Source of the DNA: Terriglobus saanensis SP1PR4
GTDB lineage: Bacteria; Acidobacteriota; Terriglobia; Terriglobales; Acidobacteriaceae
Assembly: GCF_000179915.2 (NCBI RefSeq)
Contig: NC_014963.1
Span: forward strand, 1,302,001-1,366,000
DNA: 64,000 bases
Direction: 5' to 3'
A program made the position numbers and the translations under genes. The notes beneath the pieces are model-generated. The model saw nothing but the letters and a program-made list of their open reading frames with translations, made no database searches and was not told the DNA's origin. How positions within the stretch are numbered: position 1 is the first letter of the stretch; each line of letters starts with the position of its first letter. Positions 1-64,000 of this stretch are shown piece by piece.

Positions 1-22
1 GCCACGTCCCTGGACGAGGCCG

Positions 23-1084
23 CTAAAGCGGGGGGAGAATGTGTCGAGATCTCAGGTTTGAAAAGAAGTCGCTGAACATGTCTTCAGTGTCGATGCAGTC
101 CTGAAAGCCATGCTGGCGAGCTTTGATAGTGGAAGTGATATTGTCGAACGCTGAGTTGAAGATGAAGTCTCCAAAAGGCCAACTGACGATCTGCTCGTAG
201 GGGATGGGCTTCAACCCGTATCTTTTCGTCATGTCGGCCCAGAGAGGGCCTTTGTCCGCCATATAGATACTGAGTGGCATCGGGACCGGCTCTGCTACCT
301 CCATGTGAAAAGATTTTGCGATTCTTGGCCACATGAACTGCCAGCGAAAATAGTCTCCGTTTGTGATGTTGAAGATTTGTTCCCGCGCCGATTCGGTTGT
401 TCCTGCCCAAGAGGAAGCTCTTGCCAGAATGTCAGCAGAGGTGACCTGATAGAGTGCACGATAAGCAGCCTCCGGTCCTGGAAATCGCAACGGCAAACCG
501 AGCTCCTTGGAAATCGCGGCGTAAACGCCGATGACCATGGTGAGATTCATAGGATTCCCAATGCCATAGCCGCATACCGCCTCTGGACGCAGCACTGTGT
601 AGTGCCAATTCTTTCCGTCCTGCTGGGCTTTCAGGAAATCTTCTTGGTCATAGTAGAAGTTCGGTGACATGAGTCGCGGATCGTCCTCTCGGGCCGGTGT
701 CTTGAATGGCCCGAGGTCTGCTCCGTAGGCCTTTCCACCTTGATAAAGCGTCACATGTTCCAGTCCGGGGGAGTGTTTTTCGACCGTGTTCAGCAGGTTG
801 CGGAGTAGTGTGACATTCACAGCGCTACGCTCCGCAGGCGTGTTTTTTTCTACGTATGCCCCGAAGACGACGTGTGTCACATCTTTCAGAGGAGCAAGAG
901 CACGCTCTGTGTCTGCTTCGGAGAGCATGTCCACATTCAGTGGCATGAAATTCTCGGCGGCTTCCATCGAACGCCTGGAAAGGCCGTAAACCTGTGTATC
1001 CGGTAGCGAACCTATATATGTAGCGGCGGCATAGCCGATCACGCCCTGTGCTCCTGCAACGAGAACCACTTGTTTTGTAGACAT
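23..1084 (-). CDS. PRISE-type short-chain dehydrogenase/reductase (5-beta-reductase / iridoid-synthase-like)
   Basis: NAD(P)-dependent reductase of the extended SDR superfamily, 353 residues. The N-terminus carries the nucleotide-binding glycine motif VAGAQGVIGYAA. The centre has the sequence NFYYDQEDFL, close to the active-site tyrosine segment of plant progesterone 5-beta-reductases, and later FNITNGDYFRWQFMWP, typical of that family. This suggests reduction of an activated C=C bond in an enone-like substrate; the substrate itself cannot be read from the sequence. The start was placed at the ATG at 1084 because AGGAG lies seven bases upstream; the longer reading frame to 1204 has no such support. 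It lies 50 bp downstream of the ArsR gene on the same strand and is probably co-transcribed and controlled by it. Family assignment is fairly sure, function is not. Confidence 0.8.
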   Translation of the reverse strand: MSTKQVVLVAGAQGVIGYAAATYIGSLPDTQVYGLSRRSMEAAENFMPLNVDMLSEADTERALAPLKDVTHVVFGAYVEKNTPAERSAVNVTLLRNLLNTVEKHSPGLEHVTLYQGGKAYGADLGPFKTPAREDDPRLMSPNFYYDQEDFLKAQQDGKNWHYTVLRPEAVCGYGIGNPMNLTMVIGVYAAISKELGLPLRFPGPEAAYRALYQVTSADILARASSWAGTTESAREQIFNITNGDYFRWQFMWPRIAKSFHMEVAEPVPMPLSIYMADKGPLWADMTKRYGLKPIPYEQIVSWPFGDFIFNSAFDNITSTIKARQHGFQDCIDTEDMFSDFFSNLRSRHILPPL

Positions 1085-1134
1085 CGCCATACTCCTGTAT
1101 TGCCAAATGCGTGAAAGTCCCGGTGACAAAGTCA

Positions 1135-1446
1135 CTACAGTTCCTGTCGTAGCGAGCGCAAGAACTCCTGAACGGCCTTCTCGTTTCGCTGGAAGTAGGT
1201 CCATTGGCTTCGCTTTTGGGAGGTGACCAAGCCCGCGCGCTGAAGAATCGCGAGATGAGTTGAAATGGTCGATTGCGCGAGGCGCATACGAAGGACGATA
1301 TTGTCGCCGCAGACGCCCTGTTCGTCGGGAAAGTGCTCATTCGCAGCGAAGTTTCCAAGAGGATCTTTTAGCAGAGCCAGAATTTCCCGTCGAACCGGAT
1401 TTGCAAGTGCCTTGAGTGCCAGTCCATGGTCCATACCATTTTCCAT
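1135..1446 (-). CDS. ArsR-family winged-helix transcriptional regulator
   Basis: Small 103-residue regulator, the usual ArsR/SmtB length. The start region ALANPVRREILALL is the typical first helix pair, and LRMRLAQSTISTHLAILQRAG is the recognition helix region of the winged helix. No clear metal-binding cysteine pair is present: a single Cys sits at residue 46, so a non-metal signal is more likely. It precedes a PRISE-type reductase by 50 bp on the same strand, so the two probably form an operon. A 16-bp near-palindrome sits three bases upstream of the first ATG and could be its own operator. The start is not certain: the ATG at 1446 has no Shine-Dalgarno sequence, and an in-frame ATG at 1434 is an alternative. 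Confidence 0.85.
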   Translation of the reverse strand: MENGMDHGLALKALANPVRREILALLKDPLGNFAANEHFPDEQGVCGDNIVLRMRLAQSTISTHLAILQRAGLVTSQKRSQWTYFQRNEKAVQEFLRSLRQEL

Positions 1447-1448
1447 AT

Positions 1449-1464
1449 ATCGTTATATCACGAT
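1449..1464. promoter_or_regulatory. candidate ArsR operator (near-perfect palindrome)
   Basis: The sequence ATCGTTATATCACGAT matches its own reverse complement at 14 of 16 positions and ends three bases before the first possible start codon of the ArsR gene. ArsR-family repressors commonly bind AT-rich dyads of this size at their own promoter. Repressor binding here would block the start of transcription or, if the downstream ATG is used, the promoter-proximal leader. Inference from position and symmetry only. Confidence 0.5.
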
Positions 1465-1545
1465 GTGACGATCTGTCTGTCCGTAGTAAATGGCTGGAGA
1501 GTTCTTAGCATTCTCTTTCCCGTTTATTTGTAGACCGTCGGTTGC

Positions 1546-1725
1546 GCGTTCCTGATCGGAGAACCTGCATCGACCTTCTCGCTTTCTACCGGGCCCCCGA
1601 CTACACCAACACGGATGTTCCAGTTGGATTGCCCTCCGAACTCTTGCAACGTTGTCCCGACATTGCAGCGGCAGAACGGAACCATGACCGAGGCGAACGC
1701 TTTGATTGGAGTCCAACGATTCTTA
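1546..1725 (+). pseudogene. relic of a NodT-family outer-membrane efflux protein
   Basis: Three consecutive pieces of this stretch, each in a different frame, read as a continuous conserved block of RND-type outer-membrane factors. They are AFLIGEPASTFSLSTGPP (from 1546), then VPVGLPSELLQRCPDIAAAER (1617-1679), then MTEANALIGVQRF (1684-1722), followed by a stop at 1726. Functional members of this family carry these motifs in the same order in one frame. Two frameshifts and the lack of the rest of the gene (usually about 450-500 residues) mark it as a decayed fragment. No other part of an efflux operon is nearby. The rest of the interval between the ArsR gene and the receptor at 1909 shows no gene. 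Confidence 0.75.
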
Positions 1726-1908
1726 TAGGGATTTGTGAATAGCAGGTAAATATCCTTCAATTCTTTGGGGTAGCAGGGGGTGGCATCACTCGTAGTCACT
1801 TCGCCGGGAGAAAGCCGAACGATAGTTTGGGGCTCAGAATTCGTTTACAGAGTCGTGTTTTGTATCGAGACGGCCACTTCGTCCTTAACCATTCTCCGCG
1901 AGGTATTA

Positions 1909-4900
1909 ATGCACTTCTCCCTCAAGATTCGTGACAATAGAAGCAGTTTGAAATTTGCAGTCTTTGTACTTACCCTTGCCTTGATCACCGGAAGTGCCTG
2001 GGCGCAGAGCACGCTCACCGGCCTTGTATCCGATCCGTCGGGCGCAGCAATTGCCGGGGCCCAGATTCAGGCCCGCAACCTCAATACGAACATCAACCGC
2101 ACAGCGGTGACCAACGAAAGAGGTTACTACACCATCTCGGCCCTGACTTCCGGGACGTACAGCGTTCAGGTAAATGCATCCGGCTTCACAGAACTGACCC
2201 GCACGGGAGTCGCGATGGGTGAAGACCAGGACTTGCGACTCGATCTCGCCGTCGCCCTGGGTACGGAAAAAGCTACGGTTCAGGTCAACACCCAAGCCCC
2301 GGCACTTCAGCAGGAGACGACAGCTGTCAGTTCTTCCCTTGAGCAGGAGCCCATTCAAAATCTTCCCCTTAATGGGCGCAACATTACCGGGCTCGTCGCT
2401 CTGTCGCCAGCCGTTCGAGCAATCGGAGCGTTTGGGAGTTATACCCAGTCGGCAAACAGTGACGGTCGCATCTCCATGGCAGGCGCACCGCCCTCCTTCA
2501 ACACTTTCCTCGTAGATGGGAACGCCAATGAATTGCCCACAGGCGGTGGGCCAATGGTTCCGCTGTCTCCGGATGCCACTCAAGAGATCATTTTGGTCAC
2601 ACATAACGCGTCCGCTGAATATGGCCGGAGCGGCGGCGGCGTGGTCAATTACATCTCGCGAAGCGGTACAAACCAGCTTCATGGATCGGCTTGGGAATTT
2701 GCGGAAAATGACGCCTTCGATGCAAATGACTACTTCAGCAAGAACGCCAAGAAGCCGATTCCCCCATTGCAGTTCAACCAATATGGTGCGGCCCTGGGCG
2801 GTCCTATCCTTCCGGACAAGCTGTTCTTTTTCGTCAACTACGAGGGTTCGAAGCAGACCATTGGCTCCAACGCTTTTTATACGGTTCCCACGGATCTCCA
2901 ACGGGAAGGAGATTTCTCTCAAACCTTCAATGCATCGGGCAATCTTATCCCTATCTACAATCCCATCACCGGCTCGGCGCAGGCACCTCGCACACAATTT
3001 CAAGGCAACGTCATTCCGAAGGGGCTCTTGAATCCCATTGCGTTCAAGATACTGTCTTACTATCCAGAGCCAAATGCGACAGGAAATCCCTTCACTGGAG
3101 TCAACAACTACTTCGCGAGTGGGGTGCAAACAACGACGCGCAACGCGTTCGGGATACGGCTCGATGACTATCTCACGCCGACTCAGAGGCTCGCAGGGCG
3201 TTATAGCTGGGACAAGGGAACCCTGATTTCGCCACTGTACTTCGGCGGACAGAGTGTTGCCGACCCCGGCTTTGGCCCCACCATTTATCCCCGAACCAGC
3301 GCGGCTCTGCTCTATACCAACGTCATCACGCCTACACTCTTGCTGGAAGCCCATGCTGGATTCAATCGGTTTGGTCTCGTGAGAAACCCGATCAGCCTCG
3401 GTTTCGACCCCGGAACGCTGGGATTTCCATCCTCCTTAGCGCCTCAGATGCAACTTCTTGAGTTCCCGTTATTCGCGATGTCCACGACTTCGTCCATTGG
3501 CAGCAACCAAAGTGATCCTTCTACGCAGGAGAACAACGCGTATACCTTTGGGGGGGATGCCACTTGGGTCAAGGGGACACACACCTTCAAAACAGGCGCA
3601 GAGATGCGGGATTACCAATGGAATTCGATTCAAGGCACGGGTGTTCTCCAATTCAATTTCGATGCCAATTTCACCAAGGGGCCGAGTCCTACAGCCGCCG
3701 CAACGAATGGATATGACCTGGCTTCTCTTCTTCTCGGTTACCCATCGGCGGGAACACTGACCCGGCATCAGAACTATGCGTATTCGACGTACTATTGGTC
3801 CCTGTATGCGCAGGACAACTGGAAGCTCACGCGAAAATTGGTGATCGATTATGGACTCCGATATGACCATGAGGCTGGCACGACAGATCGACACAACGGC
3901 ATCAGTAATTTCAATCCAGGTCTCATCTACAGCGCGGGGGCACAACATCTGTCCGGCGGACTTCAGTTTGTTGGGACCGATGGCATCGCCCGCGGCAATC
4001 GAGATGCGACCTGGGACAACTTTGCGCCTCGCATAGGTATTGCATATAGCCTCAATCCAAAGACGGTCTTCAGAAGCGCCTTCGGTCTCTTCTTTTTACC
4101 CACTACGGGTGGGTACGTTCGATTGGGCTCTACTGGATTCACCAGCGTGACGTCGTACGTCCCTTCACTCGATGGAAATCAGCCAAGTGGAACACTGGGC
4201 AATCCCTTCCCGCAGGGGATCGTGCCCATCACAGGTTCTTCACTAGGGCCTTTGACAGGACTCGGCACGGCGATCACAGCGAACGTTCGCGACCTCAAGA
4301 CCGGAAGTACGCAGCAATGGAGTGCAAACCTCCAAAGGCAAGTTGGTGTTTGGGCACTGGAACTCGGTTATATCGGCACTCATGGACTCCATCTGCCAGC
4401 AGACTATGCCTTCCATCATTTGCCGCAGCAAGACCTCACGCAAGGCAGCGCCCTGCAACAGCTGGTGCCAAACCCGTTTGCCGGAATCATCACAAACGGT
4501 TCGCTTTCTGCTGCTCAGGTACAACGGGGACAATTAGAGATGAATTATCCGCAGTTCACGGGTGTGACCTCGCTGACAAACTGGGCAGGCTCTAACTTCC
4601 ATGCGGGAATATTCGAAGTACGCAGACAGTTCGTCAATCAGTTCTATCTTCTGGCCTCGTACACCTACTCGAAGCTGCTGGATAACAACCTTGGCAATGG
4701 CGAGAACATCTACGCCGACACTGGCAGCAACACCGTTCAAAACTGGGACAATCTGAAAGCGGAAAAGGCGGTTTCTACCTCAAATCTTCCGCACCACCTT
4801 GTTATCTCAGGCAATTACGTTCTGCCGTTTGGTAAATCGGGAAACCGTCTCTACAAAAAACTAGCGGGAGGATGGCAACTTAACGGCATCTTGACTGCAG

Positions 4901-5304
4901 AGAGCGGCAATGTGATTAGTGTGACCGCAAATGCGCCCGCATATGGGGGAGCTCGGCCGAACATGATCGGGAATCCAACTTTGCCTCATCCCACGGTAAC
5001 CAGTTGGCTCAATAAGGCTGCGTTTGCCAATATTCCTGCGTTCACTTACGGCAACGCACCGAGGAATCTACCCGCAACACGCACCCAAGCCTATGTGAAC
5101 CTGGATGCGTCGGCAGGCAAAGACGTAGTACTGCATGACGAGATTGCTCTCACTCTCAAAGTGGAAGCTTTCAATCTATTCAACAGCACTACGTTCGGAA
5201 CACCGGATAGCAACATCAACGACACCAACTTCGGTCAGGTCACGACGCTCCGCACAGGAACTGCTCCCAGGGTTCTTCAGTTCGGCGCCAGGTTGCACTT
5301 CTAA
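1909..5304 (+). CDS. Oar-like TonB-dependent outer-membrane receptor (module 1)
   Basis: Outer-membrane transporter of about 1131 residues. It has an N-terminal signal peptide ending near SAWA|QS. A carboxypeptidase-regulatory-like domain follows (about residues 30-110; TGLVSDPSGAAIAGAQI, GYYTISALTSGTYSVQV). Then comes a TonB plug (LPLNGRNITGLVALSPAV, FLVDGNANE, then SAEYGRSGGGVVNYISRSG). The rest is a long beta-barrel ending in the aromatic residue typical of outer-membrane proteins (ARLHF). The start at 1909 has GAGG six bases upstream; the longer frame from 1780 would bury the signal peptide. Such receptors in Acidobacteriota are thought to import oligosaccharides or other large ligands. 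A Tat-exported glycosidase-like gene follows 140 bp downstream, which points to a carbohydrate; the ligand itself is unknown. Confidence 0.9.
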   Translation: MHFSLKIRDNRSSLKFAVFVLTLALITGSAWAQSTLTGLVSDPSGAAIAGAQIQARNLNTNINRTAVTNERGYYTISALTSGTYSVQVNASGFTELTRTGVAMGEDQDLRLDLAVALGTEKATVQVNTQAPALQQETTAVSSSLEQEPIQNLPLNGRNITGLVALSPAVRAIGAFGSYTQSANSDGRISMAGAPPSFNTFLVDGNANELPTGGGPMVPLSPDATQEIILVTHNASAEYGRSGGGVVNYISRSGTNQLHGSAWEFAENDAFDANDYFSKNAKKPIPPLQFNQYGAALGGPILPDKLFFFVNYEGSKQTIGSNAFYTVPTDLQREGDFSQTFNASGNLIPIYNPITGSAQAPRTQFQGNVIPKGLLNPIAFKILSYYPEPNATGNPFTGVNNYFASGVQTTTRNAFGIRLDDYLTPTQRLAGRYSWDKGTLISPLYFGGQSVADPGFGPTIYPRTSAALLYTNVITPTLLLEAHAGFNRFGLVRNPISLGFDPGTLGFPSSLAPQMQLLEFPLFAMSTTSSIGSNQSDPSTQENNAYTFGGDATWVKGTHTFKTGAEMRDYQWNSIQGTGVLQFNFDANFTKGPSPTAAATNGYDLASLLLGYPSAGTLTRHQNYAYSTYYWSLYAQDNWKLTRKLVIDYGLRYDHEAGTTDRHNGISNFNPGLIYSAGAQHLSGGLQFVGTDGIARGNRDATWDNFAPRIGIAYSLNPKTVFRSAFGLFFLPTTGGYVRLGSTGFTSVTSYVPSLDGNQPSGTLGNPFPQGIVPITGSSLGPLTGLGTAITANVRDLKTGSTQQWSANLQRQVGVWALELGYIGTHGLHLPADYAFHHLPQQDLTQGSALQQLVPNPFAGIITNGSLSAAQVQRGQLEMNYPQFTGVTSLTNWAGSNFHAGIFEVRRQFVNQFYLLASYTYSKLLDNNLGNGENIYADTGSNTVQNWDNLKAEKAVSTSNLPHHLVISGNYVLPFGKSGNRLYKKLAGGWQLNGILTAESGNVISVTANAPAYGGARPNMIGNPTLPHPTVTSWLNKAAFANIPAFTYGNAPRNLPATRTQAYVNLDASAGKDVVLHDEIALTLKVEAFNLFNSTTFGTPDSNINDTNFGQVTTLRTGTAPRVLQFGARLHF

Positions 5305-5345
5305 AGTTCCTGCCCGTACTGGCGGTCCCCTATTACCAATTTGTT

Positions 5346-5381
5346 GCTGCTACATCGCGCGACGGTGCCAGATGTAGCAGC
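5346..5381 (+). other. intercistronic hairpin without T-run
   Basis: GCTGCTACATC (5346-5356) and GATGTAGCAGC (5371-5381) form a perfect 11-bp stem with a 14-base loop, between the module 1 receptor and its partner enzyme. No run of T follows, so it is a poor intrinsic terminator. It is more likely an RNA-stability or processing element, or partial attenuation between the two genes. Comparable hairpins occupy the same position in modules 2 and 3. Confidence 0.55.
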
Positions 5382-5444
5382 CATCCGTTCGATTGCTCCC
5401 GCATCATCCATTCTTTGACTTCACGCATATCGATCGGAAGACTA

Positions 5445-7811
5445 TTGACGACCTGTATTTCACGACGGCTTTTTCTCCAACTGTTAGCAGCAACTCCGCT
5501 CGGAAAAATTCTGGCCAGCGATCGAGTTTCAGCCGAGAAATCGTTAGGACGAATCCTATCGCTGCACCGGAGCGTCAACTTTGGTCTAACTTCCACGGGC
5601 AAAGGCCGCACGGTGGGAAGCGACTATGAGCAATCAACCGAGAAGGAGTCAGAACTATCTTTCGATATATCCAATAATCAGCTTGCAGCTTCCCTTACTC
5701 GAAATGGAAAGATAAAGCGTGCCTGTATCTGTGAAGGGGTTGTGCCGCTGGCAGTTGAAAAACTCAAGGGTGGCGTCTATTCCACAAAACGGCTTCTATA
5801 CGGTGGCCCTTGGTTGCTCAAGGCCAACGTAGACACAGTCAATGCGTCTCCTGGGAAGATGGAAGTCTCGCTCATTGAGAATTGCTTTCCAATGTTCACT
5901 CAAGAATTTGGGAAAATTCGAATCCATCAATTTGTTTTTGCGCCAGTCGATTTACTGAGGACAGCCCAATCTCCCCGAGCCCTCATCGCCATTTTTCTCA
6001 TAGAGAATAGAGGTGGCACGCCGCACGCTATCGACTTTCAACTCGAAGACGCGATCGATGAACCGAAAGACGATCTTTCACTTGCAGCCGCTGGACAAGC
6101 TAGCGATTTGGCTGTTGATGCGAAGAGTAGAGCGTCGTTTGCCTACGCGCGCTTTGATCAGAATGGCTACATCGGAATGGCCTTATCGTCCATCACTAGC
6201 CGTATCCATGTTGAAGCAAATTCTATTGCTGCCTCAGGACATGCGTTGATGTTAGGAGAAAGCCCTGCAGAAGTGCTTCGAACTCAAACAAGGATCTCCT
6301 CTAAAACCCTCTCATCCTGGCTTCAAGACACACTCGAATCTCGGCGTGAGTCTTATGGTCACCTTGTCATCTCTGGCGAAACCTTTTTTTCTGAATCAGT
6401 GATTCGCTTTTCGGAGCTGTCCCGTCAGTCAGCGTTGCGTTCATCCGACGGTAAAGTGAGTGGTGGATTTCTTGGCAGCGACGTCGATCTTAATCAGGTG
6501 AACTGGGTTCGGGATTCTTACTATTCCATGTTGGCCATGAGTCTCGTAGAACCGTCCCTCTGTCGGGACTCGATTCCTTACTTGTTGGAATGGGGACGAC
6601 CTTCCGTAACAACAGGTGCGGGCCAAGCGCGCTTCCCCGGAGTCAAATCCATTAGTCAATCGCTCAGCAATTCAGTCTCCGGTCTAGCCCTCGCGGCGAT
6701 GTACTATCGCTCAACCGGGGATCGCGAATTTTTCACTGCAAGACCGGAAATACTGAGAAGAGCGAAGACCATTCTCGATGAGGTTCTCGCAAGCCGCCGT
6801 ACGTCAGCGATGCTCTTTCCATCGTTGTATTTCTCGGACGGAGAGGCACGTGGCGACTTCCATACAGGGTCAAATGTTGCAGCTTGGGTGGCCTTCTCAG
6901 GAATGGCCCGGATTGCAGATGACGTGTATCGCAACGATGTCCTGGCTAAAGAGTGGTCCACGGTCGCAGGCGATATCCGTCAGGCAATCGACGCACATTG
7001 TGTTAAAAACGGGCCTGCAGGGCAGCATTTCGTAGAAGGCGTGAACGTCGATGGGACTTTTGTAATGGGACATGACGGCGAAGAAAGCGAAACAACTTTG
7101 ATGCCGTTTTACGGATTTTGCGGTGCCGATGATCTGCGACTGATAAACCATGCGGCATCAGCGATGACCGCTCAAAACCCTCTCTACTCTGAAGACCTCG
7201 ATGCAATCTGGTGGTACAACTCCGATTGGAACTCCGCCACATTTCCTGGTTGGACTACTGCGCTTGCCGGAGCATGGGACGAAGTCCAGATTCTGGACAG
7301 ATTGCAACGAATTCGATCCCTCACTGATTTGGACGGATCGCTGTGGTGGTGGCCTTACGCCTACGGAAGCAAGGATCCGAACAAACCGACGCGTGGCGGC
7401 GTAGCTCGAAAGTGCGGATGGGGCACGGCGGTGTATCTCTGTTTGTTCATCCATGACATTTTAGGCATCTCGGTTGATGCACCAGCTCAGTCCATACGAT
7501 TTGCGCCGTTCGCACCATGGAAAGAGTTTGTTTGGAAGCAAGCAACAATCGGTTGGAGCACGTTTGACCTCTCTTACCGGCGAGATGGAAGTGAGATCTT
7601 GGCCACGCTCAAAAATCTAAATACGCACAACTACTCTGCCACAATCGTTATCACACCGGAAAAAGATAAGCACTTGAGGCATGCCAAAGTTGTCGGAGGG
7701 AGGGAAGTCAGACAGCGCTTCATTGAGCATCGAGGAAGGCAGGCTATCGAAATCATGGTCGAGATCCCGTCATACCAACAGGTGCGCGTGACGGGTGAGG
7801 TTGGGCCATAG
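5445..7811 (+). CDS. Tat-exported six-hairpin glycosidase-like protein
   Basis: Large secreted protein, 788 residues. It starts with a twin-arginine leader (S-R-R-L-F-L at residues 6-11, then an alanine/leucine stretch). The TTG at 5445 was chosen because GGAAG precedes it by four bases and it gives a normal Tat n-region; a TTG at 5415 is also in frame. The first third is rich in beta strands. From about residue 335 the protein looks like an (alpha/alpha)6 barrel, with VNWVRDSYYSM resembling the W-x-R-D segment of GH15/GH63-like glucosidases, later FHTGSNVAAW and a tryptophan-rich SLWWWPYAYG. A small beta-sandwich closes it. I could not place it in a specific family. Position after an Oar-like receptor supports a role in processing an oligosaccharide in the periplasm. 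Confidence 0.7.
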   Translation: MTTCISRRLFLQLLAATPLGKILASDRVSAEKSLGRILSLHRSVNFGLTSTGKGRTVGSDYEQSTEKESELSFDISNNQLAASLTRNGKIKRACICEGVVPLAVEKLKGGVYSTKRLLYGGPWLLKANVDTVNASPGKMEVSLIENCFPMFTQEFGKIRIHQFVFAPVDLLRTAQSPRALIAIFLIENRGGTPHAIDFQLEDAIDEPKDDLSLAAAGQASDLAVDAKSRASFAYARFDQNGYIGMALSSITSRIHVEANSIAASGHALMLGESPAEVLRTQTRISSKTLSSWLQDTLESRRESYGHLVISGETFFSESVIRFSELSRQSALRSSDGKVSGGFLGSDVDLNQVNWVRDSYYSMLAMSLVEPSLCRDSIPYLLEWGRPSVTTGAGQARFPGVKSISQSLSNSVSGLALAAMYYRSTGDREFFTARPEILRRAKTILDEVLASRRTSAMLFPSLYFSDGEARGDFHTGSNVAAWVAFSGMARIADDVYRNDVLAKEWSTVAGDIRQAIDAHCVKNGPAGQHFVEGVNVDGTFVMGHDGEESETTLMPFYGFCGADDLRLINHAASAMTAQNPLYSEDLDAIWWYNSDWNSATFPGWTTALAGAWDEVQILDRLQRIRSLTDLDGSLWWWPYAYGSKDPNKPTRGGVARKCGWGTAVYLCLFIHDILGISVDAPAQSIRFAPFAPWKEFVWKQATIGWSTFDLSYRRDGSEILATLKNLNTHNYSATIVITPEKDKHLRHAKVVGGREVRQRFIEHRGRQAIEIMVEIPSYQQVRVTGEVGP

Positions 7812-7901
7812 GCACCTCTCACGTCACAGTTTTTCTCGTGATCGGAAAGCGTGCATCATCTATTGCCGGACTACACACCGAACATCGAACTGTGGCAGTG
7901 C

Positions 7902-10184
7902 TCAGTGCATGGCCCAAAGCATCATCAGATCGCTTCTTGAGTCTTCCTTGGTGGCGAACAGAATGGCATTGTCCGATGGCGAGTACGACAAGCTGGGATA
8001 GCCAATCAGGGGATCGCGGGGCAAGGTGAGCGCGGGGCGATTCGAGTGTGTTTGGAGATCATACCGGATCACCTTTGACCGATCGCCACGGATGTTCACG
8101 TAATAGATTCCTCCATCGGAGATGGTCCAGAGCCTTCCGAATCTACAGTGTTCAAGACCGGGTATCTGAACGGGCGATCCGCCACTAAGTGGCATTTGCC
8201 AGAGTCCCTCGGTTCCATTGGTGTAAAAGATGGACTTGCCGTCCGGAGCGATATGCGCATCAGTAAGTGCAAACTGCGAGACACTAGTCGCATCGCTGCC
8301 TGACGTTGTCATCTTCCAAAGCTGCATGGAGCCAGCTCGATTGGAATCGAAATAGATCCATTTCCCATCCGATGACCAGGCTGGCTGCTTTTCCTCTTGT
8401 CCTTTCGGACTCAGATTGCGAAGGCCTTGTCCATCAGGTGAAATGACAAAGATCGCGGAACGTCCGTTCGGCCGAGCGTCAAACGCTATGGACAGTCCAT
8501 CAGGAGACCACCGGGGGCTGCCAACCGAACCGGTATCGAAGTTGGTGAGCTGACTGGCCTCTTTACCATCTGCGCTTGAAACCCAAAGTTCCCATTTTCC
8601 GCTGCGATCCGAAACGAAGGCAATCCGCGATCCGTCGGGAGAAAATTGCGCGCTATGGCTGCTTCGGATTGAGGGCGCGACACTGACAGGTGGAACGGAG
8701 GTGCCGGCCTGCGAAACTCCGATCTTGAGGATCTCGGAGCGAAGTGTGAAATCGGCGTAGACAAGAAATTGGCCATCACGAGAGATGGCCGGTTGAATTG
8801 CCGATTCTCCTGTTGCGGATATCGGGGAGGGGTTACCCCCATCCAGACCGATTGTCCATAAACCATAAGCGCCGCCACGGTTCGAAGAGAATACGATCTC
8901 ACGGTTACCAGCACTCCAGGCCAATCCCTGAACATCCGTGTGATCCGATGTCAGCCTTCGTTCTCTGCCGTCGAGCAGTGACCTTATAAAAACGTCCGAT
9001 GAGTCATAGCTCGAAAAGCGCGCGTATGCTAACCACTTTCCGTCCGACGAAAGAGTCGGGTTGAGATCACGTTCGTCGGAAGAAGGATTCGTCAAAGAGT
9101 GTAGCTCGTGAGTATTCAGATCGAATCTATATAAGCCCATGCCCCGGCCTGACGGCGCGACGTCTGACACAATGAGGCCCTTCCCATCCGACGACCAACT
9201 TGGCCCGGTATCATTCCTGATCCCCAACAGATCTTCGCTCCATGGGCGACCGTTTCGCAGAGCGAATAACGCATTTTCTGATCCTCCGGGGAACGACACT
9301 ACTCTTACCTGCGAGCCACTCGACGTGACTCGAAGGAACGCGATTAAATTTCCATCGGGAGACCATACAGGATGGATATCCGTACCCGGGCCAGCCGTGA
9401 CTCGGAGAGGCTTACCGCCAGGTCGCACAACGTAGACGCTATAGGTGCTGCCCCCGTTATTCCAGATGAAAGCCACAGACTTCCCGTCAGGCGACACGTT
9501 GGGTTGATAAGACTCCCCGAGAAAGGTAGTAAGTGGGATGATACGCGCGACACTTCTCCAATGGTCCGGTGTCCGGGTAACAAACAGCAAAGCCCCGAGA
9601 CCGAACGAGAGACCGAGTGCCAGAAACGAGGCGTAAAGCAGAATTCGGCGGAGCCTGCTTGCGGGAGGTACTGCCAAAGGAGAAGGGGCGAGGGTGCCCC
9701 CTAGTATAACGAGATCAGAAGTGCTGGATGTTTCGGCAATAGTTGAAGGCTGCACTGCCACAGCCTCAAATATAGGGAGGTATGCCCCCTTGGGAATCCA
9801 TATCCGGATAGGGTCAAACTGGCCTTCCTCTTCAAAGTACCCCTCCAACTTCAGGCGCAGCCGTCTCGCTTCGCTGCGAACAACGGTGTCGAGTTTCGGA
9901 TCGTAGCTGGGCGCTTTGTCGTAAACGGAGACACCGATAGAGGTTTCTTTGATCTCTCCGGCTCGACCATCGAGAGCGGTTTCCGTGACGTAGCGGAGGA
10001 AGCGGGAGATCCGCACGGAGTTCTTGAAACGATTGCTAGTTAGTATGCGGTCGAGTTGAGAACGGATAGATTCGGCGTCAAGGCTGGGGAGCTGTTGCTC
10101 GCCCGACGAAATACCTTCGCTACAAAACGCATGCTTGGGCGGTGTTCTCGCCGCAATTGCCGCCTTGAATGCCCGCGCTTCCAT
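7902..10184 (-). CDS. membrane-tethered regulator with TolB-like (PD40) propeller sensor
   Basis: About 760 residues in three parts. Residues about 30-140 match the helical N-terminal domain of the two regulators at 10585 and 16619 (RFLRYVTETALDGRAGEIKE, then DPKLDTVVRSEARRLRLKLE, ending in IPKGAYLPIF). A single transmembrane helix lies around residues 180-205 (LLYASFLALGLSFGLGALLF). The rest is a run of WD40-like TolB repeats with the recurrent pattern SPDGKSVAF / WSPDGNLIAF / SSDGKWLAYA, forming a periplasmic propeller. The layout resembles CadC/ToxR proteins: cytoplasmic DNA-binding part, one helix, outer sensor. DNA binding of the N-terminal domain is inferred. Start taken at 10184, preceded by AGGA at suitable distance; 10199 is the longer option. 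It converges on the module 1 enzyme. Confidence 0.75.
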   Translation of the reverse strand: MEARAFKAAIAARTPPKHAFCSEGISSGEQQLPSLDAESIRSQLDRILTSNRFKNSVRISRFLRYVTETALDGRAGEIKETSIGVSVYDKAPSYDPKLDTVVRSEARRLRLKLEGYFEEEGQFDPIRIWIPKGAYLPIFEAVAVQPSTIAETSSTSDLVILGGTLAPSPLAVPPASRLRRILLYASFLALGLSFGLGALLFVTRTPDHWRSVARIIPLTTFLGESYQPNVSPDGKSVAFIWNNGGSTYSVYVVRPGGKPLRVTAGPGTDIHPVWSPDGNLIAFLRVTSSGSQVRVVSFPGGSENALFALRNGRPWSEDLLGIRNDTGPSWSSDGKGLIVSDVAPSGRGMGLYRFDLNTHELHSLTNPSSDERDLNPTLSSDGKWLAYARFSSYDSSDVFIRSLLDGRERRLTSDHTDVQGLAWSAGNREIVFSSNRGGAYGLWTIGLDGGNPSPISATGESAIQPAISRDGQFLVYADFTLRSEILKIGVSQAGTSVPPVSVAPSIRSSHSAQFSPDGSRIAFVSDRSGKWELWVSSADGKEASQLTNFDTGSVGSPRWSPDGLSIAFDARPNGRSAIFVISPDGQGLRNLSPKGQEEKQPAWSSDGKWIYFDSNRAGSMQLWKMTTSGSDATSVSQFALTDAHIAPDGKSIFYTNGTEGLWQMPLSGGSPVQIPGLEHCRFGRLWTISDGGIYYVNIRGDRSKVIRYDLQTHSNRPALTLPRDPLIGYPSLSYSPSDNAILFATKEDSRSDLMMLWAMH

Positions 10185-10584
10185 CTGTAGATTCCTCATG
10201 TTATAGCGACAATGTTACTTCCTGATGAATAGCAGCCAAGTCGACGGTGCATCTGCACGTTATTTCTCAGGTATAGCGCGATCGGAAGGCTTAGTTTCGC
10301 AACCGTTGCCCCGGCTGGAGGTGGTTGGGTTTAGCTGAACCGATCGGCGAGTACACGGCAGCGGCTCGCTGTCCGCCAACCGATCCAACAAACAGGGAAG
10401 TTCCTCCGGCTAAGGTCTACAGCGCATAGTGCCCATTCGCTTGATCGTGGCGCTAGACAAAGGCGTCGAGTGATAACCAGAAACCCGACTTTCCATGCAG
10501 CCACTGCAACAAAAATACGGAAAATGCGGAAGTGAATATGTCGATACATCCTAGGGCTAAATTCTGTAGATCCTATTTCATTTC
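10185..10584. other. intergenic region, no gene recognised
   Basis: About 400 bp between two minus-strand regulator genes. It must hold the promoter of the PD40 regulator, but I see no convincing -35/-10 pair. A short open frame of 90 codons (10331-10603, minus) has no family features or ribosome-binding site and runs into the neighbouring gene, so it is not called. A half-copy of the module 2/3 box (GTGAATATGTCG, near 10541) is present but incomplete. Confidence 0.5.
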
Positions 10585-11940
10585 CTAATCGCTGGTTCGC
10601 CATGCAAGAAGATTGCTATGTACAGCGCTGGAACTCATGTTCTGTGTACCGAGTAGCAATTCGAAGTGCGGAATCCTGCCGTCGGGATGTTGGATCCGTT
10701 TCAGAAAGGGCAACAGTTCGGAATCGTCGGAAACAAAGTCCCATGCCGCTTCCGTACCTGCCATGGAAGTGCCTTCGATGAGGAGTACATTTCCGTTGCC
10801 CGAAAGGTTGGGTGTGAAAGCAACGACGGCATAGACACGGCGCTGCGGATCATCCAACTTGGAGTCCCAATGGCTTGGCTCGTCTGCATGGGGAGATCTG
10901 TTGATGACTGAAAATACCTTTGCCTTGTAGTCATTGTGCAGAAGGAAGTTCATGTTGCGCTCGAGTAATTCAACCCAGGGGTTTGCCTCGAACGCGCCGA
11001 CGAGAATTACATTTCCGCTCTTCAGATCATTTGGTCTTAAATCTCTCGCATAGCCGACCTGTAAGCGGCTGTGAAGAGATTGTGCAATCAGTGCAAGTTT
11101 TACGGCCGCTTCCAAATCGACGATCGAGGTATAGCGGCGATTGGTGACTTCGGTCCGCAGCGACCTCATATCGAGTGACAGTGGATTCGCAGGCGAATTG
11201 GAGTTCGTGCTTCTGTAGTCGCCAAGCAGATATTCATTGAGGGAAATGCTTCTGTGGTCGAAGACATGAGAAAGTACCAATCCTGAGTCGCCAGGTACTT
11301 CCAGCGTTGTCTGTTGTGGGACGAAGATCTGACTCCAGAGCGGATGGATCGAGGAAGCGGCGGGAATCTCTGTCGCCTTTTTATGATTCTGGATCAATAC
11401 GATGGCGAGGACACAGGCCATCGCGGCGCAGAGGAGCCACGGAATGATCTGGCTGCCAGATCTCGGCGTGTGTGCGGGTGTGGCAGGAAGAATTTCGGCA
11501 GCCTTCGGTGCGGGAGGCTGCACCTCCACCGTCACGTCGGTGAGTCGACGTGGCATGAAGACTGGAATATAACCGCCCTTTGGAATGACGACCCGAGTCG
11601 GCTCTTCGGCTCCTTCCTGTTCGAAGTACAGATCAAGTCGTTGCCGCAGTCTGCTGGCTTGGGTACGAACGATACCGTCGATGGAAGAATCGTAATCCTG
11701 TGAACGGCCAAAGACGGCTTGTCCGATCTTCTGTTCGTTCAAGTCACTTTCACGGCCCTTGAGCGCCATGTCGCAGATGTAACTAAGTAGGGTGGAAAGG
11801 CGTTCGCAGCGAGCAAAGGTAGGCGAAATCACGATGCGATTAACCAGTTCGCGATGAGCTGACTCCAGCCAGTCCGTCGCCGAAGTCGTTTGACCGGGCG
11901 GGGGAGAGTGTACGGAGCGTTCTTGCTTCGCAGTGAGCAT
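10585..11940 (-). CDS. membrane-tethered one-component regulator, module 2
   Basis: A 451-residue protein. Its N-terminal domain (about residues 25-130) has VISPTFARCERLSTLLSYIC, EQKIGQAVFGRSQDYD, VRTQASRLRQRLDLYFEQEG and closes with IPKGGYIPVF. A proline-rich linker leads to one transmembrane helix (IIPWLLCAAMACVLAIVLI). The outer domain of about 250 residues (RYTSIVDLEAAV, YARDLRPNDLKSGNVILVG, VLLIEGTSMAGTEAAWDF, LLLGTQNM) is shared only with the protein at 16619 in this window, and I do not recognise it. The start at 11940 was set by alignment of MLTAKQER with MVTAKPER of that paralogue. It diverges from the module 2 receptor across 240 bp that contain a 19-bp direct-repeat box, so it probably regulates that receptor. 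DNA binding is inferred. Confidence 0.75.
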   Translation of the reverse strand: MLTAKQERSVHSPPPGQTTSATDWLESAHRELVNRIVISPTFARCERLSTLLSYICDMALKGRESDLNEQKIGQAVFGRSQDYDSSIDGIVRTQASRLRQRLDLYFEQEGAEEPTRVVIPKGGYIPVFMPRRLTDVTVEVQPPAPKAAEILPATPAHTPRSGSQIIPWLLCAAMACVLAIVLIQNHKKATEIPAASSIHPLWSQIFVPQQTTLEVPGDSGLVLSHVFDHRSISLNEYLLGDYRSTNSNSPANPLSLDMRSLRTEVTNRRYTSIVDLEAAVKLALIAQSLHSRLQVGYARDLRPNDLKSGNVILVGAFEANPWVELLERNMNFLLHNDYKAKVFSVINRSPHADEPSHWDSKLDDPQRRVYAVVAFTPNLSGNGNVLLIEGTSMAGTEAAWDFVSDDSELLPFLKRIQHPDGRIPHFELLLGTQNMSSSAVHSNLLAWRTSD

Positions 11941-11967
11941 GGGAATGCCGTAAGTGTAAGCGGATTC

Positions 11968-11986
11968 TGTGAATATACCGTGAACC
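11968..11986. promoter_or_regulatory. direct-repeat regulator box, module 2 copy
   Basis: TGTGAATATACCGTGAACC contains two GTGAA repeats starting 11 bp apart, one helical turn. A copy identical at 16 of 19 positions sits in the matching place of module 3 (18018-18036). The box lies about 28 bp upstream of the regulator start and about 195 bp upstream of the receptor start. A perfect inverted repeat, GTGAA-CCA-TTCAC (11980-11992), overlaps the second half. Best read as the binding site of the paralogous regulators. Confidence 0.6.
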
Positions 11987-12180
11987 ATTCACACTGTGTT
12001 CACTGTATCCCGATACATCGATGCCTGCTAAGTCCATTATTCCAAATAGGTTAGTCGGTGTATCGAACATGTCTCGGTGAAACTGCTTCTCCGATCAAGA
12101 TGGCGCTGCTATTTCTTCTCCAACGAACCCCATTGATAGGGAATTTTCATGTTCGGCGAATTACTTATGGAGCGAATGCG

Positions 12181-15100
12181 ATGAAGCGGAATGCAAAGAA
12201 AAGAACACTGTGGATTTTTTCTCATATGCCGCGCCTGTTGTTGCTTGCAATGCTCGTCGCATGCAGTGATGTGTATGCGCAGTTTGACTCCGGAGCTGTC
12301 CTGGGCAATATCAAGGATCCCTCTGGCGCAATCATCAATGGTGCGTCAGTTGAGCTACTGAACGTTGCTAAGGGAGTAAAGAGCACGCGTCAGACCGACC
12401 AGAGCGGCTCCTATGAGTTCGATAGCGTACAGCCGGGTGAGTATGTGCTGTCGGTTGCGGCTCCGGGCTTTCAGAGCTCGAAGACGGACGTCTTCCGAGT
12501 CAACGTGGGAGCGCGTCAGCGCGTTGACCTTGGGTTGAGCGTCGGCGCGGTTGGCGAAACCGTTACTGTTTCAGGCGCGGCAGCCCAATTGGAGACCGAC
12601 ACCAGCGATCGCGGCCAAACCATTCAGGGGACTGAGGCCGTGACGCTCCCCCTCAATGGACGCTCTTATGCCGACCTGGCACAGCTGGTTCCCGGAGTTC
12701 GCAGATCGCTGATTGCCACTGTGGCTTCCAATCCGCCGCGTGACGCTTCCTATAACGTGAACGGCCTGACCTCCATGGATAACAATTTCATCCTGGATGG
12801 CATCGATAACAACGCCTATCAGGAGGCCAATCAGGGATATTCCAATCAGGCAGTCATTCCGTCGCCAGACTCGCTTCAGGAGTTCAAGGTGCAGACGGAC
12901 AATTACTCGGCAGAGTATGGCCGCGCAGGTGGGGCCATCGTCAACGCAAACACACGGAGCGGTGGCAACGCGTTCCACGGCGGTGTCTACGAGTACTTCC
13001 GCAATACCGTTTTGAATGCCTTCGGACCTTTCTACGGAACCGGTATCAAACCGACGCTGGTACAGAACCAGTTCGGTGGCACCTTCGGCGGCGCTGTGCG
13101 TCGAGATAAGCTCTTCTTTTTCGTAGACTATGAAGGTCTTCGCTCTGTATCGCACTCTCTCACGACGGCTACGCTTCCGACTGCTGCTGAGTTGAGCGGA
13201 CTTTTCACGACCGATGGCACAACGGGCGGGACAGCGATTCCAATCAAAAACCCCTATACCGGTGCCGTGTACACCAATGGACAAGTACCTCTCAACGATC
13301 CCAACATCAACCCTGTAGCACTCGCTGCTTTCAAACTCTTGCCGCAGCCAAATATTCCAGGTGCCGCCCTCACCGCGGCGAATTATCAGTACCTCCCAGC
13401 GGCTCCGACGACGGACAATAAGGGCGACGGCCGCGTAGATTTCATCCGGAACGAGCGCCAGAATGGATTTGCCCGTTACAGCCAGAGAGCAGTCACCTAC
13501 TTCCAGCCACCTCCGTTTCCCGGTGCTGCCGGCGGCAATGCCAATGGAACCCTCTATGCGAGAACACGTCAGATCGCGGCTGGATTCAACTTGACCCTTA
13601 CGCCAAGTTCGATTCTGGAATTGCGCTTCGGTGAGACATGGACCCAAAGCGGTAAGGCCCCGATCTTCCTCGGAGCACCGAATCTGCTGGCAGGCATTCC
13701 GAACGTTCCGCAGGATCCTGCCTACACAGGTGGTCTCAACGCTCAGGCTGTCTCGGGCTTTACCCAGTTCGGAGAGCAGGGCACGAATCCGCAGTTCAAC
13801 AATCCCACACAGGCAAACCCTAAGGTCAACTACACCTGGATTAAAGGTCACCACAGTCTGAAGGTGGGGTATGAGTTCGGTTGGCTCTCGCAGGCAATCT
13901 CAGACTTCCATCCGAAGTTCGGTCAGGATACCTACGCAGGCTCCTTCAGTTCCGCGGGAAGCACTACGACGGCGCAGGCAGCGAATCTCGCGGACTTTCT
14001 CTTTGGCGCGCGCAGTAACTATCAGTTGAACGCTCCGAATGAGGTCAATTATCTTCGCTACTGGCATATGGGCTATCTCCAGGATGACTGGAAGGCCCTG
14101 CCTTCGCTCACGTTGAACATCGGTCTTCGCTACGAGTTCATGACGCCGAACTATGAGCAGGACAACAAGTACTACAACTTCGATCCAGTGAATAATCGCC
14201 TGCTTGCAGCGGGTGACGGTACCGATATCAACAGCACCGCCCCCGGCCATGTTTACAACATTCACTATGTCGGCGGAAACTCGCTTTCAAGTCGCGCTCT
14301 CGTCGATCCAAACTACAAGAACTTCGGTCCTCGCGTGGGATTCGCTTACCAGGCAATGCCAAAGACAGTCGTTCGCGGTGGCTATGGCATCAGCTATGCC
14401 TATCTGTTCCGGTTTGGCGGGGAAGGCCTTCTCGCTTACAACGGTCCGAACAACTATTCCGCAACACTGCCTGCGAATCAGACACCAGGGCAGGGTCTTT
14501 GCACAACACTGACGCAGGATCCGACGACCTGTTTTCGCAGAACCCAGGATGGCTATCAGACGAACTTTGCCGGACCTACAAACTTTTCCACCACTAAAGC
14601 GCAAACACGCTATACGCCGAAGGACTTCAAGCCCGCCTACGTGCAGGCCTTCCATCTGTCGGTGCAACAGGAACTGCCTTTGGATACCACCTTTGAGTTG
14701 TCTTACGTTGGAAATCATACAGTGCATATCCCTGCGCTTGAAGACTTCAACCAGGCCCGTACTTGTCTCGCCAGCGAAATCCCCACGTCTGCTCCAGGTC
14801 AGTGCACTACTTCACTCCTCAACCGCCGGCCAATCGCAAACTTCACCGATATTCTCACGGAGAGCAACGCAGGTTCGCTGGTTTACAACTCTCTTCAGAC
14901 GAAGCTGCAGCGCCGCTTCCACAACGGCATCTTCCTCATCAATTCCTTCACGTGGTCGCGTGGCATTGACCTTAATTCAGCCGATCTCGAAACGCAGAAC
15001 GGCGACAGCGCGGTGATCAACAAGTTCAATCCAGCGGGAGATCGAGGCCCCTCCGGCTACAATCAGCCAATTAACAATACGACCTCCGCCATCGTCGATC

Positions 15101-15705
15101 TACCGTTTGGTAAGGGCCATCGTTTTCTCTCATCTGCTCCGGGTTGGGAACAGCAGTTGGTCGGGGGGTGGCAGTTGACCGGAATCAATGTGGTGACCAG
15201 TGGCGTTCCGATCAACTTGGCCTACACGCCGAGCAGTAACCAGGTCGTCTCCACCACGAGCGCTGCGTATGCGATTCGTCCGAATCTTACCGGAGCGGCA
15301 TCGGCGGTGTACGGCCGTAACTTCGTCAAGACCGCAAGCTCGCTCAACGGATATTTGACTGCGGGATCGGGTGCCACACCTCCGCCTGGAGTTTCCATCC
15401 CCTCGGGTACACAGCTCTTCGGAAATGCAGGACGCAACAGTCTGCATGGCCCGGCCTTTGGCCAGTTTGACCTGTCCGCTCACAAGAAGTTCGCATTGCC
15501 GAATGAGCGATACAACGCTGAGTTCCGCATCGAGGCATTCAATGTTCTCAATGCGACCAACTACATTAGCCCCTCGTCCAACGTGGGATCTCTCAATAGC
15601 TCATCCGGTGTCCCGACCTATAGCAGCAGTTTCGGCAGCTTTACGGGAAGTACCAGTGTGTACCCGCCGCGTCAGGTTCAACTGGTGCTTCGGCTGGCAT
15701 TCTGA
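12181..15705 (+). CDS. Oar-like TonB-dependent outer-membrane receptor (module 2)
   Basis: About 1174 residues. The start at 12181 has GGAG eight bases upstream and gives a clean signal peptide (basic start, then RLLLLAMLVACSDVYA|QF). The carboxypeptidase-regulatory-like domain follows (LGNIKDPSGAIINGASVELL, GSYEFDSVQPGEYVLSV). The plug region contains LPLNGRSYADLAQLVPGVRR, NFILDGIDNN and SAEYGRAGGAIVNANTRSGG. The barrel ends in LVLRLAF. It is a paralogue of the receptors at 1909 and 18197 but is clearly diverged from them. It is transcribed away from a membrane-anchored regulator and followed by a Tat-exported DUF1868 protein, an unusual partner for such a receptor that leaves the ligand open. 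Confidence 0.9.
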   Translation: MKRNAKKRTLWIFSHMPRLLLLAMLVACSDVYAQFDSGAVLGNIKDPSGAIINGASVELLNVAKGVKSTRQTDQSGSYEFDSVQPGEYVLSVAAPGFQSSKTDVFRVNVGARQRVDLGLSVGAVGETVTVSGAAAQLETDTSDRGQTIQGTEAVTLPLNGRSYADLAQLVPGVRRSLIATVASNPPRDASYNVNGLTSMDNNFILDGIDNNAYQEANQGYSNQAVIPSPDSLQEFKVQTDNYSAEYGRAGGAIVNANTRSGGNAFHGGVYEYFRNTVLNAFGPFYGTGIKPTLVQNQFGGTFGGAVRRDKLFFFVDYEGLRSVSHSLTTATLPTAAELSGLFTTDGTTGGTAIPIKNPYTGAVYTNGQVPLNDPNINPVALAAFKLLPQPNIPGAALTAANYQYLPAAPTTDNKGDGRVDFIRNERQNGFARYSQRAVTYFQPPPFPGAAGGNANGTLYARTRQIAAGFNLTLTPSSILELRFGETWTQSGKAPIFLGAPNLLAGIPNVPQDPAYTGGLNAQAVSGFTQFGEQGTNPQFNNPTQANPKVNYTWIKGHHSLKVGYEFGWLSQAISDFHPKFGQDTYAGSFSSAGSTTTAQAANLADFLFGARSNYQLNAPNEVNYLRYWHMGYLQDDWKALPSLTLNIGLRYEFMTPNYEQDNKYYNFDPVNNRLLAAGDGTDINSTAPGHVYNIHYVGGNSLSSRALVDPNYKNFGPRVGFAYQAMPKTVVRGGYGISYAYLFRFGGEGLLAYNGPNNYSATLPANQTPGQGLCTTLTQDPTTCFRRTQDGYQTNFAGPTNFSTTKAQTRYTPKDFKPAYVQAFHLSVQQELPLDTTFELSYVGNHTVHIPALEDFNQARTCLASEIPTSAPGQCTTSLLNRRPIANFTDILTESNAGSLVYNSLQTKLQRRFHNGIFLINSFTWSRGIDLNSADLETQNGDSAVINKFNPAGDRGPSGYNQPINNTTSAIVDLPFGKGHRFLSSAPGWEQQLVGGWQLTGINVVTSGVPINLAYTPSSNQVVSTTSAAYAIRPNLTGAASAVYGRNFVKTASSLNGYLTAGSGATPPPGVSIPSGTQLFGNAGRNSLHGPAFGQFDLSAHKKFALPNERYNAEFRIEAFNVLNATNYISPSSNVGSLNSSSGVPTYSSSFGSFTGSTSVYPPRQVQLVLRLAF

Positions 15706-15720
15706 CAGAACAAATCCAAA

Positions 15721-15750
15721 GAAGGTCAGCAGGAATACCTGCTGGCCTTC
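15721..15750 (+). other. intercistronic hairpin without T-run
   Basis: GAAGGTCAGCAGG (15721-15733) pairs with CCTGCTGGCCTTC (15738-15750) over 13 bp with one G-T pair and a four-base loop. It lies between the module 2 receptor and the DUF1868 gene. No T-run follows, so full termination is unlikely; mRNA stabilisation or partial attenuation fits better. Confidence 0.6.
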
Positions 15751-15797
15751 ATCTCCCGCGGTATCCGATATCTAGCCCCAAACAGAAAGGATCTACC

Positions 15798-16598
15798 TTG
15801 TTTCAGCGTGACCGTCGCCAGTTTCTCCTTCAGTCGTCCACTCTGGCAGCCGCCTCGTTCCTGCCTTCCCATCTTTTTTCGCAGACAGCTTCATCAAGCC
15901 CGGAGCGGAAGATCCCAAACCAGGACACGATTCTGAAGTTCAACCCCGACGGTACACCACGCCCTTTCGCGGGCAACACGGTCATCTGCCATTTACCGGC
16001 GCAGTGCGCGATGCGCGACGCTATGGTGGAACTGCACGGTGCGCTAACGCAGGCTTCTTATCGCCACAAGCTTGGGCTTACTTCTACGGACAGCTACCAC
16101 ATGACCATCTTCCCAGGAGCGAACGATCAGGGCAGATCTGCTTACGGATGGCCGTCCTATGTACCAGCAGATGCTCCGATTGAAGTCTGCGATCGCATGG
16201 TGGGTGAGCGGATAGCGAAGACACATTTCTCCTGCCCATTACCCCTGCGTATGCGCGTCGATCAAGAGCAGACCATCCATTACTCGACAGCCTGCACCTT
16301 AAGAATGATTGCAGTCGACAGCGACGAAGAAAAGAAGTTAAGGTCTCTCCGAGACAAGCTTGCAGAGGTCTTTGGCTTTCAGCTCAAGAATCATGCGACC
16401 TATCAGTTCCATATCACTATGTCGTATCAGATGGCCCCATTTACAACTGAGGAGAACGGCGCTTATCGGAATCTGCTCGAAAAACATGTCCAACGCATCA
16501 TCGATGCAGAGCCTGTCCTGGAGCTTGGAGTTCCTGAATATTGTGTTTTTCCGGACATGTTTCGCTTTGAGCCGCAGAAGTTGCTGGCTTGCTCCTGA
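15798..16598 (+). CDS. Tat-exported DUF1868 protein, 2H phosphoesterase fold
   Basis: A 266-residue protein starting at a TTG preceded by AAAGGA at good distance. The twin-arginine leader is visible at residues 5-11 (D-R-R-Q-F-L-L) followed by a short hydrophobic stretch ending at LFSQTA. The mature part carries two H-x-T motifs, H101-M-T103 in SYHMTIFPG and H205-I-T207 in FHITMSYQ. These are the paired catalytic motifs of the 2H (cyclic phosphodiesterase-like) superfamily to which DUF1868 belongs. Known members of the superfamily cleave or make 2',3'-cyclic phosphates or related esters; the substrate of the exported form is not known. It follows the module 2 receptor by 92 bp on the same strand and its 3' end converges on the regulator at 16619. 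Confidence 0.8.
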   Translation: MFQRDRRQFLLQSSTLAAASFLPSHLFSQTASSSPERKIPNQDTILKFNPDGTPRPFAGNTVICHLPAQCAMRDAMVELHGALTQASYRHKLGLTSTDSYHMTIFPGANDQGRSAYGWPSYVPADAPIEVCDRMVGERIAKTHFSCPLPLRMRVDQEQTIHYSTACTLRMIAVDSDEEKKLRSLRDKLAEVFGFQLKNHATYQFHITMSYQMAPFTTEENGAYRNLLEKHVQRIIDAEPVLELGVPEYCVFPDMFRFEPQKLLACS

Positions 16599-16618
16599 AG
16601 GCCTGTCTGAGACGGCCT

Positions 16619-17986
16619 TCAATTCATCGTACGCCAGGCAACGATGTGGCTTTGCGTGGCACTAGCGCCCATATTCTGCGTTCCCAGAAGCACCTCAAAG
16701 TGCGGCAGCGTGCCGTCGGGATGTCGTATGCGGTTCAGGAACGGCAGGAGTTGTGCATCGTCCAAAACGAAATCCATTCCCGCCTCAGTGCCGGACATCC
16801 CCGTGCCCTCAAGCAGCAGAGCATTGCCGTCTCCAGCAAGGCTTGGCATATAGGCGACCACCCCGAAGACCGTTCGTTGGGGGTCGTCCCTTCTGGACTC
16901 CCATCGTGCAGGTTCGCCTTTTTGTGGGTTCCGGTTAAGGATCGAAAAGACGCCCTTATAGTCATCCTTAAAGACGAAGTTCATGTTGTGTTCATAGAGT
17001 TCATCCCATGGATCGGCTTCGGACGAACCGAGCAGGATGACGTCACCTGCCTTGAAATCATTCGGTCGCAGGTCGCGGGCATACCGTACGGACACTTCAC
17101 TGCCCAGGGTCTGCGCCCGATCCTTAAGACTTAGGATCGTCTTGAGATCCACGATGGAGGTATACCGGCGATTTGCAAGATCGAGGACTGAATCCTTGAG
17201 AGATGCTGCTGGGCCGATCTGGGGCAGGACGGCTGGCTCCGATCGATATCCTGCATCAAGATAACCCTTCAAGTCGAGGTCTCGACCTGACATGCCATGA
17301 AAGAGCACCAAACCAGAATCTGGAGCAACCACCATGGTTGGTTGATTCTTAGTGAAGAGGTGGCTCCAGAGTGGGTGATCCGCGATAGCGGGCCGTTGAA
17401 GGGTACTACGGTCATGAAACCAGAGTGCCATCAGCATCAGGGTCAATACAGCACTTAGTCCCCATGGCAACCATCTTCCAGTGACAGATTGTTTTGGATG
17501 TACTTCTACACTCGGCGTAGGTGTCAGGGGGGAGAGGTAGGGAGAAGGCAGTGTTGCCTCGACATCTGCCGGAGTGGGGACGGATGTATTTTGTGTCTCG
17601 AATACCGGCACATAGCCACCGCGTGGGATGGTGATTCGTACTAGTTCGTCCGCACCTTCCTGCTGGAAGTACAGTTCCAGACGCTGCCGTAACCGGCTTG
17701 CCTGGCTGCGGACGATCCCGTCCACTGCTGAGTCGTAATCCTGGGGTCGGCCAAATATCTCTCGACCGATCTTCTGTTCGTTGATCTCTGCTTCGCGACC
17801 TTTGAATGTCATGTCGCAGACGTAGGTCAGGAATGTGCCTAAACGCTCGCTCCGGGCGAAGGTCGGAGAGTGCACGATGCGGCGGACCAACTCCCGCCGC
17901 GCACCGTCCGAACCGACCGCTGGCAACTGGCCTAGCCTTCGGGGACGAGTGTCCGACGCTTCACGCTCTGGTTTTGCCGTCACCAT
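16619..17986 (-). CDS. membrane-tethered one-component regulator, module 3
   Basis: A 455-residue paralogue of the protein at 10585, similar along its whole length. The N-terminal helical domain spans about residues 30-135 (HSPTFARSERLGTFLTYVC, EQKIGREIFGRPQDYD, VRSQASRLRQRLELYFQQEG, IPRGGYVPVF). A transmembrane helix follows after a threonine/proline-rich linker (WLPWGLSAVLTLMLMALWF). The outer domain shares RYTSIVDLKTIL, YARDLRPNDFKAGDVILLG, ALLLEGTGMSGTEAGMDFV and VLLGTQNM with its paralogue. It is divergent from the module 3 receptor across 210 bp with a direct-repeat box 32 bp before its start. A CadC/ToxR-like job, sensing outside and binding DNA inside, is inferred from the layout; I do not recognise the sensor domain. 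Confidence 0.75.
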   Translation of the reverse strand: MVTAKPEREASDTRPRRLGQLPAVGSDGARRELVRRIVHSPTFARSERLGTFLTYVCDMTFKGREAEINEQKIGREIFGRPQDYDSAVDGIVRSQASRLRQRLELYFQQEGADELVRITIPRGGYVPVFETQNTSVPTPADVEATLPSPYLSPLTPTPSVEVHPKQSVTGRWLPWGLSAVLTLMLMALWFHDRSTLQRPAIADHPLWSHLFTKNQPTMVVAPDSGLVLFHGMSGRDLDLKGYLDAGYRSEPAVLPQIGPAASLKDSVLDLANRRYTSIVDLKTILSLKDRAQTLGSEVSVRYARDLRPNDFKAGDVILLGSSEADPWDELYEHNMNFVFKDDYKGVFSILNRNPQKGEPARWESRRDDPQRTVFGVVAYMPSLAGDGNALLLEGTGMSGTEAGMDFVLDDAQLLPFLNRIRHPDGTLPHFEVLLGTQNMGASATQSHIVAWRTMN

Positions 17987-18017
17987 AGTTTGTTCTCGCT
18001 CGAGTTAATCACGCCAG

Positions 18018-18036
18018 TGTGAAGATATCGTGAATC
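18018..18036. promoter_or_regulatory. direct-repeat regulator box, module 3 copy
   Basis: TGTGAAGATATCGTGAATC has two GTGAA repeats with an 11-bp period, matching the module 2 box at 16 of 19 positions and lying at nearly the same distance from the start of the paralogous regulator (about 32 bp). The surrounding sequences are otherwise not obviously alike, so the match is unlikely to be simple duplication background. Confidence 0.6.
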
Positions 18037-18196
18037 GTTTCGCCGTTTTCGAGTCCTGAGTCATGACGCATTACTGTCAGGTAAATAGTTCATTCCAGTC
18101 TGGTTCGGAGCTGAATCGGTTGAGCACCGGTGAAATGCTTTGGTTCGCCGCTTTGTGCCTGCTACTTCTGACTCATCTCTAACGCGAAGGAAACCG

Positions 18197-21100
18197 ATGA
18201 CCGTCCCAAAGCCGACCAGACCTCCGAAACCTACAAACGCCCATTTGAACCTCAGCAGGATCGTAACGTTTGTCTTCTACGTCTTGCTTACGACCACGGC
18301 CACGTTTGCACAGTTCACGGCTGGGGTTCAGGGCAACATCCAGGATGCTGGGGGAGCCGGCATACCGAACGCGCAGATGGTTCTTCTGAACACTGCGACG
18401 AAAGTGCAGCAAACCGGCGCCAGCGATACCTCAGGGCTCTATCGCTTTACGAGCCTTGGTCCTGGAGAATATGAGATCTCCACCTCTGCAAAGGGCTTTA
18501 CGCCCGCAAAGGTGCGGTTTACTTTGACGGCCGGTCAAATCCGAGATGTCTCTCTGAAACTCGGTGTCGGCAGCGACACGACCAGCGTCACCGTCACGGG
18601 CGAATCGCCACTTCTGGATACGGCTGACAGCCGAGAAATACTGACCCTCGATCAGACGGCGCTTGAAAATCTGCCACTGGCCACCAGAAATCCCATGTCC
18701 CTGTTGGGTCTTACGCCGGGTGTGACCGGGATACAGCCAGCGACGACAACGTTCAATCCGGAGACCACAAATCACTACAGTGCGAGCGGACGAGGGGGCA
18801 ATGCAAATACGGTCATCGTTGATGGGTTGGATGTCGACAGCGACATCGGTGCTGGTGTGACCAATCTGACGCCCAATGTTGATTCGCTCTCAGAGGTAAC
18901 GGTTCAGACCAACACCTATACCGTGGATTACGGTAAGTCCGGCTCCATTCAAACCCTCATGTCCTCCCGGCCCGGAACGGCCCAGTACCATGGCTTTGCG
19001 AGTGGCTACTACACCTATCAAGGGCTGGAGGCGCGTGGGGAGTATGGCGTACCAAAGCCGACTCGTCTGTCTCCGTTTCACACCACCGATCTATCCTTCG
19101 GAGTGGGTGGTCCCATTATCCCGAAGCAGCGTTTCTTCTTCTTTGCGACACTGGAACCATACTTTTCCTCCACTCCAAATCCCGCTCTCACTGCGGTCGG
19201 AGCCCTTGCCCCAAATAGCGGCAGCCTTACCTATGAAGATCCGGCGTTCGCAGCCTTCGCCCAGCAGGTGAAACCTGCTTCGCTGGAGACGTCTCTGCTC
19301 ACGAAGTATCCCACGCAGAATGTTGTGTTCAAGTCGTCTACGAACGCGCAGGCGGTTTTTGGGGCTCAGAATATCGCAGCAAACACTGGCTGTAACACTC
19401 CGAGCACAGATAACATCCCTTGCTCTACGCCTGTCTTTGATTCAGGTATTTTCAATGCCTCGGCACCGAATACCTCGTACCAATACAGCGTTCGAGTCGA
19501 CAAGGTCTTCGACAAGGATCGCGTCAATGGCTTCTTCGTTCGCAATACGATTGCGAGCTCGGCGCCAAGTCCGAGACCGCAGTTCACAACGAGCAGCAAT
19601 CTCTATACCTTCTCCCTGCAAGGGAACGAAACGCATACGTTTTCCGCTCACTTGCTGAATGAAGCTTTTGCTGGGTACAACCGGATTGAGGGCTACACCC
19701 CCAATAAGGGACTGTTCACTGTTCCAGTGGTCAACGTCACGAACCTGGGTGTCGGTTTTGGTGATGCCAATCCGTATGAAGACTATATTCAGCATGGCTT
19801 TCATTGGCGGGATGTGGTGACCTATGTCCGAGGCAATCACGACTTTCGAATCGGTTACGAAGGCTGGCATGGGGATGACCTGGCGTACTTCGCAGGCCGA
19901 TACAGCCAGCCAATCTTTACCTACACAAGCATCATCAACCTGATCAACGACAATCCATTTACTGAAACCAACATCGCTTTCAATCCAGTTACAGGACAGC
20001 CCTTTGCCGATAATTACGGCTTTGCCAAAACCTCGGGCGGTGCTTTCGCTGAAGACGAATGGAAGGTCACACACAGACTCACGGTCAACTACGGCATTCG
20101 CTACGATAACTTCGGCAATGCCTACCCTGCGCTCGGGCAGACGGTGCTGGCGAACTTTCATCCGGCGGCAGGCTCATCGTTTGCCGAGAGTATCGCCAAC
20201 GGCGCCTTTACGCAGCAGAGCCACACGTTCGCGCACGATTTGAATTGGATCTTCAGTCCCCGAGCCGGATTTGCGTATGATCTCTTCGGTAAAGGAGATT
20301 GGGTCATGCGTGGAGGCTTCGGTGTCTATCGAGACGAGTTCACTCTTGGAAACCAGGAGAACGGATTGATTGCGAATCCACCCGGTCCTGTGCGTCCGAC
20401 GTTCAAGAACGATGGTTCGACGCCAGCACCGGTCTTCGGATTGGCGACACAGAATACCTATCCCTTTGGCTTTCCGTATCCAGCCTTTGTTGGCGCTCCA
20501 CTGGATGCAAAAGGCGGTCGCGTGGGAGGAGGATTCACTGTGATCGGGATCGACCCCAATCTTAGCTTGCCCCACACCTTGAACTACACTTTGACGCTTG
20601 AGCACTCACTGACGAGAAGCATCGTTGCCAGTGTCGGGTATCAGGGATCTCACTCTGGAAACCTGATCACGAATGGAGGTAACCTCGCCGCTCATACCTA
20701 CGGCAATGACGTGAACGCCTTTGCGGGCGACCTTCTCCAGCATCCCAGCTTCGCAACTTCCGGAGCATATAACGGGACGGGCATTCAGAACCGTCTCAAC
20801 ACCAGCTTCGCCGCGATTACGTATGCGACGAATGGCCCGACCGCGAACTACAACGCCATCATCGCAGCGGTCAAAGGGCAGTTCTCGAGACATGGTTTTG
20901 TCACGGCTTCTTATACGCACTCCAAAGCAATGGACGACTGGCTGAGCTACCCAACCGCAGCACCGCCCTACAACCAATACTATTCAACCTCGCTGTTCAA
21001 CGTGCCCAATGCTTTCTCGCTGGGATGGAACTATCAACTGCCAGGCGGCGCATTGCACAACCCCTTGCTCCGGCATATTGCGGGAGGTTGGACCTTGGCT

Positions 21101-21658
21101 GGGATTACGAGTCTGCAAGCCGGCACGCCCTTCAGTGTCCAGAACACAAACCCCTTGGCGGTAAGCGTTACCGGGACGGATGGGGTACGCATTACTTCTG
21201 CGAATTATGCAACCGAGTTGGCAGCCGGTCATCTCCAGTATGTTCTGACCAGCGGAGACTATAACGCCGATGGAAATAACACCGACTACCCGAACGTCAC
21301 GGCCTATACGCAGAAGCACAATAGGAGCGATTTCCTTGTAGGTCATGGAGTCTTCCCTGTGTGTGCTGGCGGCGCGCTCCCTTGTGGCAACTTCACGCTT
21401 CCGGCCTTTGGGTCGGAAGGGAATCAAACCCCGAACCGGTTCAGCAATCCCGGTTATGCAGACACTGACCTGACGTTGAAAAAGACAACGCGGATCACAG
21501 AGCGCGTCAATATGGAGTTGCGCCTTGATACCTTCAACCTCTTAAATCGAGTGAACCTGATGGCCGTCGATCCGAAGCTGCAGGACACGACGTTTGGTCA
21601 ATCGACCAGCACGTACGCACAAAGGAATATGCTGCTCGGAGCGAGAATCAACTTCTAA
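18197..21658 (+). CDS. Oar-like TonB-dependent outer-membrane receptor (module 3)
   Basis: About 1153 residues. The start at 18197 is preceded by AAGGA six bases away. A basic, proline-rich n-region leads into the hydrophobic core VTFVFYVLLTTTATFA|QF. The regulatory-like beta domain is GVQGNIQDAGGAGIPNAQMV and YRFTSLGPGEYEIS. The plug includes LPLATRNPMSLLGLTPGV, NTVIVDGLDVD and VDYGKSGSIQTLMSSRPG. The barrel ends in LLGARINF. It is followed after 121 bp by a GH127 gene, which suggests that the imported ligand is an arabinofuranose-containing oligosaccharide, for example from plant cell wall; this is inference from the neighbour. It is transcribed away from its likely regulator at 16619. Confidence 0.9.
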   Translation: MTVPKPTRPPKPTNAHLNLSRIVTFVFYVLLTTTATFAQFTAGVQGNIQDAGGAGIPNAQMVLLNTATKVQQTGASDTSGLYRFTSLGPGEYEISTSAKGFTPAKVRFTLTAGQIRDVSLKLGVGSDTTSVTVTGESPLLDTADSREILTLDQTALENLPLATRNPMSLLGLTPGVTGIQPATTTFNPETTNHYSASGRGGNANTVIVDGLDVDSDIGAGVTNLTPNVDSLSEVTVQTNTYTVDYGKSGSIQTLMSSRPGTAQYHGFASGYYTYQGLEARGEYGVPKPTRLSPFHTTDLSFGVGGPIIPKQRFFFFATLEPYFSSTPNPALTAVGALAPNSGSLTYEDPAFAAFAQQVKPASLETSLLTKYPTQNVVFKSSTNAQAVFGAQNIAANTGCNTPSTDNIPCSTPVFDSGIFNASAPNTSYQYSVRVDKVFDKDRVNGFFVRNTIASSAPSPRPQFTTSSNLYTFSLQGNETHTFSAHLLNEAFAGYNRIEGYTPNKGLFTVPVVNVTNLGVGFGDANPYEDYIQHGFHWRDVVTYVRGNHDFRIGYEGWHGDDLAYFAGRYSQPIFTYTSIINLINDNPFTETNIAFNPVTGQPFADNYGFAKTSGGAFAEDEWKVTHRLTVNYGIRYDNFGNAYPALGQTVLANFHPAAGSSFAESIANGAFTQQSHTFAHDLNWIFSPRAGFAYDLFGKGDWVMRGGFGVYRDEFTLGNQENGLIANPPGPVRPTFKNDGSTPAPVFGLATQNTYPFGFPYPAFVGAPLDAKGGRVGGGFTVIGIDPNLSLPHTLNYTLTLEHSLTRSIVASVGYQGSHSGNLITNGGNLAAHTYGNDVNAFAGDLLQHPSFATSGAYNGTGIQNRLNTSFAAITYATNGPTANYNAIIAAVKGQFSRHGFVTASYTHSKAMDDWLSYPTAAPPYNQYYSTSLFNVPNAFSLGWNYQLPGGALHNPLLRHIAGGWTLAGITSLQAGTPFSVQNTNPLAVSVTGTDGVRITSANYATELAAGHLQYVLTSGDYNADGNNTDYPNVTAYTQKHNRSDFLVGHGVFPVCAGGALPCGNFTLPAFGSEGNQTPNRFSNPGYADTDLTLKKTTRITERVNMELRLDTFNLLNRVNLMAVDPKLQDTTFGQSTSTYAQRNMLLGARINF

Positions 21659-21678
21659 CGACCGCGGTCTGCTTGGGA

Positions 21679-21710
21679 GGGTGGGTGATTTCTTTTGGGA
21701 ACACCCATCC
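21679..21710 (+). other. intercistronic hairpin without T-run
   Basis: GGGTGGGTG (21679-21687) pairs with CACCCATCC (21702-21710) over 9 bp with one G-T pair and a 14-base loop, between the module 3 receptor and the GH127 gene. It is weaker than the two other intercistronic hairpins but sits in the same place and also lacks a T-run. Confidence 0.4.
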
Positions 21711-21779
21711 AGACTTCTGCTGACACCATCGCCACACTCTCGTTCGAAGCAAATCGTATACAAGGAATTCATTATCTCG

Positions 21780-23804
21780 ATGCTGACACGTAGGAAGTTT
21801 GTAGAAGTTGGGGCAGCTGCTGTTGCCGCGGTGGCGCTGAAAGAAAAATCTGCTTTCGCTGATGAGCGACGCGAATCGTCGCTGAAGCTCGCTCCCACAG
21901 CGTTTCGAGCGCTGCCACTCGGGCAGATCCGTCCGGGGGGCTGGCTTCGTCGTCAGCTGCGCATTCAGGCGGATGGTCTAAGCGGTCATCTGGATGAGTT
22001 CTGGCCCGATGTAGGTCCGCATAGTGGATGGCTGGGCGGATCGGGCGAAAGCTGGGAACGCGGTCCTTATTTCGTTGACGGGTTACTCCCACTCGCGTGG
22101 CAACTCAATGATGAGCGTCTCAAGGCCAAAGCGATGCGTTTCATCGACTGGACTCTGAACCATCAGGCACCGAACGGCATGATTGGCCCGGCGAGCAATG
22201 ACGACTGGTGGCCGCGCATGGTGATGCTGAAGGTGTTGGCTCAATATCATGATGCCACTGCGGATCCTCGCGTCCTTCCCGTACTCACGCGATACTTTCA
22301 CTACCAGCTTGCCGTCTTGCCCACACGGCCCCTGCGCGATTGGGGAAAGTATCGATGGCAGGATGAAGTCCTCGTTGTAGAGTGGCTCTATGAATGCACT
22401 GGCGACGCGTCGTTATTGCGTCTTGCCAATCTGCTCGAGAAGCAGGGGTATGACTGGATTGTAGGCTTCGCGGACTTCAAGCATACCGGCGTCACCTCGC
22501 GCGCTTATCTTGATGCTTCGGCCATCGGCGGGAACAGGGCTGAAGGCATGGAAACGCATGGCGTCAATAATGGCCAAGCGATCAAAACCGCGGCCGTCCG
22601 TTACCGCCTTTCTGGGGACGCATCTGAACATGCCAACTTCAAACGACAGATCGACACGCTCGACCGCTTCCACGGCATGCCGAACGGTATGTTCTCCTGC
22701 GACGAGCATTTGGCAGGTCTTGATCCAAGCCACGGGACGGAGCTCTGTACTGTGGTGGAGACCCTCTATTCCCTCGAGGTCGCACTCGAAACCTTCGGGG
22801 ATGCTTCCATCGCAGACCGTATCGAGAAGATTGCTTTCAACGCTCTTCCCGGTACCTTCGACGACGCGATGTGGGCTCACCAGTACGACCAGCAGGCCAA
22901 TCAGGTTCTGGTGGGGCTCAACTCCAAGCCCTGGACAACCAACGGCCCCGAATCGAATCTGTACGGACTCGAACCCAACTTCGGTTGTTGCACGGCAAAC
23001 TTTCACCAGGGCTGGCCTAAATTCACGTCCAGCCTGTGGATGCGCTCGCCGGACGGCGGTTTAGTGGCTTCGTTGTATGCCCCATGCGAGGTCGAGACCA
23101 CGGTCAGCGATCACAAGATCTCTCTTCGCGTGGAGACCGAGTATCCGTTCAAGCAGGATGTCCGCATTGTTTTGTCTCCCGAGACTGCGTTGAGTTTTCC
23201 TTTGCACTTGCGGATTCCTGCATGGGCGAGCGCGGCCACTCTTCGGATCAATGGCCAGCCGGTACCGATCGATGCAAAGCCGGAAACCTTTGCGCTGATC
23301 GAAAGACGTTGGGTTCCAGGGGATGTTGTTGACTTGCATCTGCCCATGGTCCCTTCGATTTCACGTTGGTATAACCATTCGCTCGCACTGATGCGTGGGC
23401 CGTTGGTCTTCTCCCGGGATCCTGGAGAGAGTTGGGTCAAACTCCGCGACAGGGGACTGACTGCAGATTGGCAGGTGTACCCGAAGAAGTTTTGGAACTA
23501 CGCTTTGCTCGTCGATGAGCGCTCGGCGGGGGAGGTTGAGGTCGTGGAGGGAGCTGTCGGTGTAATACCTTTTGCGGCGATATCGGCACCAGTGAAGCTG
23601 CGAGTCAAAGCTAGCCGCATCAATGCCTGGCGCTCAGAGGATGGAGTCGCGGCACCGGTGCCGGAAGGGCCGCAGACCAGCACACTTCCGGAGGAGATGC
23701 TGGAGCTCATCCCCTATGGCGCGGCCAAGCTGCGTATCACTGCCTTTCCGCAACTGAGAAGAGACAAGCAGGCAGATGAACACTTCTCACATGTTAAATG
23801 CTGA
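21780..23804 (+). CDS. Tat-exported GH127-family glycosidase (beta-L-arabinofuranosidase-like)
   Basis: Protein of 674 residues with a twin-arginine leader (T-R-R-K-F-V at residues 3-8, then an alanine-rich core to SAFA). The body is the (alpha/alpha)6 barrel formerly called DUF1680. The zinc-binding, nucleophile-bearing cysteines of GH127 are present with family-like spacing: E321-x-C323 in GTELCTVVE and C403-C404 in NFGCCTANF. In the characterised bifidobacterial enzyme the equivalents bind zinc and one Cys is the nucleophile, so this copy looks catalytically intact. Acidic residues D308/E309 are candidates for the acid/base. Related families with the same fold act on other sugars, so the substrate is not fixed. 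Start chosen at the ATG that opens the Tat leader; AAGGA is 13 bases upstream, a long spacing. Confidence 0.85.
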   Translation: MLTRRKFVEVGAAAVAAVALKEKSAFADERRESSLKLAPTAFRALPLGQIRPGGWLRRQLRIQADGLSGHLDEFWPDVGPHSGWLGGSGESWERGPYFVDGLLPLAWQLNDERLKAKAMRFIDWTLNHQAPNGMIGPASNDDWWPRMVMLKVLAQYHDATADPRVLPVLTRYFHYQLAVLPTRPLRDWGKYRWQDEVLVVEWLYECTGDASLLRLANLLEKQGYDWIVGFADFKHTGVTSRAYLDASAIGGNRAEGMETHGVNNGQAIKTAAVRYRLSGDASEHANFKRQIDTLDRFHGMPNGMFSCDEHLAGLDPSHGTELCTVVETLYSLEVALETFGDASIADRIEKIAFNALPGTFDDAMWAHQYDQQANQVLVGLNSKPWTTNGPESNLYGLEPNFGCCTANFHQGWPKFTSSLWMRSPDGGLVASLYAPCEVETTVSDHKISLRVETEYPFKQDVRIVLSPETALSFPLHLRIPAWASAATLRINGQPVPIDAKPETFALIERRWVPGDVVDLHLPMVPSISRWYNHSLALMRGPLVFSRDPGESWVKLRDRGLTADWQVYPKKFWNYALLVDERSAGEVEVVEGAVGVIPFAAISAPVKLRVKASRINAWRSEDGVAAPVPEGPQTSTLPEEMLELIPYGAAKLRITAFPQLRRDKQADEHFSHVKC

Positions 23805-23861
23805 TAATGCTTGATTTATGACCGCTTGAGGGATCTGGACCAGTGCCGAAAGGTGCAGAAG

Positions 23862-23935
23862 TGGTTGCCTCCCAGGGATTCGAACCCCGATATGCTGAGT
23901 CAGAGTCAGCTGTCCTACCATTGAACGAGGAGGCA
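23862..23935 (-). tRNA. tRNA-Gln (CUG anticodon), CCA encoded
   Basis: On the minus strand the sequence folds into a full cloverleaf. Acceptor stem TGCCTCC/GGAGGCA; D arm GTTC-AATGGTA-GGAC; anticodon stem GCTGA/TCAGC around loop CTCTGAC with anticodon CTG, which reads the glutamine codon CAG; T arm CGGGG-TTCGAAT-CCCTG. The discriminator is A and CCA is encoded in the genome. It lies alone between two protein genes. Confidence 0.95.
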
Positions 23936-24034
23936 ATACTTTGCAGCGAATGGCTGCGGTGTGGGCGATGGATGTTTCTCAACCGCCTCATTGAGTGTAC
24001 GAAGCATGCGGCAGTGCGTCAAACCAGCCCGTCG

Positions 24035-25564
24035 TTATTGGGCAGGAGAGGACGCGATTTCCGCCGTTCTGAGGAAGTCGTAAGTCGCTGAGGGTGTGGG
24101 GCGAACGTTCTTCAAACGTGCCGAATGAACGACCACGTTGTTCAAATACCAGAGGTTTACGCTGGGCTCCTGCTCGGCGAGGATGTGCTGTAGCTCCAGG
24201 TAGATGACGCGGCGCTTCGCCTGATCGAATTCGGCCTGCCCCTGCTCGATGAGCGCGTCGACCTGGGGGCTGGAGAAGCGGCCACGATTGGCTCCCTTGG
24301 GAGGGAAGCTGTTGGTGGCGTAAACATAGCGATAGATATCCGGATCCTCGTTCGCGCCGATCCATCGGAGGGCGTAGATCTGGAAGGCGCCCTTGGTGAC
24401 GTCGGCATAGAAGGTGCCAAATTCGTTCGCGCGGAGCTCAAGATCGATACCGACGTTGCGAAGCTGCTGCTGCACGATGATGGCGAGCAGGCGCGTGGTG
24501 TCATCCGTCGAAGTCTTCAGGGTGAGGTGAAGGCGCGTGCCTTTGTTGTCTGACTTGTAGCCCGCAGCTTCGAGAAGAGCGCGAGCACGTGCGGGATCGT
24601 AGTTGTAGGTGAGGATCTCGTTCGGTGTGGCTCCCGCCCAGTGTCCTTCGGGCAGCATGCTGTTGGCGAGACGGGCCTCGTCACGAAAGAGAGCGTGGAT
24701 GATCGCAGGCCGGTCGATGGCGAAGGAAATCGCTTGCCGCACACGCGCGTCGCGCAGGATAGGGTCCAGCGTATTGAAGTTGAGATAGTTCAGGATGGAG
24801 CCGGGATAAGTCTCCACGCGGACGTTTGGATCCGAACGCATCGCATAAACCGTGTCGAGCGAGAGAGCGTTGGAGACGATGTCGGCTGAGCCTTTTTGAA
24901 TCTCCAGAGCGCGCGTGATGGCGTCAGGGACAACCTCGATGCGAACGTGCGGCACATGCGCGGGAGCGCCCCAGTAATGCTCGTTGCGGTCGAGAAGAAC
25001 TTCTTTATCGACGACCTGCGAAACGTAGCGGAAAGGCCCAGTGCCAATCAGTGGTGCGTTTTTGCCGGCGCCGTTTTTTACAACGCCAAAGAGGCCATCG
25101 GAGAGATTGAAGAGCAGACCTGCATCGGGCTTTTTGAGGTGCACGGTGCAGGTGAGCGGGCCCGTGGCCTCTGCTCTGACCACGTTCGTAAAGCTGCCGG
25201 ATTTCGAGGTGAGGATTGCGCCGTTGTGCATGCTTTCGATCGTCCACGCCACGTCCGCAGCAGTGAGGGAAGAGCCATCGTGAAAGAAAACGTTAGGGCG
25301 GATCTGAAATACGAACGTAAGCGGATCGGGTTGCTGCCAGCTCTCCGCGAGGAAGGGCTGCAGGTTGTAGTGTTCGTCTTTGCGCACGAGCGACTCGAAG
25401 ACCAGTGAGCCGATGTGTTCGGACTGGGCATCGGTGCCCATGCGGATGTCCAGGTTGTTCGGTGAGCTTTCGATATCGACGACGATGGTGCTCAGGTTCG
25501 GCCTCTTCTGATGACAATCGCAGAGCAGCAACGGAAGAATGAAAAGCGCGAGGCCCTTACGCAA
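24035..25564 (-). CDS. extracellular solute-binding lipoprotein, family 5 (peptide ABC type)
   Basis: A 509-residue DppA/OppA-like binding protein. It begins with a lipoprotein signal (ALFILPLLLCDCHQK), where the Cys at 15 or 17 would be lipidated. It shows family 5 features such as the N-terminal LVFESLVRKDEHYNLQPFLAESW and FHDGSSLTAADVAWTIE. Partner proteins of this family bind peptides, nickel or sugars for ABC import, but no permease or ATPase gene is nearby. The TTG start overlaps the end of anmK by eight bases with AGGTGA just upstream, so the genes are translationally coupled. The pairing with a murein-sugar kinase suggests that a cell-wall muropeptide may be the ligand; this is inference. 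Confidence 0.85.
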   Translation of the reverse strand: MRKGLALFILPLLLCDCHQKRPNLSTIVVDIESSPNNLDIRMGTDAQSEHIGSLVFESLVRKDEHYNLQPFLAESWQQPDPLTFVFQIRPNVFFHDGSSLTAADVAWTIESMHNGAILTSKSGSFTNVVRAEATGPLTCTVHLKKPDAGLLFNLSDGLFGVVKNGAGKNAPLIGTGPFRYVSQVVDKEVLLDRNEHYWGAPAHVPHVRIEVVPDAITRALEIQKGSADIVSNALSLDTVYAMRSDPNVRVETYPGSILNYLNFNTLDPILRDARVRQAISFAIDRPAIIHALFRDEARLANSMLPEGHWAGATPNEILTYNYDPARARALLEAAGYKSDNKGTRLHLTLKTSTDDTTRLLAIIVQQQLRNVGIDLELRANEFGTFYADVTKGAFQIYALRWIGANEDPDIYRYVYATNSFPPKGANRGRFSSPQVDALIEQGQAEFDQAKRRVIYLELQHILAEQEPSVNLWYLNNVVVHSARLKNVRPTPSATYDFLRTAEIASSPAQ

Positions 25565-26732
25565 GCGTCACCTTGCCGAGAATCATAGGCTTGCTCGCTC
25601 CAGTTGCGGAGGGTACGTTGCCGGGAAGGTTATTCCAGCGCAGCCAGGCCAGCAGGGCGAAGGCCATGGCTTCCTTGGCTTGCGATGGTATGCCGTGCTC
25701 GTCTGTGGTGGAGACACTAATGCCGAGCGGCTCCAGACCTGCGCGAAGCTGCTGCATGAGCGTGCGGTTCGACGTGCCACCACCGGCGACGATGTAGTCC
25801 GTCGCGTCGGCCAGTGGTGCGTTCTGGCCGAGGAAGGGCCAGACGAGGTTGCGATAAGCGGAGAGGATACTCTGCACGGTGAGCGCGGTCGCGGTGGCGA
25901 GGATGTCTTCGTTGGTCGCGCGCGCTTTTTTACAGAGAGCAATAAGACGGTCGACGTACGCTTCGCCGAACTCTTCACGACCGCAGGACTTCGGTGTCTG
26001 CAGGCTGAAGTACTTGGTCTGCAAAAGCTGCTCGACAACCGGCTGGAGGGTCTTCCCTTTAGCTGCGGTTGCGCCATTGCGATCGTACGTGCGGTTGAAG
26101 AGGCGCTGCATGCACGCATCGATGAGCATATTCGCGGGACCGGAGTCGAAGGCCAGCGTCTCTTTGCTGCCGGCAGGGATGGCGGTAAGGTTGGCGATGC
26201 CGCCGAGGTTCTGCAGAATTCGATTGCGCTTTGGGTGTGCAAAGGCGATGCGGTCGAAGATGGGGACGAGCGGTGCGCCTTGCCCACCAGCGGTGATATC
26301 TGCTGGACGAAAGTCTGAGACGACGGGAAGGCCTGTGCGGGCGGCGACTTCCGCGGCTTCGCCTAACTGCCATGTGCAGCGCAGCGGCGTGCCGAAATAC
26401 TTCTGCGCGATGCCCTGGTGATAGATCGTCTGTCCGTGAACGCCTGCAAGGTGCGCTTTGATCCTGTGCTGCTGTTGCGCCGCTACGATGGCATCTCCAT
26501 AGACTTCGCCAAGACGCCAGTGGAGGCGTGCGAGTTCCGCAGCGGAGATATTCGGAGCATCCATGGCGGCGAGCACGGTGGCTCGCAGCTTCTTGCTGTA
26601 GGGAACTGCAGTGTGCCCGAGAAGCTTCAGCTTCGGTGCGGCGTCTTCGCGTGGAGTGATGCGGACGAGGGCAACGTCGATCCCGTCGGCTGAGGTGCCA
26701 GACATCACGCCCGCAACAACGAGGCTCTTCAT
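25557..26732 (-). CDS. anmK: anhydro-N-acetylmuramic acid kinase
   Basis: Converts 1,6-anhydro-N-acetylmuramic acid from murein turnover to MurNAc-6-phosphate with ATP, a cytoplasmic step of cell-wall recycling. The 391-residue length fits the family. The N-terminal phosphate-binding signature GVMSGTSADGIDVALV is intact. Further conserved stretches are GVHGQTIYHQG, VVSDFRPADITAGGQGAPLVPIFD (residues about 145-170), NLGGIANLT and DSGPANMLID. Its start overlaps the mutS stop by four bases (ATGA), and its end overlaps the solute-binding gene by eight, so the three probably form one operon. Confidence 0.95.
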   Translation of the reverse strand: MKSLVVAGVMSGTSADGIDVALVRITPREDAAPKLKLLGHTAVPYSKKLRATVLAAMDAPNISAAELARLHWRLGEVYGDAIVAAQQQHRIKAHLAGVHGQTIYHQGIAQKYFGTPLRCTWQLGEAAEVAARTGLPVVSDFRPADITAGGQGAPLVPIFDRIAFAHPKRNRILQNLGGIANLTAIPAGSKETLAFDSGPANMLIDACMQRLFNRTYDRNGATAAKGKTLQPVVEQLLQTKYFSLQTPKSCGREEFGEAYVDRLIALCKKARATNEDILATATALTVQSILSAYRNLVWPFLGQNAPLADATDYIVAGGGTSNRTLMQQLRAGLEPLGISVSTTDEHGIPSQAKEAMAFALLAWLRWNNLPGNVPSATGASKPMILGKVTLA

Positions 26733-29398
26733 TCGCTGATCTCCCGCTTGAGTTCCGAGAGAAGTTGCAGCGCTTCCATCGGCGTCATGCGGTCGACATC
26801 AAGCTCGCGGACGCGATCGACGACGCGCTGCGAGAGCGGCGTAAAGATCGTCATCTGCATCGACGGTGCTGGCGCGGCCTGTGCATGCACCTGTTGTGTC
26901 TCGACCTTCTCATGCAGTTTGAGGACGGAGCGCGCGCGGTCGATCACTTCGCGAGGAAGGCCCGCGAGCTTCGCCACTTCAATACCGTAGCTGCGGTCAG
27001 CCGCACCGCTCTCTACCGTGTGGAGAAAGACAATGCCAGTGGGCGTCTCGCGGCAGGCGACGCGAAGGTTCGTGAGACGCGTGAGCTGTTCATGAAGCAA
27101 CGTGAGTTCGTGATAGTGCGTGGCAAAGAGGGTGCGCGCACCGATCTTGTTGTGCAGATGTTCCACGGTGGCCCACGCCAGCGAGAGGCCGTCATACGTC
27201 GCCGTGCCACGCCCCATCTCGTCGAGGAGGATGAGCGAACGCGCCGTTGCCGTGTTGAGAATCGCGGCAGTCTCGGTCATCTCCACCATGAAGGTAGAGC
27301 GGCCACGGGCGACGTTATCGCTCGCACCGATGCGGGTAAAGATGCGGTCTACGAGACCGATCCGAAGAGAGGCGGCAGGGACGAAGCAGCCGCATTGCGC
27401 CATGACGGCGAGCATCGCGGCCATGCGTAGATACGTGCTTTTACCACCCATATTCGGTCCGGTGATGAGCGCGAGCGATGGGCCGTTGGTCGCATCAAGA
27501 AAGCCCGAGTTTGGCGTGAAGCGGCCCAGGGCAGACTCTTCCAGACGAAGCTCGACTACAGGATGACGCGCTTCGGTAAATTCCAGAACGGTCGAATCCT
27601 CCTCAATGACCGGACGCGTCCAGTTGCGCAGCGCTGCCAAATGCGCGAAGTTCGCAAGAAGGTCGATCTCGGCAACACGCCGCGCTGTCTCACGCATGCG
27701 GTGAGCTGCTTCGAGGATAGTTCGCCGAAGGTCTACGAAGATGCGACGCTCGATCTCTGCGATGCGATCCTGCGCGGTAAGAATCTTGCGTTCGTAGTCC
27801 TTGAGTTCGGGCGTTGTGAATCGCTCCGCGTTGACGAGAGTCTGCTTACGCTCGTAGTCGGCGGGCACATTGGCGAGATTCGATTTCGTGATTTCGAGGT
27901 AATAACCGAAGACGGAGTTGAAGCGCACCTTGAGCGAGCTGATGCCGGTGCGTTCGCGCTCCCGATCTTCGATGGCCGCGATGGATTCGCGTCCACTGCG
28001 CGAGAGTCCGCGTAGCTCGTCCATCTCCGCGTCGACGTTCTGCGCAATCGCGTCGCCTTCGCCCAACTTCAACGGAGGATCTTCGACGAGGGTCCGACCG
28101 ATCTGTCCGCAGAGTTCTTCAAGCGTGTCGAACTCCTGCGTCAAAGCGGACCAGCGGCCTTGCGAAAATTCTTTCGCGCCATATAACACGCCGGGCAAAG
28201 CGGAGAGCGTCCGGCAAAGAGCGACCACGTCACGAGGTCCGGCGGAGTCCAGTGCAATGCGCGCCAGCAGGCGTTCGAGATCGAGAATGCCGTCCAGCGC
28301 GCGGCGCAGCGTCTCGCGCTTCGGAAGGGAGGCATGGGCCTCGGCGACAGAGTCCAGCCGTGCGGCGATCTGCATCGGGTCGATGCTGGGCCGCAGAAGC
28401 GTGCTCCGTAACAGGCGTTTGCCCATGGGTGTGCGGCAGGCGTCCAGCGTGTAGAGCAGTGTGGTCTGGTTCGATTCGCCTGAGAACAACGGTTCCGTCA
28501 ACTCCAGGTTGCGCACGCTGACAGCATCCAGTTCCAGGCAAGTTGCGCGCTCGTAGTATCCGAGAGAGTCCAGATGCTCCAGGTCCTCATGATGCGTGGC
28601 GCGGAGGTAATGCAGCAGAGCACCGGCAGCCGTGGCGGCAGAGGCGTGCGTCCCAAGTCCGAAACCATCCAGAGAGTTCGCACGGAAATGCTGTTGCAGA
28701 AGGGGCAGGGCATAATCCGCCGTGAAAACCCAGTCTTCCAGCGGAGTCTTGGTCGCGGCAGCGGGAAGCGTCTCGTCTTCTTCGCCGTTCAGCGTCGTCT
28801 GCGCCGATCCTAGACGAAGGTTCGTTGCCAGCAGGATTTCGCGTGGCGCGAGGCGATGGAGTTCGTCGACTGCTTCTTTTATCGCTGATTTGCCGTGAAA
28901 CTCCGTCGCGCGGAACTCGCCGGTGGAAAGGTCCAGAGCGGCAACGCCTGCGGCATCCGACTTCGTGTTGAGTGTCAGGGCCGCAAGAAAGGTATTGTCA
29001 TTCGCTGCGAGGCTGCTATCGAGCGCCGTTCCCGGTGTGAGCACGCGGGTGACACCGCGGCGGACAAGGGTCTTCGTGAGTTTGGGATCTTCGAGTTGCT
29101 CGCACATGGCGATCCGATAGCCGCGGCGGAGGAGCTTTTGCAGATAGTTTTCGGCGGCATGGTACGGAACGCCGCACATGGGAATCGCCTTCTCCCTGTC
29201 ACGAGCAGTAAGGGAGATCTGCAGTTCGCGAGCGACGAGGATGGCGTCATCGTAAAACAGCTCGTAAAAATCGCCCATGCGAAAGAAAAGCAGGCAGTCC
29301 GGGTGGGCCTGTTTGGCCGCGAAAAACTGACGCATTACGGGTGTCTGCGTGTGGGGGGCTGGGATGGGGGTTTCTACAGACATTCCAATGGCCAGCAT
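26729..29398 (-). CDS. mutS: DNA mismatch repair ATPase MutS
   Basis: Recognises base mismatches and small loops and starts repair. The protein is about 889 residues from the start used here, normal for bacterial MutS. The mismatch-binding motif is FFRMGDFYELFYDDA near the N-terminus. The C-terminal ATPase has Walker A TGPNMGGKSTYLRM, Walker B LLDEMGRGTATYDG and the FATHYHELT segment. The ATG at 29398 has GGAAG five bases upstream; the ATG at 29383 (MSVETP) is another option, and the frame open to 29521 lacks support. No mutL gene is in the window. It heads a likely mutS-anmK-binding-protein operon with overlapping ends. Confidence 0.95.
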   Translation of the reverse strand: MLAIGMSVETPIPAPHTQTPVMRQFFAAKQAHPDCLLFFRMGDFYELFYDDAILVARELQISLTARDREKAIPMCGVPYHAAENYLQKLLRRGYRIAMCEQLEDPKLTKTLVRRGVTRVLTPGTALDSSLAANDNTFLAALTLNTKSDAAGVAALDLSTGEFRATEFHGKSAIKEAVDELHRLAPREILLATNLRLGSAQTTLNGEEDETLPAAATKTPLEDWVFTADYALPLLQQHFRANSLDGFGLGTHASAATAAGALLHYLRATHHEDLEHLDSLGYYERATCLELDAVSVRNLELTEPLFSGESNQTTLLYTLDACRTPMGKRLLRSTLLRPSIDPMQIAARLDSVAEAHASLPKRETLRRALDGILDLERLLARIALDSAGPRDVVALCRTLSALPGVLYGAKEFSQGRWSALTQEFDTLEELCGQIGRTLVEDPPLKLGEGDAIAQNVDAEMDELRGLSRSGRESIAAIEDRERERTGISSLKVRFNSVFGYYLEITKSNLANVPADYERKQTLVNAERFTTPELKDYERKILTAQDRIAEIERRIFVDLRRTILEAAHRMRETARRVAEIDLLANFAHLAALRNWTRPVIEEDSTVLEFTEARHPVVELRLEESALGRFTPNSGFLDATNGPSLALITGPNMGGKSTYLRMAAMLAVMAQCGCFVPAASLRIGLVDRIFTRIGASDNVARGRSTFMVEMTETAAILNTATARSLILLDEMGRGTATYDGLSLAWATVEHLHNKIGARTLFATHYHELTLLHEQLTRLTNLRVACRETPTGIVFLHTVESGAADRSYGIEVAKLAGLPREVIDRARSVLKLHEKVETQQVHAQAAPAPSMQMTIFTPLSQRVVDRVRELDVDRMTPMEALQLLSELKREISE

Positions 29399-29442
29399 AC
29401 CGTCTTCCGGCATGCTGGCGCTTGTGGAAGTCCGGGTGCGAA

Positions 29443-29703
29443 TTAGCGGGCGGTCGCGTCCGAACCGTGCTGTTTCACCAGTTTGTTGTAGAGACCGAGG
29501 ATCAGAAAGGGGGCGACCCACTGACCTACAAAGAGCGCAGCGTGGTCCCTTTTCTGCGCTTTGAAGAGCAGCGAGGCGGTAATGGACGCGATGGCTGCCG
29601 CCAGGAAAACACCGCTGGGAACCTGGGCGGTGTAGGTTTCAATGGCTGCGGTTGCTTTGCCTTCGGTTGCTTCGCCTGCCTGTACTTTATGTCCGTATTC
29701 CAT
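29443..29703 (-). CDS. small two-helix membrane protein, unknown function
   Basis: An 86-residue protein with an ATG at 29703 and GGAG six bases upstream. After a polar N-terminus it has two hydrophobic segments, VPSGVFLAAAIASITASLLF and ALFVGQWVAPFLILGLYNKL, separated by a basic loop (KAQKRDH), and a short charged tail. It lies 44 bp upstream of mutS on the same strand and diverges from the glycosyltransferase cluster. No enzyme motif is visible. Good start signal and clean helices support a real gene. Confidence 0.7.
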   Translation of the reverse strand: MEYGHKVQAGEATEGKATAAIETYTAQVPSGVFLAAAIASITASLLFKAQKRDHAALFVGQWVAPFLILGLYNKLVKQHGSDATAR

Positions 29704-29888
29704 ATGTCTCTCCCGTGCGGATCTCCGCTACTTCCGGGTTCAGATGCGGAGGATACGCGGAACTCTGTGCGCCAATTGAGCAGGATCACGGGCGATTTCG
29801 GCTGACGAACAGACACCGATATTTTTGTGCGTACCCCGGACACCGCCTATGGGAAGAGAGTTTCCTCGCCACCGCCAGAGTCGGAAAA

Positions 29889-29951
29889 TTGAATAAATTG
29901 GTGAATTCTTTGTTTTACCTAAGGCGAGCTGAATGCGCCCTTGGGAGACGA
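29889..29951 (+). promoter_or_regulatory. glycosyltransferase leader, copy 1
   Basis: First of three similar 63-64 bp leaders placed directly before each glycosyltransferase start. It contains TTGAAT and GTTTTA 17 bp apart, which look like a -35 and a weak -10, then AAGGCG...CGCCCTT, a hairpin whose stem is kept although the bases differ from the other copies, then GGGAGACGA as ribosome-binding site. Upstream, 29704-29888 is the divergent intergenic region, with nothing else recognised. Confidence 0.55.
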
Positions 29952-31247
29952 ATGAGCAATATCCTTGTATCGGTTACGCCAGCGCCCGGTCACGTCAATC
30001 CTCTCCTTCTTATTGCAGAGCATCTCAGCAAAGCAGGACACGAGGTCACATTTAACAGCGCAGAGATCTTTCGCGAAAAGGCGGAGGCGGTGGGGCTCAA
30101 TTTCGTTCCGTTCCTTGGCGCGGCAAATTTGGATTATCGCCTCATACCCGAACTATTGCCCGACAGAGCGTTCGCTGAACCAGGGCTACCCCAGGTCGAC
30201 TACGACATGGAATATTTCCTCGGCGCGAACATCCCAGATCAATACGAGGGCATTCTGGATCTGATTGAAAAACAGAGAATTGATCTGGTTCTGACAGATT
30301 TTTGCTTTTTCGGCAGCTTTCCTCTGATCCTCGGGACCAAGAAGAGACCTCCCGTCGTTGCGTGTGGCGTGGCTCCATACTGGATGCGGCGGCAGGAGGT
30401 ATCGCCTTTTACGGGGCCGGACAGCACCCCGGAAGGTCTGTTGCGCAATGCGGAGCACAACCGATTGGTCGACGAGGGTTTGGCGCGGTCGACAGCGTCC
30501 ATCCAGCGAATCCTGGGGAGGTACGGCATATCCACCCCAATCGATTCGGTGCTCTACGCTGCTTGTGCGCTGCCCGATATTTTTCTGCAACTTACGGTGG
30601 AAGAGTTTGAGTATCCAATCAAAACCAAGCCAAAGAATCTGCGGTTTGTTGGGCCAATCATTCCAAAAAACACGGGTAAGGCGGACGAGCCTGAATGGTT
30701 GAAAAGAATAGATGGCTCCAGGCCCGTAATCTTTGTAACGCAGGGAACGGTTGCGAACTACGACTTCAATCAGCTATTGGGCCCAACCATCGCCGCTCTG
30801 GCGGAAGAAAACGTCGAGCTAGTCGTTACCGGCGGGGGCATGGATATTTCAGGCCTTCAGGAATCGCCGAATGTTCATCTCGAACGTTACCTTCCCTATC
30901 ACCTTGTTTTACCGAAGGCTGACCTCTTTATCACCAACGGCGGATACAACGGCGTACAGCAGGCACTGAGCTTTGGGGTTCCGGTGATCGGGGCCGGGAT
31001 TACCGAAGACAAACCGCTCGTCTGTGCTCGTGTGGCATGGTCTGGTACCGGAATTGACCTGAAGACCGGAAGTCCTACGCCGGAACAGATCTGGGATGCG
31101 GTCCAGCTTATCTTGGGCGATCGCAGATATCGCGAAGCAGCGAAGAAAATGGAAAAGGTTTTTGCCCGACATGATGCGCTGGGCACGATCTTGAAAGTGG
31201 TCGAAGCGGCCATTGGAACAGTGCATGGGCAAGAACCGGCAAAATGA
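29952..31247 (+). CDS. GT1/MGT-family glycosyltransferase, tandem copy 1
   Basis: A 431-residue transferase of the GT-B fold. The N-terminal domain starts with SVTPAPGHVNPLLLIAEHLS and the C-terminal sugar-nucleotide-binding domain has VIFVTQGTVANYDF and PYHLVLPKADLFITNGGYNG. Family members move a sugar from a nucleotide donor to a small lipophilic or natural-product acceptor. Where plant and bacterial UGTs have T-H-G-G in the donor site, this protein has T-N-G-G. The start is the ATG with GGGAG four bases upstream; the open frame extends to 29652 but that part has no support. It is the most diverged of three tandem copies, and no acceptor pathway is encoded next to them. Confidence 0.85.
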   Translation: MSNILVSVTPAPGHVNPLLLIAEHLSKAGHEVTFNSAEIFREKAEAVGLNFVPFLGAANLDYRLIPELLPDRAFAEPGLPQVDYDMEYFLGANIPDQYEGILDLIEKQRIDLVLTDFCFFGSFPLILGTKKRPPVVACGVAPYWMRRQEVSPFTGPDSTPEGLLRNAEHNRLVDEGLARSTASIQRILGRYGISTPIDSVLYAACALPDIFLQLTVEEFEYPIKTKPKNLRFVGPIIPKNTGKADEPEWLKRIDGSRPVIFVTQGTVANYDFNQLLGPTIAALAEENVELVVTGGGMDISGLQESPNVHLERYLPYHLVLPKADLFITNGGYNGVQQALSFGVPVIGAGITEDKPLVCARVAWSGTGIDLKTGSPTPEQIWDAVQLILGDRRYREAAKKMEKVFARHDALGTILKVVEAAIGTVHGQEPAK

Positions 31248-31248
31248 T

Positions 31249-31311
31249 TTGAATAAAACGACGAATGCGGTGTTTTACCTGCGGCGAAGCTGAATTCGCC
31301 CTGGGAGACGA
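31249..31311 (+). promoter_or_regulatory. glycosyltransferase leader, copy 2
   Basis: Starts two bases after the stop of copy 1. TTGAAT and GTTTTA lie 17 bp apart. A perfect stem GGCGAA (31283-31288) / TTCGCC (31295-31300) with loop GCTGAA comes next, then the ribosome-binding site GGGAG. The hairpin ends two bases before the Shine-Dalgarno sequence, so it may affect translation. Confidence 0.6.
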
Positions 31312-32610
31312 ATGAGCAACATCCTTGTATCCGTTACGCCCGCACCCGGGCACGTCAATCCTCTCCTCCTCATTGCAGAACATCTCAGCAAACAAGGACA
31401 TGAGGTCACGTTTAACACTGCTGAAATTTTTAGAGAAAAAGCCGAAGCTGCGGGGCTGAACTTTGCTCCGCTCGGCGGCACGGCGAACTTCGACTATCGC
31501 CTCAAGGAAGAATTCTTCCCCGACAGACATACAACAGAACCAGGGCTGCCGCAGTTCAACTACGATATGGAACGCGTCTTGGGCGCTCAAATCCCAGACC
31601 AGTACGAGAACATGCAACGGCTGATTCAAGAGCAGGAGATTGATCTGGTCTTGACGGATATTGGCTTCTTTGGCAGTTTTCCTATGATCCTCGGAGCGAA
31701 AGCTAGACCTCCGGTCGTTTCGTGCGGAATTTTGCCGTATCTGATGAGTCGGCCCGAAGTATCGCCATTTACCGGCCCGGATAGCACTCCGGAAGGCCTG
31801 TTGCGCAATCTGGAGCACAATCGCCAGTTGGAAGAGGGGCTGGCGGGGGCTACAGCTTCCATCAACCGAATCTTGAGGGGGTACGGCATCTCCGCTTCAA
31901 TCGGTGTGCCATTCGATGCTGCCAGTATTCTTCCGGATGTTTTTCTGGAGTTTACGGCGGAAGAGTTTGAGTACCCAATCAAGGACAAACCGAAGAACCT
32001 TCAGTTTGTTGGGCCGCTCGTTCCAAAGATAGCGGAAAAGTCCGAAGAACCTGAGTGGCTGAAGAGAATCGATGGATCGAAGCCCGTTATCTTTGTGACG
32101 CAGGGAACGATCGCGAACTACGACTTTGGCCAGCTTGTCGGACCCACAATCGTTGCCCTGGCCGAGGAAGACGTAGAGGTAATCGTCACCGGCGGCGGTG
32201 TGGATGTTTCAGGTCTTCAGATCCCGTCAAATGTTCATGTGGAGCGCTATCTTCCCTATCACCTGGTGTTGCCGAAGGCCGACCTCTTTATCACCAACGG
32301 CGGATACAACGGTGTGCAGCAGGCGTTGAGCTTTGGAGTTCCGGTAATTGGAGCCGGTGCGACGGAAGATAAGCCGTTCGTCTGCGCCCGTGTGGCGTGG
32401 TCGGGTACCGGAATTGATCTGAAAACCGGAAGTCCCACATCGGAGCAGATAAAGGATGCGGTCAGGCTTATTTTGAGCGACCCTAAATATCGCGAACGAG
32501 CGAAGAAGATGGCAGAAGACTTTGCACGATACGATGCGCTGAGTGCCGTCGTCCAGGTGGCTGAATCGGTTATTGAAAGCAGTGCGTGGCGGAAGGCCGA
32601 GAAGTCTTAG
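31312..32610 (+). CDS. GT1/MGT-family glycosyltransferase, tandem copy 2
   Basis: A 432-residue paralogue of the flanking genes, with the same N-terminal SVTPAPGHVNPLLLIAEHLS and donor-site motif FITNGGYNGVQQALSFGVPV. It is closer to copy 3 than to copy 1: both have EFEYPIKDKPKNLQFVGPLV and DKPFVCARVAWSGTGID. Most differences fall in the acceptor-binding N-terminal half (for example the stretch after GTANFDYRL), as expected if the copies have moved to different acceptors. Start ATG has GGGAG four bases upstream. It has its own leader, so it may be expressed separately as well as from copy 1. Confidence 0.85.
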   Translation: MSNILVSVTPAPGHVNPLLLIAEHLSKQGHEVTFNTAEIFREKAEAAGLNFAPLGGTANFDYRLKEEFFPDRHTTEPGLPQFNYDMERVLGAQIPDQYENMQRLIQEQEIDLVLTDIGFFGSFPMILGAKARPPVVSCGILPYLMSRPEVSPFTGPDSTPEGLLRNLEHNRQLEEGLAGATASINRILRGYGISASIGVPFDAASILPDVFLEFTAEEFEYPIKDKPKNLQFVGPLVPKIAEKSEEPEWLKRIDGSKPVIFVTQGTIANYDFGQLVGPTIVALAEEDVEVIVTGGGVDVSGLQIPSNVHVERYLPYHLVLPKADLFITNGGYNGVQQALSFGVPVIGAGATEDKPFVCARVAWSGTGIDLKTGSPTSEQIKDAVRLILSDPKYRERAKKMAEDFARYDALSAVVQVAESVIESSAWRKAEKS

Positions 32611-32710
32611 GAGAAAGAGACCGTATCAGCCAATTCTCGCGGTTATCTCGTAACTCATGAAGTTCTGAAAGGAAAGCCTTCTCGATATCGGCCAAAGTCG
32701 ACAAATTTAT

Positions 32711-32774
32711 TTGAATAAAACGACAGATGCTGTGTTTAACCTACGGCGAAGCTGAATTCGCCCCTAGGAGACGA
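32711..32774 (+). promoter_or_regulatory. glycosyltransferase leader, copy 3
   Basis: TTGAAT and GTTTAA lie 17 bp apart. The stem GGCGAA (32745-32750) / TTCGCC (32757-32762) with loop GCTGAA is identical to copy 2 and is followed by TAGGAGACGA. About 100 bp of unassigned sequence lies between the stop of copy 2 and this leader; I see no gene in it. Confidence 0.6.
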
Positions 32775-34091
32775 ATGAGCCGCATACTTGTATCCGTTAC
32801 GCCCGCACCCGGGCACGTCAATCCTCTCCTCCTCATTGCAGAACATCTCAGCAAACAAGGACATGAGGTCATATTTAACAGCGCTGAAATTTTTAGAGAA
32901 AAAGCCGAAGCTGCAGGTCTGAACTTTGTTTCCCTCAACGGCAAGGCGAACTTCGACTATCGGCTCCTGCTTGAGATCTTCCCTGATCGAGCCACCAAAG
33001 AACCCGGACTGCCCCAGCTTAACTACGATATAGAACAGGTTTTCGTCGCCACAATTCCAGATCAATACGAAGGGGTCCAAAAGCTGATCGAAGAACTGGA
33101 TGTCGATCTGGTTCTGACCGATCTCTGCTTCATGGGGAGCTTTCCTCTGATCCTTGGAACCAGTCCCAGACCTCCGATCGTTGGGTGCGGCATCATTCCA
33201 TACTGGATGCGGCGGCCTGAAGTATCGCCATTTACAGGCCCGGATAGCACTCCGGAGGGTATGTTGCGCAATTTGGAACACAATCGTCAGTTTGAGGAAG
33301 GTCTGGCCGGGTCAACAGCCGCTTTGAATCAACTCCTGAGGGGTTACGGTATATCGACTTCAATCGATCTGGCTCTGGACGCTTCTTGCATGCTGCCGGA
33401 TGTCTTTCTACAGTTTACGGCGGAAGAGTTTGAGTATCCGATCAAGGACAAACCGAAGAACCTTCAGTTTGTCGGTCCGCTTGTTCCAAAGCCCACCGAT
33501 AGGGAAGAGCCCGAGTGGCTGAAAAGAATCGACGGCTCGAAGCCCGTTATCTTCGTGACGCAGGGAACGATTGCGAACTACGACTTCGGTCAGCTTGTCG
33601 GGCCCACCATCGCTGCACTGGCGGAGGAAAATGTCGAGGTGATCGTTACTGGCGGCGGTGTGGATATCACAGGCCTTGAGGTACCGCCCAACGTTCATAT
33701 TGAGCGCTACCTTCCCTATCACCTGGTCCTGCCGAGGACAGACGTCTTTATCACCAATGGGGGATACAATGGCGTGCAGCAGGCGCTGAGCTTTGGCGTT
33801 CCGATCATCGGAGCCGGAGCGACTGAAGATAAGCCGTTTGTCTGTGCTCGTGTAGCGTGGTCAGGTACCGGCATTGATCTGAAAACCGGAAATCCCACAT
33901 CGGAGCAGATACGGGATGCAGTTCGACTTATCTTGAGCGATAGCAAATATCGGGAGCGGGCAAAAGAGATGGCGAAGATTTTCTCCCAATACAACGCGCT
34001 CGGCACGACCGCCAAAGTGATTAAGTCGACCATTGAAAGCAGTCCATGGCGGGCTGGTAAGTCTCAGGAGAGAGAGACCTTACCGGCCTAG
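32775..34091 (+). CDS. GT1/MGT-family glycosyltransferase, tandem copy 3
   Basis: A 438-residue paralogue of copies 1 and 2. The first 40 residues (from SVTPAPGHVNPLL) are almost identical to copy 2. Donor-site motif FITNGGYNGVQQALSFGVPI is intact, again with Asn in place of the usual His. It has a slightly longer, charged C-terminus. The ATG at 32775 has GGAG four to five bases upstream; an upstream in-frame ATG at 32727 lies inside the shared leader and is unlikely. A strong terminator follows six bases after the stop, closing the cluster. Confidence 0.85.
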   Translation: MSRILVSVTPAPGHVNPLLLIAEHLSKQGHEVIFNSAEIFREKAEAAGLNFVSLNGKANFDYRLLLEIFPDRATKEPGLPQLNYDIEQVFVATIPDQYEGVQKLIEELDVDLVLTDLCFMGSFPLILGTSPRPPIVGCGIIPYWMRRPEVSPFTGPDSTPEGMLRNLEHNRQFEEGLAGSTAALNQLLRGYGISTSIDLALDASCMLPDVFLQFTAEEFEYPIKDKPKNLQFVGPLVPKPTDREEPEWLKRIDGSKPVIFVTQGTIANYDFGQLVGPTIAALAEENVEVIVTGGGVDITGLEVPPNVHIERYLPYHLVLPRTDVFITNGGYNGVQQALSFGVPIIGAGATEDKPFVCARVAWSGTGIDLKTGNPTSEQIRDAVRLILSDSKYRERAKEMAKIFSQYNALGTTAKVIKSTIESSPWRAGKSQERETLPA

Positions 34092-34096
34092 AGGGT

Positions 34097-34144
34097 GGCG
34101 AATAACGACTAGCCCCTTAGGCTGGTCGTGGTTCGCCGTGTTTT
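34097..34144 (+). terminator. intrinsic terminator of the glycosyltransferase cluster
   Basis: GGCGAA-TA-ACGACTAGCC, loop CCTTA, then GGCTGGTCGT-GG-TTCGCC form a 16-bp paired stem interrupted by one two-base mismatch, followed by GTGTTTT. It lies directly behind glycosyltransferase copy 3. Confidence 0.75.
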
Positions 34145-34160
34145 CAATGCCCGGTATACT
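34132..34160 (+). promoter_or_regulatory. possible promoter of the hem operon
   Basis: TATACT at 34155-34160 is a good -10 box. A poor -35 (TTCGCC, 34132-34137) lies 17 bp before it, inside the arm of the preceding terminator. This is the only promoter-like element seen between the terminator and the first hem gene. Confidence 0.35.
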
Positions 34161-34208
34161 TAAGGACAGGTACCTTGCGCGGCTTTGCGTCCAGGTATCT
34201 CCTTGTTT

Positions 34209-35027
34209 ATGTCTCTAGTCTGGCTCAAGATCGCGGTACTTCTGTACGGTATAGCCTCCCTGGCCGTACTGCCTGCGGTTCTGTACGAACGCCCCAATTG
34301 GAGATATGCCGCGCTTCCCGCGGCGCTGCTTGGGTTGTTTTTTCACTCCATCTCCCTGGTGCAGATGCTTGCAGCAGCCCACCACCTCGTCCCGGTGGAG
34401 GCGACCGAAGTCCAGGCCGTTCTGGCCTTGCTGCTCGTTATGGCATTCCTGTTGACTGCTGCTGTTTATCGCACTCTGACGATGGGAGTCGTCCTGCTGC
34501 CGGTGGCTACGCTGCTCTGTCTCGTGCCAGCCTTTGCACTGGGCAAAAGCACCCTGGCAAGCCCGCTTTTACATAGCGGTTGGATCTGGCTCCATATTGC
34601 CCTTCTTCTGGCGGCCTATGCTGCTCTGATACTTTCGCTCCTGGCGAGCGTGCTCTACCTGATTCAGGAGAAGCGACTTAAGTCGCGTTCCACCAAGGGC
34701 CCGATGAGCGCTCTGCCGCCGCTGGCGACGACGGACGCGATCGTGCTGAAGTCGCTCCTCTTTGGCCTGCCGTGCATGACGGCCGGGCTATTGATCGGTT
34801 CGCTTCTGGCCATGCAGATGTATGGTTCGTCGTATTTCCACGACCCCAAGGTCCTGCTCAGTTTTGTCATGTGGCTGGCGTATGTCGCCATGATCGCGAT
34901 CCGGCGCAGCGCAGGTCTGCGCGGACGTCGCGCCGTGTTTCTCTCGGCCTTTGTTTTCTTTGTGATGCTGGCGGTGTGGAGCGCGAACCAGTTTTCCAGC
35001 GTGCATCAGTTTGCGGTGGAGCGATGA
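34209..35027 (+). CDS. hemX: HemX/CcsA-like integral membrane protein
   Basis: About 272 residues with some eight transmembrane helices (for example WLKIAVLLYGIASLAVLPAV, VLALLLVMAFLLTAAVY, WIWLHIALLLAAYAALILSL). This is the cytochrome c assembly/HemX fold. It lacks the tryptophan-rich W-G-x-x-W haem-handling motif of true CcsA/CcmC proteins. In Bacillus the same gene precedes or follows hemA and its product lowers the amount of glutamyl-tRNA reductase. Here it overlaps the hemA start (ATGA), which favours the HemX role. The start is uncertain: the ATG at 34209 has no clear Shine-Dalgarno sequence, and TTG at 34185 is in frame. Confidence 0.75.
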   Translation: MSLVWLKIAVLLYGIASLAVLPAVLYERPNWRYAALPAALLGLFFHSISLVQMLAAAHHLVPVEATEVQAVLALLLVMAFLLTAAVYRTLTMGVVLLPVATLLCLVPAFALGKSTLASPLLHSGWIWLHIALLLAAYAALILSLLASVLYLIQEKRLKSRSTKGPMSALPPLATTDAIVLKSLLFGLPCMTAGLLIGSLLAMQMYGSSYFHDPKVLLSFVMWLAYVAMIAIRRSAGLRGRRAVFLSAFVFFVMLAVWSANQFSSVHQFAVER

Positions 35028-36310
35028 GCTTGATCCTCCTTGGAGTCAATCACACCACAGCACCGGTTGAAGTTCGCGAACGTCTGGCCATTCCGGCGGA
35101 CGGTCTGGCCGATGCTACGCGCAGCCTGCTGCAACATCCCGGCGTGCGCGAAGGCCTGATCCTTTCCACCTGCAATCGCGTGGAGTTTGTCGCGGAAGAG
35201 GACGACGCCAATCTTCCGGACCTGCGTAAGTTCTTGCGGGAGTACTTCTCTCTGCAGGCCTCTGCCATTGAGCCGCATCTCTATGAGTTTCGCGAGCGCG
35301 ATGCCGTAAGACATCTCTTCCGCGTTGCCTCTTCTCTGGATTCCATGGTCGTCGGCGAACCGCAAATCCTGGGACAGGTGAAGGAGAGCTACAGCGTCGC
35401 CCGCGAGGTCGGCGCGGTCTCGAAGTCGCTCGAACGCCTCTTGCAGTCTGCGTTCACCACAGCGAAAAAGGTTCGTACAGAAACCGAGATCGGCTCGAGC
35501 AGCGTGTCCATCGCATCCGTCGCGGTGGATCTGGCGCATCGCATCTTCGGTTCGCTGGAGGGCCGGCAGGTGCTGCTCGTCGGTGCGGGGAAGATGAGCC
35601 TCCTCGCTGCGCGCCACCTGATGCAGCAGGGAGCCACGCAGATCCTGGTGGCGAACCGCACGCCCGAACGAGCGCAGCAGTTGGCGGCGGAGTTCCACGG
35701 TCTCGCGGTCCCGTTTGCAGATCTGCAGGAGCACGCCCCGAAAGCGGACATCATCATCACCTCCACCGGGGCTCTTGGCTATGTCTTTACGCGGGCTCAG
35801 GCGCAGGCAATTCTCCACCGTCGCAAGGGCAAGCCGATCTTCTTCATCGACATCGCCGTGCCGCGCGATGTCGAGCCAGCAGCCAACGAGGTCGACGGCG
35901 CCTTCGTGTACTCCATCGACGATCTGCAACAGGTGGCCTCGGCCAACATGGTGCAAAGGTCCGCGGAGGCTGCCGCAGCGGAAAAGATTGTCTCGCGCGA
36001 GGTCGATCGCTTCCAGCTGAGGCTGCAATCCCTCGATGCGGTTCCGGCGATCGTCGCCGTGCAGGAGTTCGCCGAGCAGATGAGGCAGGCCGAACTGGAA
36101 CGCGCGCGAGGCCGCCTTGCTTCTCTTTCTGCAGAACAGGCTGCTGCTGTCGATGCTCTCACCAAGTCGCTGGTGAACAAGTTTTTGCATAGACCGATGC
36201 AGGGGATGCGTGAAGCAGCGCGCGCCGGAGATGGCGTTGCCCTGGATACGATGCGGCGCGTCTTCTCCCGTGGAAACGAAGAATCACTCAGGAACGATGA
36301 GGAGATCTAA
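35024..36310 (+). CDS. hemA: glutamyl-tRNA reductase
   Basis: Catalyses the first committed step of tetrapyrrole synthesis by the C5 route, reducing glutamyl-tRNA to glutamate-1-semialdehyde with NADPH. The protein has 428 residues. Signature GVNHTTAPVEVRERL opens it, and the catalytic cysteine is in ILSTCNRVEF (about residue 50). VGEPQILGQVKESY follows, then the NADPH-binding Rossmann motif VLLVGAGKMSLLAARHL. The C-terminal dimerisation helices are rich in alanine and arginine. Start at 35024 overlaps the hemX stop and has GGAG just upstream; the longer frame from 34772 lies inside hemX. It is followed without a gap by hemC. Confidence 0.97.
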   Translation: MSLILLGVNHTTAPVEVRERLAIPADGLADATRSLLQHPGVREGLILSTCNRVEFVAEEDDANLPDLRKFLREYFSLQASAIEPHLYEFRERDAVRHLFRVASSLDSMVVGEPQILGQVKESYSVAREVGAVSKSLERLLQSAFTTAKKVRTETEIGSSSVSIASVAVDLAHRIFGSLEGRQVLLVGAGKMSLLAARHLMQQGATQILVANRTPERAQQLAAEFHGLAVPFADLQEHAPKADIIITSTGALGYVFTRAQAQAILHRRKGKPIFFIDIAVPRDVEPAANEVDGAFVYSIDDLQQVASANMVQRSAEAAAAEKIVSREVDRFQLRLQSLDAVPAIVAVQEFAEQMRQAELERARGRLASLSAEQAAAVDALTKSLVNKFLHRPMQGMREAARAGDGVALDTMRRVFSRGNEESLRNDEEI

Positions 36311-37363
36311 ATGCATTTGAGACTTGGATCGCGCGGATCGCAGCTGGCGTTATGGCAGGCAAATCACATCGCCGCATCGCTTCGTGGAGCGGGACATACC
36401 ACCAAGATCACCATTATCCGTACCACGGGCGATCGGATGCAGGACCCTGCCTATGTAAAGGAGAACCCAGTCACGCCGGAGATGGACGCAAAGGGCATCT
36501 TTATCAAAGAGATCGAAGAAGCGCTCCTGCGCGGCGAGATCGATCTTGCGGTGCATTCGCTGAAAGATCTGCCGACCGTGATGGATCCGCGTTTCACACT
36601 CGCCGCCATTCCTACACGTGCAGACGCTCGCGATGCTCTGCTGTCGCCCGAGTGGGTCCAGTTGCACACCTTGCCGGACGGAGCGCGCGTGGGCACCACG
36701 TCGCCGCGGCGCAAGGCACAGATGCTCGCGCATCGACCTGATCTGCAGTTCGTAGAAATCCGAGGAAACATCGATACACGCCTGCGCAAGCTGGCTGCCG
36801 GTCAATGCGACGCACTCGTTCTGGCCTGCGCTGGAATCGACCGTCTGGGCGCACGCTTGCTGCATCCGGTGGACCTCGATCCCGCACATCCCGAGCACGG
36901 CCGTGCACCGCACGTCGAGTGTGTGACGCATGCCGACCACGATCACCTGGAAGAGCACCCTACGGAGCATGAACCAGCCGGACAGGTTGACTGGATCCGC
37001 GAGCGCTTTGCTGCAGACACGATGTGTCCGGCTCCTGGTCAGGGTGCGCTCGGTGTGGAGACACTATCCGATGCCCCCGAAGTGATTGCGGCAGTCTCCG
37101 CGCTGGACGACGCAGAGACGCGCTACGCCGTGGAAGCCGAGCGCTGGATGCTGCATGCACTCGGTGGCGGATGCTCTCTTCCCGTAGGTGCGTGGTGCGT
37201 CGACAAAAGGCTGACCGCGAACGTGACCGCAGCCGACGGCGACGAGATGCTCTCTTCCGAAATTTCAGCAAACGAAGGCGAGTCGGCGCGTTCCCTCGGT
37301 GAGCGCGTGGCCGCCGATCTGGTCGCTCGTGGAGCGCGTGAGCTACTGCAGGCCTATGCCTGA
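36311..37363 (+). CDS. hemC: porphobilinogen deaminase (hydroxymethylbilane synthase) with His-rich insertion
   Basis: Joins four porphobilinogens into hydroxymethylbilane in the cytoplasm. Conserved parts are LRLGSRGSQLALWQA, DLAVHSLKDLPT with the catalytic Asp (D78 or D86 region), GTTSPRRKAQ and RGNIDTRLRKL. The dipyrromethane cofactor cysteine C288 is in GGGCSLPVGAW. At 350 residues it is about 40 longer than usual. The extra length is a loop at about residues 185-225, between ARLLHP and QVDWIRERF, with nine histidines and several acidic residues. The gene starts right after the hemA stop and overlaps hemD by eight bases, so the three are translationally coupled. Confidence 0.95.
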   Translation: MHLRLGSRGSQLALWQANHIAASLRGAGHTTKITIIRTTGDRMQDPAYVKENPVTPEMDAKGIFIKEIEEALLRGEIDLAVHSLKDLPTVMDPRFTLAAIPTRADARDALLSPEWVQLHTLPDGARVGTTSPRRKAQMLAHRPDLQFVEIRGNIDTRLRKLAAGQCDALVLACAGIDRLGARLLHPVDLDPAHPEHGRAPHVECVTHADHDHLEEHPTEHEPAGQVDWIRERFAADTMCPAPGQGALGVETLSDAPEVIAAVSALDDAETRYAVEAERWMLHALGGGCSLPVGAWCVDKRLTANVTAADGDEMLSSEISANEGESARSLGERVAADLVARGARELLQAYA

Positions 37364-38114
37364 CCGGAAACGCATTCTTGTCACACGCGCTAAACATCAG
37401 GCTTCTGCTCTGGCGGACGCGCTGGCGGAGCGCGGTTTCGAGGTCGTCGCAATCCCGGCGATTGAGATCGTTCCGCCTGAAGACAGCTATCGTGCGCTGG
37501 ATTGGGCCCTGCGTACCGTGGAGCGGTTCGAATGGATCGTCTTTACCTCGGCCAATGCCGTCGAGGTCTTCGCGTCACGTCTTGAGTTCTTAGATTTACC
37601 GGTACCCGACACCTTGCAGATCGCTGCCATTGGGCAGGCCACGGCGCGTGCGCTGACCGAGCTTGGTCTGCAGGTCGATGTCATACCGCCGACTGCAGTC
37701 GCGGAATCGCTCGCCGAGGCGCTCGCTCCGCACGTCGCGGATACGCACGTGCTTCTCATACGCGCAGCCGAGGCGCGAGAGGTCTTGGTGCCGCAACTTG
37801 AAGCCGTGGGTGCAAAGGTGACCGTAGCCGCTGCGTATCGCACGGTTGTTCCAGAAGATTCTGCTGAGTCTCTGCGAACAGAACTCGGGGACATCGATGC
37901 CTTCACGTTCACCAGCGCCTCTTCCGTTCGCAACCTGGGCATACTGCTGCACAGCGCGGAGGTCACACTCCCGATGGAAGCCGTGATGGCCTCCATCGGC
38001 CCTGTCACTTCGCAGGCGATGCGCGAATCCGGTTGGGAACCGACCGTAGAGGCGCAGGAGGCCAGCGTGGCCGCGTTAGCGGAAGCCTTGAAGGTTTACT
38101 TCAGCAACCGCTAG
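37356..38114 (+). CDS. hemD: uroporphyrinogen-III synthase
   Basis: Cyclises hydroxymethylbilane to uroporphyrinogen III with inversion of ring D. The 252-residue length is standard and the two alpha/beta domains are visible: first ILVTRAKHQASALADAL with WIVFTSANAVEVF, second HVLLIRAAEAREVLVPQLEAVGAKV with DAFTFTSASSVRNLG and ASIGPVTSQAM. The family has few invariant residues, so the assignment rests on these motifs and on position behind hemC. Start ATG at 37356 lies inside the end of hemC; the longer frame from 37299 is fully inside hemC. The 3' end overlaps the convergent nth gene by four bases. Confidence 0.92.
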   Translation: MPDRKRILVTRAKHQASALADALAERGFEVVAIPAIEIVPPEDSYRALDWALRTVERFEWIVFTSANAVEVFASRLEFLDLPVPDTLQIAAIGQATARALTELGLQVDVIPPTAVAESLAEALAPHVADTHVLLIRAAEAREVLVPQLEAVGAKVTVAAAYRTVVPEDSAESLRTELGDIDAFTFTSASSVRNLGILLHSAEVTLPMEAVMASIGPVTSQAMRESGWEPTVEAQEASVAALAEALKVYFSNR

Positions 38115-38875
38115 TGCGATGACCAAGTCTTGTCGGTTGAGTTGCACAGCGTTTCAATGGAACAGTCGGCGCAGCGCGGTTTCCGCGCGATGCAGACCTG
38201 CCGTCCGTGAAAGATCACGCGATGTGAGTAGTCGATCCACTGGCCCTGCGGAAGGATGCGGATCAGGTCCTGTTCGACCTTGACCGGTTCAATATTCTTC
38301 GTCAGCTCAAGCCGTCGCGAGATGCGCAGAACATGGGTATCGACCACCACACCGGAGGCGATCTTGAACCACGAACCGAGCACCACATTCGCCGTTTTGC
38401 GTGCAACGCCCGGGAGAGTGATCAGTTCTTCAATCGTCTGCGGCACCTTGTTGCCGAAGTTTTCGACGATCACGCGCGCAGCGCCCTGAATATTCTTCGC
38501 CTTCGAGTGGTAAAAACCAGTTGGGCGAATGATCTGTTCGATGGCTGGGATAGACGCTTCTGCGAGGGCCTTCGGTGTAGGGAAGATCCTGAACAGCATC
38601 GGAGTCACGGAGTTCACTGTAACGTCCGTCGTCTGTGCGGAGAGTGCGGTCGCGATCACGAGCTGCCATGCGGAGTTGTGAATCAGTGCGCAAACGGCAT
38701 CAGGATAAGCCTTTGCCAGACCATCCAGAATTGCCGCCACACGCTCTGGTGCGAGCGGCTTCTTCGTTTTTCCCGGCTTGATCTTCGGGGAAACAGGTTC
38801 GCTGGCCGCAATCGCCCGCGCTTTTGAGGGCGCGGGCGCAGTGGCGCTGCGGACTGATTTAATGCGAGTGGACAT
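38111..38875 (-). CDS. nth: endonuclease III (DNA glycosylase/AP lyase)
   Basis: Removes oxidised pyrimidines in base excision repair. The helix-hairpin-helix reads ITLPGVARKTANVVLG, with the catalytic Lys in the hairpin and the catalytic Asp shortly after in VVVDTHVLRISRRL. The C-terminal iron-sulphur cluster cysteines keep the C-x6-C-x2-C-x5-C spacing (CIARKPRCADCSIETLC). The 254-residue protein has a basic, alanine/proline-rich N-terminal extension of about 40 residues before the conserved core (ERVAAILDGLAKAYPDA). It directly follows hemQ on the same strand and converges with hemD. Confidence 0.95.
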   Translation of the reverse strand: MSTRIKSVRSATAPAPSKARAIAASEPVSPKIKPGKTKKPLAPERVAAILDGLAKAYPDAVCALIHNSAWQLVIATALSAQTTDVTVNSVTPMLFRIFPTPKALAEASIPAIEQIIRPTGFYHSKAKNIQGAARVIVENFGNKVPQTIEELITLPGVARKTANVVLGSWFKIASGVVVDTHVLRISRRLELTKNIEPVKVEQDLIRILPQGQWIDYSHRVIFHGRQVCIARKPRCADCSIETLCNSTDKTWSSH

Positions 38876-39646
38876 CTATCCGAGGCGGTTCAGAGCATCT
38901 TCCGGCGTCAGGCGTACGCAGGAGAAGATCGGATAGTCCTTGAGCGTGTAGATGCTGATCTCGGTTTCGCGTAGCTGCTGCACGAGATCGAGGAAGTCTT
39001 CAGGGAAGTTGGTCTCAAAGGCCACCACAAATTCCTGATCGTCGATACCGAAAGAGTAGGTGGTGTTGAGCTTCACGCGAGGAAAGGACAGCCCAACGCG
39101 GATGTGCTCTTCCATGAGACGGCGGCGTTCTTCCATCGAAAGCAGGTACCAGGGGCGGGTCTTCCAGAACGGATAGACGAAGAGATACTTGTGTCCGCCT
39201 GGCCGAATTGCGCCGCGGCCTTCGCCTTCGCTCTCGTCTTCGCGATCGATCTGGTACTGCGAACGCTTGGTCATCGCGAGGAAGCTGTGCGGTATCTCGA
39301 GGTAGCCGCCGATGGGGGTTGCCAGCAACTCCGCCCGCATCCGGTTCAACTCTTCGATGGAATAGCAGATGCTCCAGACGCAGAGATCGGTGTCCCCACG
39401 CGTACCTACCGTGGAGTAGGTGAGTGAGAGAAACTCGCCGGGCGTATTCCAGCGATTGAAAACTTCGATAAAGGCGGCTTTGTGCGCCGCGCGCTCGTCG
39501 GCGGGCAGGCGCTTCCACTCGGGAAGGATCTTGTAGAAACTGAAAGCCACGATCTGACGGCGGACGGGCGGTCCACCGTGCGTGGAGGGTTGTGCGCCGT
39601 AGGAGGATGCCGGTCGTTCTGCGGGAGGTGCGCTTGTCTCTGCCAT
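38876..39646 (-). CDS. hemQ: HemQ-type chlorite dismutase family protein (coproheme decarboxylase)
   Basis: The 256-residue protein belongs to the chlorite dismutase superfamily in its HemQ branch. In Gram-positive and some other bacteria this enzyme makes haem b by oxidative decarboxylation of coproheme. It has VRRQIVAFSFYKILPEW at the start, KYLFVYPFWKTRPWYLL with the tyrosine/lysine region that corresponds to the HemQ active site, MEERRRLMEEHIRVG, and TYSFGIDDQEFVVAFE. The start at 39646 is preceded by GAGG; the longer frame to 39736 is less likely and would run into the dedA start. Its position opposite hemXACD supports the haem role over chlorite detoxification. Confidence 0.85.
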   Translation of the reverse strand: MAETSAPPAERPASSYGAQPSTHGGPPVRRQIVAFSFYKILPEWKRLPADERAAHKAAFIEVFNRWNTPGEFLSLTYSTVGTRGDTDLCVWSICYSIEELNRMRAELLATPIGGYLEIPHSFLAMTKRSQYQIDREDESEGEGRGAIRPGGHKYLFVYPFWKTRPWYLLSMEERRRLMEEHIRVGLSFPRVKLNTTYSFGIDDQEFVVAFETNFPEDFLDLVQQLRETEISIYTLKDYPIFSCVRLTPEDALNRLG

Positions 39647-39716
39647 AGCCTCTATCGTAGAAGCCTGCGGGGAGCGCGGCAAGTTTGGGCCTACGGTTAT
39701 ACTCGTCTGGACGTCC

Positions 39717-40358
39717 ATGACAGAACACATCATCAATTTCCTGCTGCCCTACATCACCGGAATTATCTCGGCGATCGGATATCCTGGCGTCGCCCTCCTG
39801 ATGGCCATCGAATCGGCGTGCATCCCTCTGCCGAGCGAAATCATCATGCCGTTTGCCGGATACGTGGTCTACCAGGGCAAGATGAACCTGCTCCTGGCGG
39901 CAACCGCTGGCGCCATTGGGTGCAACCTTGGTTCGGTGGTGGCGTACTGGATCGGCGCGTACGGCGGGCGTCCCATGGTGGAGAAGTTTGGCCGCTATGT
40001 TCTTATGTCGAAGCGCGATCTCGATCGCGTGGACCACTACTTCCAGAAGTACGGCAGCATTACCGTTCTGCTCGGACGTCTGCTTCCCGTCGTGCGTACC
40101 TTTATCGCCCTGCCCGCGGGCATCGCCCGCATGCCGCAGCTTCGCTTCCACGTCTATACCTTCATCGGGTCGTGGCCCTGGTGCTTCGCACTTGCCTACG
40201 CGGGTATGAAGGCTGGCGAAAGCTGGGACGATCCCAACTCCATGCTCAAGCATGTTCTGCACAAGGCCGATGCCGCGGTCATTCTGTTGGTGCTGGTAGG
40301 TATTGTCTGGTTTGTCTGGTCGCACCTGAAGCATCGCGGAGACGCTAGCGCCGCCTAG
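39717..40358 (+). CDS. DedA-family membrane protein
   Basis: A 213-residue integral membrane protein of the DedA/SNARE-associated (VTT) family. Key parts are ESACIPLPSEIIMPFAGYV with the conserved acidic residue, GCNLGSVVAYWIG, and GRLLPVVRTFIALPAGIARM with the two conserved arginines. Recent work on the family points to flipping of undecaprenyl phosphate or phospholipids and to pH or envelope stress tolerance; which applies here is not visible. It diverges from hemQ with a 70-bp gap that contains a TATACT box, and overlaps the convergent permease gene by four bases. Confidence 0.9.
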   Translation: MTEHIINFLLPYITGIISAIGYPGVALLMAIESACIPLPSEIIMPFAGYVVYQGKMNLLLAATAGAIGCNLGSVVAYWIGAYGGRPMVEKFGRYVLMSKRDLDRVDHYFQKYGSITVLLGRLLPVVRTFIALPAGIARMPQLRFHVYTFIGSWPWCFALAYAGMKAGESWDDPNSMLKHVLHKADAAVILLVLVGIVWFVWSHLKHRGDASAA

Positions 40359-41533
40359 TGGCAGTGGTGGTGATGGCCCTCTTCGGATGGCGCTTCGTCC
40401 ATCATGCGGAGCATTGCCGGACCTCCGGTTTTGAGAAACCGGATAAACAGAGGTAATGAAAGAACCAGGAATACGATATTCAGCATGCTGGTGTAGTTCC
40501 AGCGCACAGACTCCTGCATGATGCTGGCGTGGCCGTGCTCTGGAATCAGATGCAGCAGGCCGAAGAGACCTTCGACGGCAAGTGCCGCAAGGGACATCGA
40601 TGAGTAGAAGACAAGGAAGAGAATCGCCGCGACCTTGCCGCCGTAGTATCTCCGATAGATATTGACGATAGGCAGGATGATGAGATCGGCGAAGAGGAAG
40701 GCGATGACACCGCCGAAGCTGATGCCTCCGTTCCACAGCACCGCCGCCAGCGGGACATTGCCTACAGAGCAGACGAAGCTGAGCACCGCGACCAGCGGCC
40801 CGATGAGCGGTCCCCAAAACTTTGCCAGAAGTGGATGTCCGGCAAGGAAGAATCCCTGCCAGAAGGTTTGCGGCACCCATGCCGCAAGGACTCCGGAGAT
40901 GAGCAGGCCGAGGGCGATGTCTCCCCAGAGTGAAGACCAGTTCATGAAGTAGTAGTGACTGATGGCCGTCTGGCCTTTGTTCGAGGAAAATTTCTGCCAG
41001 AACGTCCCCTGGTGGAGCGACATATCCATGGCGGCATGGCCTTCCATCTTGCCCGCCAGGTTACGTTCGGCCTGCTTTCTTGCGGCTTCAAGGACTCGTG
41101 GCCTGAGCGTGATCCGCAGCAGCACCACAAGCAGCATGATCATGACGGGACCGCCCACAAACTCCGCCAGCATGAACTGCCAGCCGAGCAGCACCGCGAG
41201 AAGAATGCTCAGCTCCAGAACGAGATTGGTCGAGGCAAACTGAAAGGCCATCGCTGCGATGAAATCCGCGCCTTTGCGAAAGAGAGAACGAGCGATGGCG
41301 ACGGCAGCGTAAGAGCAGGAAGAAGACGCCGCTCCCAGACCGCTGGCGATCACGATGGTCTTCGGTGAAGAGTCCGGCATGAGCTTGCCGATCTGCTCCT
41401 TGGACACCACGGCTTCCACCACGGCAGAGACCAGGAACCCGAGGCAGAGCGCCCAAAGGATCTCCCAGGCCATCATGACCGCCATCATGAGCGGATGGAG
41501 CAGTGTCTGGAGGTGCATCGTATGAACGTGCAT
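40355..41533 (-). CDS. DUF318/ArsP-type permease with His-rich tail
   Basis: A 392-residue membrane protein with about eight to ten helices in two repeats. Each repeat bears a cysteine/serine signature: ASSSCSYAAVAIARSLFRKG and VCSVGNVPLAAVLWNGG. This is the pattern of the DUF318 permeases that include ArsP (organoarsenical efflux) and relatives linked to metals. The extreme C-terminus reads EGHHHHCH and the N-terminus has three His in MHVHTMH, so metal binding at the membrane surface is likely. A methionine-rich segment follows the N-terminal histidines. Start ATG at 41533 has GAGGA six bases upstream. No regulator lies next to it. The 180 bp upstream of it (41534-41713) hold no recognisable gene. 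Confidence 0.8.
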   Translation of the reverse strand: MHVHTMHLQTLLHPLMMAVMMAWEILWALCLGFLVSAVVEAVVSKEQIGKLMPDSSPKTIVIASGLGAASSSCSYAAVAIARSLFRKGADFIAAMAFQFASTNLVLELSILLAVLLGWQFMLAEFVGGPVMIMLLVVLLRITLRPRVLEAARKQAERNLAGKMEGHAAMDMSLHQGTFWQKFSSNKGQTAISHYYFMNWSSLWGDIALGLLISGVLAAWVPQTFWQGFFLAGHPLLAKFWGPLIGPLVAVLSFVCSVGNVPLAAVLWNGGISFGGVIAFLFADLIILPIVNIYRRYYGGKVAAILFLVFYSSMSLAALAVEGLFGLLHLIPEHGHASIMQESVRWNYTSMLNIVFLVLSLPLFIRFLKTGGPAMLRMMDEAPSEEGHHHHCH

Positions 41534-41713
41534 CGCTTGTCCTCACCCATGGGTACCTTTGATGATTTGACCGACTCTTGCAAGAATAGCCGGAGAAAGG
41601 TCCTCATGCATCACGAGAGATCTCGACCGTCACCAAGGGTCGGCTCGATCTGGGCCCGTGGCGGCGGATCGTTTCCGCGGAGCTTGATGGGCAGCGATCA
41701 AGGCGCGTGATCG

Positions 41714-42568
41714 TCAAGGTGTTGGGGACAACGAAGGCTTAGCGGGAGAGACGATCTGCGCCAACTCCGCTAAGGGTTGTTTCAAAAGAACGATATCGAC
41801 GCGACGGTTCTTCGCCCGGCCTTCTTCCGTGCTGTTGCTGGAAATCGGGTGGAACTCCGCGTACCCCGCGACAGCGAGCGATGCAGGATTGACGAGGCTT
41901 CGCGCCAGTAGAACACGCGCAATGGCATTTGCGCGGGCGGTAGAGAGCTCCCAGTTGGAGGCGTACAGCGCCGTGTGAATTGCGACATTGTCCGTGTGTC
42001 CCTCCACGCGGAGCGGACCCATAGGTAGACTGGCTGCGATGCGTTCCAGCACAGGTATCGCATCCGCACGGAGTGCGGCGGAGCCGGAGTTGAAGAAGCC
42101 CGCGTCCTGCAGAGACAGCACCAGACCCTCGGGTTCGCTGCGAAAGGAGACTGCGCTGATCGCGGTGCCGCGCTTCTCGGGCGAAGGCGGCTTCGCACCG
42201 AGCGGAGGAAGGTTCTGATTCTTCTGCGGTACAGCCATCTGCGCCAATGCATCATAGATACGCTTCTTGTCCGCGGCTTCCTTTCTCGCGGCAGCCTCGG
42301 GCGTCATGGGAGTCGGCATGGCAATGGGCGTCGGCTTTCCCATCGCACCTGCAGAAGGCGCAAGCGCGGGAGTCTTGGAATGCGCATCGAACGCCCCCTG
42401 CGCAAAGGCCGTCTGGATGGCAACGGCGAGCAGTTGCTGCTTTTTGGCGTCTCCCCTTGAGCCTGCAAACAGTACAACAAAGAACGCAAAAAGGAGAGTG
42501 ATGAAATCTGCGTACGACACGAGCCAGCGCTCGTGTCCATGGGGGGCGTGTTTCTTTTTCCCGCGCAT
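41714..42568 (-). CDS. motB: flagellar motor stator protein MotB
   Basis: Peptidoglycan-anchored half of the flagellar stator, 284 residues. The single N-terminal transmembrane helix has the ion-carrying aspartate in WLVSYADFITLLFAFFVV. A long alanine/proline-rich linker (residues about 60-130) leads to an OmpA-like domain with VEGHTDNVAIHT and NWELSTARANAIARVLL, then GRAKNRRVDIVLL. It overlaps the motA stop by one base (TAATG) and is therefore coupled to it. Confidence 0.95.
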   Translation of the reverse strand: MRGKKKHAPHGHERWLVSYADFITLLFAFFVVLFAGSRGDAKKQQLLAVAIQTAFAQGAFDAHSKTPALAPSAGAMGKPTPIAMPTPMTPEAAARKEAADKKRIYDALAQMAVPQKNQNLPPLGAKPPSPEKRGTAISAVSFRSEPEGLVLSLQDAGFFNSGSAALRADAIPVLERIAASLPMGPLRVEGHTDNVAIHTALYASNWELSTARANAIARVLLARSLVNPASLAVAGYAEFHPISSNSTEEGRAKNRRVDIVLLKQPLAELAQIVSPAKPSLSPTP

Positions 42569-43338
42569 TAGATGGTCTCGGAGGTCTGCGGCTTCTGCTC
42601 GAAGAGGAAAGTACGCAGTTTGGTTTCTACCATGCGGGGATTCATGCCTTCGAGGATGGAGGTCACGCCTTCCAGCATCATCTCCTTCACCATTCGCTCA
42701 TCGCTCTGCCGGATCTTGAGCTTTCCTGCTGCTGGAATACAGATGAGATTGGCCAGAGCGACACCGTAGATCGTCGCGACAAACGCGGTCGCGATGCCTT
42801 TGCCCACTTCATCGATGTTGTCCAGATGCTGCATGACCTGGATCAGGCCAAGCACCGCGCCAATAATTCCGACAGTTGGCGAAAATCCGCCGGCCGATTC
42901 CAGGACCTGGGGAATCTTTTCTTCATACTCTGCTTTGTTATCCAGCTCCATGCGCATAATCTTTCGCACCTCGGAGGGTTCTGTGCCGTCGACTGCCAGC
43001 ATCAGAGCTCGCCTCAGGAATGGATCCGACACCTTCGCCAGGTCTGCGTCCAGCGAGACGATTCCGCTCTTGCGTGCCTTGTTGGCAAACCCCACCAACT
43101 GGTTCAAAGTGGCTTCTCCATCCGTACCGCGATGAAAGAAGACGCCCATGAAACCCCGGATCGACGCGAGAAAGATACTGAGAGGGAATTGCAGGAGTAC
43201 TGCACCCGCCGTTCCTCCAATCACGATCAAGGCAGCCGTTGGCTGCATGATCTGACCGATGTTTCCACCCTCCATCATCATGCCAACAAAAATGCCGATG
43301 AAAGCGAGTGCAAGACCTCCAATGCTGGCGATATCCAT
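42568..43338 (-). CDS. motA: flagellar motor stator protein MotA
   Basis: Channel-forming stator subunit, 256 residues with four transmembrane helices (GGLALAFIGIFVGMMMEGG, AALIVIGGTAGAVLLQFPL, then SPTVGIIGAVLGLIQVM and TAFVATIYGVALANLICIP). The cytoplasmic loop carries RRALMLAVDGTEPSEVRKIM, the region that contacts FliG. The ATG at 43338 was chosen because AGGGA is about seven bases upstream; ATG at 43344 is also possible. It lies between flbD (14-bp gap) and motB. Confidence 0.95.
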   Translation of the reverse strand: MDIASIGGLALAFIGIFVGMMMEGGNIGQIMQPTAALIVIGGTAGAVLLQFPLSIFLASIRGFMGVFFHRGTDGEATLNQLVGFANKARKSGIVSLDADLAKVSDPFLRRALMLAVDGTEPSEVRKIMRMELDNKAEYEEKIPQVLESAGGFSPTVGIIGAVLGLIQVMQHLDNIDEVGKGIATAFVATIYGVALANLICIPAAGKLKIRQSDERMVKEMMLEGVTSILEGMNPRMVETKLRTFLFEQKPQTSETI

Positions 43339-43352
43339 GTTCATGTCCCTGT

Positions 43353-43601
43353 TTATTCTGTGGAGCTGGCACGGAAGGTTTGAAGAGCAGAAACTGCTGA
43401 GGCAGCACTCGGCCACGCTTCATGAAGGATCGAAGCACGATATTGTTTGACTCGCTGCGTCAGGTCTTCTCGACTCTCCAGAACAACGAGCTTCTCGCCC
43501 GTCACAAGTGTGATGGTGGTATCGGGTGTGGACTCGGCATAGCGCATCAGGTCGCAGTTCACGCTGATGGGTTGACCGTTGAGTCGTGTAAGTTCAATCA
43601 T
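43353..43601 (-). CDS. flbD: FlbD-family flagellar protein
   Basis: An 82-residue protein starting MIELTRLNGQPISVNCDLM, the conserved beginning of the small FlbD family found beside motA in many bacteria, with DTTITLVTGEKLVV next. Its biochemical role is unsettled; it should not be confused with the Caulobacter response regulator of the same name. The alanine-rich last 25 residues are less conserved. GGAG lies eight bases before the ATG. First gene of a likely flbD-motA-motB operon, divergent from flagellin. Confidence 0.85.
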   Translation of the reverse strand: MIELTRLNGQPISVNCDLMRYAESTPDTTITLVTGEKLVVLESREDLTQRVKQYRASILHEAWPSAASAVSALQTFRASSTE

Positions 43602-43682
43602 CTGGCGGGCTCCATAGCCCCTATCGGCATCGAGGAGAGAAAGGATGAAAAGCCGGAGGTGTGCCCCAGATTGAGGCGTTGT

Positions 43683-43709
43683 TCAAGTCGCAGAGGGCCT
43701 TGCCGATGA
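43683..43709 (+). promoter_or_regulatory. sigma-28 (FliA)-type promoter of flagellin
   Basis: TCAAGTCG (43683-43690), an 11-base spacer, and GCCGATGA (43702-43709). The known consensus is TAAAGTTT, 11 bases, GCCGATAA; the -10 half matches 7 of 8 and the -35 half 5 of 8. It would give a leader of roughly 125 bases before the flagellin start. Confidence 0.7.
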
Positions 43710-43843
43710 AGGCTGTGAACGCAACGTGCTTCAACGGGAACTGGGCAATCCGCCGCCTTAATCAGCGACGGACAGGCTTGGATAGAGCCGGAGAACAGGC
43801 GAGGCGTGAAGCAACCACCTCAAGCAGATCTAAGGAGCGAATG

Positions 43844-45043
43844 ATGTCCCTCGGCGTATTGAATAACATCTCGGCACTCTACACACTGAACAGCCTGAAC
43901 ACAACGCAGGCAAGTCTCTCGAAGACACTGCAGCAACTCTCTTCAGGTTCGCGGATCAACTCCGGTGCGGACGACGCAGCAGGCCTTGCCGTTGCGGACG
44001 GTCTCACTGCAAACTCCACCGCTCTGGCTCAGTCCACACGGAATGCCAGCGATGCGATTGGTCTTCTCCAGACGGCAGATGGCGCTCTTTCCCAGGTCAC
44101 CAGTCTGCTCACCCGCGCCGTAACGCTGGCCACGCAGGCTTCCAATAGCACACTCACCACGAGCCAGGTCAGCTCGGCCAACCAGGAGTACCAGAACATC
44201 CTGACGCAGATCGCAGATATCGGCACCAGCACGAACTTCAACGGCAACACGATCTTCAACGGCTCTACAAAGACCTTCGTCGTCTCTGACGGAACAACCG
44301 CCGGCACCATCAGCTACTCCGACATCGTCGGTGCTCTCAGCCAGAGCAGCATCGGTACAAGCGACACGACCAAGACCGCTCTCGCTTTGAGCACCCCCAC
44401 TGCGTCTGCCGCTGGCACCGCGTCGACTACGAAAGTAAGCCTCGCCACGGCAACGGATACGGTCTCCGGAACTCTCTCGGTGGCTGTGGGAACGGGCACA
44501 GCAGTCTCTCTGCAGGTAGCGGCGGGCACGTCTCTGTCTGATCTGGCAACTCAGATCAACGCGAATGCTGATTTCACTGCCGCTGGCGTCACTGCCTCCT
44601 ACGACACCACTACAAAAGCTCTGACTCTGAGCGGACCGGCTACTGCTGCAAGCACTCTGGATACCACGGGCACAGCCCTCACGGAAGATGCCCCAGTCGC
44701 GGCAGGACAGGTGGGTGCAGGTGTTGATTTCACAACGGCGACCCTCAAGACACTCACGTCCGCTTCGGCACAGACCATCCTTACCACCCTGGGCACGGCA
44801 ATCTCCGGCGTTGCCCTTCAGCGTGGCTCCATCGGCGCTGACATCAACCAGCTCAGCTCCGCGCAGCAGGTCGCAGCTACGGAACAGACCAATCTCACGG
44901 CTGCGCAGAACAACATCAGCGCCACGGATTATGGCCAGGCGGCGTCGGATCTTTCCAAGTACCAGGTGCTCAGCCAGACCGGTATCAGTGCCCTGGCACA
45001 GGCCAACAGCGTTCAGCAGGAAGTACTGAAGCTGCTGCAATAA
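43844..45043 (+). CDS. fliC: flagellin
   Basis: Filament subunit, 399 residues. The N-terminal D0/D1 part is LGVLNNISALYTLNSLN with LSSGSRINSGADDAAGLAVA. The C-terminal coiled part is ISATDYGQAASDLSKYQVLSQTGISALAQAN, with the final helix ending QQEVLKLLQ. Between them lies a variable domain rich in threonine, serine and alanine, with repeated beta segments, that would be exposed on the filament. AAGGAG is six bases before the ATG at 43844, so this start is preferred over 43841 and over the long frame from 43661. A sigma-28 type promoter lies upstream and a perfect terminator downstream, so it is a single-gene unit. Confidence 0.95.
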   Translation: MSLGVLNNISALYTLNSLNTTQASLSKTLQQLSSGSRINSGADDAAGLAVADGLTANSTALAQSTRNASDAIGLLQTADGALSQVTSLLTRAVTLATQASNSTLTTSQVSSANQEYQNILTQIADIGTSTNFNGNTIFNGSTKTFVVSDGTTAGTISYSDIVGALSQSSIGTSDTTKTALALSTPTASAAGTASTTKVSLATATDTVSGTLSVAVGTGTAVSLQVAAGTSLSDLATQINANADFTAAGVTASYDTTTKALTLSGPATAASTLDTTGTALTEDAPVAAGQVGAGVDFTTATLKTLTSASAQTILTTLGTAISGVALQRGSIGADINQLSSAQQVAATEQTNLTAAQNNISATDYGQAASDLSKYQVLSQTGISALAQANSVQQEVLKLLQ

Positions 45044-45065
45044 TGTCTAAAGCAGGTCCTAACCG

Positions 45066-45099
45066 GGAGAGCGAGGCCAAGTGCCTCGCTCTCCTTTTT
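45066..45099 (+). terminator. intrinsic terminator of flagellin
   Basis: Perfect 12-bp stem GGAGAGCGAGGC / GCCTCGCTCTCC with a five-base loop (CAAGT), followed by TTTTT. Confidence 0.95.
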
Positions 45100-45143
45100 G
45101 CGCTCAACATGCTACCCTTAAGATTCGTATCAAGCGAAAACTT

Positions 45144-46298
45144 ATGAGCACTGAGACCCAGAAATACACACGCAATAACCCCTATCAGTCGACCATGCTG
45201 GTCAACTATGTGATGACCGACAAGGACTCCGAAAAGGAAACCCGTCACATCGAACTGTCGCTGGAACCGGGCATGACGTACACCCCCGGCGACGCCGTAG
45301 GCATTCTGCCGGAAAACCGCGAAAGCGAAGTCGCAGATGTTCTCTCCGCGCTCGGCTACAAGGGTGACGAACGCGTTCTCGACCACTACAAGGTGGAGAT
45401 CTCCTTGGAAGAGGCGCTCCGCACACGGCTTGCTATCGGCAAACTGACGCGCGGCAGTGTGAACAGCTACGCCAAGATCGCTCCGGAGACCACAAAGGGC
45501 CTCGACTTTTTGAAGGGGCTCGCCGGTGCCGACAACAAGAGCAAGGCCGAAGAGTACGTCTGGGGCCGTGAATTCTTCGACCTCATCACGGAGCACCCCG
45601 GCGGGATCACACAGCCGCAGCAGCTCTTCACCGTGCTGCAGCGCCTGACACCCCGTATGTACTCCATTGCATCCTCGCAGGCCAAAGCAACGGACACAGT
45701 GCACACCACGGTTCGCGTTGTGCGTTATCACACCCATAACCGCGATCGCCAGGGCCTGTGCAGCGGACATCTCGGCGAACGCGCCGATGTCGGCGTGACC
45801 ATGCCGATCTTCCTGCATGCCAACCAGAACTTCCGCCTGCCGGAGGATACCAACGCTCCTGTCATCATGGTTGGTCCCGGTACGGGCATTGCCCCATTCC
45901 GTTCGTACCTGCAGCATCGCCAGGCTGAAGGTCATAAAGGCGACAACTGGCTCTTCTTTGGCGAACAGCGTCGCGCTTCAGACTTCCTCTATCGCGAAGA
46001 ACTGGAAGGCATGCACGCCGATGGCTTCCTCACGCGTCTCGACACAGCGTTTTCGCGCGATCAGGCACACAAGATCTACGTGCAGGACAAGATGCGGGAA
46101 AACTCCGCGGAACTCTTTGCCTGGCTTGAGCGTGGAGCTTACTTCTACATCTGCGGCGATGCGACACGCATGGCAAAGGATGTGGAGACGGCCCTGCTGG
46201 ACTCCATCGCCAACGGCAAGGACTGCTCGCCGGAACACGCGCAGGAGTACCTCTCCGAAATGAAGAAGCAGAAGCGCTATCAGCTCGACGTGTACTAG
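45144..46298 (+). CDS. CysJ-like FAD/NADPH reductase without flavodoxin domain
   Basis: A 384-residue diflavin-reductase-type module. The FAD-binding motif is RMYSIASSQ, the NADPH-binding motif is VGPGTGIAPFRSYLQHR, and the C-terminal YFYICGDATRMAKDVE is followed by an aromatic last residue (LDVY). This equals the FAD/NADPH half of sulphite reductase alpha subunit (CysJ). The FMN flavodoxin domain that normally comes first in CysJ is absent: the protein begins with a short polar leader and goes straight into the connecting domain. It may pass electrons to a separate flavodoxin, ferredoxin or haem protein. No cysI is nearby. Start ATG at 45144 has no clear Shine-Dalgarno sequence; the longer frame runs through the flagellin terminator. 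Confidence 0.88.
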   Translation: MSTETQKYTRNNPYQSTMLVNYVMTDKDSEKETRHIELSLEPGMTYTPGDAVGILPENRESEVADVLSALGYKGDERVLDHYKVEISLEEALRTRLAIGKLTRGSVNSYAKIAPETTKGLDFLKGLAGADNKSKAEEYVWGREFFDLITEHPGGITQPQQLFTVLQRLTPRMYSIASSQAKATDTVHTTVRVVRYHTHNRDRQGLCSGHLGERADVGVTMPIFLHANQNFRLPEDTNAPVIMVGPGTGIAPFRSYLQHRQAEGHKGDNWLFFGEQRRASDFLYREELEGMHADGFLTRLDTAFSRDQAHKIYVQDKMRENSAELFAWLERGAYFYICGDATRMAKDVETALLDSIANGKDCSPEHAQEYLSEMKKQKRYQLDVY

Positions 46299-46319
46299 TA
46301 CCTGGTCAGGGCAAATAAA

Positions 46320-46349
46320 GAGGACACCGGATGCCGGTGTCCTCTTTTT
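46320..46349. terminator. bidirectional intrinsic terminator
   Basis: GAGGACACCGG / CCGGTGTCCTC, an 11-bp perfect stem with loop ATG, followed by TTTTT on the plus strand and by TTTATTT on the minus strand. It serves the convergent reductase and histidine kinase genes. Confidence 0.9.
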
Positions 46350-46362
46350 GTTTTCATGAAGC

Positions 46363-47823
46363 TTAGTAAGCCCCGGTCCCTTCGAGCGGAAGATTCACTT
46401 GAAAGCAGGTGTTTCCCGGCACAGAGGTGACGGTCATCGATCCGCCGTGCTTCGAGACGACGCGGCTCGCGTTGTCCAGACCCAATCCGAGCCCCTCACC
46501 CAACCGCTTCGTTGTAAAAAATGGCTCAAAGATGCGCGGCAGAATCTCCGGCAGAATCCCGTGCCCACTGTCGCAGATCTCTACCAGAAAGAAGTTGCCC
46601 GAAACCCTGGCCCGCAGAGTGAGAATGCCACCGTCTTCGCTCATGGCATCGATCGCGTTTTCGATCAGTTCCGTCCACACCTGGTTTAGTTCGCTTCCAT
46701 AAGCGGGAATCGGTGGCAGCACCGGCGCAAAGTCATGCAGGACCTCGATCTTCCCCAAGCGCGAGCCGAACATGGCTAGCGTGGCATCGAGCGACTGCGT
46801 GACATCGATCTCCTGAATCGGGGCCTGATCCATGTAGGAATAGTCCTGAATCGCAGAGATCAGATCGAAGATGCGCGCCGTTGCGTCGATGACCGTGTCC
46901 GTCATCCGCTCCGAACGAAGGGCAGAAGCGAACGAGCAAAGGGCCGTGGACAATGCTTCTTCTGGGATACTCGCAACGAGATCATCCAGATTGGCCGTTG
47001 TGATCGCGGTCTCTGCCAAAGTGGGTGCAATCGTCCACGGTTCCGGAATTTTGTGGCTCTCAAGCCACTCTGTAAAGACATCCTCACGCTGCGCTGTTTC
47101 GATTGAGTCTGAAGTGACAGGCTCCGTAGTGTTGAGCAGACTCTGAACGGATGTAGCCCACACTCTGTAGGCTTCTTTGCTCTCATCGGAGAGGTTGAGA
47201 GCACCGAGCCGAAACTTCTGATTGCCGTAGTTGCGCAGCTCTTTGGAAAGGCTGGTTGCGGCGGAGCGCGCGGCGGAGGCAGGGTTCTTCAGTTCGTGCG
47301 AAAGGTTCGCCGCCAGCTTACCCAGCGAGGCGATCTTGTCCGCCTGTTGCTCGACGCGGGTCATCTCTCGGACACGGTCCAGCAGAACAGAGACGCATCG
47401 CTGCGCCATCGACGGGATCGTCGCCAGCATCTCAGGGAACCGGCTCTGGTGGATGTACATGGCCCGCGTCCGGCCGATGGCAAAACCGTCGCCAGCTGCA
47501 GATTTCATCCTGGAGTAGGGAATTTTTCCTGTAATCTGCCCGGCCCGGCCTACAAAAACACCGAGCGTGCCCGACCGGAGCATCCGAAATTGAAAAGAGC
47601 CGTCCAGGACGAAGGCCAGGTGTTCCAGCACTTCTCCAGCACGAAAGATATGTTCTCCGTCCTCATGAATGGTCTCAATCCCATTCTCAGCCAGCCAACG
47701 GAACTCTTCTTCCGTGAGTCCGTCCAGGGTCGAAAACCTGCGCAATGAGCTGATCAGATCCTCACAGGCCATCGGAGCTTCGTGTTCGACGAGAGTTGTG
47801 TTCATCTCTGCCATGCTTGCCAT
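46363..47823 (-). CDS. sensor histidine kinase with N-terminal cyclic-nucleotide-binding-like domain
   Basis: A 486-residue soluble kinase. Residues about 25-140 form a cNMP-binding/Crp-like beta-barrel (IHEDGEHIFRAGEVLEHLAF, VLDGSFQFRM). A dimerisation helix carries the phospho-acceptor H176 in ANLSHELKNPASAARSAA. The ATPase domain has the N-box TELIENAIDAM, EICDSGHGI and GEGLGLGLDNA. No transmembrane helix or receiver domain is present, and no response regulator is encoded next to it. It would report a cytoplasmic signal, perhaps a cyclic nucleotide. AGGAGG sits six bases before the ATG, and the upstream oxidoreductase stops two bases earlier, so the two are an operon. Confidence 0.88.
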   Translation of the reverse strand: MASMAEMNTTLVEHEAPMACEDLISSLRRFSTLDGLTEEEFRWLAENGIETIHEDGEHIFRAGEVLEHLAFVLDGSFQFRMLRSGTLGVFVGRAGQITGKIPYSRMKSAAGDGFAIGRTRAMYIHQSRFPEMLATIPSMAQRCVSVLLDRVREMTRVEQQADKIASLGKLAANLSHELKNPASAARSAATSLSKELRNYGNQKFRLGALNLSDESKEAYRVWATSVQSLLNTTEPVTSDSIETAQREDVFTEWLESHKIPEPWTIAPTLAETAITTANLDDLVASIPEEALSTALCSFASALRSERMTDTVIDATARIFDLISAIQDYSYMDQAPIQEIDVTQSLDATLAMFGSRLGKIEVLHDFAPVLPPIPAYGSELNQVWTELIENAIDAMSEDGGILTLRARVSGNFFLVEICDSGHGILPEILPRIFEPFFTTKRLGEGLGLGLDNASRVVSKHGGSMTVTSVPGNTCFQVNLPLEGTGAY

Positions 47824-47824
47824 T

Positions 47825-48865
47825 CTAGACCTCCTCGATCGCGCTACCTGCCATTTGGACGATCACCTTGCCCAGATGGGCACCTGTAGCGAGGTAATGT
47901 AAGGCTTCTTTTGTCTGCCTGAAGGGAAAAACCCGGTCGATCACAGGCTTCATCTTGGCTTCGGCAAACGCGGAAATGACCTCTCGCAGCATCTGCACCG
48001 ATCCCACATGAATTCCCTGAATCCGAAGGGTATTCATCAGTATGGGAACCACACTAACCGGCTCCGCCGCCCCTGCCAAGACCCCAATGAGGGATATTTG
48101 GCCCCCTACCCGGGTGGATTTGATCGAAAGTCCAAGCGTTCCGGCGCCTCCGACCTCAATTACGTGCGTCGCGCCGGCTTTCGCCGTCAGACGGCGAACT
48201 TCTTTGTCCCACTCTGGCGTCGTCCGATAGTTAATGCCCTCGTTTGCTCCCAAATGTTTAGCCAGTTCCAGCTTTTTGTCCGACGAGCTCGTCACCAACA
48301 CCTGGGCACCGCGCATTTTGGCAATCTGAAGGGCGAAAATCGAAACCCCACCCGTGCCGAGCGCGAGAACCGTGTCGGTCTTGCCGACATTCCCCGTCGA
48401 AACCAAGGCGTGCCACGCCGTAACTCCCGCGCATGGAAAGGCGCTGGCCTCTTCATAGGTCATCGCATCCGGAATCGGCACTAGCGCCTCGGCTGGGAAG
48501 ACTCGATAGGTTGCCAACACTCCATCGGTTCCATCCCCCATTGCAGAGAGCCTGCCTGCCAAGGTCGGAGGCCCGTCAATCCACGCAGGCATAAATCCCG
48601 CAACGACACGGTCGCCCACAATATACGAAGTGACGCCAGAACCCACCGCGATGACTTCTCCCGCACCATCTGACCCCAGAATGCGAGGCTTCTCAATCCG
48701 CGGGTTGTAACTTCCATCCGCAATCATCAGATCGCGATAGTTCAACGACACCGCACAAAGACGAACCAGCACCTCGCCCGCACTTGGGGCGGCCACGGTC
48801 ACCGTGTCGAAGGTGAGGTTCTCGATGCCGAACGCACCGGAAAGACGAAGTGCCTGGGATCCCAT
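47825..48865 (-). CDS. medium-chain (quinone-oxidoreductase-like) dehydrogenase
   Basis: An NADPH-dependent oxidoreductase of the MDR superfamily, 346 residues. The N-terminal GroES-like part has VSLNYRDLMIADG, where zinc alcohol dehydrogenases keep a catalytic Cys, so this is a zinc-free type. The Rossmann part has VLALGTGGVSIFALQIAK and VLVTSSSDKKLELAKHLGA. Substrates of such enzymes are quinones, enones or alcohols; the sequence does not say which. The start is uncertain. The ATG at 48865 (MGSQALRL) fits family N-termini, and a TTG at 48883 is in frame. It is coupled to the histidine kinase downstream. Confidence 0.85.
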   Translation of the reverse strand: MGSQALRLSGAFGIENLTFDTVTVAAPSAGEVLVRLCAVSLNYRDLMIADGSYNPRIEKPRILGSDGAGEVIAVGSGVTSYIVGDRVVAGFMPAWIDGPPTLAGRLSAMGDGTDGVLATYRVFPAEALVPIPDAMTYEEASAFPCAGVTAWHALVSTGNVGKTDTVLALGTGGVSIFALQIAKMRGAQVLVTSSSDKKLELAKHLGANEGINYRTTPEWDKEVRRLTAKAGATHVIEVGGAGTLGLSIKSTRVGGQISLIGVLAGAAEPVSVVPILMNTLRIQGIHVGSVQMLREVISAFAEAKMKPVIDRVFPFRQTKEALHYLATGAHLGKVIVQMAGSAIEEV

Positions 48866-48914
48866 AAGTATCGGATGCTCCAAACTCCATTAGGCTTCGA
48901 CAGCAGAACCGAAA

Positions 48915-49412
48915 TCATGCCCGCTTTGCAACGAGGAACAGGTAATCTGCCGGTGGGACAGGCCCAAAACCGTGCTGCCGAGCCAGCGTGGAAAGCTGCG
49001 CATAATGCCTGAGCGCATGCAGAAGCGAATGATGCAGCACGGCCTTACGTGGAGCCCGCAGCCTTCCCGCCGTCAGCGTATTGAATTCGATCTCCTCCGA
49101 CCAGTCAAAAGCAAGATCGGCCAGAAGTCCACGCAAGACCTCCAGAGCGCGATCATGCGTCGCGAAGATCTCATGCGCGGTTGAAAATGGAAGCTGCGCA
49201 TAGTCCGTTACAGGCAGATTGCTCAGCCGCTCCGCATAGCGCAACTCAACCGCAACCACGTGCTGCAACAACTCGCCTACTGTCTTCGCCTTGGAGATAT
49301 CGCAGGGCACATCAAGCAAGGCCGGATTTTCCCCTGCAAGGGTGCGCCAGTTCTTTGCCGTCTGATCGTTCCACGCGATCAGCTCTTCGGCGCTAAGAGA
49401 AGCATGGTTCAT
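48915..49412 (-). CDS. DinB-like four-helix protein
   Basis: A 165-residue protein of the DinB/YfiT-like metal-binding superfamily. Three histidines at the expected places are seen: the one in ELLQHVVAVE and two in the late helix LHHSLLHALRHYAQL. Members are often thiol-dependent transferases or stress proteins; a precise role cannot be given. The conserved W-N-x-x-T-A-K-N-W segment near the start is typical of the helix-1 region. The ATG has GGAG seven bases upstream. It lies 50 bp upstream of the oxidoreductase gene on the same strand. Confidence 0.8.
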   Translation of the reverse strand: MNHASLSAEELIAWNDQTAKNWRTLAGENPALLDVPCDISKAKTVGELLQHVVAVELRYAERLSNLPVTDYAQLPFSTAHEIFATHDRALEVLRGLLADLAFDWSEEIEFNTLTAGRLRAPRKAVLHHSLLHALRHYAQLSTLARQHGFGPVPPADYLFLVAKRA

Positions 49413-49469
49413 GGTGTGCTCCGGGGATATCTTTGGAAGATAATTTGTTGAGCAAACCTCTCCTTTGTT

Positions 49470-51224
49470 TCAAGGTCGAGGATAGTAGATACGCAGTCTT
49501 CCATTCGCAATGACTGGACCTGCGGTGTAATGGTCTCGAAGATACGAAACAAGCGGTTCGTAGCTCAACCGAGGGTTGCGCGCTCGGGGCGCGTAAGGTG
49601 AAAGCTCAGTTGCTCTAAGAGCCTGCAGATCTGTCTCAAGTACGAAGTTATCTTCAATCGGACCATTTTGAAGAATGACCGGAACGGTGGGGCGCTGCAC
49701 TAGTTCTTCGCGCTTTCGAAGGATGGCTCTGGTCGTCAAAACGTCCTGTGTTCCAAGGTAGAAACCATTGTCGAGACACTCCAAAAGACGCACGGGGACT
49801 GGAGAAGGCACGACACTGGGGCTAAAGTACTGTTGATCGCAGGGCAACTCTGCTGTGCCGGGCAAAGCATTTTCAGGTGCAGCCATAGTGCTTGGCGGCG
49901 CGCCAGGGCTCGCTGTGGCGCTTGCAACTGGGGCGGTGAAATGATGGACACGCTTCATGATGGACACCCAGTAGATCCCGATTACAGGAATGATCAGAAG
50001 CAAGGCCAAGGCGAAAGGAAACCAGATACGGCGCAAGGTCGGGCGCTCGAGGATTGCTGCGGAGCCCACGGCAAATGCGGGCATCGCAGACATCATGTGA
50101 CCCATATCGCATCGTCCCATCGCGGAAGGCAGGATGACACATCCTGCAACGACAAGCGGAATTGTGGTTGAGTCGATGACGCCAAGAGAAACTTTGCGGT
50201 AGAACACGCAGGCAGCCATTACATACACAAAGAGAATGATGAGGGTACGAGGGGACGCAAGGATAGGAAATGCCAATCCACCGGAAGCAAAATCGCTCAG
50301 GCTAATAAATAGGCCGGCGTGCGCCGCGATAGTGAGCATGACGACTCCACCCAGGAAGAGAATTCCCAGCGCAACCAGGTATTTCAAGTTGCGATTATGC
50401 CATGCCAGAAGCACCAGATATGCGTCCATTGCAACCAGCACTGCAAGTCCTTGCTCCGGGGAAACCGCGAGACCAAGGGCAGAAGCTGCGACAGCGGCAA
50501 TAGCAAGCCGAATCGGATCGCTGGTTCGCTTCCATACGTACATGACGGCGAGTATCAGAGTCGCGGCACAGAAGAGTCGCACCGGAGTGTAGTTCGATCC
50601 TTCATCTTTGATGGAGGAAATCTGTGGAATCAGAAGGAAAATAAATAACGTAAGGCGTCTGCTCTTTCCGATATCCACAAATCGGCAGAAGAGCCAAGTC
50701 ATCGTCACGCCAATCAACCACTGAATGCCCCACCACAGGTAATATCCTGAAACCTGGCTGACACCCATTACTTTTGCAAAAAGATATCCGGGGTAGAGAA
50801 GAAGTGGCCCGTACATGAAATCAATCTGACGGTAAAGCTTTTCACCCGAAGCCAGAAGCTGCTGCCGATCAAGAAAAAACTGGGCTTCTCCGCCAGGGAA
50901 GTGGTGCATGGAGATGTATCTGCGCCCGATGCAAAGGAGCGCAAAAGAAGATAAGGAGATGAGTAGAACGCGAAGGGACAACTTCGATTCGCCTTCTTCG
51001 ACCCTTGCAATCTCACCTTTGGTGTAAAAAGCGAATCCTAGAGCGCCAAGAACCAATAAAACAACCGCAGTCCGATTGCTATACCCCGCAAGATAAGAAA
51101 GGGAGTTGGTTGGCTGCTGAACGGGTACCAGGTAGGGAACGAAATAGACTGCTGCTGCGATGAGGGCAAACAGGCTTGCGACCGCCCATGGGGACCTGAA
51201 ATTCGAGGAGCTCTTGGATTGCAT
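49470..51224 (-). CDS. large polytopic membrane protein (GT-C-like), unknown function
   Basis: A 584-residue protein with about eleven to twelve predicted transmembrane helices up to residue 430 (for example AVASLFALIAAAVYFVPYLV, TLIILFVYVMAACVFY, FPFALALLLIIPVIGIYWVS). A soluble C-terminal part of about 150 residues follows a proline/alanine linker. The early loop GGEAQFFLDRQQLLASGEKLYRQIDFMYGP, with an acidic residue after the first helices, recalls GT-C membrane glycosyltransferases of the DUF2029/GT39-like type. I cannot confirm this. A second conserved-looking loop has SIKDEGSNYTPVRLF. No glycan operon surrounds it. Confidence 0.6.
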   Translation of the reverse strand: MQSKSSSNFRSPWAVASLFALIAAAVYFVPYLVPVQQPTNSLSYLAGYSNRTAVVLLVLGALGFAFYTKGEIARVEEGESKLSLRVLLISLSSFALLCIGRRYISMHHFPGGEAQFFLDRQQLLASGEKLYRQIDFMYGPLLLYPGYLFAKVMGVSQVSGYYLWWGIQWLIGVTMTWLFCRFVDIGKSRRLTLFIFLLIPQISSIKDEGSNYTPVRLFCAATLILAVMYVWKRTSDPIRLAIAAVAASALGLAVSPEQGLAVLVAMDAYLVLLAWHNRNLKYLVALGILFLGGVVMLTIAAHAGLFISLSDFASGGLAFPILASPRTLIILFVYVMAACVFYRKVSLGVIDSTTIPLVVAGCVILPSAMGRCDMGHMMSAMPAFAVGSAAILERPTLRRIWFPFALALLLIIPVIGIYWVSIMKRVHHFTAPVASATASPGAPPSTMAAPENALPGTAELPCDQQYFSPSVVPSPVPVRLLECLDNGFYLGTQDVLTTRAILRKREELVQRPTVPVILQNGPIEDNFVLETDLQALRATELSPYAPRARNPRLSYEPLVSYLRDHYTAGPVIANGRLRIYYPRP

Positions 51225-51242
51225 GGCCCCATTCTACGACGC

Positions 51243-51275
51243 AAAAAACCGTCCATGTGTCTGCATGGACGGTTT
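51243..51275 (-). terminator. intrinsic terminator of the ilv/leu operon
   Basis: Read on the minus strand, AAACCGTCCATG / CATGGACGGTTT (51246-51275) forms a 12-bp stem with a six-base loop, followed by further T (51243-51245). It lies 16 bases after the ilvC stop. Confidence 0.88.
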
Positions 51276-51290
51276 CTCACTGCTTTGCGT

Positions 51291-52343
<1,053 letters not shown>

Positions 52344-52385
52344 CTAAAGTCTATCTGTTACGAGTTGGTGAGTGAAGATTGGAGT

Positions 52386-53003
52386 CTAAGCATCATGCTC
52401 AGCGAACTGGTTGGGAATTCTTTCTGAAGGAGGTAGGGCATCGGGATCCAGAGGGCTGTCACCCTGATGATCTTTAGACCCAAGCGCCTTCATGACGCGC
52501 GAAGTATGCTTCCCGCGCCGCATGGCCATCCGTCCCGTGCGTGAGACCTCGAGAATCTTGTAGCCGCTCTCCATCAGGACCTGGATCAGACCTTCGATCT
52601 TCGAAGAGGAGCCCGTCATCTCCAGCATCAACGACTCCGGAGCGAGATCCACAATACGCGCACGGAAGACTTCGGCCAGTTCAAACAGGTGAGTTCGCGA
52701 AGAAGACGAAGAAGCGGGTGGACCGGCTTCAACTTTGATCAGCGCTAGCTCACGAATCACGGCTTCGCTGCGGCCAACCTCGTCGACATCGCGCGTGATC
52801 TCCAGCTTGTAGAGCGATGCACGAATGCGATGTGCGGCGTTATCGGGTGCATCGCAGACGATGGTCATCCGCGAGACCTCTTCACGCTCTGTCTCGCCGA
52901 CGGTAAGCGAAGCGATGTTGATGTTGAGACGGCGGAAGAGCGAAGCGATCCGCGTGAGCACGCCTGGCTTGTTATCTACAAGTGCGATAAAAGTGTGAAG
53001 CAT
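52386..53003 (-). CDS. ilvN: acetolactate synthase small (regulatory) subunit
   Basis: The ACT-domain regulatory partner of IlvB, binding valine for feedback control. The 205 residues contain an N-terminal ACT domain (IALVDNKPGVLTRIASLFRR, NINIASLTVGETEREEVSRM) and a C-terminal half with EVFRARIVDLAPESLMLEMTG. The last 35 residues after RGKHTSRVM are a non-conserved polar tail. It lies between ilvB and ilvC on the same strand, with gaps of 52 and 72 bp. Confidence 0.95.
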   Translation of the reverse strand: MLHTFIALVDNKPGVLTRIASLFRRLNINIASLTVGETEREEVSRMTIVCDAPDNAAHRIRASLYKLEITRDVDEVGRSEAVIRELALIKVEAGPPASSSSSRTHLFELAEVFRARIVDLAPESLMLEMTGSSSKIEGLIQVLMESGYKILEVSRTGRMAMRRGKHTSRVMKALGSKDHQGDSPLDPDALPPSERIPNQFAEHDA

Positions 53004-53055
53004 AAGAGTATCCGTTCTCGGTCGTTAGTGATATCGCAAAGTTTCCGGGGGGAGA

Positions 53056-54822
53056 TTAGTCCTCGCTCGTCTCAATCAAAGGATTCGGCCGCCGAACCAT
53101 CTCATGCAGCGCAGCACCCGGAGCAATCATCGGGTAAACCCCATCTTCCTTTTCCACGGAGAAGTTGATCAGGAAAGCGGAAGCCCCTGTACGCGCCTTG
53201 GTCACCGTAGACAGCACCTGAGAACGCTCAGTCACATGCGCTCCAGGAATGCCATGCGCATCCGCGAGCTTGACGAAATCTGGCGACAGGATCGGCGAGC
53301 ATGCATAATTCTTGTCATAGAACGCCTCCTGCCACTGCCGCACCATGCCGAGGAAGCCGTTATTGATCACGGCGATGTTGATGTGAATGCCTTCCTGAAC
53401 AATCGTGGAGAGCTCGGAAGCCGTCATCTGGAAACCGCCGTCACCAGCGATAACCCAGACATCCTTCTCCGGGCAGGCGATCTTCGCGCCGATGGCGGCA
53501 GGCAAGGCGAATCCCATCGTTCCCAGGCCGCCCGAGGTGACGAGTGAGCGAGTAGCTTCATGGCGGAAGTACTGCGCCTCCCACATCTGGTGCTGGCCTA
53601 CGTCGGTTGCGATGATCGTGTTGTCGAGACGTCCGGCGGCCTTCGCCTCCTGCCAGATGTCGTTGATCACGTGTGCTGCGTAGAGGTGTCCGTTGTCCGG
53701 AAGATTGATGATGTCGCGCACACTGGCATCGCCCTTCATCGCACGAATCTCCTCGCGCCATTCCTTGGTCACATCCACCTGTCGAGGCTCGCCTGCCTGG
53801 TCGATCAACGGCGCCATGGTGTTCAGCACCTGCTTGAGATCGCCGATCAGTGCGACGTCTACCTTTACATTCTTGTTGATCTCACTCGGATCGATCTCGA
53901 TATGGATCTTCTTCGCATTCGGTGCATACGTTGCGAGGTTGCCGGTCACACGATCGTCGAAGCGCATGCCAAACGCCAGCAGAAGATCCGACTGCTGAAT
54001 CGCGTTGTTCACCCACGATTCACCGTGCATACCCATCATGCCTAGTGCCAGCGGATGCGATGCAGGGAAGCCCCCCAGGCCCAGCAACGTCGTGGCGACC
54101 GGAATCTTGTGACGTTCTGCGAACGCAAGCACTTCAACCTCAGCTTCAGCCTGAATGATGCCGTGTCCCGCAAGAATCACAGGCCGCTTCGAACCGCGCA
54201 TCAAAGAGATCGCCTTCGCCATATCGGCAGACTCAGCATGCAGCATCGGATGCGGACGGTACTCAGGAGGCACAGCAGCTTCGAAATCAAAGACACATGT
54301 CGCCTGCTGCGCATCTTTGGTGATGTCCACGAGCACCGGCCCCGGACGCCCACTGCGCGCAATCTGGAATGCTTCGCGAATCATCGGAGCCACATCCTCC
54401 GCACGCGTCGCCACGAAGTTATGCTTCGTGATAGGCAGCGTGATGCCGGTGATGTCGATCTCCTGGAACGCATCTGTTCCAAGCACCTTGGACGAGACCT
54501 GGCCCGTGATGCAGACCATTGGAATCGAATCGAGCATAGCGGTTGCAATGCCCGTCACCAGGTTCGTTGCTCCCGGACCGGAGGTCGCTACGGCAACACC
54601 AACCTTGCCTGAGGCGCGTGCATAGCCGTCTGCCATGTGCACCGCGCCCTGCTCATGTCGTACCAGCACATGATGAATGGGAAATTTACGCAGAGCGTCA
54701 TACGCCGGAAGAATCGCTCCACCGGGATAACCAAAGACGTCGGTGACGCCTTCGCCGACGAGCGTGGCCCAGAGGATCTCGGCTCCGGTCAGGGTGGGTG
54801 CGTTCGGATTCGTCTTCGTCAT
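53056..54822 (-). CDS. ilvB: acetolactate synthase large (catalytic) subunit
   Basis: Thiamine-diphosphate enzyme that condenses pyruvate with pyruvate or 2-oxobutyrate. 588 residues with the catalytic Glu in VLVRHEQGAVHMADGYAR and FAD-domain stretches such as LLLAFGMRFDDRVTG. The ThDP/magnesium motif is VIAGDGGFQMTASELSTIV followed by NIAVINNGFLGMVRQWQ. AAAGGAG six bases before the ATG is one of the strongest ribosome-binding sites in the operon. It is followed by its regulatory subunit. Confidence 0.97.
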   Translation of the reverse strand: MTKTNPNAPTLTGAEILWATLVGEGVTDVFGYPGGAILPAYDALRKFPIHHVLVRHEQGAVHMADGYARASGKVGVAVATSGPGATNLVTGIATAMLDSIPMVCITGQVSSKVLGTDAFQEIDITGITLPITKHNFVATRAEDVAPMIREAFQIARSGRPGPVLVDITKDAQQATCVFDFEAAVPPEYRPHPMLHAESADMAKAISLMRGSKRPVILAGHGIIQAEAEVEVLAFAERHKIPVATTLLGLGGFPASHPLALGMMGMHGESWVNNAIQQSDLLLAFGMRFDDRVTGNLATYAPNAKKIHIEIDPSEINKNVKVDVALIGDLKQVLNTMAPLIDQAGEPRQVDVTKEWREEIRAMKGDASVRDIINLPDNGHLYAAHVINDIWQEAKAAGRLDNTIIATDVGQHQMWEAQYFRHEATRSLVTSGGLGTMGFALPAAIGAKIACPEKDVWVIAGDGGFQMTASELSTIVQEGIHINIAVINNGFLGMVRQWQEAFYDKNYACSPILSPDFVKLADAHGIPGAHVTERSQVLSTVTKARTGASAFLINFSVEKEDGVYPMIAPGAALHEMVRRPNPLIETSED

Positions 54823-54866
54823 TGCGTGCTCCTTTTTTTACTACTGTGTTCTTCAGGAAAGTTGAA

Positions 54867-56561
54867 CTAAGAAGTAATTGCGCCCTTGCTTGCAGACGAA
54901 ACGCCCTTCGTATACTTCGCGAAGACTCCACGCTTGTACCGCGACTCGGGCGCTTTGAAGTTTTCAAGCCGCTTCGCAATCTCATCAGCCGGAACTTCCA
55001 GACGAAGCTCGCGATTTGGAATATCAAACGTAATCAGATCGCCTTCATGCACTGCCGCGATGGGACCGCCGAGATAAGCCTCTGGCGCGACATGCCCGGC
55101 CATCAGGCCGCGTGTCGCACCGGAGAATCGCCCATCGGTCAGCAGAGCCACGGTCTCTGAAAGCTCCGGAATGCCCTTGATCGCTGCCGTTACGGCCAGC
55201 ATCTCGCGCATGCCTGGGCCGCCCTTCGGACCTTCGTAGCGAATCACGCAAATATCGTTGGGCTTGATTTTGCCCTCTTCCACTGCGGCGAAGCAGAGGT
55301 CTTCGGACTCGAAGACGCGTGCAGGTCCCTGATGGAAGAGGCGCTCATGCCCAGCCACCTTGATCACGCAACCCTCCGGTGCAAGGTTCCCATGCAGGAT
55401 CACGAGGCCACCTGTAGGCTTCAGCGGCTTTTCCAGCTTGTGAATCACAGGCTGGCCTGGCGTCTCCACAGCATCCTTCGCTTCTTCGGCAAGGGTGCGG
55501 CCGGTGACGGTAGGCGTATCGCCATTTATCAATCCGCCATCGATAAGAATTTTTGCAAGAAGGCGCGATCCGCCCGCCTCCTGGTAATCCTTCGCAACAT
55601 ACTTGCCGCCCGGAGAAAGGTCGCAGATGTGCGGCGTGCGTTCATTGATCGCGTTGAACTCATCGATGTTGAAAGGAATGTTGAACTCGCTCGCGATGGC
55701 AAGCAGATGCAGGACGGCGTTTGTGCTGCCGCCGCTGGCACAGACCGCGGCGTAAGCGTTCTCGATGGCTTTACGCGTAACGATGTCCGACGGCTTTGTG
55801 CCGCGACGTGCCAACTCCATCACCAGCTTGCCCGCCTCGCGGCTCGCGTGTGCCTTTTCCGGGGACATCGCGAGAACACCTGTAAGGTGGATCGGCGAGA
55901 TCCCGAGAAACTCTCCCGCCATGGCCATCGTGTTCGCCGTAAACTGACCACCGCACGCGCCTGGCCCCGGACAAGCAGCAGCTTCAACCGCTTCGAGATC
56001 GTCGTCGGAGATCTTTCCCGCAGCGTGCGATCCGATGGCCTCAAACACATTCAGAATCGTGATGTTCTTGTGCGTTCCATCCGGCTGCGCAAGCTGCCCA
56101 GGAGCAATGCTGCCGCCGTAGAGCATCAGGCCTGGAATGTTCACGCGTGCCAGCGCCATGATCGCCGCAGGCATGTTCTTGTCGCAACCCGCGATACAGA
56201 TCAGGCCATCGAACGAGTTACCGCGCGCCACGAGCTCAATCGAATCGGCAATCACTTCGCGCGAGATCAGCGAAGCCTTCATGCCTTCGGTGCCCATCGT
56301 GATGCCGTCCGAGATCGTGACGGTGTTAAACTCCATCGGTGTGCCACCCGCTTCGCGTACGCCCTGCTTCACCGCTTCGGCGACCTGGCGCAGATGGAAG
56401 TTGCAAGGCCCAATCTCGGTCCACGTGTTCGCAATGCCGATGATCGGCTTGTGCAGATCTTCTTTGGTGAAACCAACGCCGCGCAGATAGCTGCGCGCAG
56501 CAGCGCGGTTGGGGCCTTCGGTTAGTACAATCGAATTCTTTTTACCGGGTACGACACTCAT
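54867..56561 (-). CDS. ilvD: dihydroxyacid dehydratase
   Basis: Iron-sulphur enzyme that dehydrates the dihydroxy acids to 2-oxo acids. The three cluster cysteines are in GPCNFHLRQ, AGCDKNMPAAIMA and PGACGGQFTANTMA. The N-terminal part has RSYLRGVGFTKEDLHKPIIG and ITMGTEGMKASLISRE; the C-terminal part has GPKGGPGMREML and TDGRFSGATRGLM. 564 residues, normal length. GGAG lies eight bases upstream of the ATG. It follows a secreted protein gene inside the operon. Confidence 0.97.
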   Translation of the reverse strand: MSVVPGKKNSIVLTEGPNRAAARSYLRGVGFTKEDLHKPIIGIANTWTEIGPCNFHLRQVAEAVKQGVREAGGTPMEFNTVTISDGITMGTEGMKASLISREVIADSIELVARGNSFDGLICIAGCDKNMPAAIMALARVNIPGLMLYGGSIAPGQLAQPDGTHKNITILNVFEAIGSHAAGKISDDDLEAVEAAACPGPGACGGQFTANTMAMAGEFLGISPIHLTGVLAMSPEKAHASREAGKLVMELARRGTKPSDIVTRKAIENAYAAVCASGGSTNAVLHLLAIASEFNIPFNIDEFNAINERTPHICDLSPGGKYVAKDYQEAGGSRLLAKILIDGGLINGDTPTVTGRTLAEEAKDAVETPGQPVIHKLEKPLKPTGGLVILHGNLAPEGCVIKVAGHERLFHQGPARVFESEDLCFAAVEEGKIKPNDICVIRYEGPKGGPGMREMLAVTAAIKGIPELSETVALLTDGRFSGATRGLMAGHVAPEAYLGGPIAAVHEGDLITFDIPNRELRLEVPADEIAKRLENFKAPESRYKRGVFAKYTKGVSSASKGAITS

Positions 56562-56598
56562 GGGAACTTCTCCAGTGCTTCAACAATGCAGGGCGTGA

Positions 56599-57129
56599 TT
56601 AGTGCCGGATGATGGACTTATTCTTCGGAGGAACAGGTTGTGGAGAGACGAGCGAGTCAAAATCTTTCACAAGCGCCGCAATCGTTTCATCCAGGTTCTT
56701 ATCTCGATTTTTCTGACGGACAGCGTAATTCGTGCGCTCGGTAAGGGACCAAAGAACAATGTGAGAGTGCGGATCTTGAAGCACAACGCGGAACTGGCGG
56801 AAGCCGCCGGAACCCTGGCCACTCGCAATCGACTGACCGGGGGAGATTTCATAGTGAAGTTCCAGAACGAGGTCCGCAGCGTTGGGATCAGCAACGAGTT
56901 GAAAGCGGCTCAGCGCACCGATGCCTTGATAGAAGCTGTTGTAGGCGCGAAGGCAGTCGGCATTCTCTTGGTCACCCGCATTGCCGATAAAGAGCTTCGT
57001 AGCCGACGTGAGCGCGGCGGGCAGAGGCGCCGCAGGCGGCTCAGGTGTCTGTGCACCCGCAGTTGCAGCGAAGAGCAGCACCGACAACGTGGATGCGAGA
57101 GCGAGCTTCGAGTTGAGTGGGTATCTCAT
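56599..57129 (-). CDS. secreted protein of unknown function inside the leu-ilv operon
   Basis: A 176-residue protein with a signal peptide (SKLALASTLSVLLFAATAGA|Q) and a proline/alanine-rich stretch after it. The mature part reads KLFIGNAGDQENADC, LVADPNAADLVLELHYEISPG, FRVVLQDPHSHIVLWSLTERT and DETIAALVKDFDSLV. This looks like a small alpha/beta fold of the kind seen in periplasmic or lipoprotein-like DUF4136-type proteins, but I cannot name the family. A single Cys is present. GAGGA precedes the ATG by five bases, and the leuD stop is only eight bases upstream, so it is expressed with the leucine genes although its product leaves the cytoplasm. Confidence 0.7.
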   Translation of the reverse strand: MRYPLNSKLALASTLSVLLFAATAGAQTPEPPAAPLPAALTSATKLFIGNAGDQENADCLRAYNSFYQGIGALSRFQLVADPNAADLVLELHYEISPGQSIASGQGSGGFRQFRVVLQDPHSHIVLWSLTERTNYAVRQKNRDKNLDETIAALVKDFDSLVSPQPVPPKNKSIIRH

Positions 57130-57137
57130 CTTCGTCC

Positions 57138-57764
57138 TCAGGCCTTCGGTGCGGTCCAGAAATCGTTGTCGTGTTTGCTCTCAAAAGTATCGAGAGAGTC
57201 AATGTGTCGCAGCGTGAGGCCGATATCGTCAAGCCCATTCAGCAGGCAATATTTGCGGAAAGGATCGATCTCGAAGCCTGCTTTGAAGCCCTGATCGTCC
57301 GTGACCGTCTGCTCTTCCAGGTTGATCGTGATCACGTGCTTCGGATTTGCCGTCGAACGCTGCATCAGCGTCTCGACGTCCTCATCCGACAGACGAACAA
57401 GGATGATGCCGTTTTTGCCCGCGTTTGAAAAGAAGATGTCCGCGAACGAAGGTGCAATCACAGCAAGAAAACCATACTGGTTGATTGCCCACGCAGCGTG
57501 TTCGCGCGAAGATCCGCAGCCGAAGTTCTTCTCTGCAATCAGGATCTTCGATCCGTTGTACTCCGGCTTGTTCAGCACGAAGTCGGAGTTCGGCTCCACG
57601 TGGTCCGGTGTGTCCAGGTTGTAGCGCCAGTCGAAGAACAGGAAATCGCCATACCCCGTACGCTCGATGCGCTTCAGAAACTGCTTCGGAATAATCTGGT
57701 CCGTGTCGATGTTCGGTAGCGGCAAAGGCACAGCGGTGCTGGTCAGAACGTTGATAGGAATCAT
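57138..57764 (-). CDS. leuD: 3-isopropylmalate dehydratase small subunit
   Basis: Swivelling-domain subunit of isopropylmalate isomerase, 208 residues. Substrate-binding loop FGCGSSREHAAWA is intact, and the N-terminus shows PNIDTDQIIPKQFLKR. The ATG at 57764 overlaps the leuC stop by one base (TAATG), so the two subunits are translationally coupled; the longer frame lies inside leuC. It is followed after eight bases by the secreted protein. Confidence 0.96.
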   Translation of the reverse strand: MIPINVLTSTAVPLPLPNIDTDQIIPKQFLKRIERTGYGDFLFFDWRYNLDTPDHVEPNSDFVLNKPEYNGSKILIAEKNFGCGSSREHAAWAINQYGFLAVIAPSFADIFFSNAGKNGIILVRLSDEDVETLMQRSTANPKHVITINLEEQTVTDDQGFKAGFEIDPFRKYCLLNGLDDIGLTLRHIDSLDTFESKHDNDFWTAPKA

Positions 57765-59227
57765 TAGCGCGAACCTCCTTCGACGAGCATCTGCTCTGCT
57801 GGCAACGTGGGGGCGATCTCTTTCCACTTGCGAATGTCTGTGAAGTGACCCGTGATCGCAGCCGCAGCTGCCATCTCCGGAGAAACAAGATGCGTACGCC
57901 CACCGCGTCCCTGGCGACCCTCAAAGTTGCGGTTCGAGGTCGAAGCGCAACGCTCTCCCGGCTGCAGAATGTCCGGATTCATCCCCAGGCACATCGAACA
58001 TCCCGGCTCGCGCCACTCAAAGCCTGCCGTCTTGAAGACCAGATCCAGACCCTCCTGCTCCGCCTGCCGCTTCACCGCCTGTGATCCCGGAACGACCATC
58101 GCGCGCACCTTCGTCGCAATGTGATGTCCCTTGACGACAGCAGCCGCAGCGCGCAGATCTTCAATGCGTCCATTCGTGCAGGATCCAAGAAACACCGTGT
58201 CGATCCTGATCTCTTCCATTGGTGTTCCCGGCTTCAGGTCCATGTACTCAAAGGCGCGCTCGTAGCTCTTGCGATCGGCATCGCTCTTCGCATCCTCCAG
58301 CGTAGGAACGGACGCGCCAATCGTCGTCGTCATTCCCGGCGAAGTCCCCCAAGTCACCGCAGGTGCAAGCGTCGTCGCATCGATATGCAGCTCGCGATCA
58401 TAGATCGCACCCGCATCCGTTGGAAGAGTCTTCCAGTGCGCTACAGCGGCATCCCACTGCTCGCCTTTGGGAGCAAAGCGTCGCCCCTTCAGATAGGCAA
58501 ACGTCGTCTCGTCCGGTGCGATCATACCGGCGCGCGCGCCAGCCTCAATGCTCATGTTGCAGATCGTCATGCGGCCTTCCATCGAAAGCGCGCGAATCGC
58601 CGAACCTGCGTACTCGATCACGCATCCCGTCGCGCCATCCGTACCGATGCGGCCGATGATGTCGAGAATGATGTCCTTTGCTGTAACTCCAAAGGGAAGA
58701 TCTCCCTCAACATTGATGAGGAAGGTCTTCGGTCGCGACTGAGGCAGCGTCTGCGTCGCCATCACGTGTTCGACTTCGCTCGTTCCAATACCGAAGGCGA
58801 GCGCGCCAAACGCACCGTGTGTGGACGTGTGTGAATCGCCGCAGACGATCGTCATGCCCGGCTTCGTCGCACCCAGCTCCGGCCCGATCATGTGCACGAT
58901 GCCCTGCGAAGCGTCCTGCACGTCGAAGAACTCAATGCCAAACTCCGCACAGTTCTTGCGCAGCGCATTCACCTGCGCGGCAGCAACCTGATCGACAATC
59001 ACGAGGCGATCCTGCGCGCTCGTCGTCGGAACATTATGGTCCACCGTCGCAATGTGACGGTCAGGGCGACGCAGTTTGCGTCCGGCCAGGCGAAGACCAT
59101 CAAACGCCTGTGGCGACGTGACTTCGTGCACCAGTTGCAGATCGATGTAGATCAGCGTCGGCTCGCCCGTAGGCTCTGCGACGATGTGCTGCTCCCAAAC
59201 TTTTTCGAACAATGTCTTCGCTGCCAT
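57764..59227 (-). CDS. leuC: 3-isopropylmalate dehydratase large subunit
   Basis: Aconitase-family subunit carrying the [4Fe-4S] cluster, 487 residues. Cluster cysteines are in [15 protein letters not shown] and [11 protein letters not shown]. Further motifs are [16 protein letters not shown] and [13 protein letters not shown]-terminus [13 protein letters not shown] is typical. It lies ten bases after the leuB stop and is coupled to leuD. Confidence 0.97.
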
Positions 59228-59237
59228 ATGCCTGTCC

Positions 59238-60323
59238 TTACTTCAGTGAAGCCTTGACCTTATCGAGAATGATCTTGCCCATCTCGGTTGTAGAAACAGT
59301 GCGCTGCCCGACGATGTTGCCGCGCGCGATATCCGTAGTGCGATTGCCTTCTTCCAAAGCCTCAATCACAGCAGCCTCAATGACCTTCGCCTCAGCTTCC
59401 AGTCCAGCCGAGTGCCGCAGAACCAGTGCCGCTGTGAGGATGGCGCCAATCGGATTCGCCTTGCCTGTTCCGGCAATGTCAGGAGCCGATCCATGCACCG
59501 GCTCGTAAAGATTTACTTTGCCGCCGAGCGTTGCAGAGGGAAGCATGCCGAGCGACCCGGTAATCACGCCGCTCTCATCTGACAGGATGTCGCCGAACAG
59601 ATTCTCCGTCAGCACGACATCGAAGCTGCGTGGCGTATTCATGAGATGAATCGCCATGGAATCCACAAGCTGATGTTCCAGCGTCACGTCTGGATAATCC
59701 TTCGCAACTTCCGTCACAGCAGCACGCCAGAGCTGCGAAACCTCCAGCACGTTCGCCTTGTCCACAGAGGTGACCTTCTTCTTACGCTTCTGCGCGAGCT
59801 GGAAGGCGATCTTCGCCACACGTACGACCTCGGCCTTCGAATAGACCATCGTGTTGTGCGCGAGTTCCTTCTCGCGGTCCCACCAGCGCGGCTCGCCAAA
59901 GTAAAGCCCACCCAGTAGTTCGCGGACGAAGAGAATATCGACGCCTTCGGTGATCTCAGGCCGCAGCGGAGAGTTGTCCGCCAGCGCTTTGTACGCGGTC
60001 GCCGGACGAAGATTCGCAAAGCCACCCAGAGCGGAACGGATCTGCAACAGGCCAGCCTCGGGCCGCTCGTTCGGAGAAAGATGGTTGAACTTGTTGTCTC
60101 CCACCGCGCCCAGCAGGGCAGCGTCGCATGCGAGCGTCTGTTCCAAAGTCTCCGCAGGCAGCGGCGAGCCCTTTGCCGTAATCGCGACTCCACCAATCAA
60201 TAGCGGAACAAACTCGAAGCTGTGCCTACCGTGCGCGGCGACAGCCTCAAGTACGTTCACAGCTTCCTGCGTTACTTCGGGGCCAATGCCGTCACCGGCC
60301 AGCAATGCAATTTTCAGCTTCAT
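59238..60323 (-). CDS. leuB: 3-isopropylmalate dehydrogenase
   Basis: NAD-dependent oxidative decarboxylation of 3-isopropylmalate to 2-oxoisocaproate. 361 residues, standard. It opens with [18 protein letters not shown]. It has the substrate arginine/tyrosine region [13 protein letters not shown], the metal-binding acids in [18 protein letters not shown], and the NAD motif [20 protein letters not shown]. It lies 15 bases downstream of leuA. Confidence 0.97.
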
Positions 60324-60338
60324 ATCTCTCTTCTCGTT

Positions 60339-61520
60339 CTAGTTTGCGGAAATCTTCTGCGGCAACAGAGCCACAATGTCCTGGTCATAGATCGCCTTCT
60401 TGCGATCGGCGAGCTCCGTGAAGCGCGTGTACGTCACGTCCAACTCATCCTTCGTCAGCGTATGTCCCAGCTCCGTCAGGCGATGCTCCAGAGCGCGCCT
60501 TCCCGAATGCTTGCCCAGCACAATGCTGTTCGCCGTAACGCCCACAGATTCAGGAGTCATGATCTCGTACGTCAGCGGATTGGCCAGCACGCCATGCTGA
60601 TGAATGCCGCTCTCGTGCGCAAAGGCATTTTTGCCAACGACCGCTTTATTTGGAGCCACACCAAAGCTGACAATCTCCCCCAGCATCGTGCTCGTCGGAG
60701 CCAGCTGATTCATCACGATGTTGTGCCGGAAAGGGAAGCGGTCCTTCCGCACCATCATCGCTGCGGCCACTTCTTCCAGTGCGGCATTGCCAGCACGTTC
60801 GCCGATGCCGTTGATCGTGACCTCAACCTGGCGCGCCCCGCCAAGAACACCGGCAAGCGCATTCGCCGTGGCCATACCAAGATCGTCATGGCAATGTGTC
60901 GAGAAGATCAGCGCATCGGAGTTAGCAATGCGCGCGCGCATCGTCTCAAAGAGTTGCTTGTACTCTGCGGGAGTTGTGTAGCCCACCGTATCCGGTAGAT
61001 TGATCGTCGTCGCCCCCGCTTCCACGGCCACGTTTACAAGCTGGATCATGAACTCCAGGTCCGAACGCGTTGCGTCTTCAGCAGAGAACTCCACGTCTTC
61101 TGAAAGTGTGCGCGCCAGGCGAACCATCTCGCCGGTCTGGTCCAACGCCTGTGCGCGGGTGATCCGCAGCTTGGCCTCGAGGTGCAGGTCGGACGAAGCG
61201 ATAAACACGTGGATACGATTCTTCTCCGCCGCCTCGACCGCCCTTCCCGCGGTAAGAACATCGTCGCGTCTGCAGCGTGCAAGTGCCGCGATCCGTGGGC
61301 CGTTCTTAAGCTCACGCGAAATAGCGCGAACGGATTCAAAGTCGCCGGTCGAGGCAATCGGGAAGCCTGCCTCGATAATGTCTACGCCCAGCGTCGAAAG
61401 CTGGTGCGCAAAACGGAGCTTCTCCGCATGGTGCATGGTGCATCCGGGGGACTGCTCGCCATCCCGGAGAGTGGTGTCGAAGAAGAGAACGCGATTGTTT
61501 GTAACGCTACCCGTGCTCAT
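60339..61520 (-). CDS. leuA: 2-isopropylmalate synthase, short form
   Basis: Condenses acetyl-CoA with 2-oxoisovalerate, the first leucine-specific step. The TIM barrel is complete: FFDTTLRDGEQSPGC at the start, FSTHCHDDLGMATANAL with the metal-binding histidines, and GIGERAGNAALEE. The accessory segment HESGIHQHGVL and VLGKHSGRRALEHRL follows. The protein is only 393 residues; the C-terminal leucine-binding regulatory domain of about 120 residues found in typical LeuA is missing. The ATG at 61520 begins the family N-terminus; a GTG at 61556 is in frame but unlikely. First gene of the nine-gene block, opposite the LysR gene. Confidence 0.9.
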   Translation of the reverse strand: MSTGSVTNNRVLFFDTTLRDGEQSPGCTMHHAEKLRFAHQLSTLGVDIIEAGFPIASTGDFESVRAISRELKNGPRIAALARCRRDDVLTAGRAVEAAEKNRIHVFIASSDLHLEAKLRITRAQALDQTGEMVRLARTLSEDVEFSAEDATRSDLEFMIQLVNVAVEAGATTINLPDTVGYTTPAEYKQLFETMRARIANSDALIFSTHCHDDLGMATANALAGVLGGARQVEVTINGIGERAGNAALEEVAAAMMVRKDRFPFRHNIVMNQLAPTSTMLGEIVSFGVAPNKAVVGKNAFAHESGIHQHGVLANPLTYEIMTPESVGVTANSIVLGKHSGRRALEHRLTELGHTLTKDELDVTYTRFTELADRKKAIYDQDIVALLPQKISAN

Positions 61521-61587
61521 GTTGATATTGTAAACATAACTACGATTTATAGGCACTGATGACAGTATCAGTAATTCTTATATCAAC
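61521..61587. promoter_or_regulatory. divergent leuA / LysR control region
   Basis: The interval between the two start codons is under 100 bp and AT-rich. It contains a perfect inverted repeat ACTGAT (61555-61560) / ATCAGT (61567-61572) with six bases between, of the T-N11-A type that LysR proteins bind. An outer pair GTTGATAT (61521-61528) / ATATCAAC (61580-61587) brackets it. Promoters of both genes must lie here. No leader peptide or attenuator fits in the space. Confidence 0.5.
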
Positions 61588-61613
61588 GCGCATTGAAGGA
61601 TCGGATACAGGCA

Positions 61614-62540
61614 TTGGACCTCTTTCAGCTCGAAACCTTTCTCGCCGTCGCCCAGGAACGAAGCTTTTCGCGGGCTGCTGTTCGCCTTCGCAGGACCCAA
61701 CCCGCCATCAGCCAGACTGTTGCAAAGCTCGAAGCGGAGCTGGGAGAGGCCCTCTTTGAGCGCTCCATGCGCGACGGATCGCTCACGGACGCGGGCGAGG
61801 TCCTCCGGGAATACGCCCAAAAGCTGCTCAACCTTCGGTCAGAAGCCAGTGGTGCGCTGGAAGAGCTGCGCTCCCTGCACCGGGGCATCCTGAATCTCGC
61901 CGCCAACGAATACACCTGTCTCTATCTCCTTCCGCTTCTGGATATCTTTCGCAGAAAGCATCCCCGCATCAAGGTCACGGTGCATCGGTCCCTGGCCAGC
62001 CGCATTGCGGACGAAGTTCTGGCGCATTCCGTTGAGCTTGGCGTGCTCTCCTTCCGTCCGGAGGATCCGCAGGTACGCTCGATCGTTGTCTACCGAGATG
62101 CCCTCTCCTTCGTCGTTCATCCAAAACACCCTTTAGCTACCGCGAAGTCCGTTTCGATCCGCGATCTGGGTTCGGAGGACTTTGTCGCCCACAACGTTCC
62201 CTCCCCGCAGCGCGCCAAGGTGATGGACGCCTTCCGTCGCCACAAAACTCCTCTACGGATCGAAGTGGAGCTGCCTTCGCTCGACGCCGTGAAGCGCTTC
62301 GTCGCCATGGGGAATGGCGTAGCCATCGCGCCCGGACTCAGCGTGGAAAGCGAACTCGCCTCCGGGAACCTGGTGCAGGTGATGGTGAAAGAGTTGCAGA
62401 TGGAGCGAAAGCTGCGTCTCGTCCACCGCAAGCAGGCCACGCTTTCGCACGCAGCCATGGCCTTTTTGGAGGTCGTGGAGACCCACGCCGCCATCACGGG
62501 CGATCCGTATAGCTATCTCCTCGAACGGTCCCCGCATTAA
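61614..62540 (+). CDS. LysR-family transcriptional regulator, divergent to leuA
   Basis: About 308 residues. The N-terminal winged helix reads DLFQLETFLAVAQERSFSRAA and RRTQPAISQTVAKLEAELG, the classic LysR start. The effector domain follows from about residue 90 (RGILNLAANEYTCLYLLPLL, then GVLSFRPEDPQVRSIVVY). The start was put at the TTG of 61614 because family members begin M-x-L-x-x-L-x-x-F at this point; another TTG at 61593 gives seven more residues. Divergent placement next to a nine-gene leu-ilv block and an operator-like dyad makes it the likely regulator of that block, with a branched-chain intermediate as probable effector. That link is inference. Confidence 0.88.
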   Translation: MDLFQLETFLAVAQERSFSRAAVRLRRTQPAISQTVAKLEAELGEALFERSMRDGSLTDAGEVLREYAQKLLNLRSEASGALEELRSLHRGILNLAANEYTCLYLLPLLDIFRRKHPRIKVTVHRSLASRIADEVLAHSVELGVLSFRPEDPQVRSIVVYRDALSFVVHPKHPLATAKSVSIRDLGSEDFVAHNVPSPQRAKVMDAFRRHKTPLRIEVELPSLDAVKRFVAMGNGVAIAPGLSVESELASGNLVQVMVKELQMERKLRLVHRKQATLSHAAMAFLEVVETHAAITGDPYSYLLERSPH

Positions 62541-62628
62541 TTTTGCTCCGGATGTGGGAACTCCTTCGGGGGATCCTCGTCTGTACTGGAAGCGGCCTTG
62601 GAAGATCGGCCGTCCGCGAGGAAAGAGT

Positions 62629-63006
62629 ATGAGCCGTTTTGATCTGAATCGTCTACACGTTGGCATTGTAGGAATGTGCCTTCTCGCCGCTCCCGCAGCA
62701 CTGGTTCTGGCCCAACAGGACACGCCGCCCCCAGGCGATGGCATGCGTCCTGGAGGTCCAGGCGGCGACCGCATGGGAGATCGCTTGGCCGATCGTCTGA
62801 ATCTGACCGCCGACCAGCGCACCCAACTCAAAGCCATCCAGCAAGCCACCCGCCAACAGGAGATGGAACTGCATAAAGAAGAGACCGCGAAGCTTCGCGC
62901 CCTCCTCACAGACGAGCAACGCGCGAAGTTCGACCAGATGCAGGCGCAGATGCAGCAGCGCCGAGGTCAACGCGGCATGGACAATTCCCAGGCACCGCCC
63001 CAGTAA
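62629..63006 (+). CDS. Spy/CpxP-like periplasmic protein
   Basis: A 125-residue secreted protein. It has a signal peptide (VGIVGMCLLAAPAALVLA|QQ), then a glycine/proline/aspartate stretch, then a helical part with LTADQRTQLKAIQQATRQQ and LLTDEQRAKFDQMQAQMQQ. These are the two L-T-x-x-Q motifs of the Spy/CpxP family of small periplasmic chaperones and stress sensors. It ends in a glutamine/arginine-rich tail. GAGGA lies six bases before the ATG at 62629. It is single and not near a CpxAR-type system. The 190 bp after it (63007-63199) hold only a weak promoter-like TACAAT at about 63118. Confidence 0.75.
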   Translation: MSRFDLNRLHVGIVGMCLLAAPAALVLAQQDTPPPGDGMRPGGPGGDRMGDRLADRLNLTADQRTQLKAIQQATRQQEMELHKEETAKLRALLTDEQRAKFDQMQAQMQQRRGQRGMDNSQAPPQ

Positions 63007-63199
63007 GGCCGCGGTGGAACCCCGGGCCGTCGTCGGTTTTACCTGCGGCGGCCTTCGCCTGCGCGCTCACTTTGCATCGGATGACACTCGTTCCACCTTC
63101 CTCGGCCCATGTACAGGTACAATAAAATGGATTGCTGTACCGGTGCCGCCTTCAAGGGCAAGCCCCTGGATGCAGGAAAGGTGAAGGTTGATCCGCGGA

Positions 63200-63799
63200 A
63201 TGAAGAAGACGATTTGGTTGGGTGCTCTGCTGCTGTCGGCAGCTGTAATGCATGGACAGGAAAGCCGACAGGACGTGAGTGTAAGCGCAATCGGTATCTT
63301 TGCGCCTCAGGTAAATGGAAATAGTGCGCAGTTGAATACCAATTCAACGACCGGCTTCCTCGCCAGCTACCGCTACATGCTCACGCCGCGCAGCGCCCTG
63401 GAGTTGAACTACTCCTTCGCACAGTACACGGACATCTTTCGCACCAGCTTCTATCCCAACGGCCTCCGCATCCATGCGCGCCAGCAGGAACTGACTGGGG
63501 CTTATGTCTACAACATGAACTTCCGCCGGATTAATCCTTTTCTTGAGGCTGGCGTCGGCGGTTTCATTCTCACTCCGATCCGCGACTTTCAGACGCAGAC
63601 TCTGGATACCAAGCAGAACACCAATATCGGTGCTCTCTTTGGCGCAGGTGTCGCGTATGAGCTCAGCCCCAGCTATGACATTCGCGTGCAATACCGTGGA
63701 TTCCTTCTGAAATCCCCCAACTTCGGTATCGACAACTTCAAGACCAACCGCTATGAAATCATCTCCATGCCTACGGTTGGCGTTGCCTATCACTTCTAA
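63200..63799 (+). CDS. outer-membrane beta-barrel protein
   Basis: A 199-residue protein with signal peptide KKTIWLGALLLSAAVMHG|QE and an eight-strand-like barrel (SYRYMLTPRSALELNYSFAQY, ELTGAYVYNMNF, NPFLEAGVGGFILTP, YDIRVQYRGFLL). It ends in GVAYHF, with the terminal Phe that the barrel assembly machinery recognises. It resembles small OmpA/OmpW-like porin-family proteins; no ligand can be inferred. The start is the ATG at 63200, or possibly the TTG at 63188, which has the better ribosome-binding spacing (AAAGG). A similar C-terminus occurs on the convergent gene at the window end. Confidence 0.8.
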   Translation: MKKTIWLGALLLSAAVMHGQESRQDVSVSAIGIFAPQVNGNSAQLNTNSTTGFLASYRYMLTPRSALELNYSFAQYTDIFRTSFYPNGLRIHARQQELTGAYVYNMNFRRINPFLEAGVGGFILTPIRDFQTQTLDTKQNTNIGALFGAGVAYELSPSYDIRVQYRGFLLKSPNFGIDNFKTNRYEIISMPTVGVAYHF

Positions 63800-63821
63800 A
63801 AGAGAAACTAGCTGAAATGAC

Positions 63822-63851
63822 AAAGGCCCTGGAGAGTTCTCCGGGGCCTTT
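63822..63851. terminator. intrinsic terminator-like hairpin between convergent barrel genes
   Basis: AAAGGCCCTGGAGA (63822-63835) pairs with TCTCCGGGGCCTTT (63838-63851) over up to 14 bp with one G-T pair. The stem itself ends in T on both strands, though a long T-run is lacking. It probably serves both converging genes. Confidence 0.7.
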
Positions 63852-63874
63852 CTCTTGTCTTTCTTCGCGATCCA

Positions 63875-64000
63875 TTAGAAGTGGTACGCCACGCCTGCTG
63901 TCAACATCTTGGGCGTCAAAGCGCCGTTCGGGAAGCCCTTCCAATGCTGATATTCAAAATCGCCGCGGACGTTGATATGTCTTGTAACGTTCAAGTCCAC
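63875..64000 (-). CDS. outer-membrane beta-barrel protein, C-terminal part only
   Basis: The reverse strand is open from the window edge to a TAA at 63877-63875. Its 41 codons include VRGDFEYQHWKGFPNG and end in MLTAGVAYHF. The last six residues (GVAYHF) equal the end of the neighbouring barrel gene at 63200, and alternating polar/apolar residues with a final Phe are typical of outer-membrane beta-barrels. The remainder lies outside the window. Confidence 0.7.
   Translation of the reverse strand: MDLNVTRHINVRGDFEYQHWKGFPNGALTPKMLTAGVAYHF

Follow-up and report, generated by a model that had tools for sequence, protein, structure and literature searches.

Does the interleaving of receptors, exported enzymes and regulators in this part of the Terriglobus saanensis SP1PR4 genome reflect repeated functional units, and what might such units do? 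Acidobacteriota are abundant soil bacteria, and the window (the whole analysed stretch of 64,000 nucleotides) had been described in a first-pass annotation as carrying three parallel modules, each a sensing-uptake-processing unit resembling a Bacteroidota polysaccharide utilisation locus. The reading favoured here, to which a probability of roughly 0.6 is given, is that these are nutrient-acquisition cassettes composed of a one-component membrane regulator, an 11-bp repeat, a receptor and an exported hydrolase. It draws on results established by computation, namely the gene layout, the enrichment of regulators beside receptors, the recurrence of modules 2 and 3 as conserved units, a winged-helix-like prediction and an over-represented 11-bp repeat. 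The features are located as follows.

1735..1750, minus strand: operator-like direct repeat TTTACCTGCTATTCAC, intergenic, about 160 bp upstream of receptor 1; one of the 22 genomic matches to TTYACN6TTYAC
1909..5304, plus strand: receptor 1, Oar-like TonB-dependent outer-membrane protein (PF25183 735.8 bits, PF13620 71.1 bits; start by gene caller)
5415..7811, plus strand: exported enzyme 1, glycoside-hydrolase-like (GH125 21.6 bits, under the cut-off of 23.4; Tat-type SRRLFLQ by eye)
7902..10199, minus strand: PD40 regulator, with the common N-terminal domain, a hydrophobic segment by eye and PD40 repeats (154.7 bits)
10585..11940, minus strand: regulator 2, with N-terminal domain, hydrophobic segment and a C-terminal domain like that of regulator 3 (longer reading to 11988)
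11969..11984, minus strand: operator-like repeat TTCACGGTATATTCAC, from the motif scan
11988..12003, plus strand: operator-like repeat TTCACACTGTGTTCAC, from the motif scan, facing TTCACGGTATATTCAC
12181..15705, plus strand: receptor 2, Oar-like (PF25183 705.3 bits; start at ATG, MKRNAKK, by eye)
15798..16598, plus strand: exported enzyme 2, DUF1868/2H-phosphodiesterase-like (PF08975 99.3 bits, cut-off 21; Tat-type DRRQFLL by eye)
16619..17986, minus strand: regulator 3, with a winged-helix-like N-terminal domain (about 27-131), a probable membrane helix (173-194) and an alpha/beta C-terminal domain (200-455), from a predicted model
18019..18034, minus strand: operator-like repeat TTCACGATATCTTCAC, lying about 163 bp 5' of receptor 3
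18197..21658, plus strand: receptor 3, Oar-like (PF25183 348 bits; start by gene caller)
21780..23804, plus strand: exported enzyme 3, GH127-type (PF20736 81.8 and PF07944 52.2 bits, both above cut-off; Tat-type TRRKFVE by eye; start by gene caller)

The three receptors are, as the annotation held, diverged and Oar-like, all lying on the plus strand with a pairwise identity of about 25-28%. They carry CarboxypepD_reg (71, 64 and 57 bits for receptors 1, 2 and 3), the OMP_b-brl_4 barrel (736, 705 and 348 bits) and a plug (22.3, 31.0 and 24.4 bits against a cut-off of 23.9, which leaves receptor 1 marginally below). For receptor 2, the ATG chosen by eye at 12181 was preferred to the gene caller's 12250. 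Across the whole genome CarboxypepD_reg, the Oar-type N-terminal domain, gives 112 matches (95 in frames of at least 800 aa), and this list was taken as the receptor count because the OMP_b-brl_4 search scored just 65 of 113 candidates.

Behind each of the three receptors, again as first described, comes one exported enzyme on the same strand, with Tat-type N-termini read by eye as SRRLFLQLLA, DRRQFLLQSS and TRRKFVEVGA in enzymes 1, 2 and 3. The co-located carbohydrate-active candidates are a GH127 match above cut-off in module 3 and a sub-cut-off glycoside hydrolase match in module 1, with DUF1868 in module 2. The real start of enzyme 1 probably lies 3' of the listed TTG, and its trehalase NCBIfam matches are far under cut-off. 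The likeness to a polysaccharide utilisation locus is too narrow, since enzyme 2 is 2H-phosphodiesterase-like and, in relatives, genes behind receptors also belong to the PI-PLC, metallophosphoesterase, sulfatase and adenosine deaminase families; the enzymes of the relatives speak against a polysaccharide-only reading, which was rejected.

On the opposite strand, in the orientations originally given, lie three regulators sharing an N-terminal domain of about 105 residues, with regulators 2 and 3 having 51% identity. Regulator 2 probably starts at 11940 rather than 11988, because a repeat falls inside the longer reading. No Pfam or NCBIfam family scores above cut-off for the N-terminal domain, the profile search with Trans_reg_C gave no match in the three regulators of the window, and a PDB sequence search with the domain returned no relative. 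The predicted model of regulator 3 (mean pLDDT 86.3, with blocks within 31-130 at 93-98) has a long helix resembling a recognition helix (91-109) alongside four shorter ones, and a hairpin (116-131). Comparison by hhalign with the genome's own Trans_reg_C domains gave a probability of 74.5 (P 2.7e-5) with the helices and wing in register, and a repeat with another alignment gave 61.1 (P 8e-5), against 0.3 for the control pairing the C-terminal domain with Trans_reg_C. That profile also weakly touches 5 of 59 N-terminal domain members (best E 0.006), and among the 50 Foldseek matches listed none is named as a winged-helix protein. The model, together with these borderline profile scores, predicts a winged helix remotely like that of OmpR and PhoB. 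A single membrane helix, predicted at 173-194 in regulator 3 and hydrophobic by eye, separates the two folded domains. For the C-terminal domain, the 14 best Foldseek matches are all BcsB chains from four PDB entries (best E 2.2e-4, probability 0.85-1.00). As proof of kinship with BcsB these consistent matches were rejected, with TMq at just 0.30-0.39, rmsd at 6.4-10.5 Å and a profile comparison probability of 3, and BcsB is kept as a lead.

The annotation had staked its case beforehand on enrichment of this N-terminal domain next to receptors, and the expectation was borne out. The genome itself has 13 copies of the domain, 6 of them with a receptor domain lying divergently no more than 700 bp away, and widening the limit to 1,000 or 2,000 bp leaves the count at 6. 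Sets of 13 positions drawn at random (20,000 trials, limit 1,000 bp) scored 0.12 on average and never more than 3. Control regulators from the same genome give 2 of 20 for Trans_reg_C and 1 of 8 for LacI (2 of 8 at 2,000 bp). Among 79 related loci, 46 have the regulator immediately divergent from a receptor, and across four more genomes from the family, chosen for their many regulators, 20 of 40 regulators lie beside one, with G080 giving 0 of 7 and G085 overlapping the 79 loci. No receptor is in view at 10 loci from outside Acidobacteriota or at L068, L096, L097 and L102. The gene caller missed P0002 and P0006 in the window as well as the regulator of L031, so that this locus, although its regulator and receptor do diverge, stands outside the 46; the regulator counted for L055 is another, intact copy and not the scanned match. 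Arrangements vary between divergent pairs and a regulator-enzymes-receptor order in one direction, and regulators in the genome itself also adjoin a probable efflux operon, a purine permease and a GH3 gene.

Two of the three modules stand up as units. Module 3 is kept together in L031 and L032, with receptor and enzyme identities of 84/82% and 82/56%, respectively, and the regulator present in both, and module 2 recurs in L034, L036, L043 and L045, where an enzyme 2-like gene sits behind the receptor. The claim of three parallel modules is in doubt for module 1, to which the PD40 regulator does not clearly belong: no receptor diverges from this regulator and no operator-like repeat was found upstream of it, and module 1 was therefore dropped as a firm regulator-receptor-enzyme unit. 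The operator type seen in modules 2 and 3 is nevertheless present at receptor 1, which has no divergent regulator of its own.

This operator type is a direct repeat, TTHAY-N6-TTHAY, with 11-bp spacing. It occurs in 34 of 46 regulator/receptor intergenic regions; among 317 control regions 4 have it, 3 of them from the 68 divergent ones. The tests kept 46 of 48 regions (L056 and L057 were dropped as near-duplicates), control regions containing N or outside the gap limits were removed, and L055, L068 and L075 were left out of the alignment for stops within their matched frames. The motif was picked after viewing the sequences, which makes the held-out set the sole fair test; there the repeat occurs in 6 of 18 regions against 1 of 125 controls (P 1.1e-5), with spacings 10 and 12 raised too (4 and 5 of 20 regions). 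At spacing 11, 40 half-site pairs were counted against a mean of 1.03 and a maximum of 5 in 200 shuffles. The repeat is read on the regulator's coding strand in 32 of 34 regions and on the other strand in 5. Only 3 of the 13 regulators of the genome have it upstream, so that it is taken as the sign of a subfamily, and the narrow pattern TTYACN6TTYAC shows no over-representation across the 5.1 Mb genome (22 sites versus 19 for the reversed control).

As a sequence of steps, the cassette might work as follows. On its cytoplasmic side the regulator would carry an OmpR/PhoB-like winged helix, joined through a single membrane helix to a sensor in the periplasm, to which the product of the enzyme, or the substrate itself, could bind on reaching the periplasm. 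The winged helices would then, as a tandem pair, occupy two TTHAY half-sites set one DNA turn (11 bp) apart, and this binding in the divergent intergenic region may switch on the receptor and the exported hydrolase downstream, with the regulator's own gene probably tuned too. The receptor would bring the product in with TonB energy. In the window, regulators 2 and 3 would each govern the receptor of their own module; receptor 1, where a site of this type is also present, probably answers to one of the two as well. Of the proposed sensing-uptake-processing unit, it is the association of regulator, receptor and enzyme that is observed, with sensing and uptake as its conjectural part.

Other explanations start from the same observations. 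The Oar-like barrels may export the neighbouring enzymes instead of importing products, making the cassette a regulated secretion unit, for which the Oar of Myxococcus, reported to export the protease PopC, offers a precedent (PMC6434023). A called same-strand gene lies within 400 bp behind 30 of the 46 divergent receptors, and an RRxF N-terminus occurs in 12 of these 30 against 26 of 666 other genes, which fits the cassette reading and would suit export too; however, enzyme types vary widely, some cassettes hold a purine nucleoside permease or an HGSNAT-like protein (by name no exported enzymes) and PopC is one case, which makes secretion an unlikely role.

Autoregulation, or control of a distant target, would leave the receptor's adjacency as a relic of old gene pairs. 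The repeats, with starts as called, do lie closer to the regulator (median 72 bp) than to the receptor (268 bp), and their scarcity among the genome's own regulators points the same way, but since the receptors are highly diverged and the arrangements several, the association appears to have arisen repeatedly; the repeat at receptor 1, with no divergent regulator, also speaks against a relic, and we consider this explanation improbable. It is more doubtful still that the common domain does not bind DNA and the repeats belong to another regulator or to promoters: the missing family and PDB relatives would fit, but the modelled recognition-like helix and wing, the in-register Trans_reg_C match and the concentration of repeats beside these regulators argue for DNA binding and for the cassette reading.

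Among known systems, Bacteroidota polysaccharide utilisation loci (SusC/SusD) each combine a TonB-dependent receptor, a co-located exported hydrolase and their own regulator, a composition shared by the cassettes. They differ in that the SusC/SusD pair is lacking here, relatives' enzymes include phosphoesterases, sulfatases and a deaminase, and the regulator is a predicted one-component membrane protein of winged-helix-like type. The claim that SusD is absent agrees with a whole-genome search in which SusD_RagB had no match (control Bacteroides gave matches). As for ECF/anti-sigma parts, the genome-wide search with FecR gave a single match, about 1.6 Mb distant, and the regulators beside receptors are of the N-terminal domain type. 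CadC and ToxR unite a cytoplasmic winged helix, one membrane helix and an extracytoplasmic sensor in a single protein, the layout predicted for these regulators, whose N-terminal domain is however below the Trans_reg_C cut-off and whose sensor is of a different kind, either an alpha/beta domain or PD40 repeats. The OmpR winged helix opens with an N-terminal sheet, unlike the present model, which begins with helices. The pho box of PhoB likewise has tandem direct half-sites about 11 bp apart, as in the candidate operator, although the half-site here is TTHAY and the regulator is without a receiver domain. LacI or CadC-like regulators are also found divergent from TonB receptors, but belong to other DNA-binding families; in this genome 1 of 8 LacI and 2 of 20 Trans_reg_C regulators are so placed. 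The Oar of Myxococcus xanthus is a TonB-dependent barrel with plug and N-terminal extension, as are these receptors, and is linked to protease secretion and development (PMC6434023); here, by contrast, the receptors accompany an enzyme and a regulator.

Full-text search of open-access PMC found no paper on this regulator family or the repeat, and none on the control of Oar-type receptors. The TTHAY-N6-TTHAY repeat in regulator/receptor intergenic regions is new, and the whole suggests that nutrient scavenging is controlled here in a way that differs from the familiar system of gut bacteria. A wider proposal, held at slightly below even odds, is that winged-helix regulators anchored in the membrane, a family as yet without a name and with swappable periplasmic sensors, act through 11-bp tandem TTHAY half-sites on swappable receptor and exported-hydrolase cassettes (for glycans, phosphodiesters, sulfate esters and nucleosides), are able to capture regulator-less receptors such as receptor 1, and would form an Acidobacteriota alternative to the SusCD/hybrid-two-component paradigm. 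The cassette rule of regulator, repeat, receptor and enzyme allows the substrate to be guessed from the enzyme and the regulon to be read from the repeat, and provides proteins without a family name with a candidate operator and a predicted DNA-binding domain, both testable.

As a separate observation, a palindrome, TGTAWC..GWTACA, was noticed by eye in relatives of module 2.

Nine genes of the window had been described in the first-pass annotation as three parallel modules, each of an Oar-like TonB receptor, an exported enzyme and a regulator, and all were located where that annotation had put them. The T. saanensis SP1PR4 genome is a single contig of 5,095,226 bases; the available portion of its genome paper gives 4,279 protein-coding genes on a single replicon and holds no word starting with TonB, receptor or regulator (PMC3570800).

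1909-5304, plus strand, receptor 1
5415-7811, plus strand, enzyme 1
7902-10199, minus strand, PD40 regulator
10585-11940 (start probable), minus strand, regulator 2
12181-15705 (start and end approximate), plus strand, receptor 2
15798-16598, plus strand, enzyme 2
16619-17986, minus strand, regulator 3
18197-21658, plus strand, receptor 3
21780-23804, plus strand, enzyme 3

All three receptors match OMP_b-brl_4 and CarboxypepD_reg, with ca. 25–28% identity to one another, while regulators 2 and 3 share 51% identity. Enzyme 3 is GH127-like and enzyme 2 is DUF1868/2H-phosphodiesterase-like, both above cut-off, and enzyme 1 is glycoside-hydrolase-like with scores below the cut-offs; a twin-arginine-type N-terminus, read by eye, is present on all three. 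The immediate right border of the cluster is a tRNA-Gln(CTG) at 23862-23935, a possible insertion point.

Enrichment next to receptors of the N-terminal domain common to the regulators (N-domain), set beforehand as the test of the module proposal, was borne out within the genome, across loci fetched from other genomes and in related genomes counted separately. An alignment-based search found 13 N-domain copies in the genome, and again 13 with a wider alignment. Six of these have a receptor domain divergent within 700 bp, against a mean of 0.12 and a maximum of 3 for random placing at 1,000 bp (20,000 trials), and the control families diverge from a receptor in 2/20 (Trans_reg_C) and 1/8 cases (LacI, 2/8 within 2,000 bp). 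Two further regulators lie in receptor-containing clusters:

L022: regulator, NAGLU, GH2 and receptor, all in one direction
L029: regulator divergent from GH31, then receptor

The remainder comprise two by a probable efflux operon, one by a purine permease, one by GH3 and the window's own PD40 regulator. By eye, a tandem pair of N-domain regulators adjoins an apparent TolC/MFS/HlyD efflux operon (locus L023:1502-10185). Two long CadC-like Trans_reg_C frames of 715 and 750 aa, at 1989292 and 3411060 of the genome (G000:C1), are divergent from Oar-like receptors and are a second regulator family occupying the same place.

In one scan of named genomes, seeded from receptor-linked regulators, 46 of 79 loci have an Oar-like receptor as the immediate divergent neighbor of the regulator. 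Another gene takes this position at 20, several of which carry a receptor one gene further on or behind the regulator; 7 regulators lie behind a same-strand gene, 4 loci are without a called regulator and 2 are at an edge. No receptor is in view at 10 loci titled Alphaproteobacteria or Spirochaetales, nor at L068, L096, L097 and L102, titled Acidobacteriota. Because of the way the scan was seeded, a fairer count is that from four genomes of the family, selected for many N-domain matches, where an immediately divergent receptor was found for 6/9, 6/10, 8/14 and 0/7 regulators (total 20/40), with two uncalled regulators scored as misses, 7 of 8 matches fetched in the last genome, and one genome (G085) overlapping the 79 loci (L081, L083). 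Counting the own genome in each sample, 27 of 40 genomes from the family and 8 of 60 from the phylum have the N-domain. A tblastn search with regulator 3 also matched 267 plasmid records, mostly Rhizobiaceae; among the 30 listed, coverage is mostly of the N-terminal half and the annotated features are adenylate cyclase, hypothetical or helix-turn-helix proteins.

The intergenic region between regulator and receptor often harbors a direct repeat, TTHAY-N6-TTHAY, a candidate operator. Across 46 non-redundant regions (48 before removal of near-duplicates), there are 40 TT[ACT]A[CT] pairs at 11-bp spacing, where 200 dinucleotide shuffles average 1.03 and never give more than 5; any other spacing from 5 to 40 yields at most 10 pairs. 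At least one repeat occurs in 34/46 regions against 4/317 other intergenic regions of the same loci, and in 3 of the 68 divergent regions among these controls; it lies on the regulator's coding strand in 32 of the 34 and on the opposite strand in 5. Since the motif was picked after inspection of these regions, 20 regions from genomes not inspected before were held out, and 8 carry it, or 6/18 without two from an already used genome, against 1/125 controls (Fisher P 1.1e-5); spacings of 10 and 12 are also somewhat raised there (4/20 and 5/20).

With 22 sites in the genome against 19 for a reversed control pattern, TTYACN6TTYAC as such is not over-represented genome-wide; 6 of the 22 lie upstream of a receptor domain at a distance of 600 bp or less, where random placing averages 0.24 and reaches 4 at most. 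Four of these six are in the window, ca. 160 to 200 bp upstream of the receptor starts at 1909, 12181 and 18197, and a fifth window site, at 54008, is within a gene:

1735-1750, upstream of receptor 1
11969-11984, upstream of receptor 2
11988-12003, upstream of receptor 2
18019-18034, upstream of receptor 3

The looser repeat lies upstream of only 3/13 regulators of the genome, and thus marks a subfamily. Another TTYACN6TTYAC site (G000:C1:3469761-3469776) is ca. 320 bp upstream of a further receptor domain, and no N-domain regulator is among those listed in its vicinity. By eye, a recurrent palindrome TGTAWC..GWTACA, with GTGAAT after it, lies close to the repeat in relatives of module 2 (several of L033-L043; window 11988-12020).

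Modules 2 and 3 are each conserved as a unit in relatives. Receptor 3 and enzyme 3 have counterparts at 84/82% identity in L031 and 82/56% in L032, each with a divergent regulator, and the receptor 2 and enzyme 2 pair is found again in L034, L036, L043 and L045. For receptor 1, the nine best matches in these loci, a set collected by regulator rather than genome-wide, are all at most 34% identical, and enzyme 1 has no relative there at E 1e-20 with 60% of its length covered. As the repeat is present at receptor 1 and absent at the PD40 regulator, receptor 1 is more likely governed by the regulator of module 2 or 3. The C-terminal part of PD40 regulators (window 7902-10199; L024 by eye) is unlike that of the others.

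The N-domain of the window regulators has no match in Pfam or NCBIfam, and Trans_reg_C is the most frequent family match among its relatives (5/59, best E 0.006). The predicted structure of regulator 3 (59 sequences, mean pLDDT 86.3) places helices at 27-38, 41-44, 47-61 and 70-78, a long helix at 91-109 and a hairpin at 116-131, with pLDDT of 93-98 in blocks 31-130. A low-confidence linker follows, then a helix (173-194) that, in the model, reads as a membrane segment, and a mostly confident alpha/beta domain (200-455; C-domain). Profile comparison with Trans_reg_C domains of the same genome gave prob 74.5 (P 2.7e-5), helices and wing in register, and a second gave prob 61.1 (P 8e-5), whereas the C-domain, taken as control, gave prob 0.3; we read the N-domain as remote, N-terminally altered kin of the OmpR/PhoB winged helix. 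The window regulators look built like CadC/ToxR regulators, although membership by Trans_reg_C is not established. Foldseek with the whole model returned nothing at E <=0.001, and winged-helix protein names are absent among the 50 matches listed. For the C-domain modelled alone (mean pLDDT 89.3), the 14 best matches are BcsB chains, which come from four PDB entries (best E 2.2e-4, prob 0.85-1.00), at TM-scores of 0.30-0.39 and rmsd of 6.4-10.5 Å; profile comparison with BcsB was negative, and a carbohydrate-related sensor would be a lead only.

A likeness to the polysaccharide utilisation loci of Bacteroidota had been proposed. By membership the cassettes are not of that type, since SusD has no match in the genome and the one FecR match lies away from them, while in outline they may resemble how such a locus works. 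TonB receptors and diverse regulators adjoin CAZyme genes in other forest-soil bacteria, according to the available text of one study (PMC4850484), and no description of the regulator family, its receptor pairing or the repeat was found in open-access full text. We rate the cassette of regulator, receptor and repeat a new form of an already known type, with DNA binding, ligands, sign of regulation and transport all putative. On transport, the portions of two papers available describe Oar of Myxococcus as required for PopC secretion (PMC6434023) and suggest oligosaccharide import via TonB-dependent receptors for an acidobacterium (PMC10564751).

Among the genes checked behind or beside the receptors are glycosidases (GH127, GH92, GH106, GH2, NAGLU, GH31, alpha-galactosidase and alpha-L-fucosidase) as well as DUF1868, PI-PLC, calcineurin-like phosphoesterase, sulfatase, DUF218, FG-GAP/ASPIC proteins and an adenosine deaminase with purine nucleoside permease, so that the cassette range is broader than polysaccharides. 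Receptor-side genes of L037, L076 and L083 match no family at E 0.001, and those of L067 and L093 match below cut-off. An RRxF N-terminus occurs in 12/30 genes directly behind divergent receptors against 26/666 other genes.

NAGLU and HGSNAT are a pair from lysosomal heparan breakdown. A NAGLU-type alpha-N-acetylglucosaminidase adjoins an HGSNAT-like membrane acetyltransferase and a receptor at L049:11569-15016 and L051:11867-15147 (Pfam-checked for both genes in L049, NAGLU only in L051); by eye, L048, L054, L060, L064 and L091 are arranged much alike. At L053:2309-9526, a PI-PLC-C1 (Pfam), a receptor and a GH92-looking protein stand in a row beside the regulator, as by eye in L063, L065 and L073, and the substrates might be of fungal mannoprotein or GPI type. 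At L084:3620-6042, the receptor is followed by the adenosine deaminase and the purine nucleoside permease, which perhaps form a nucleoside-scavenging cassette.
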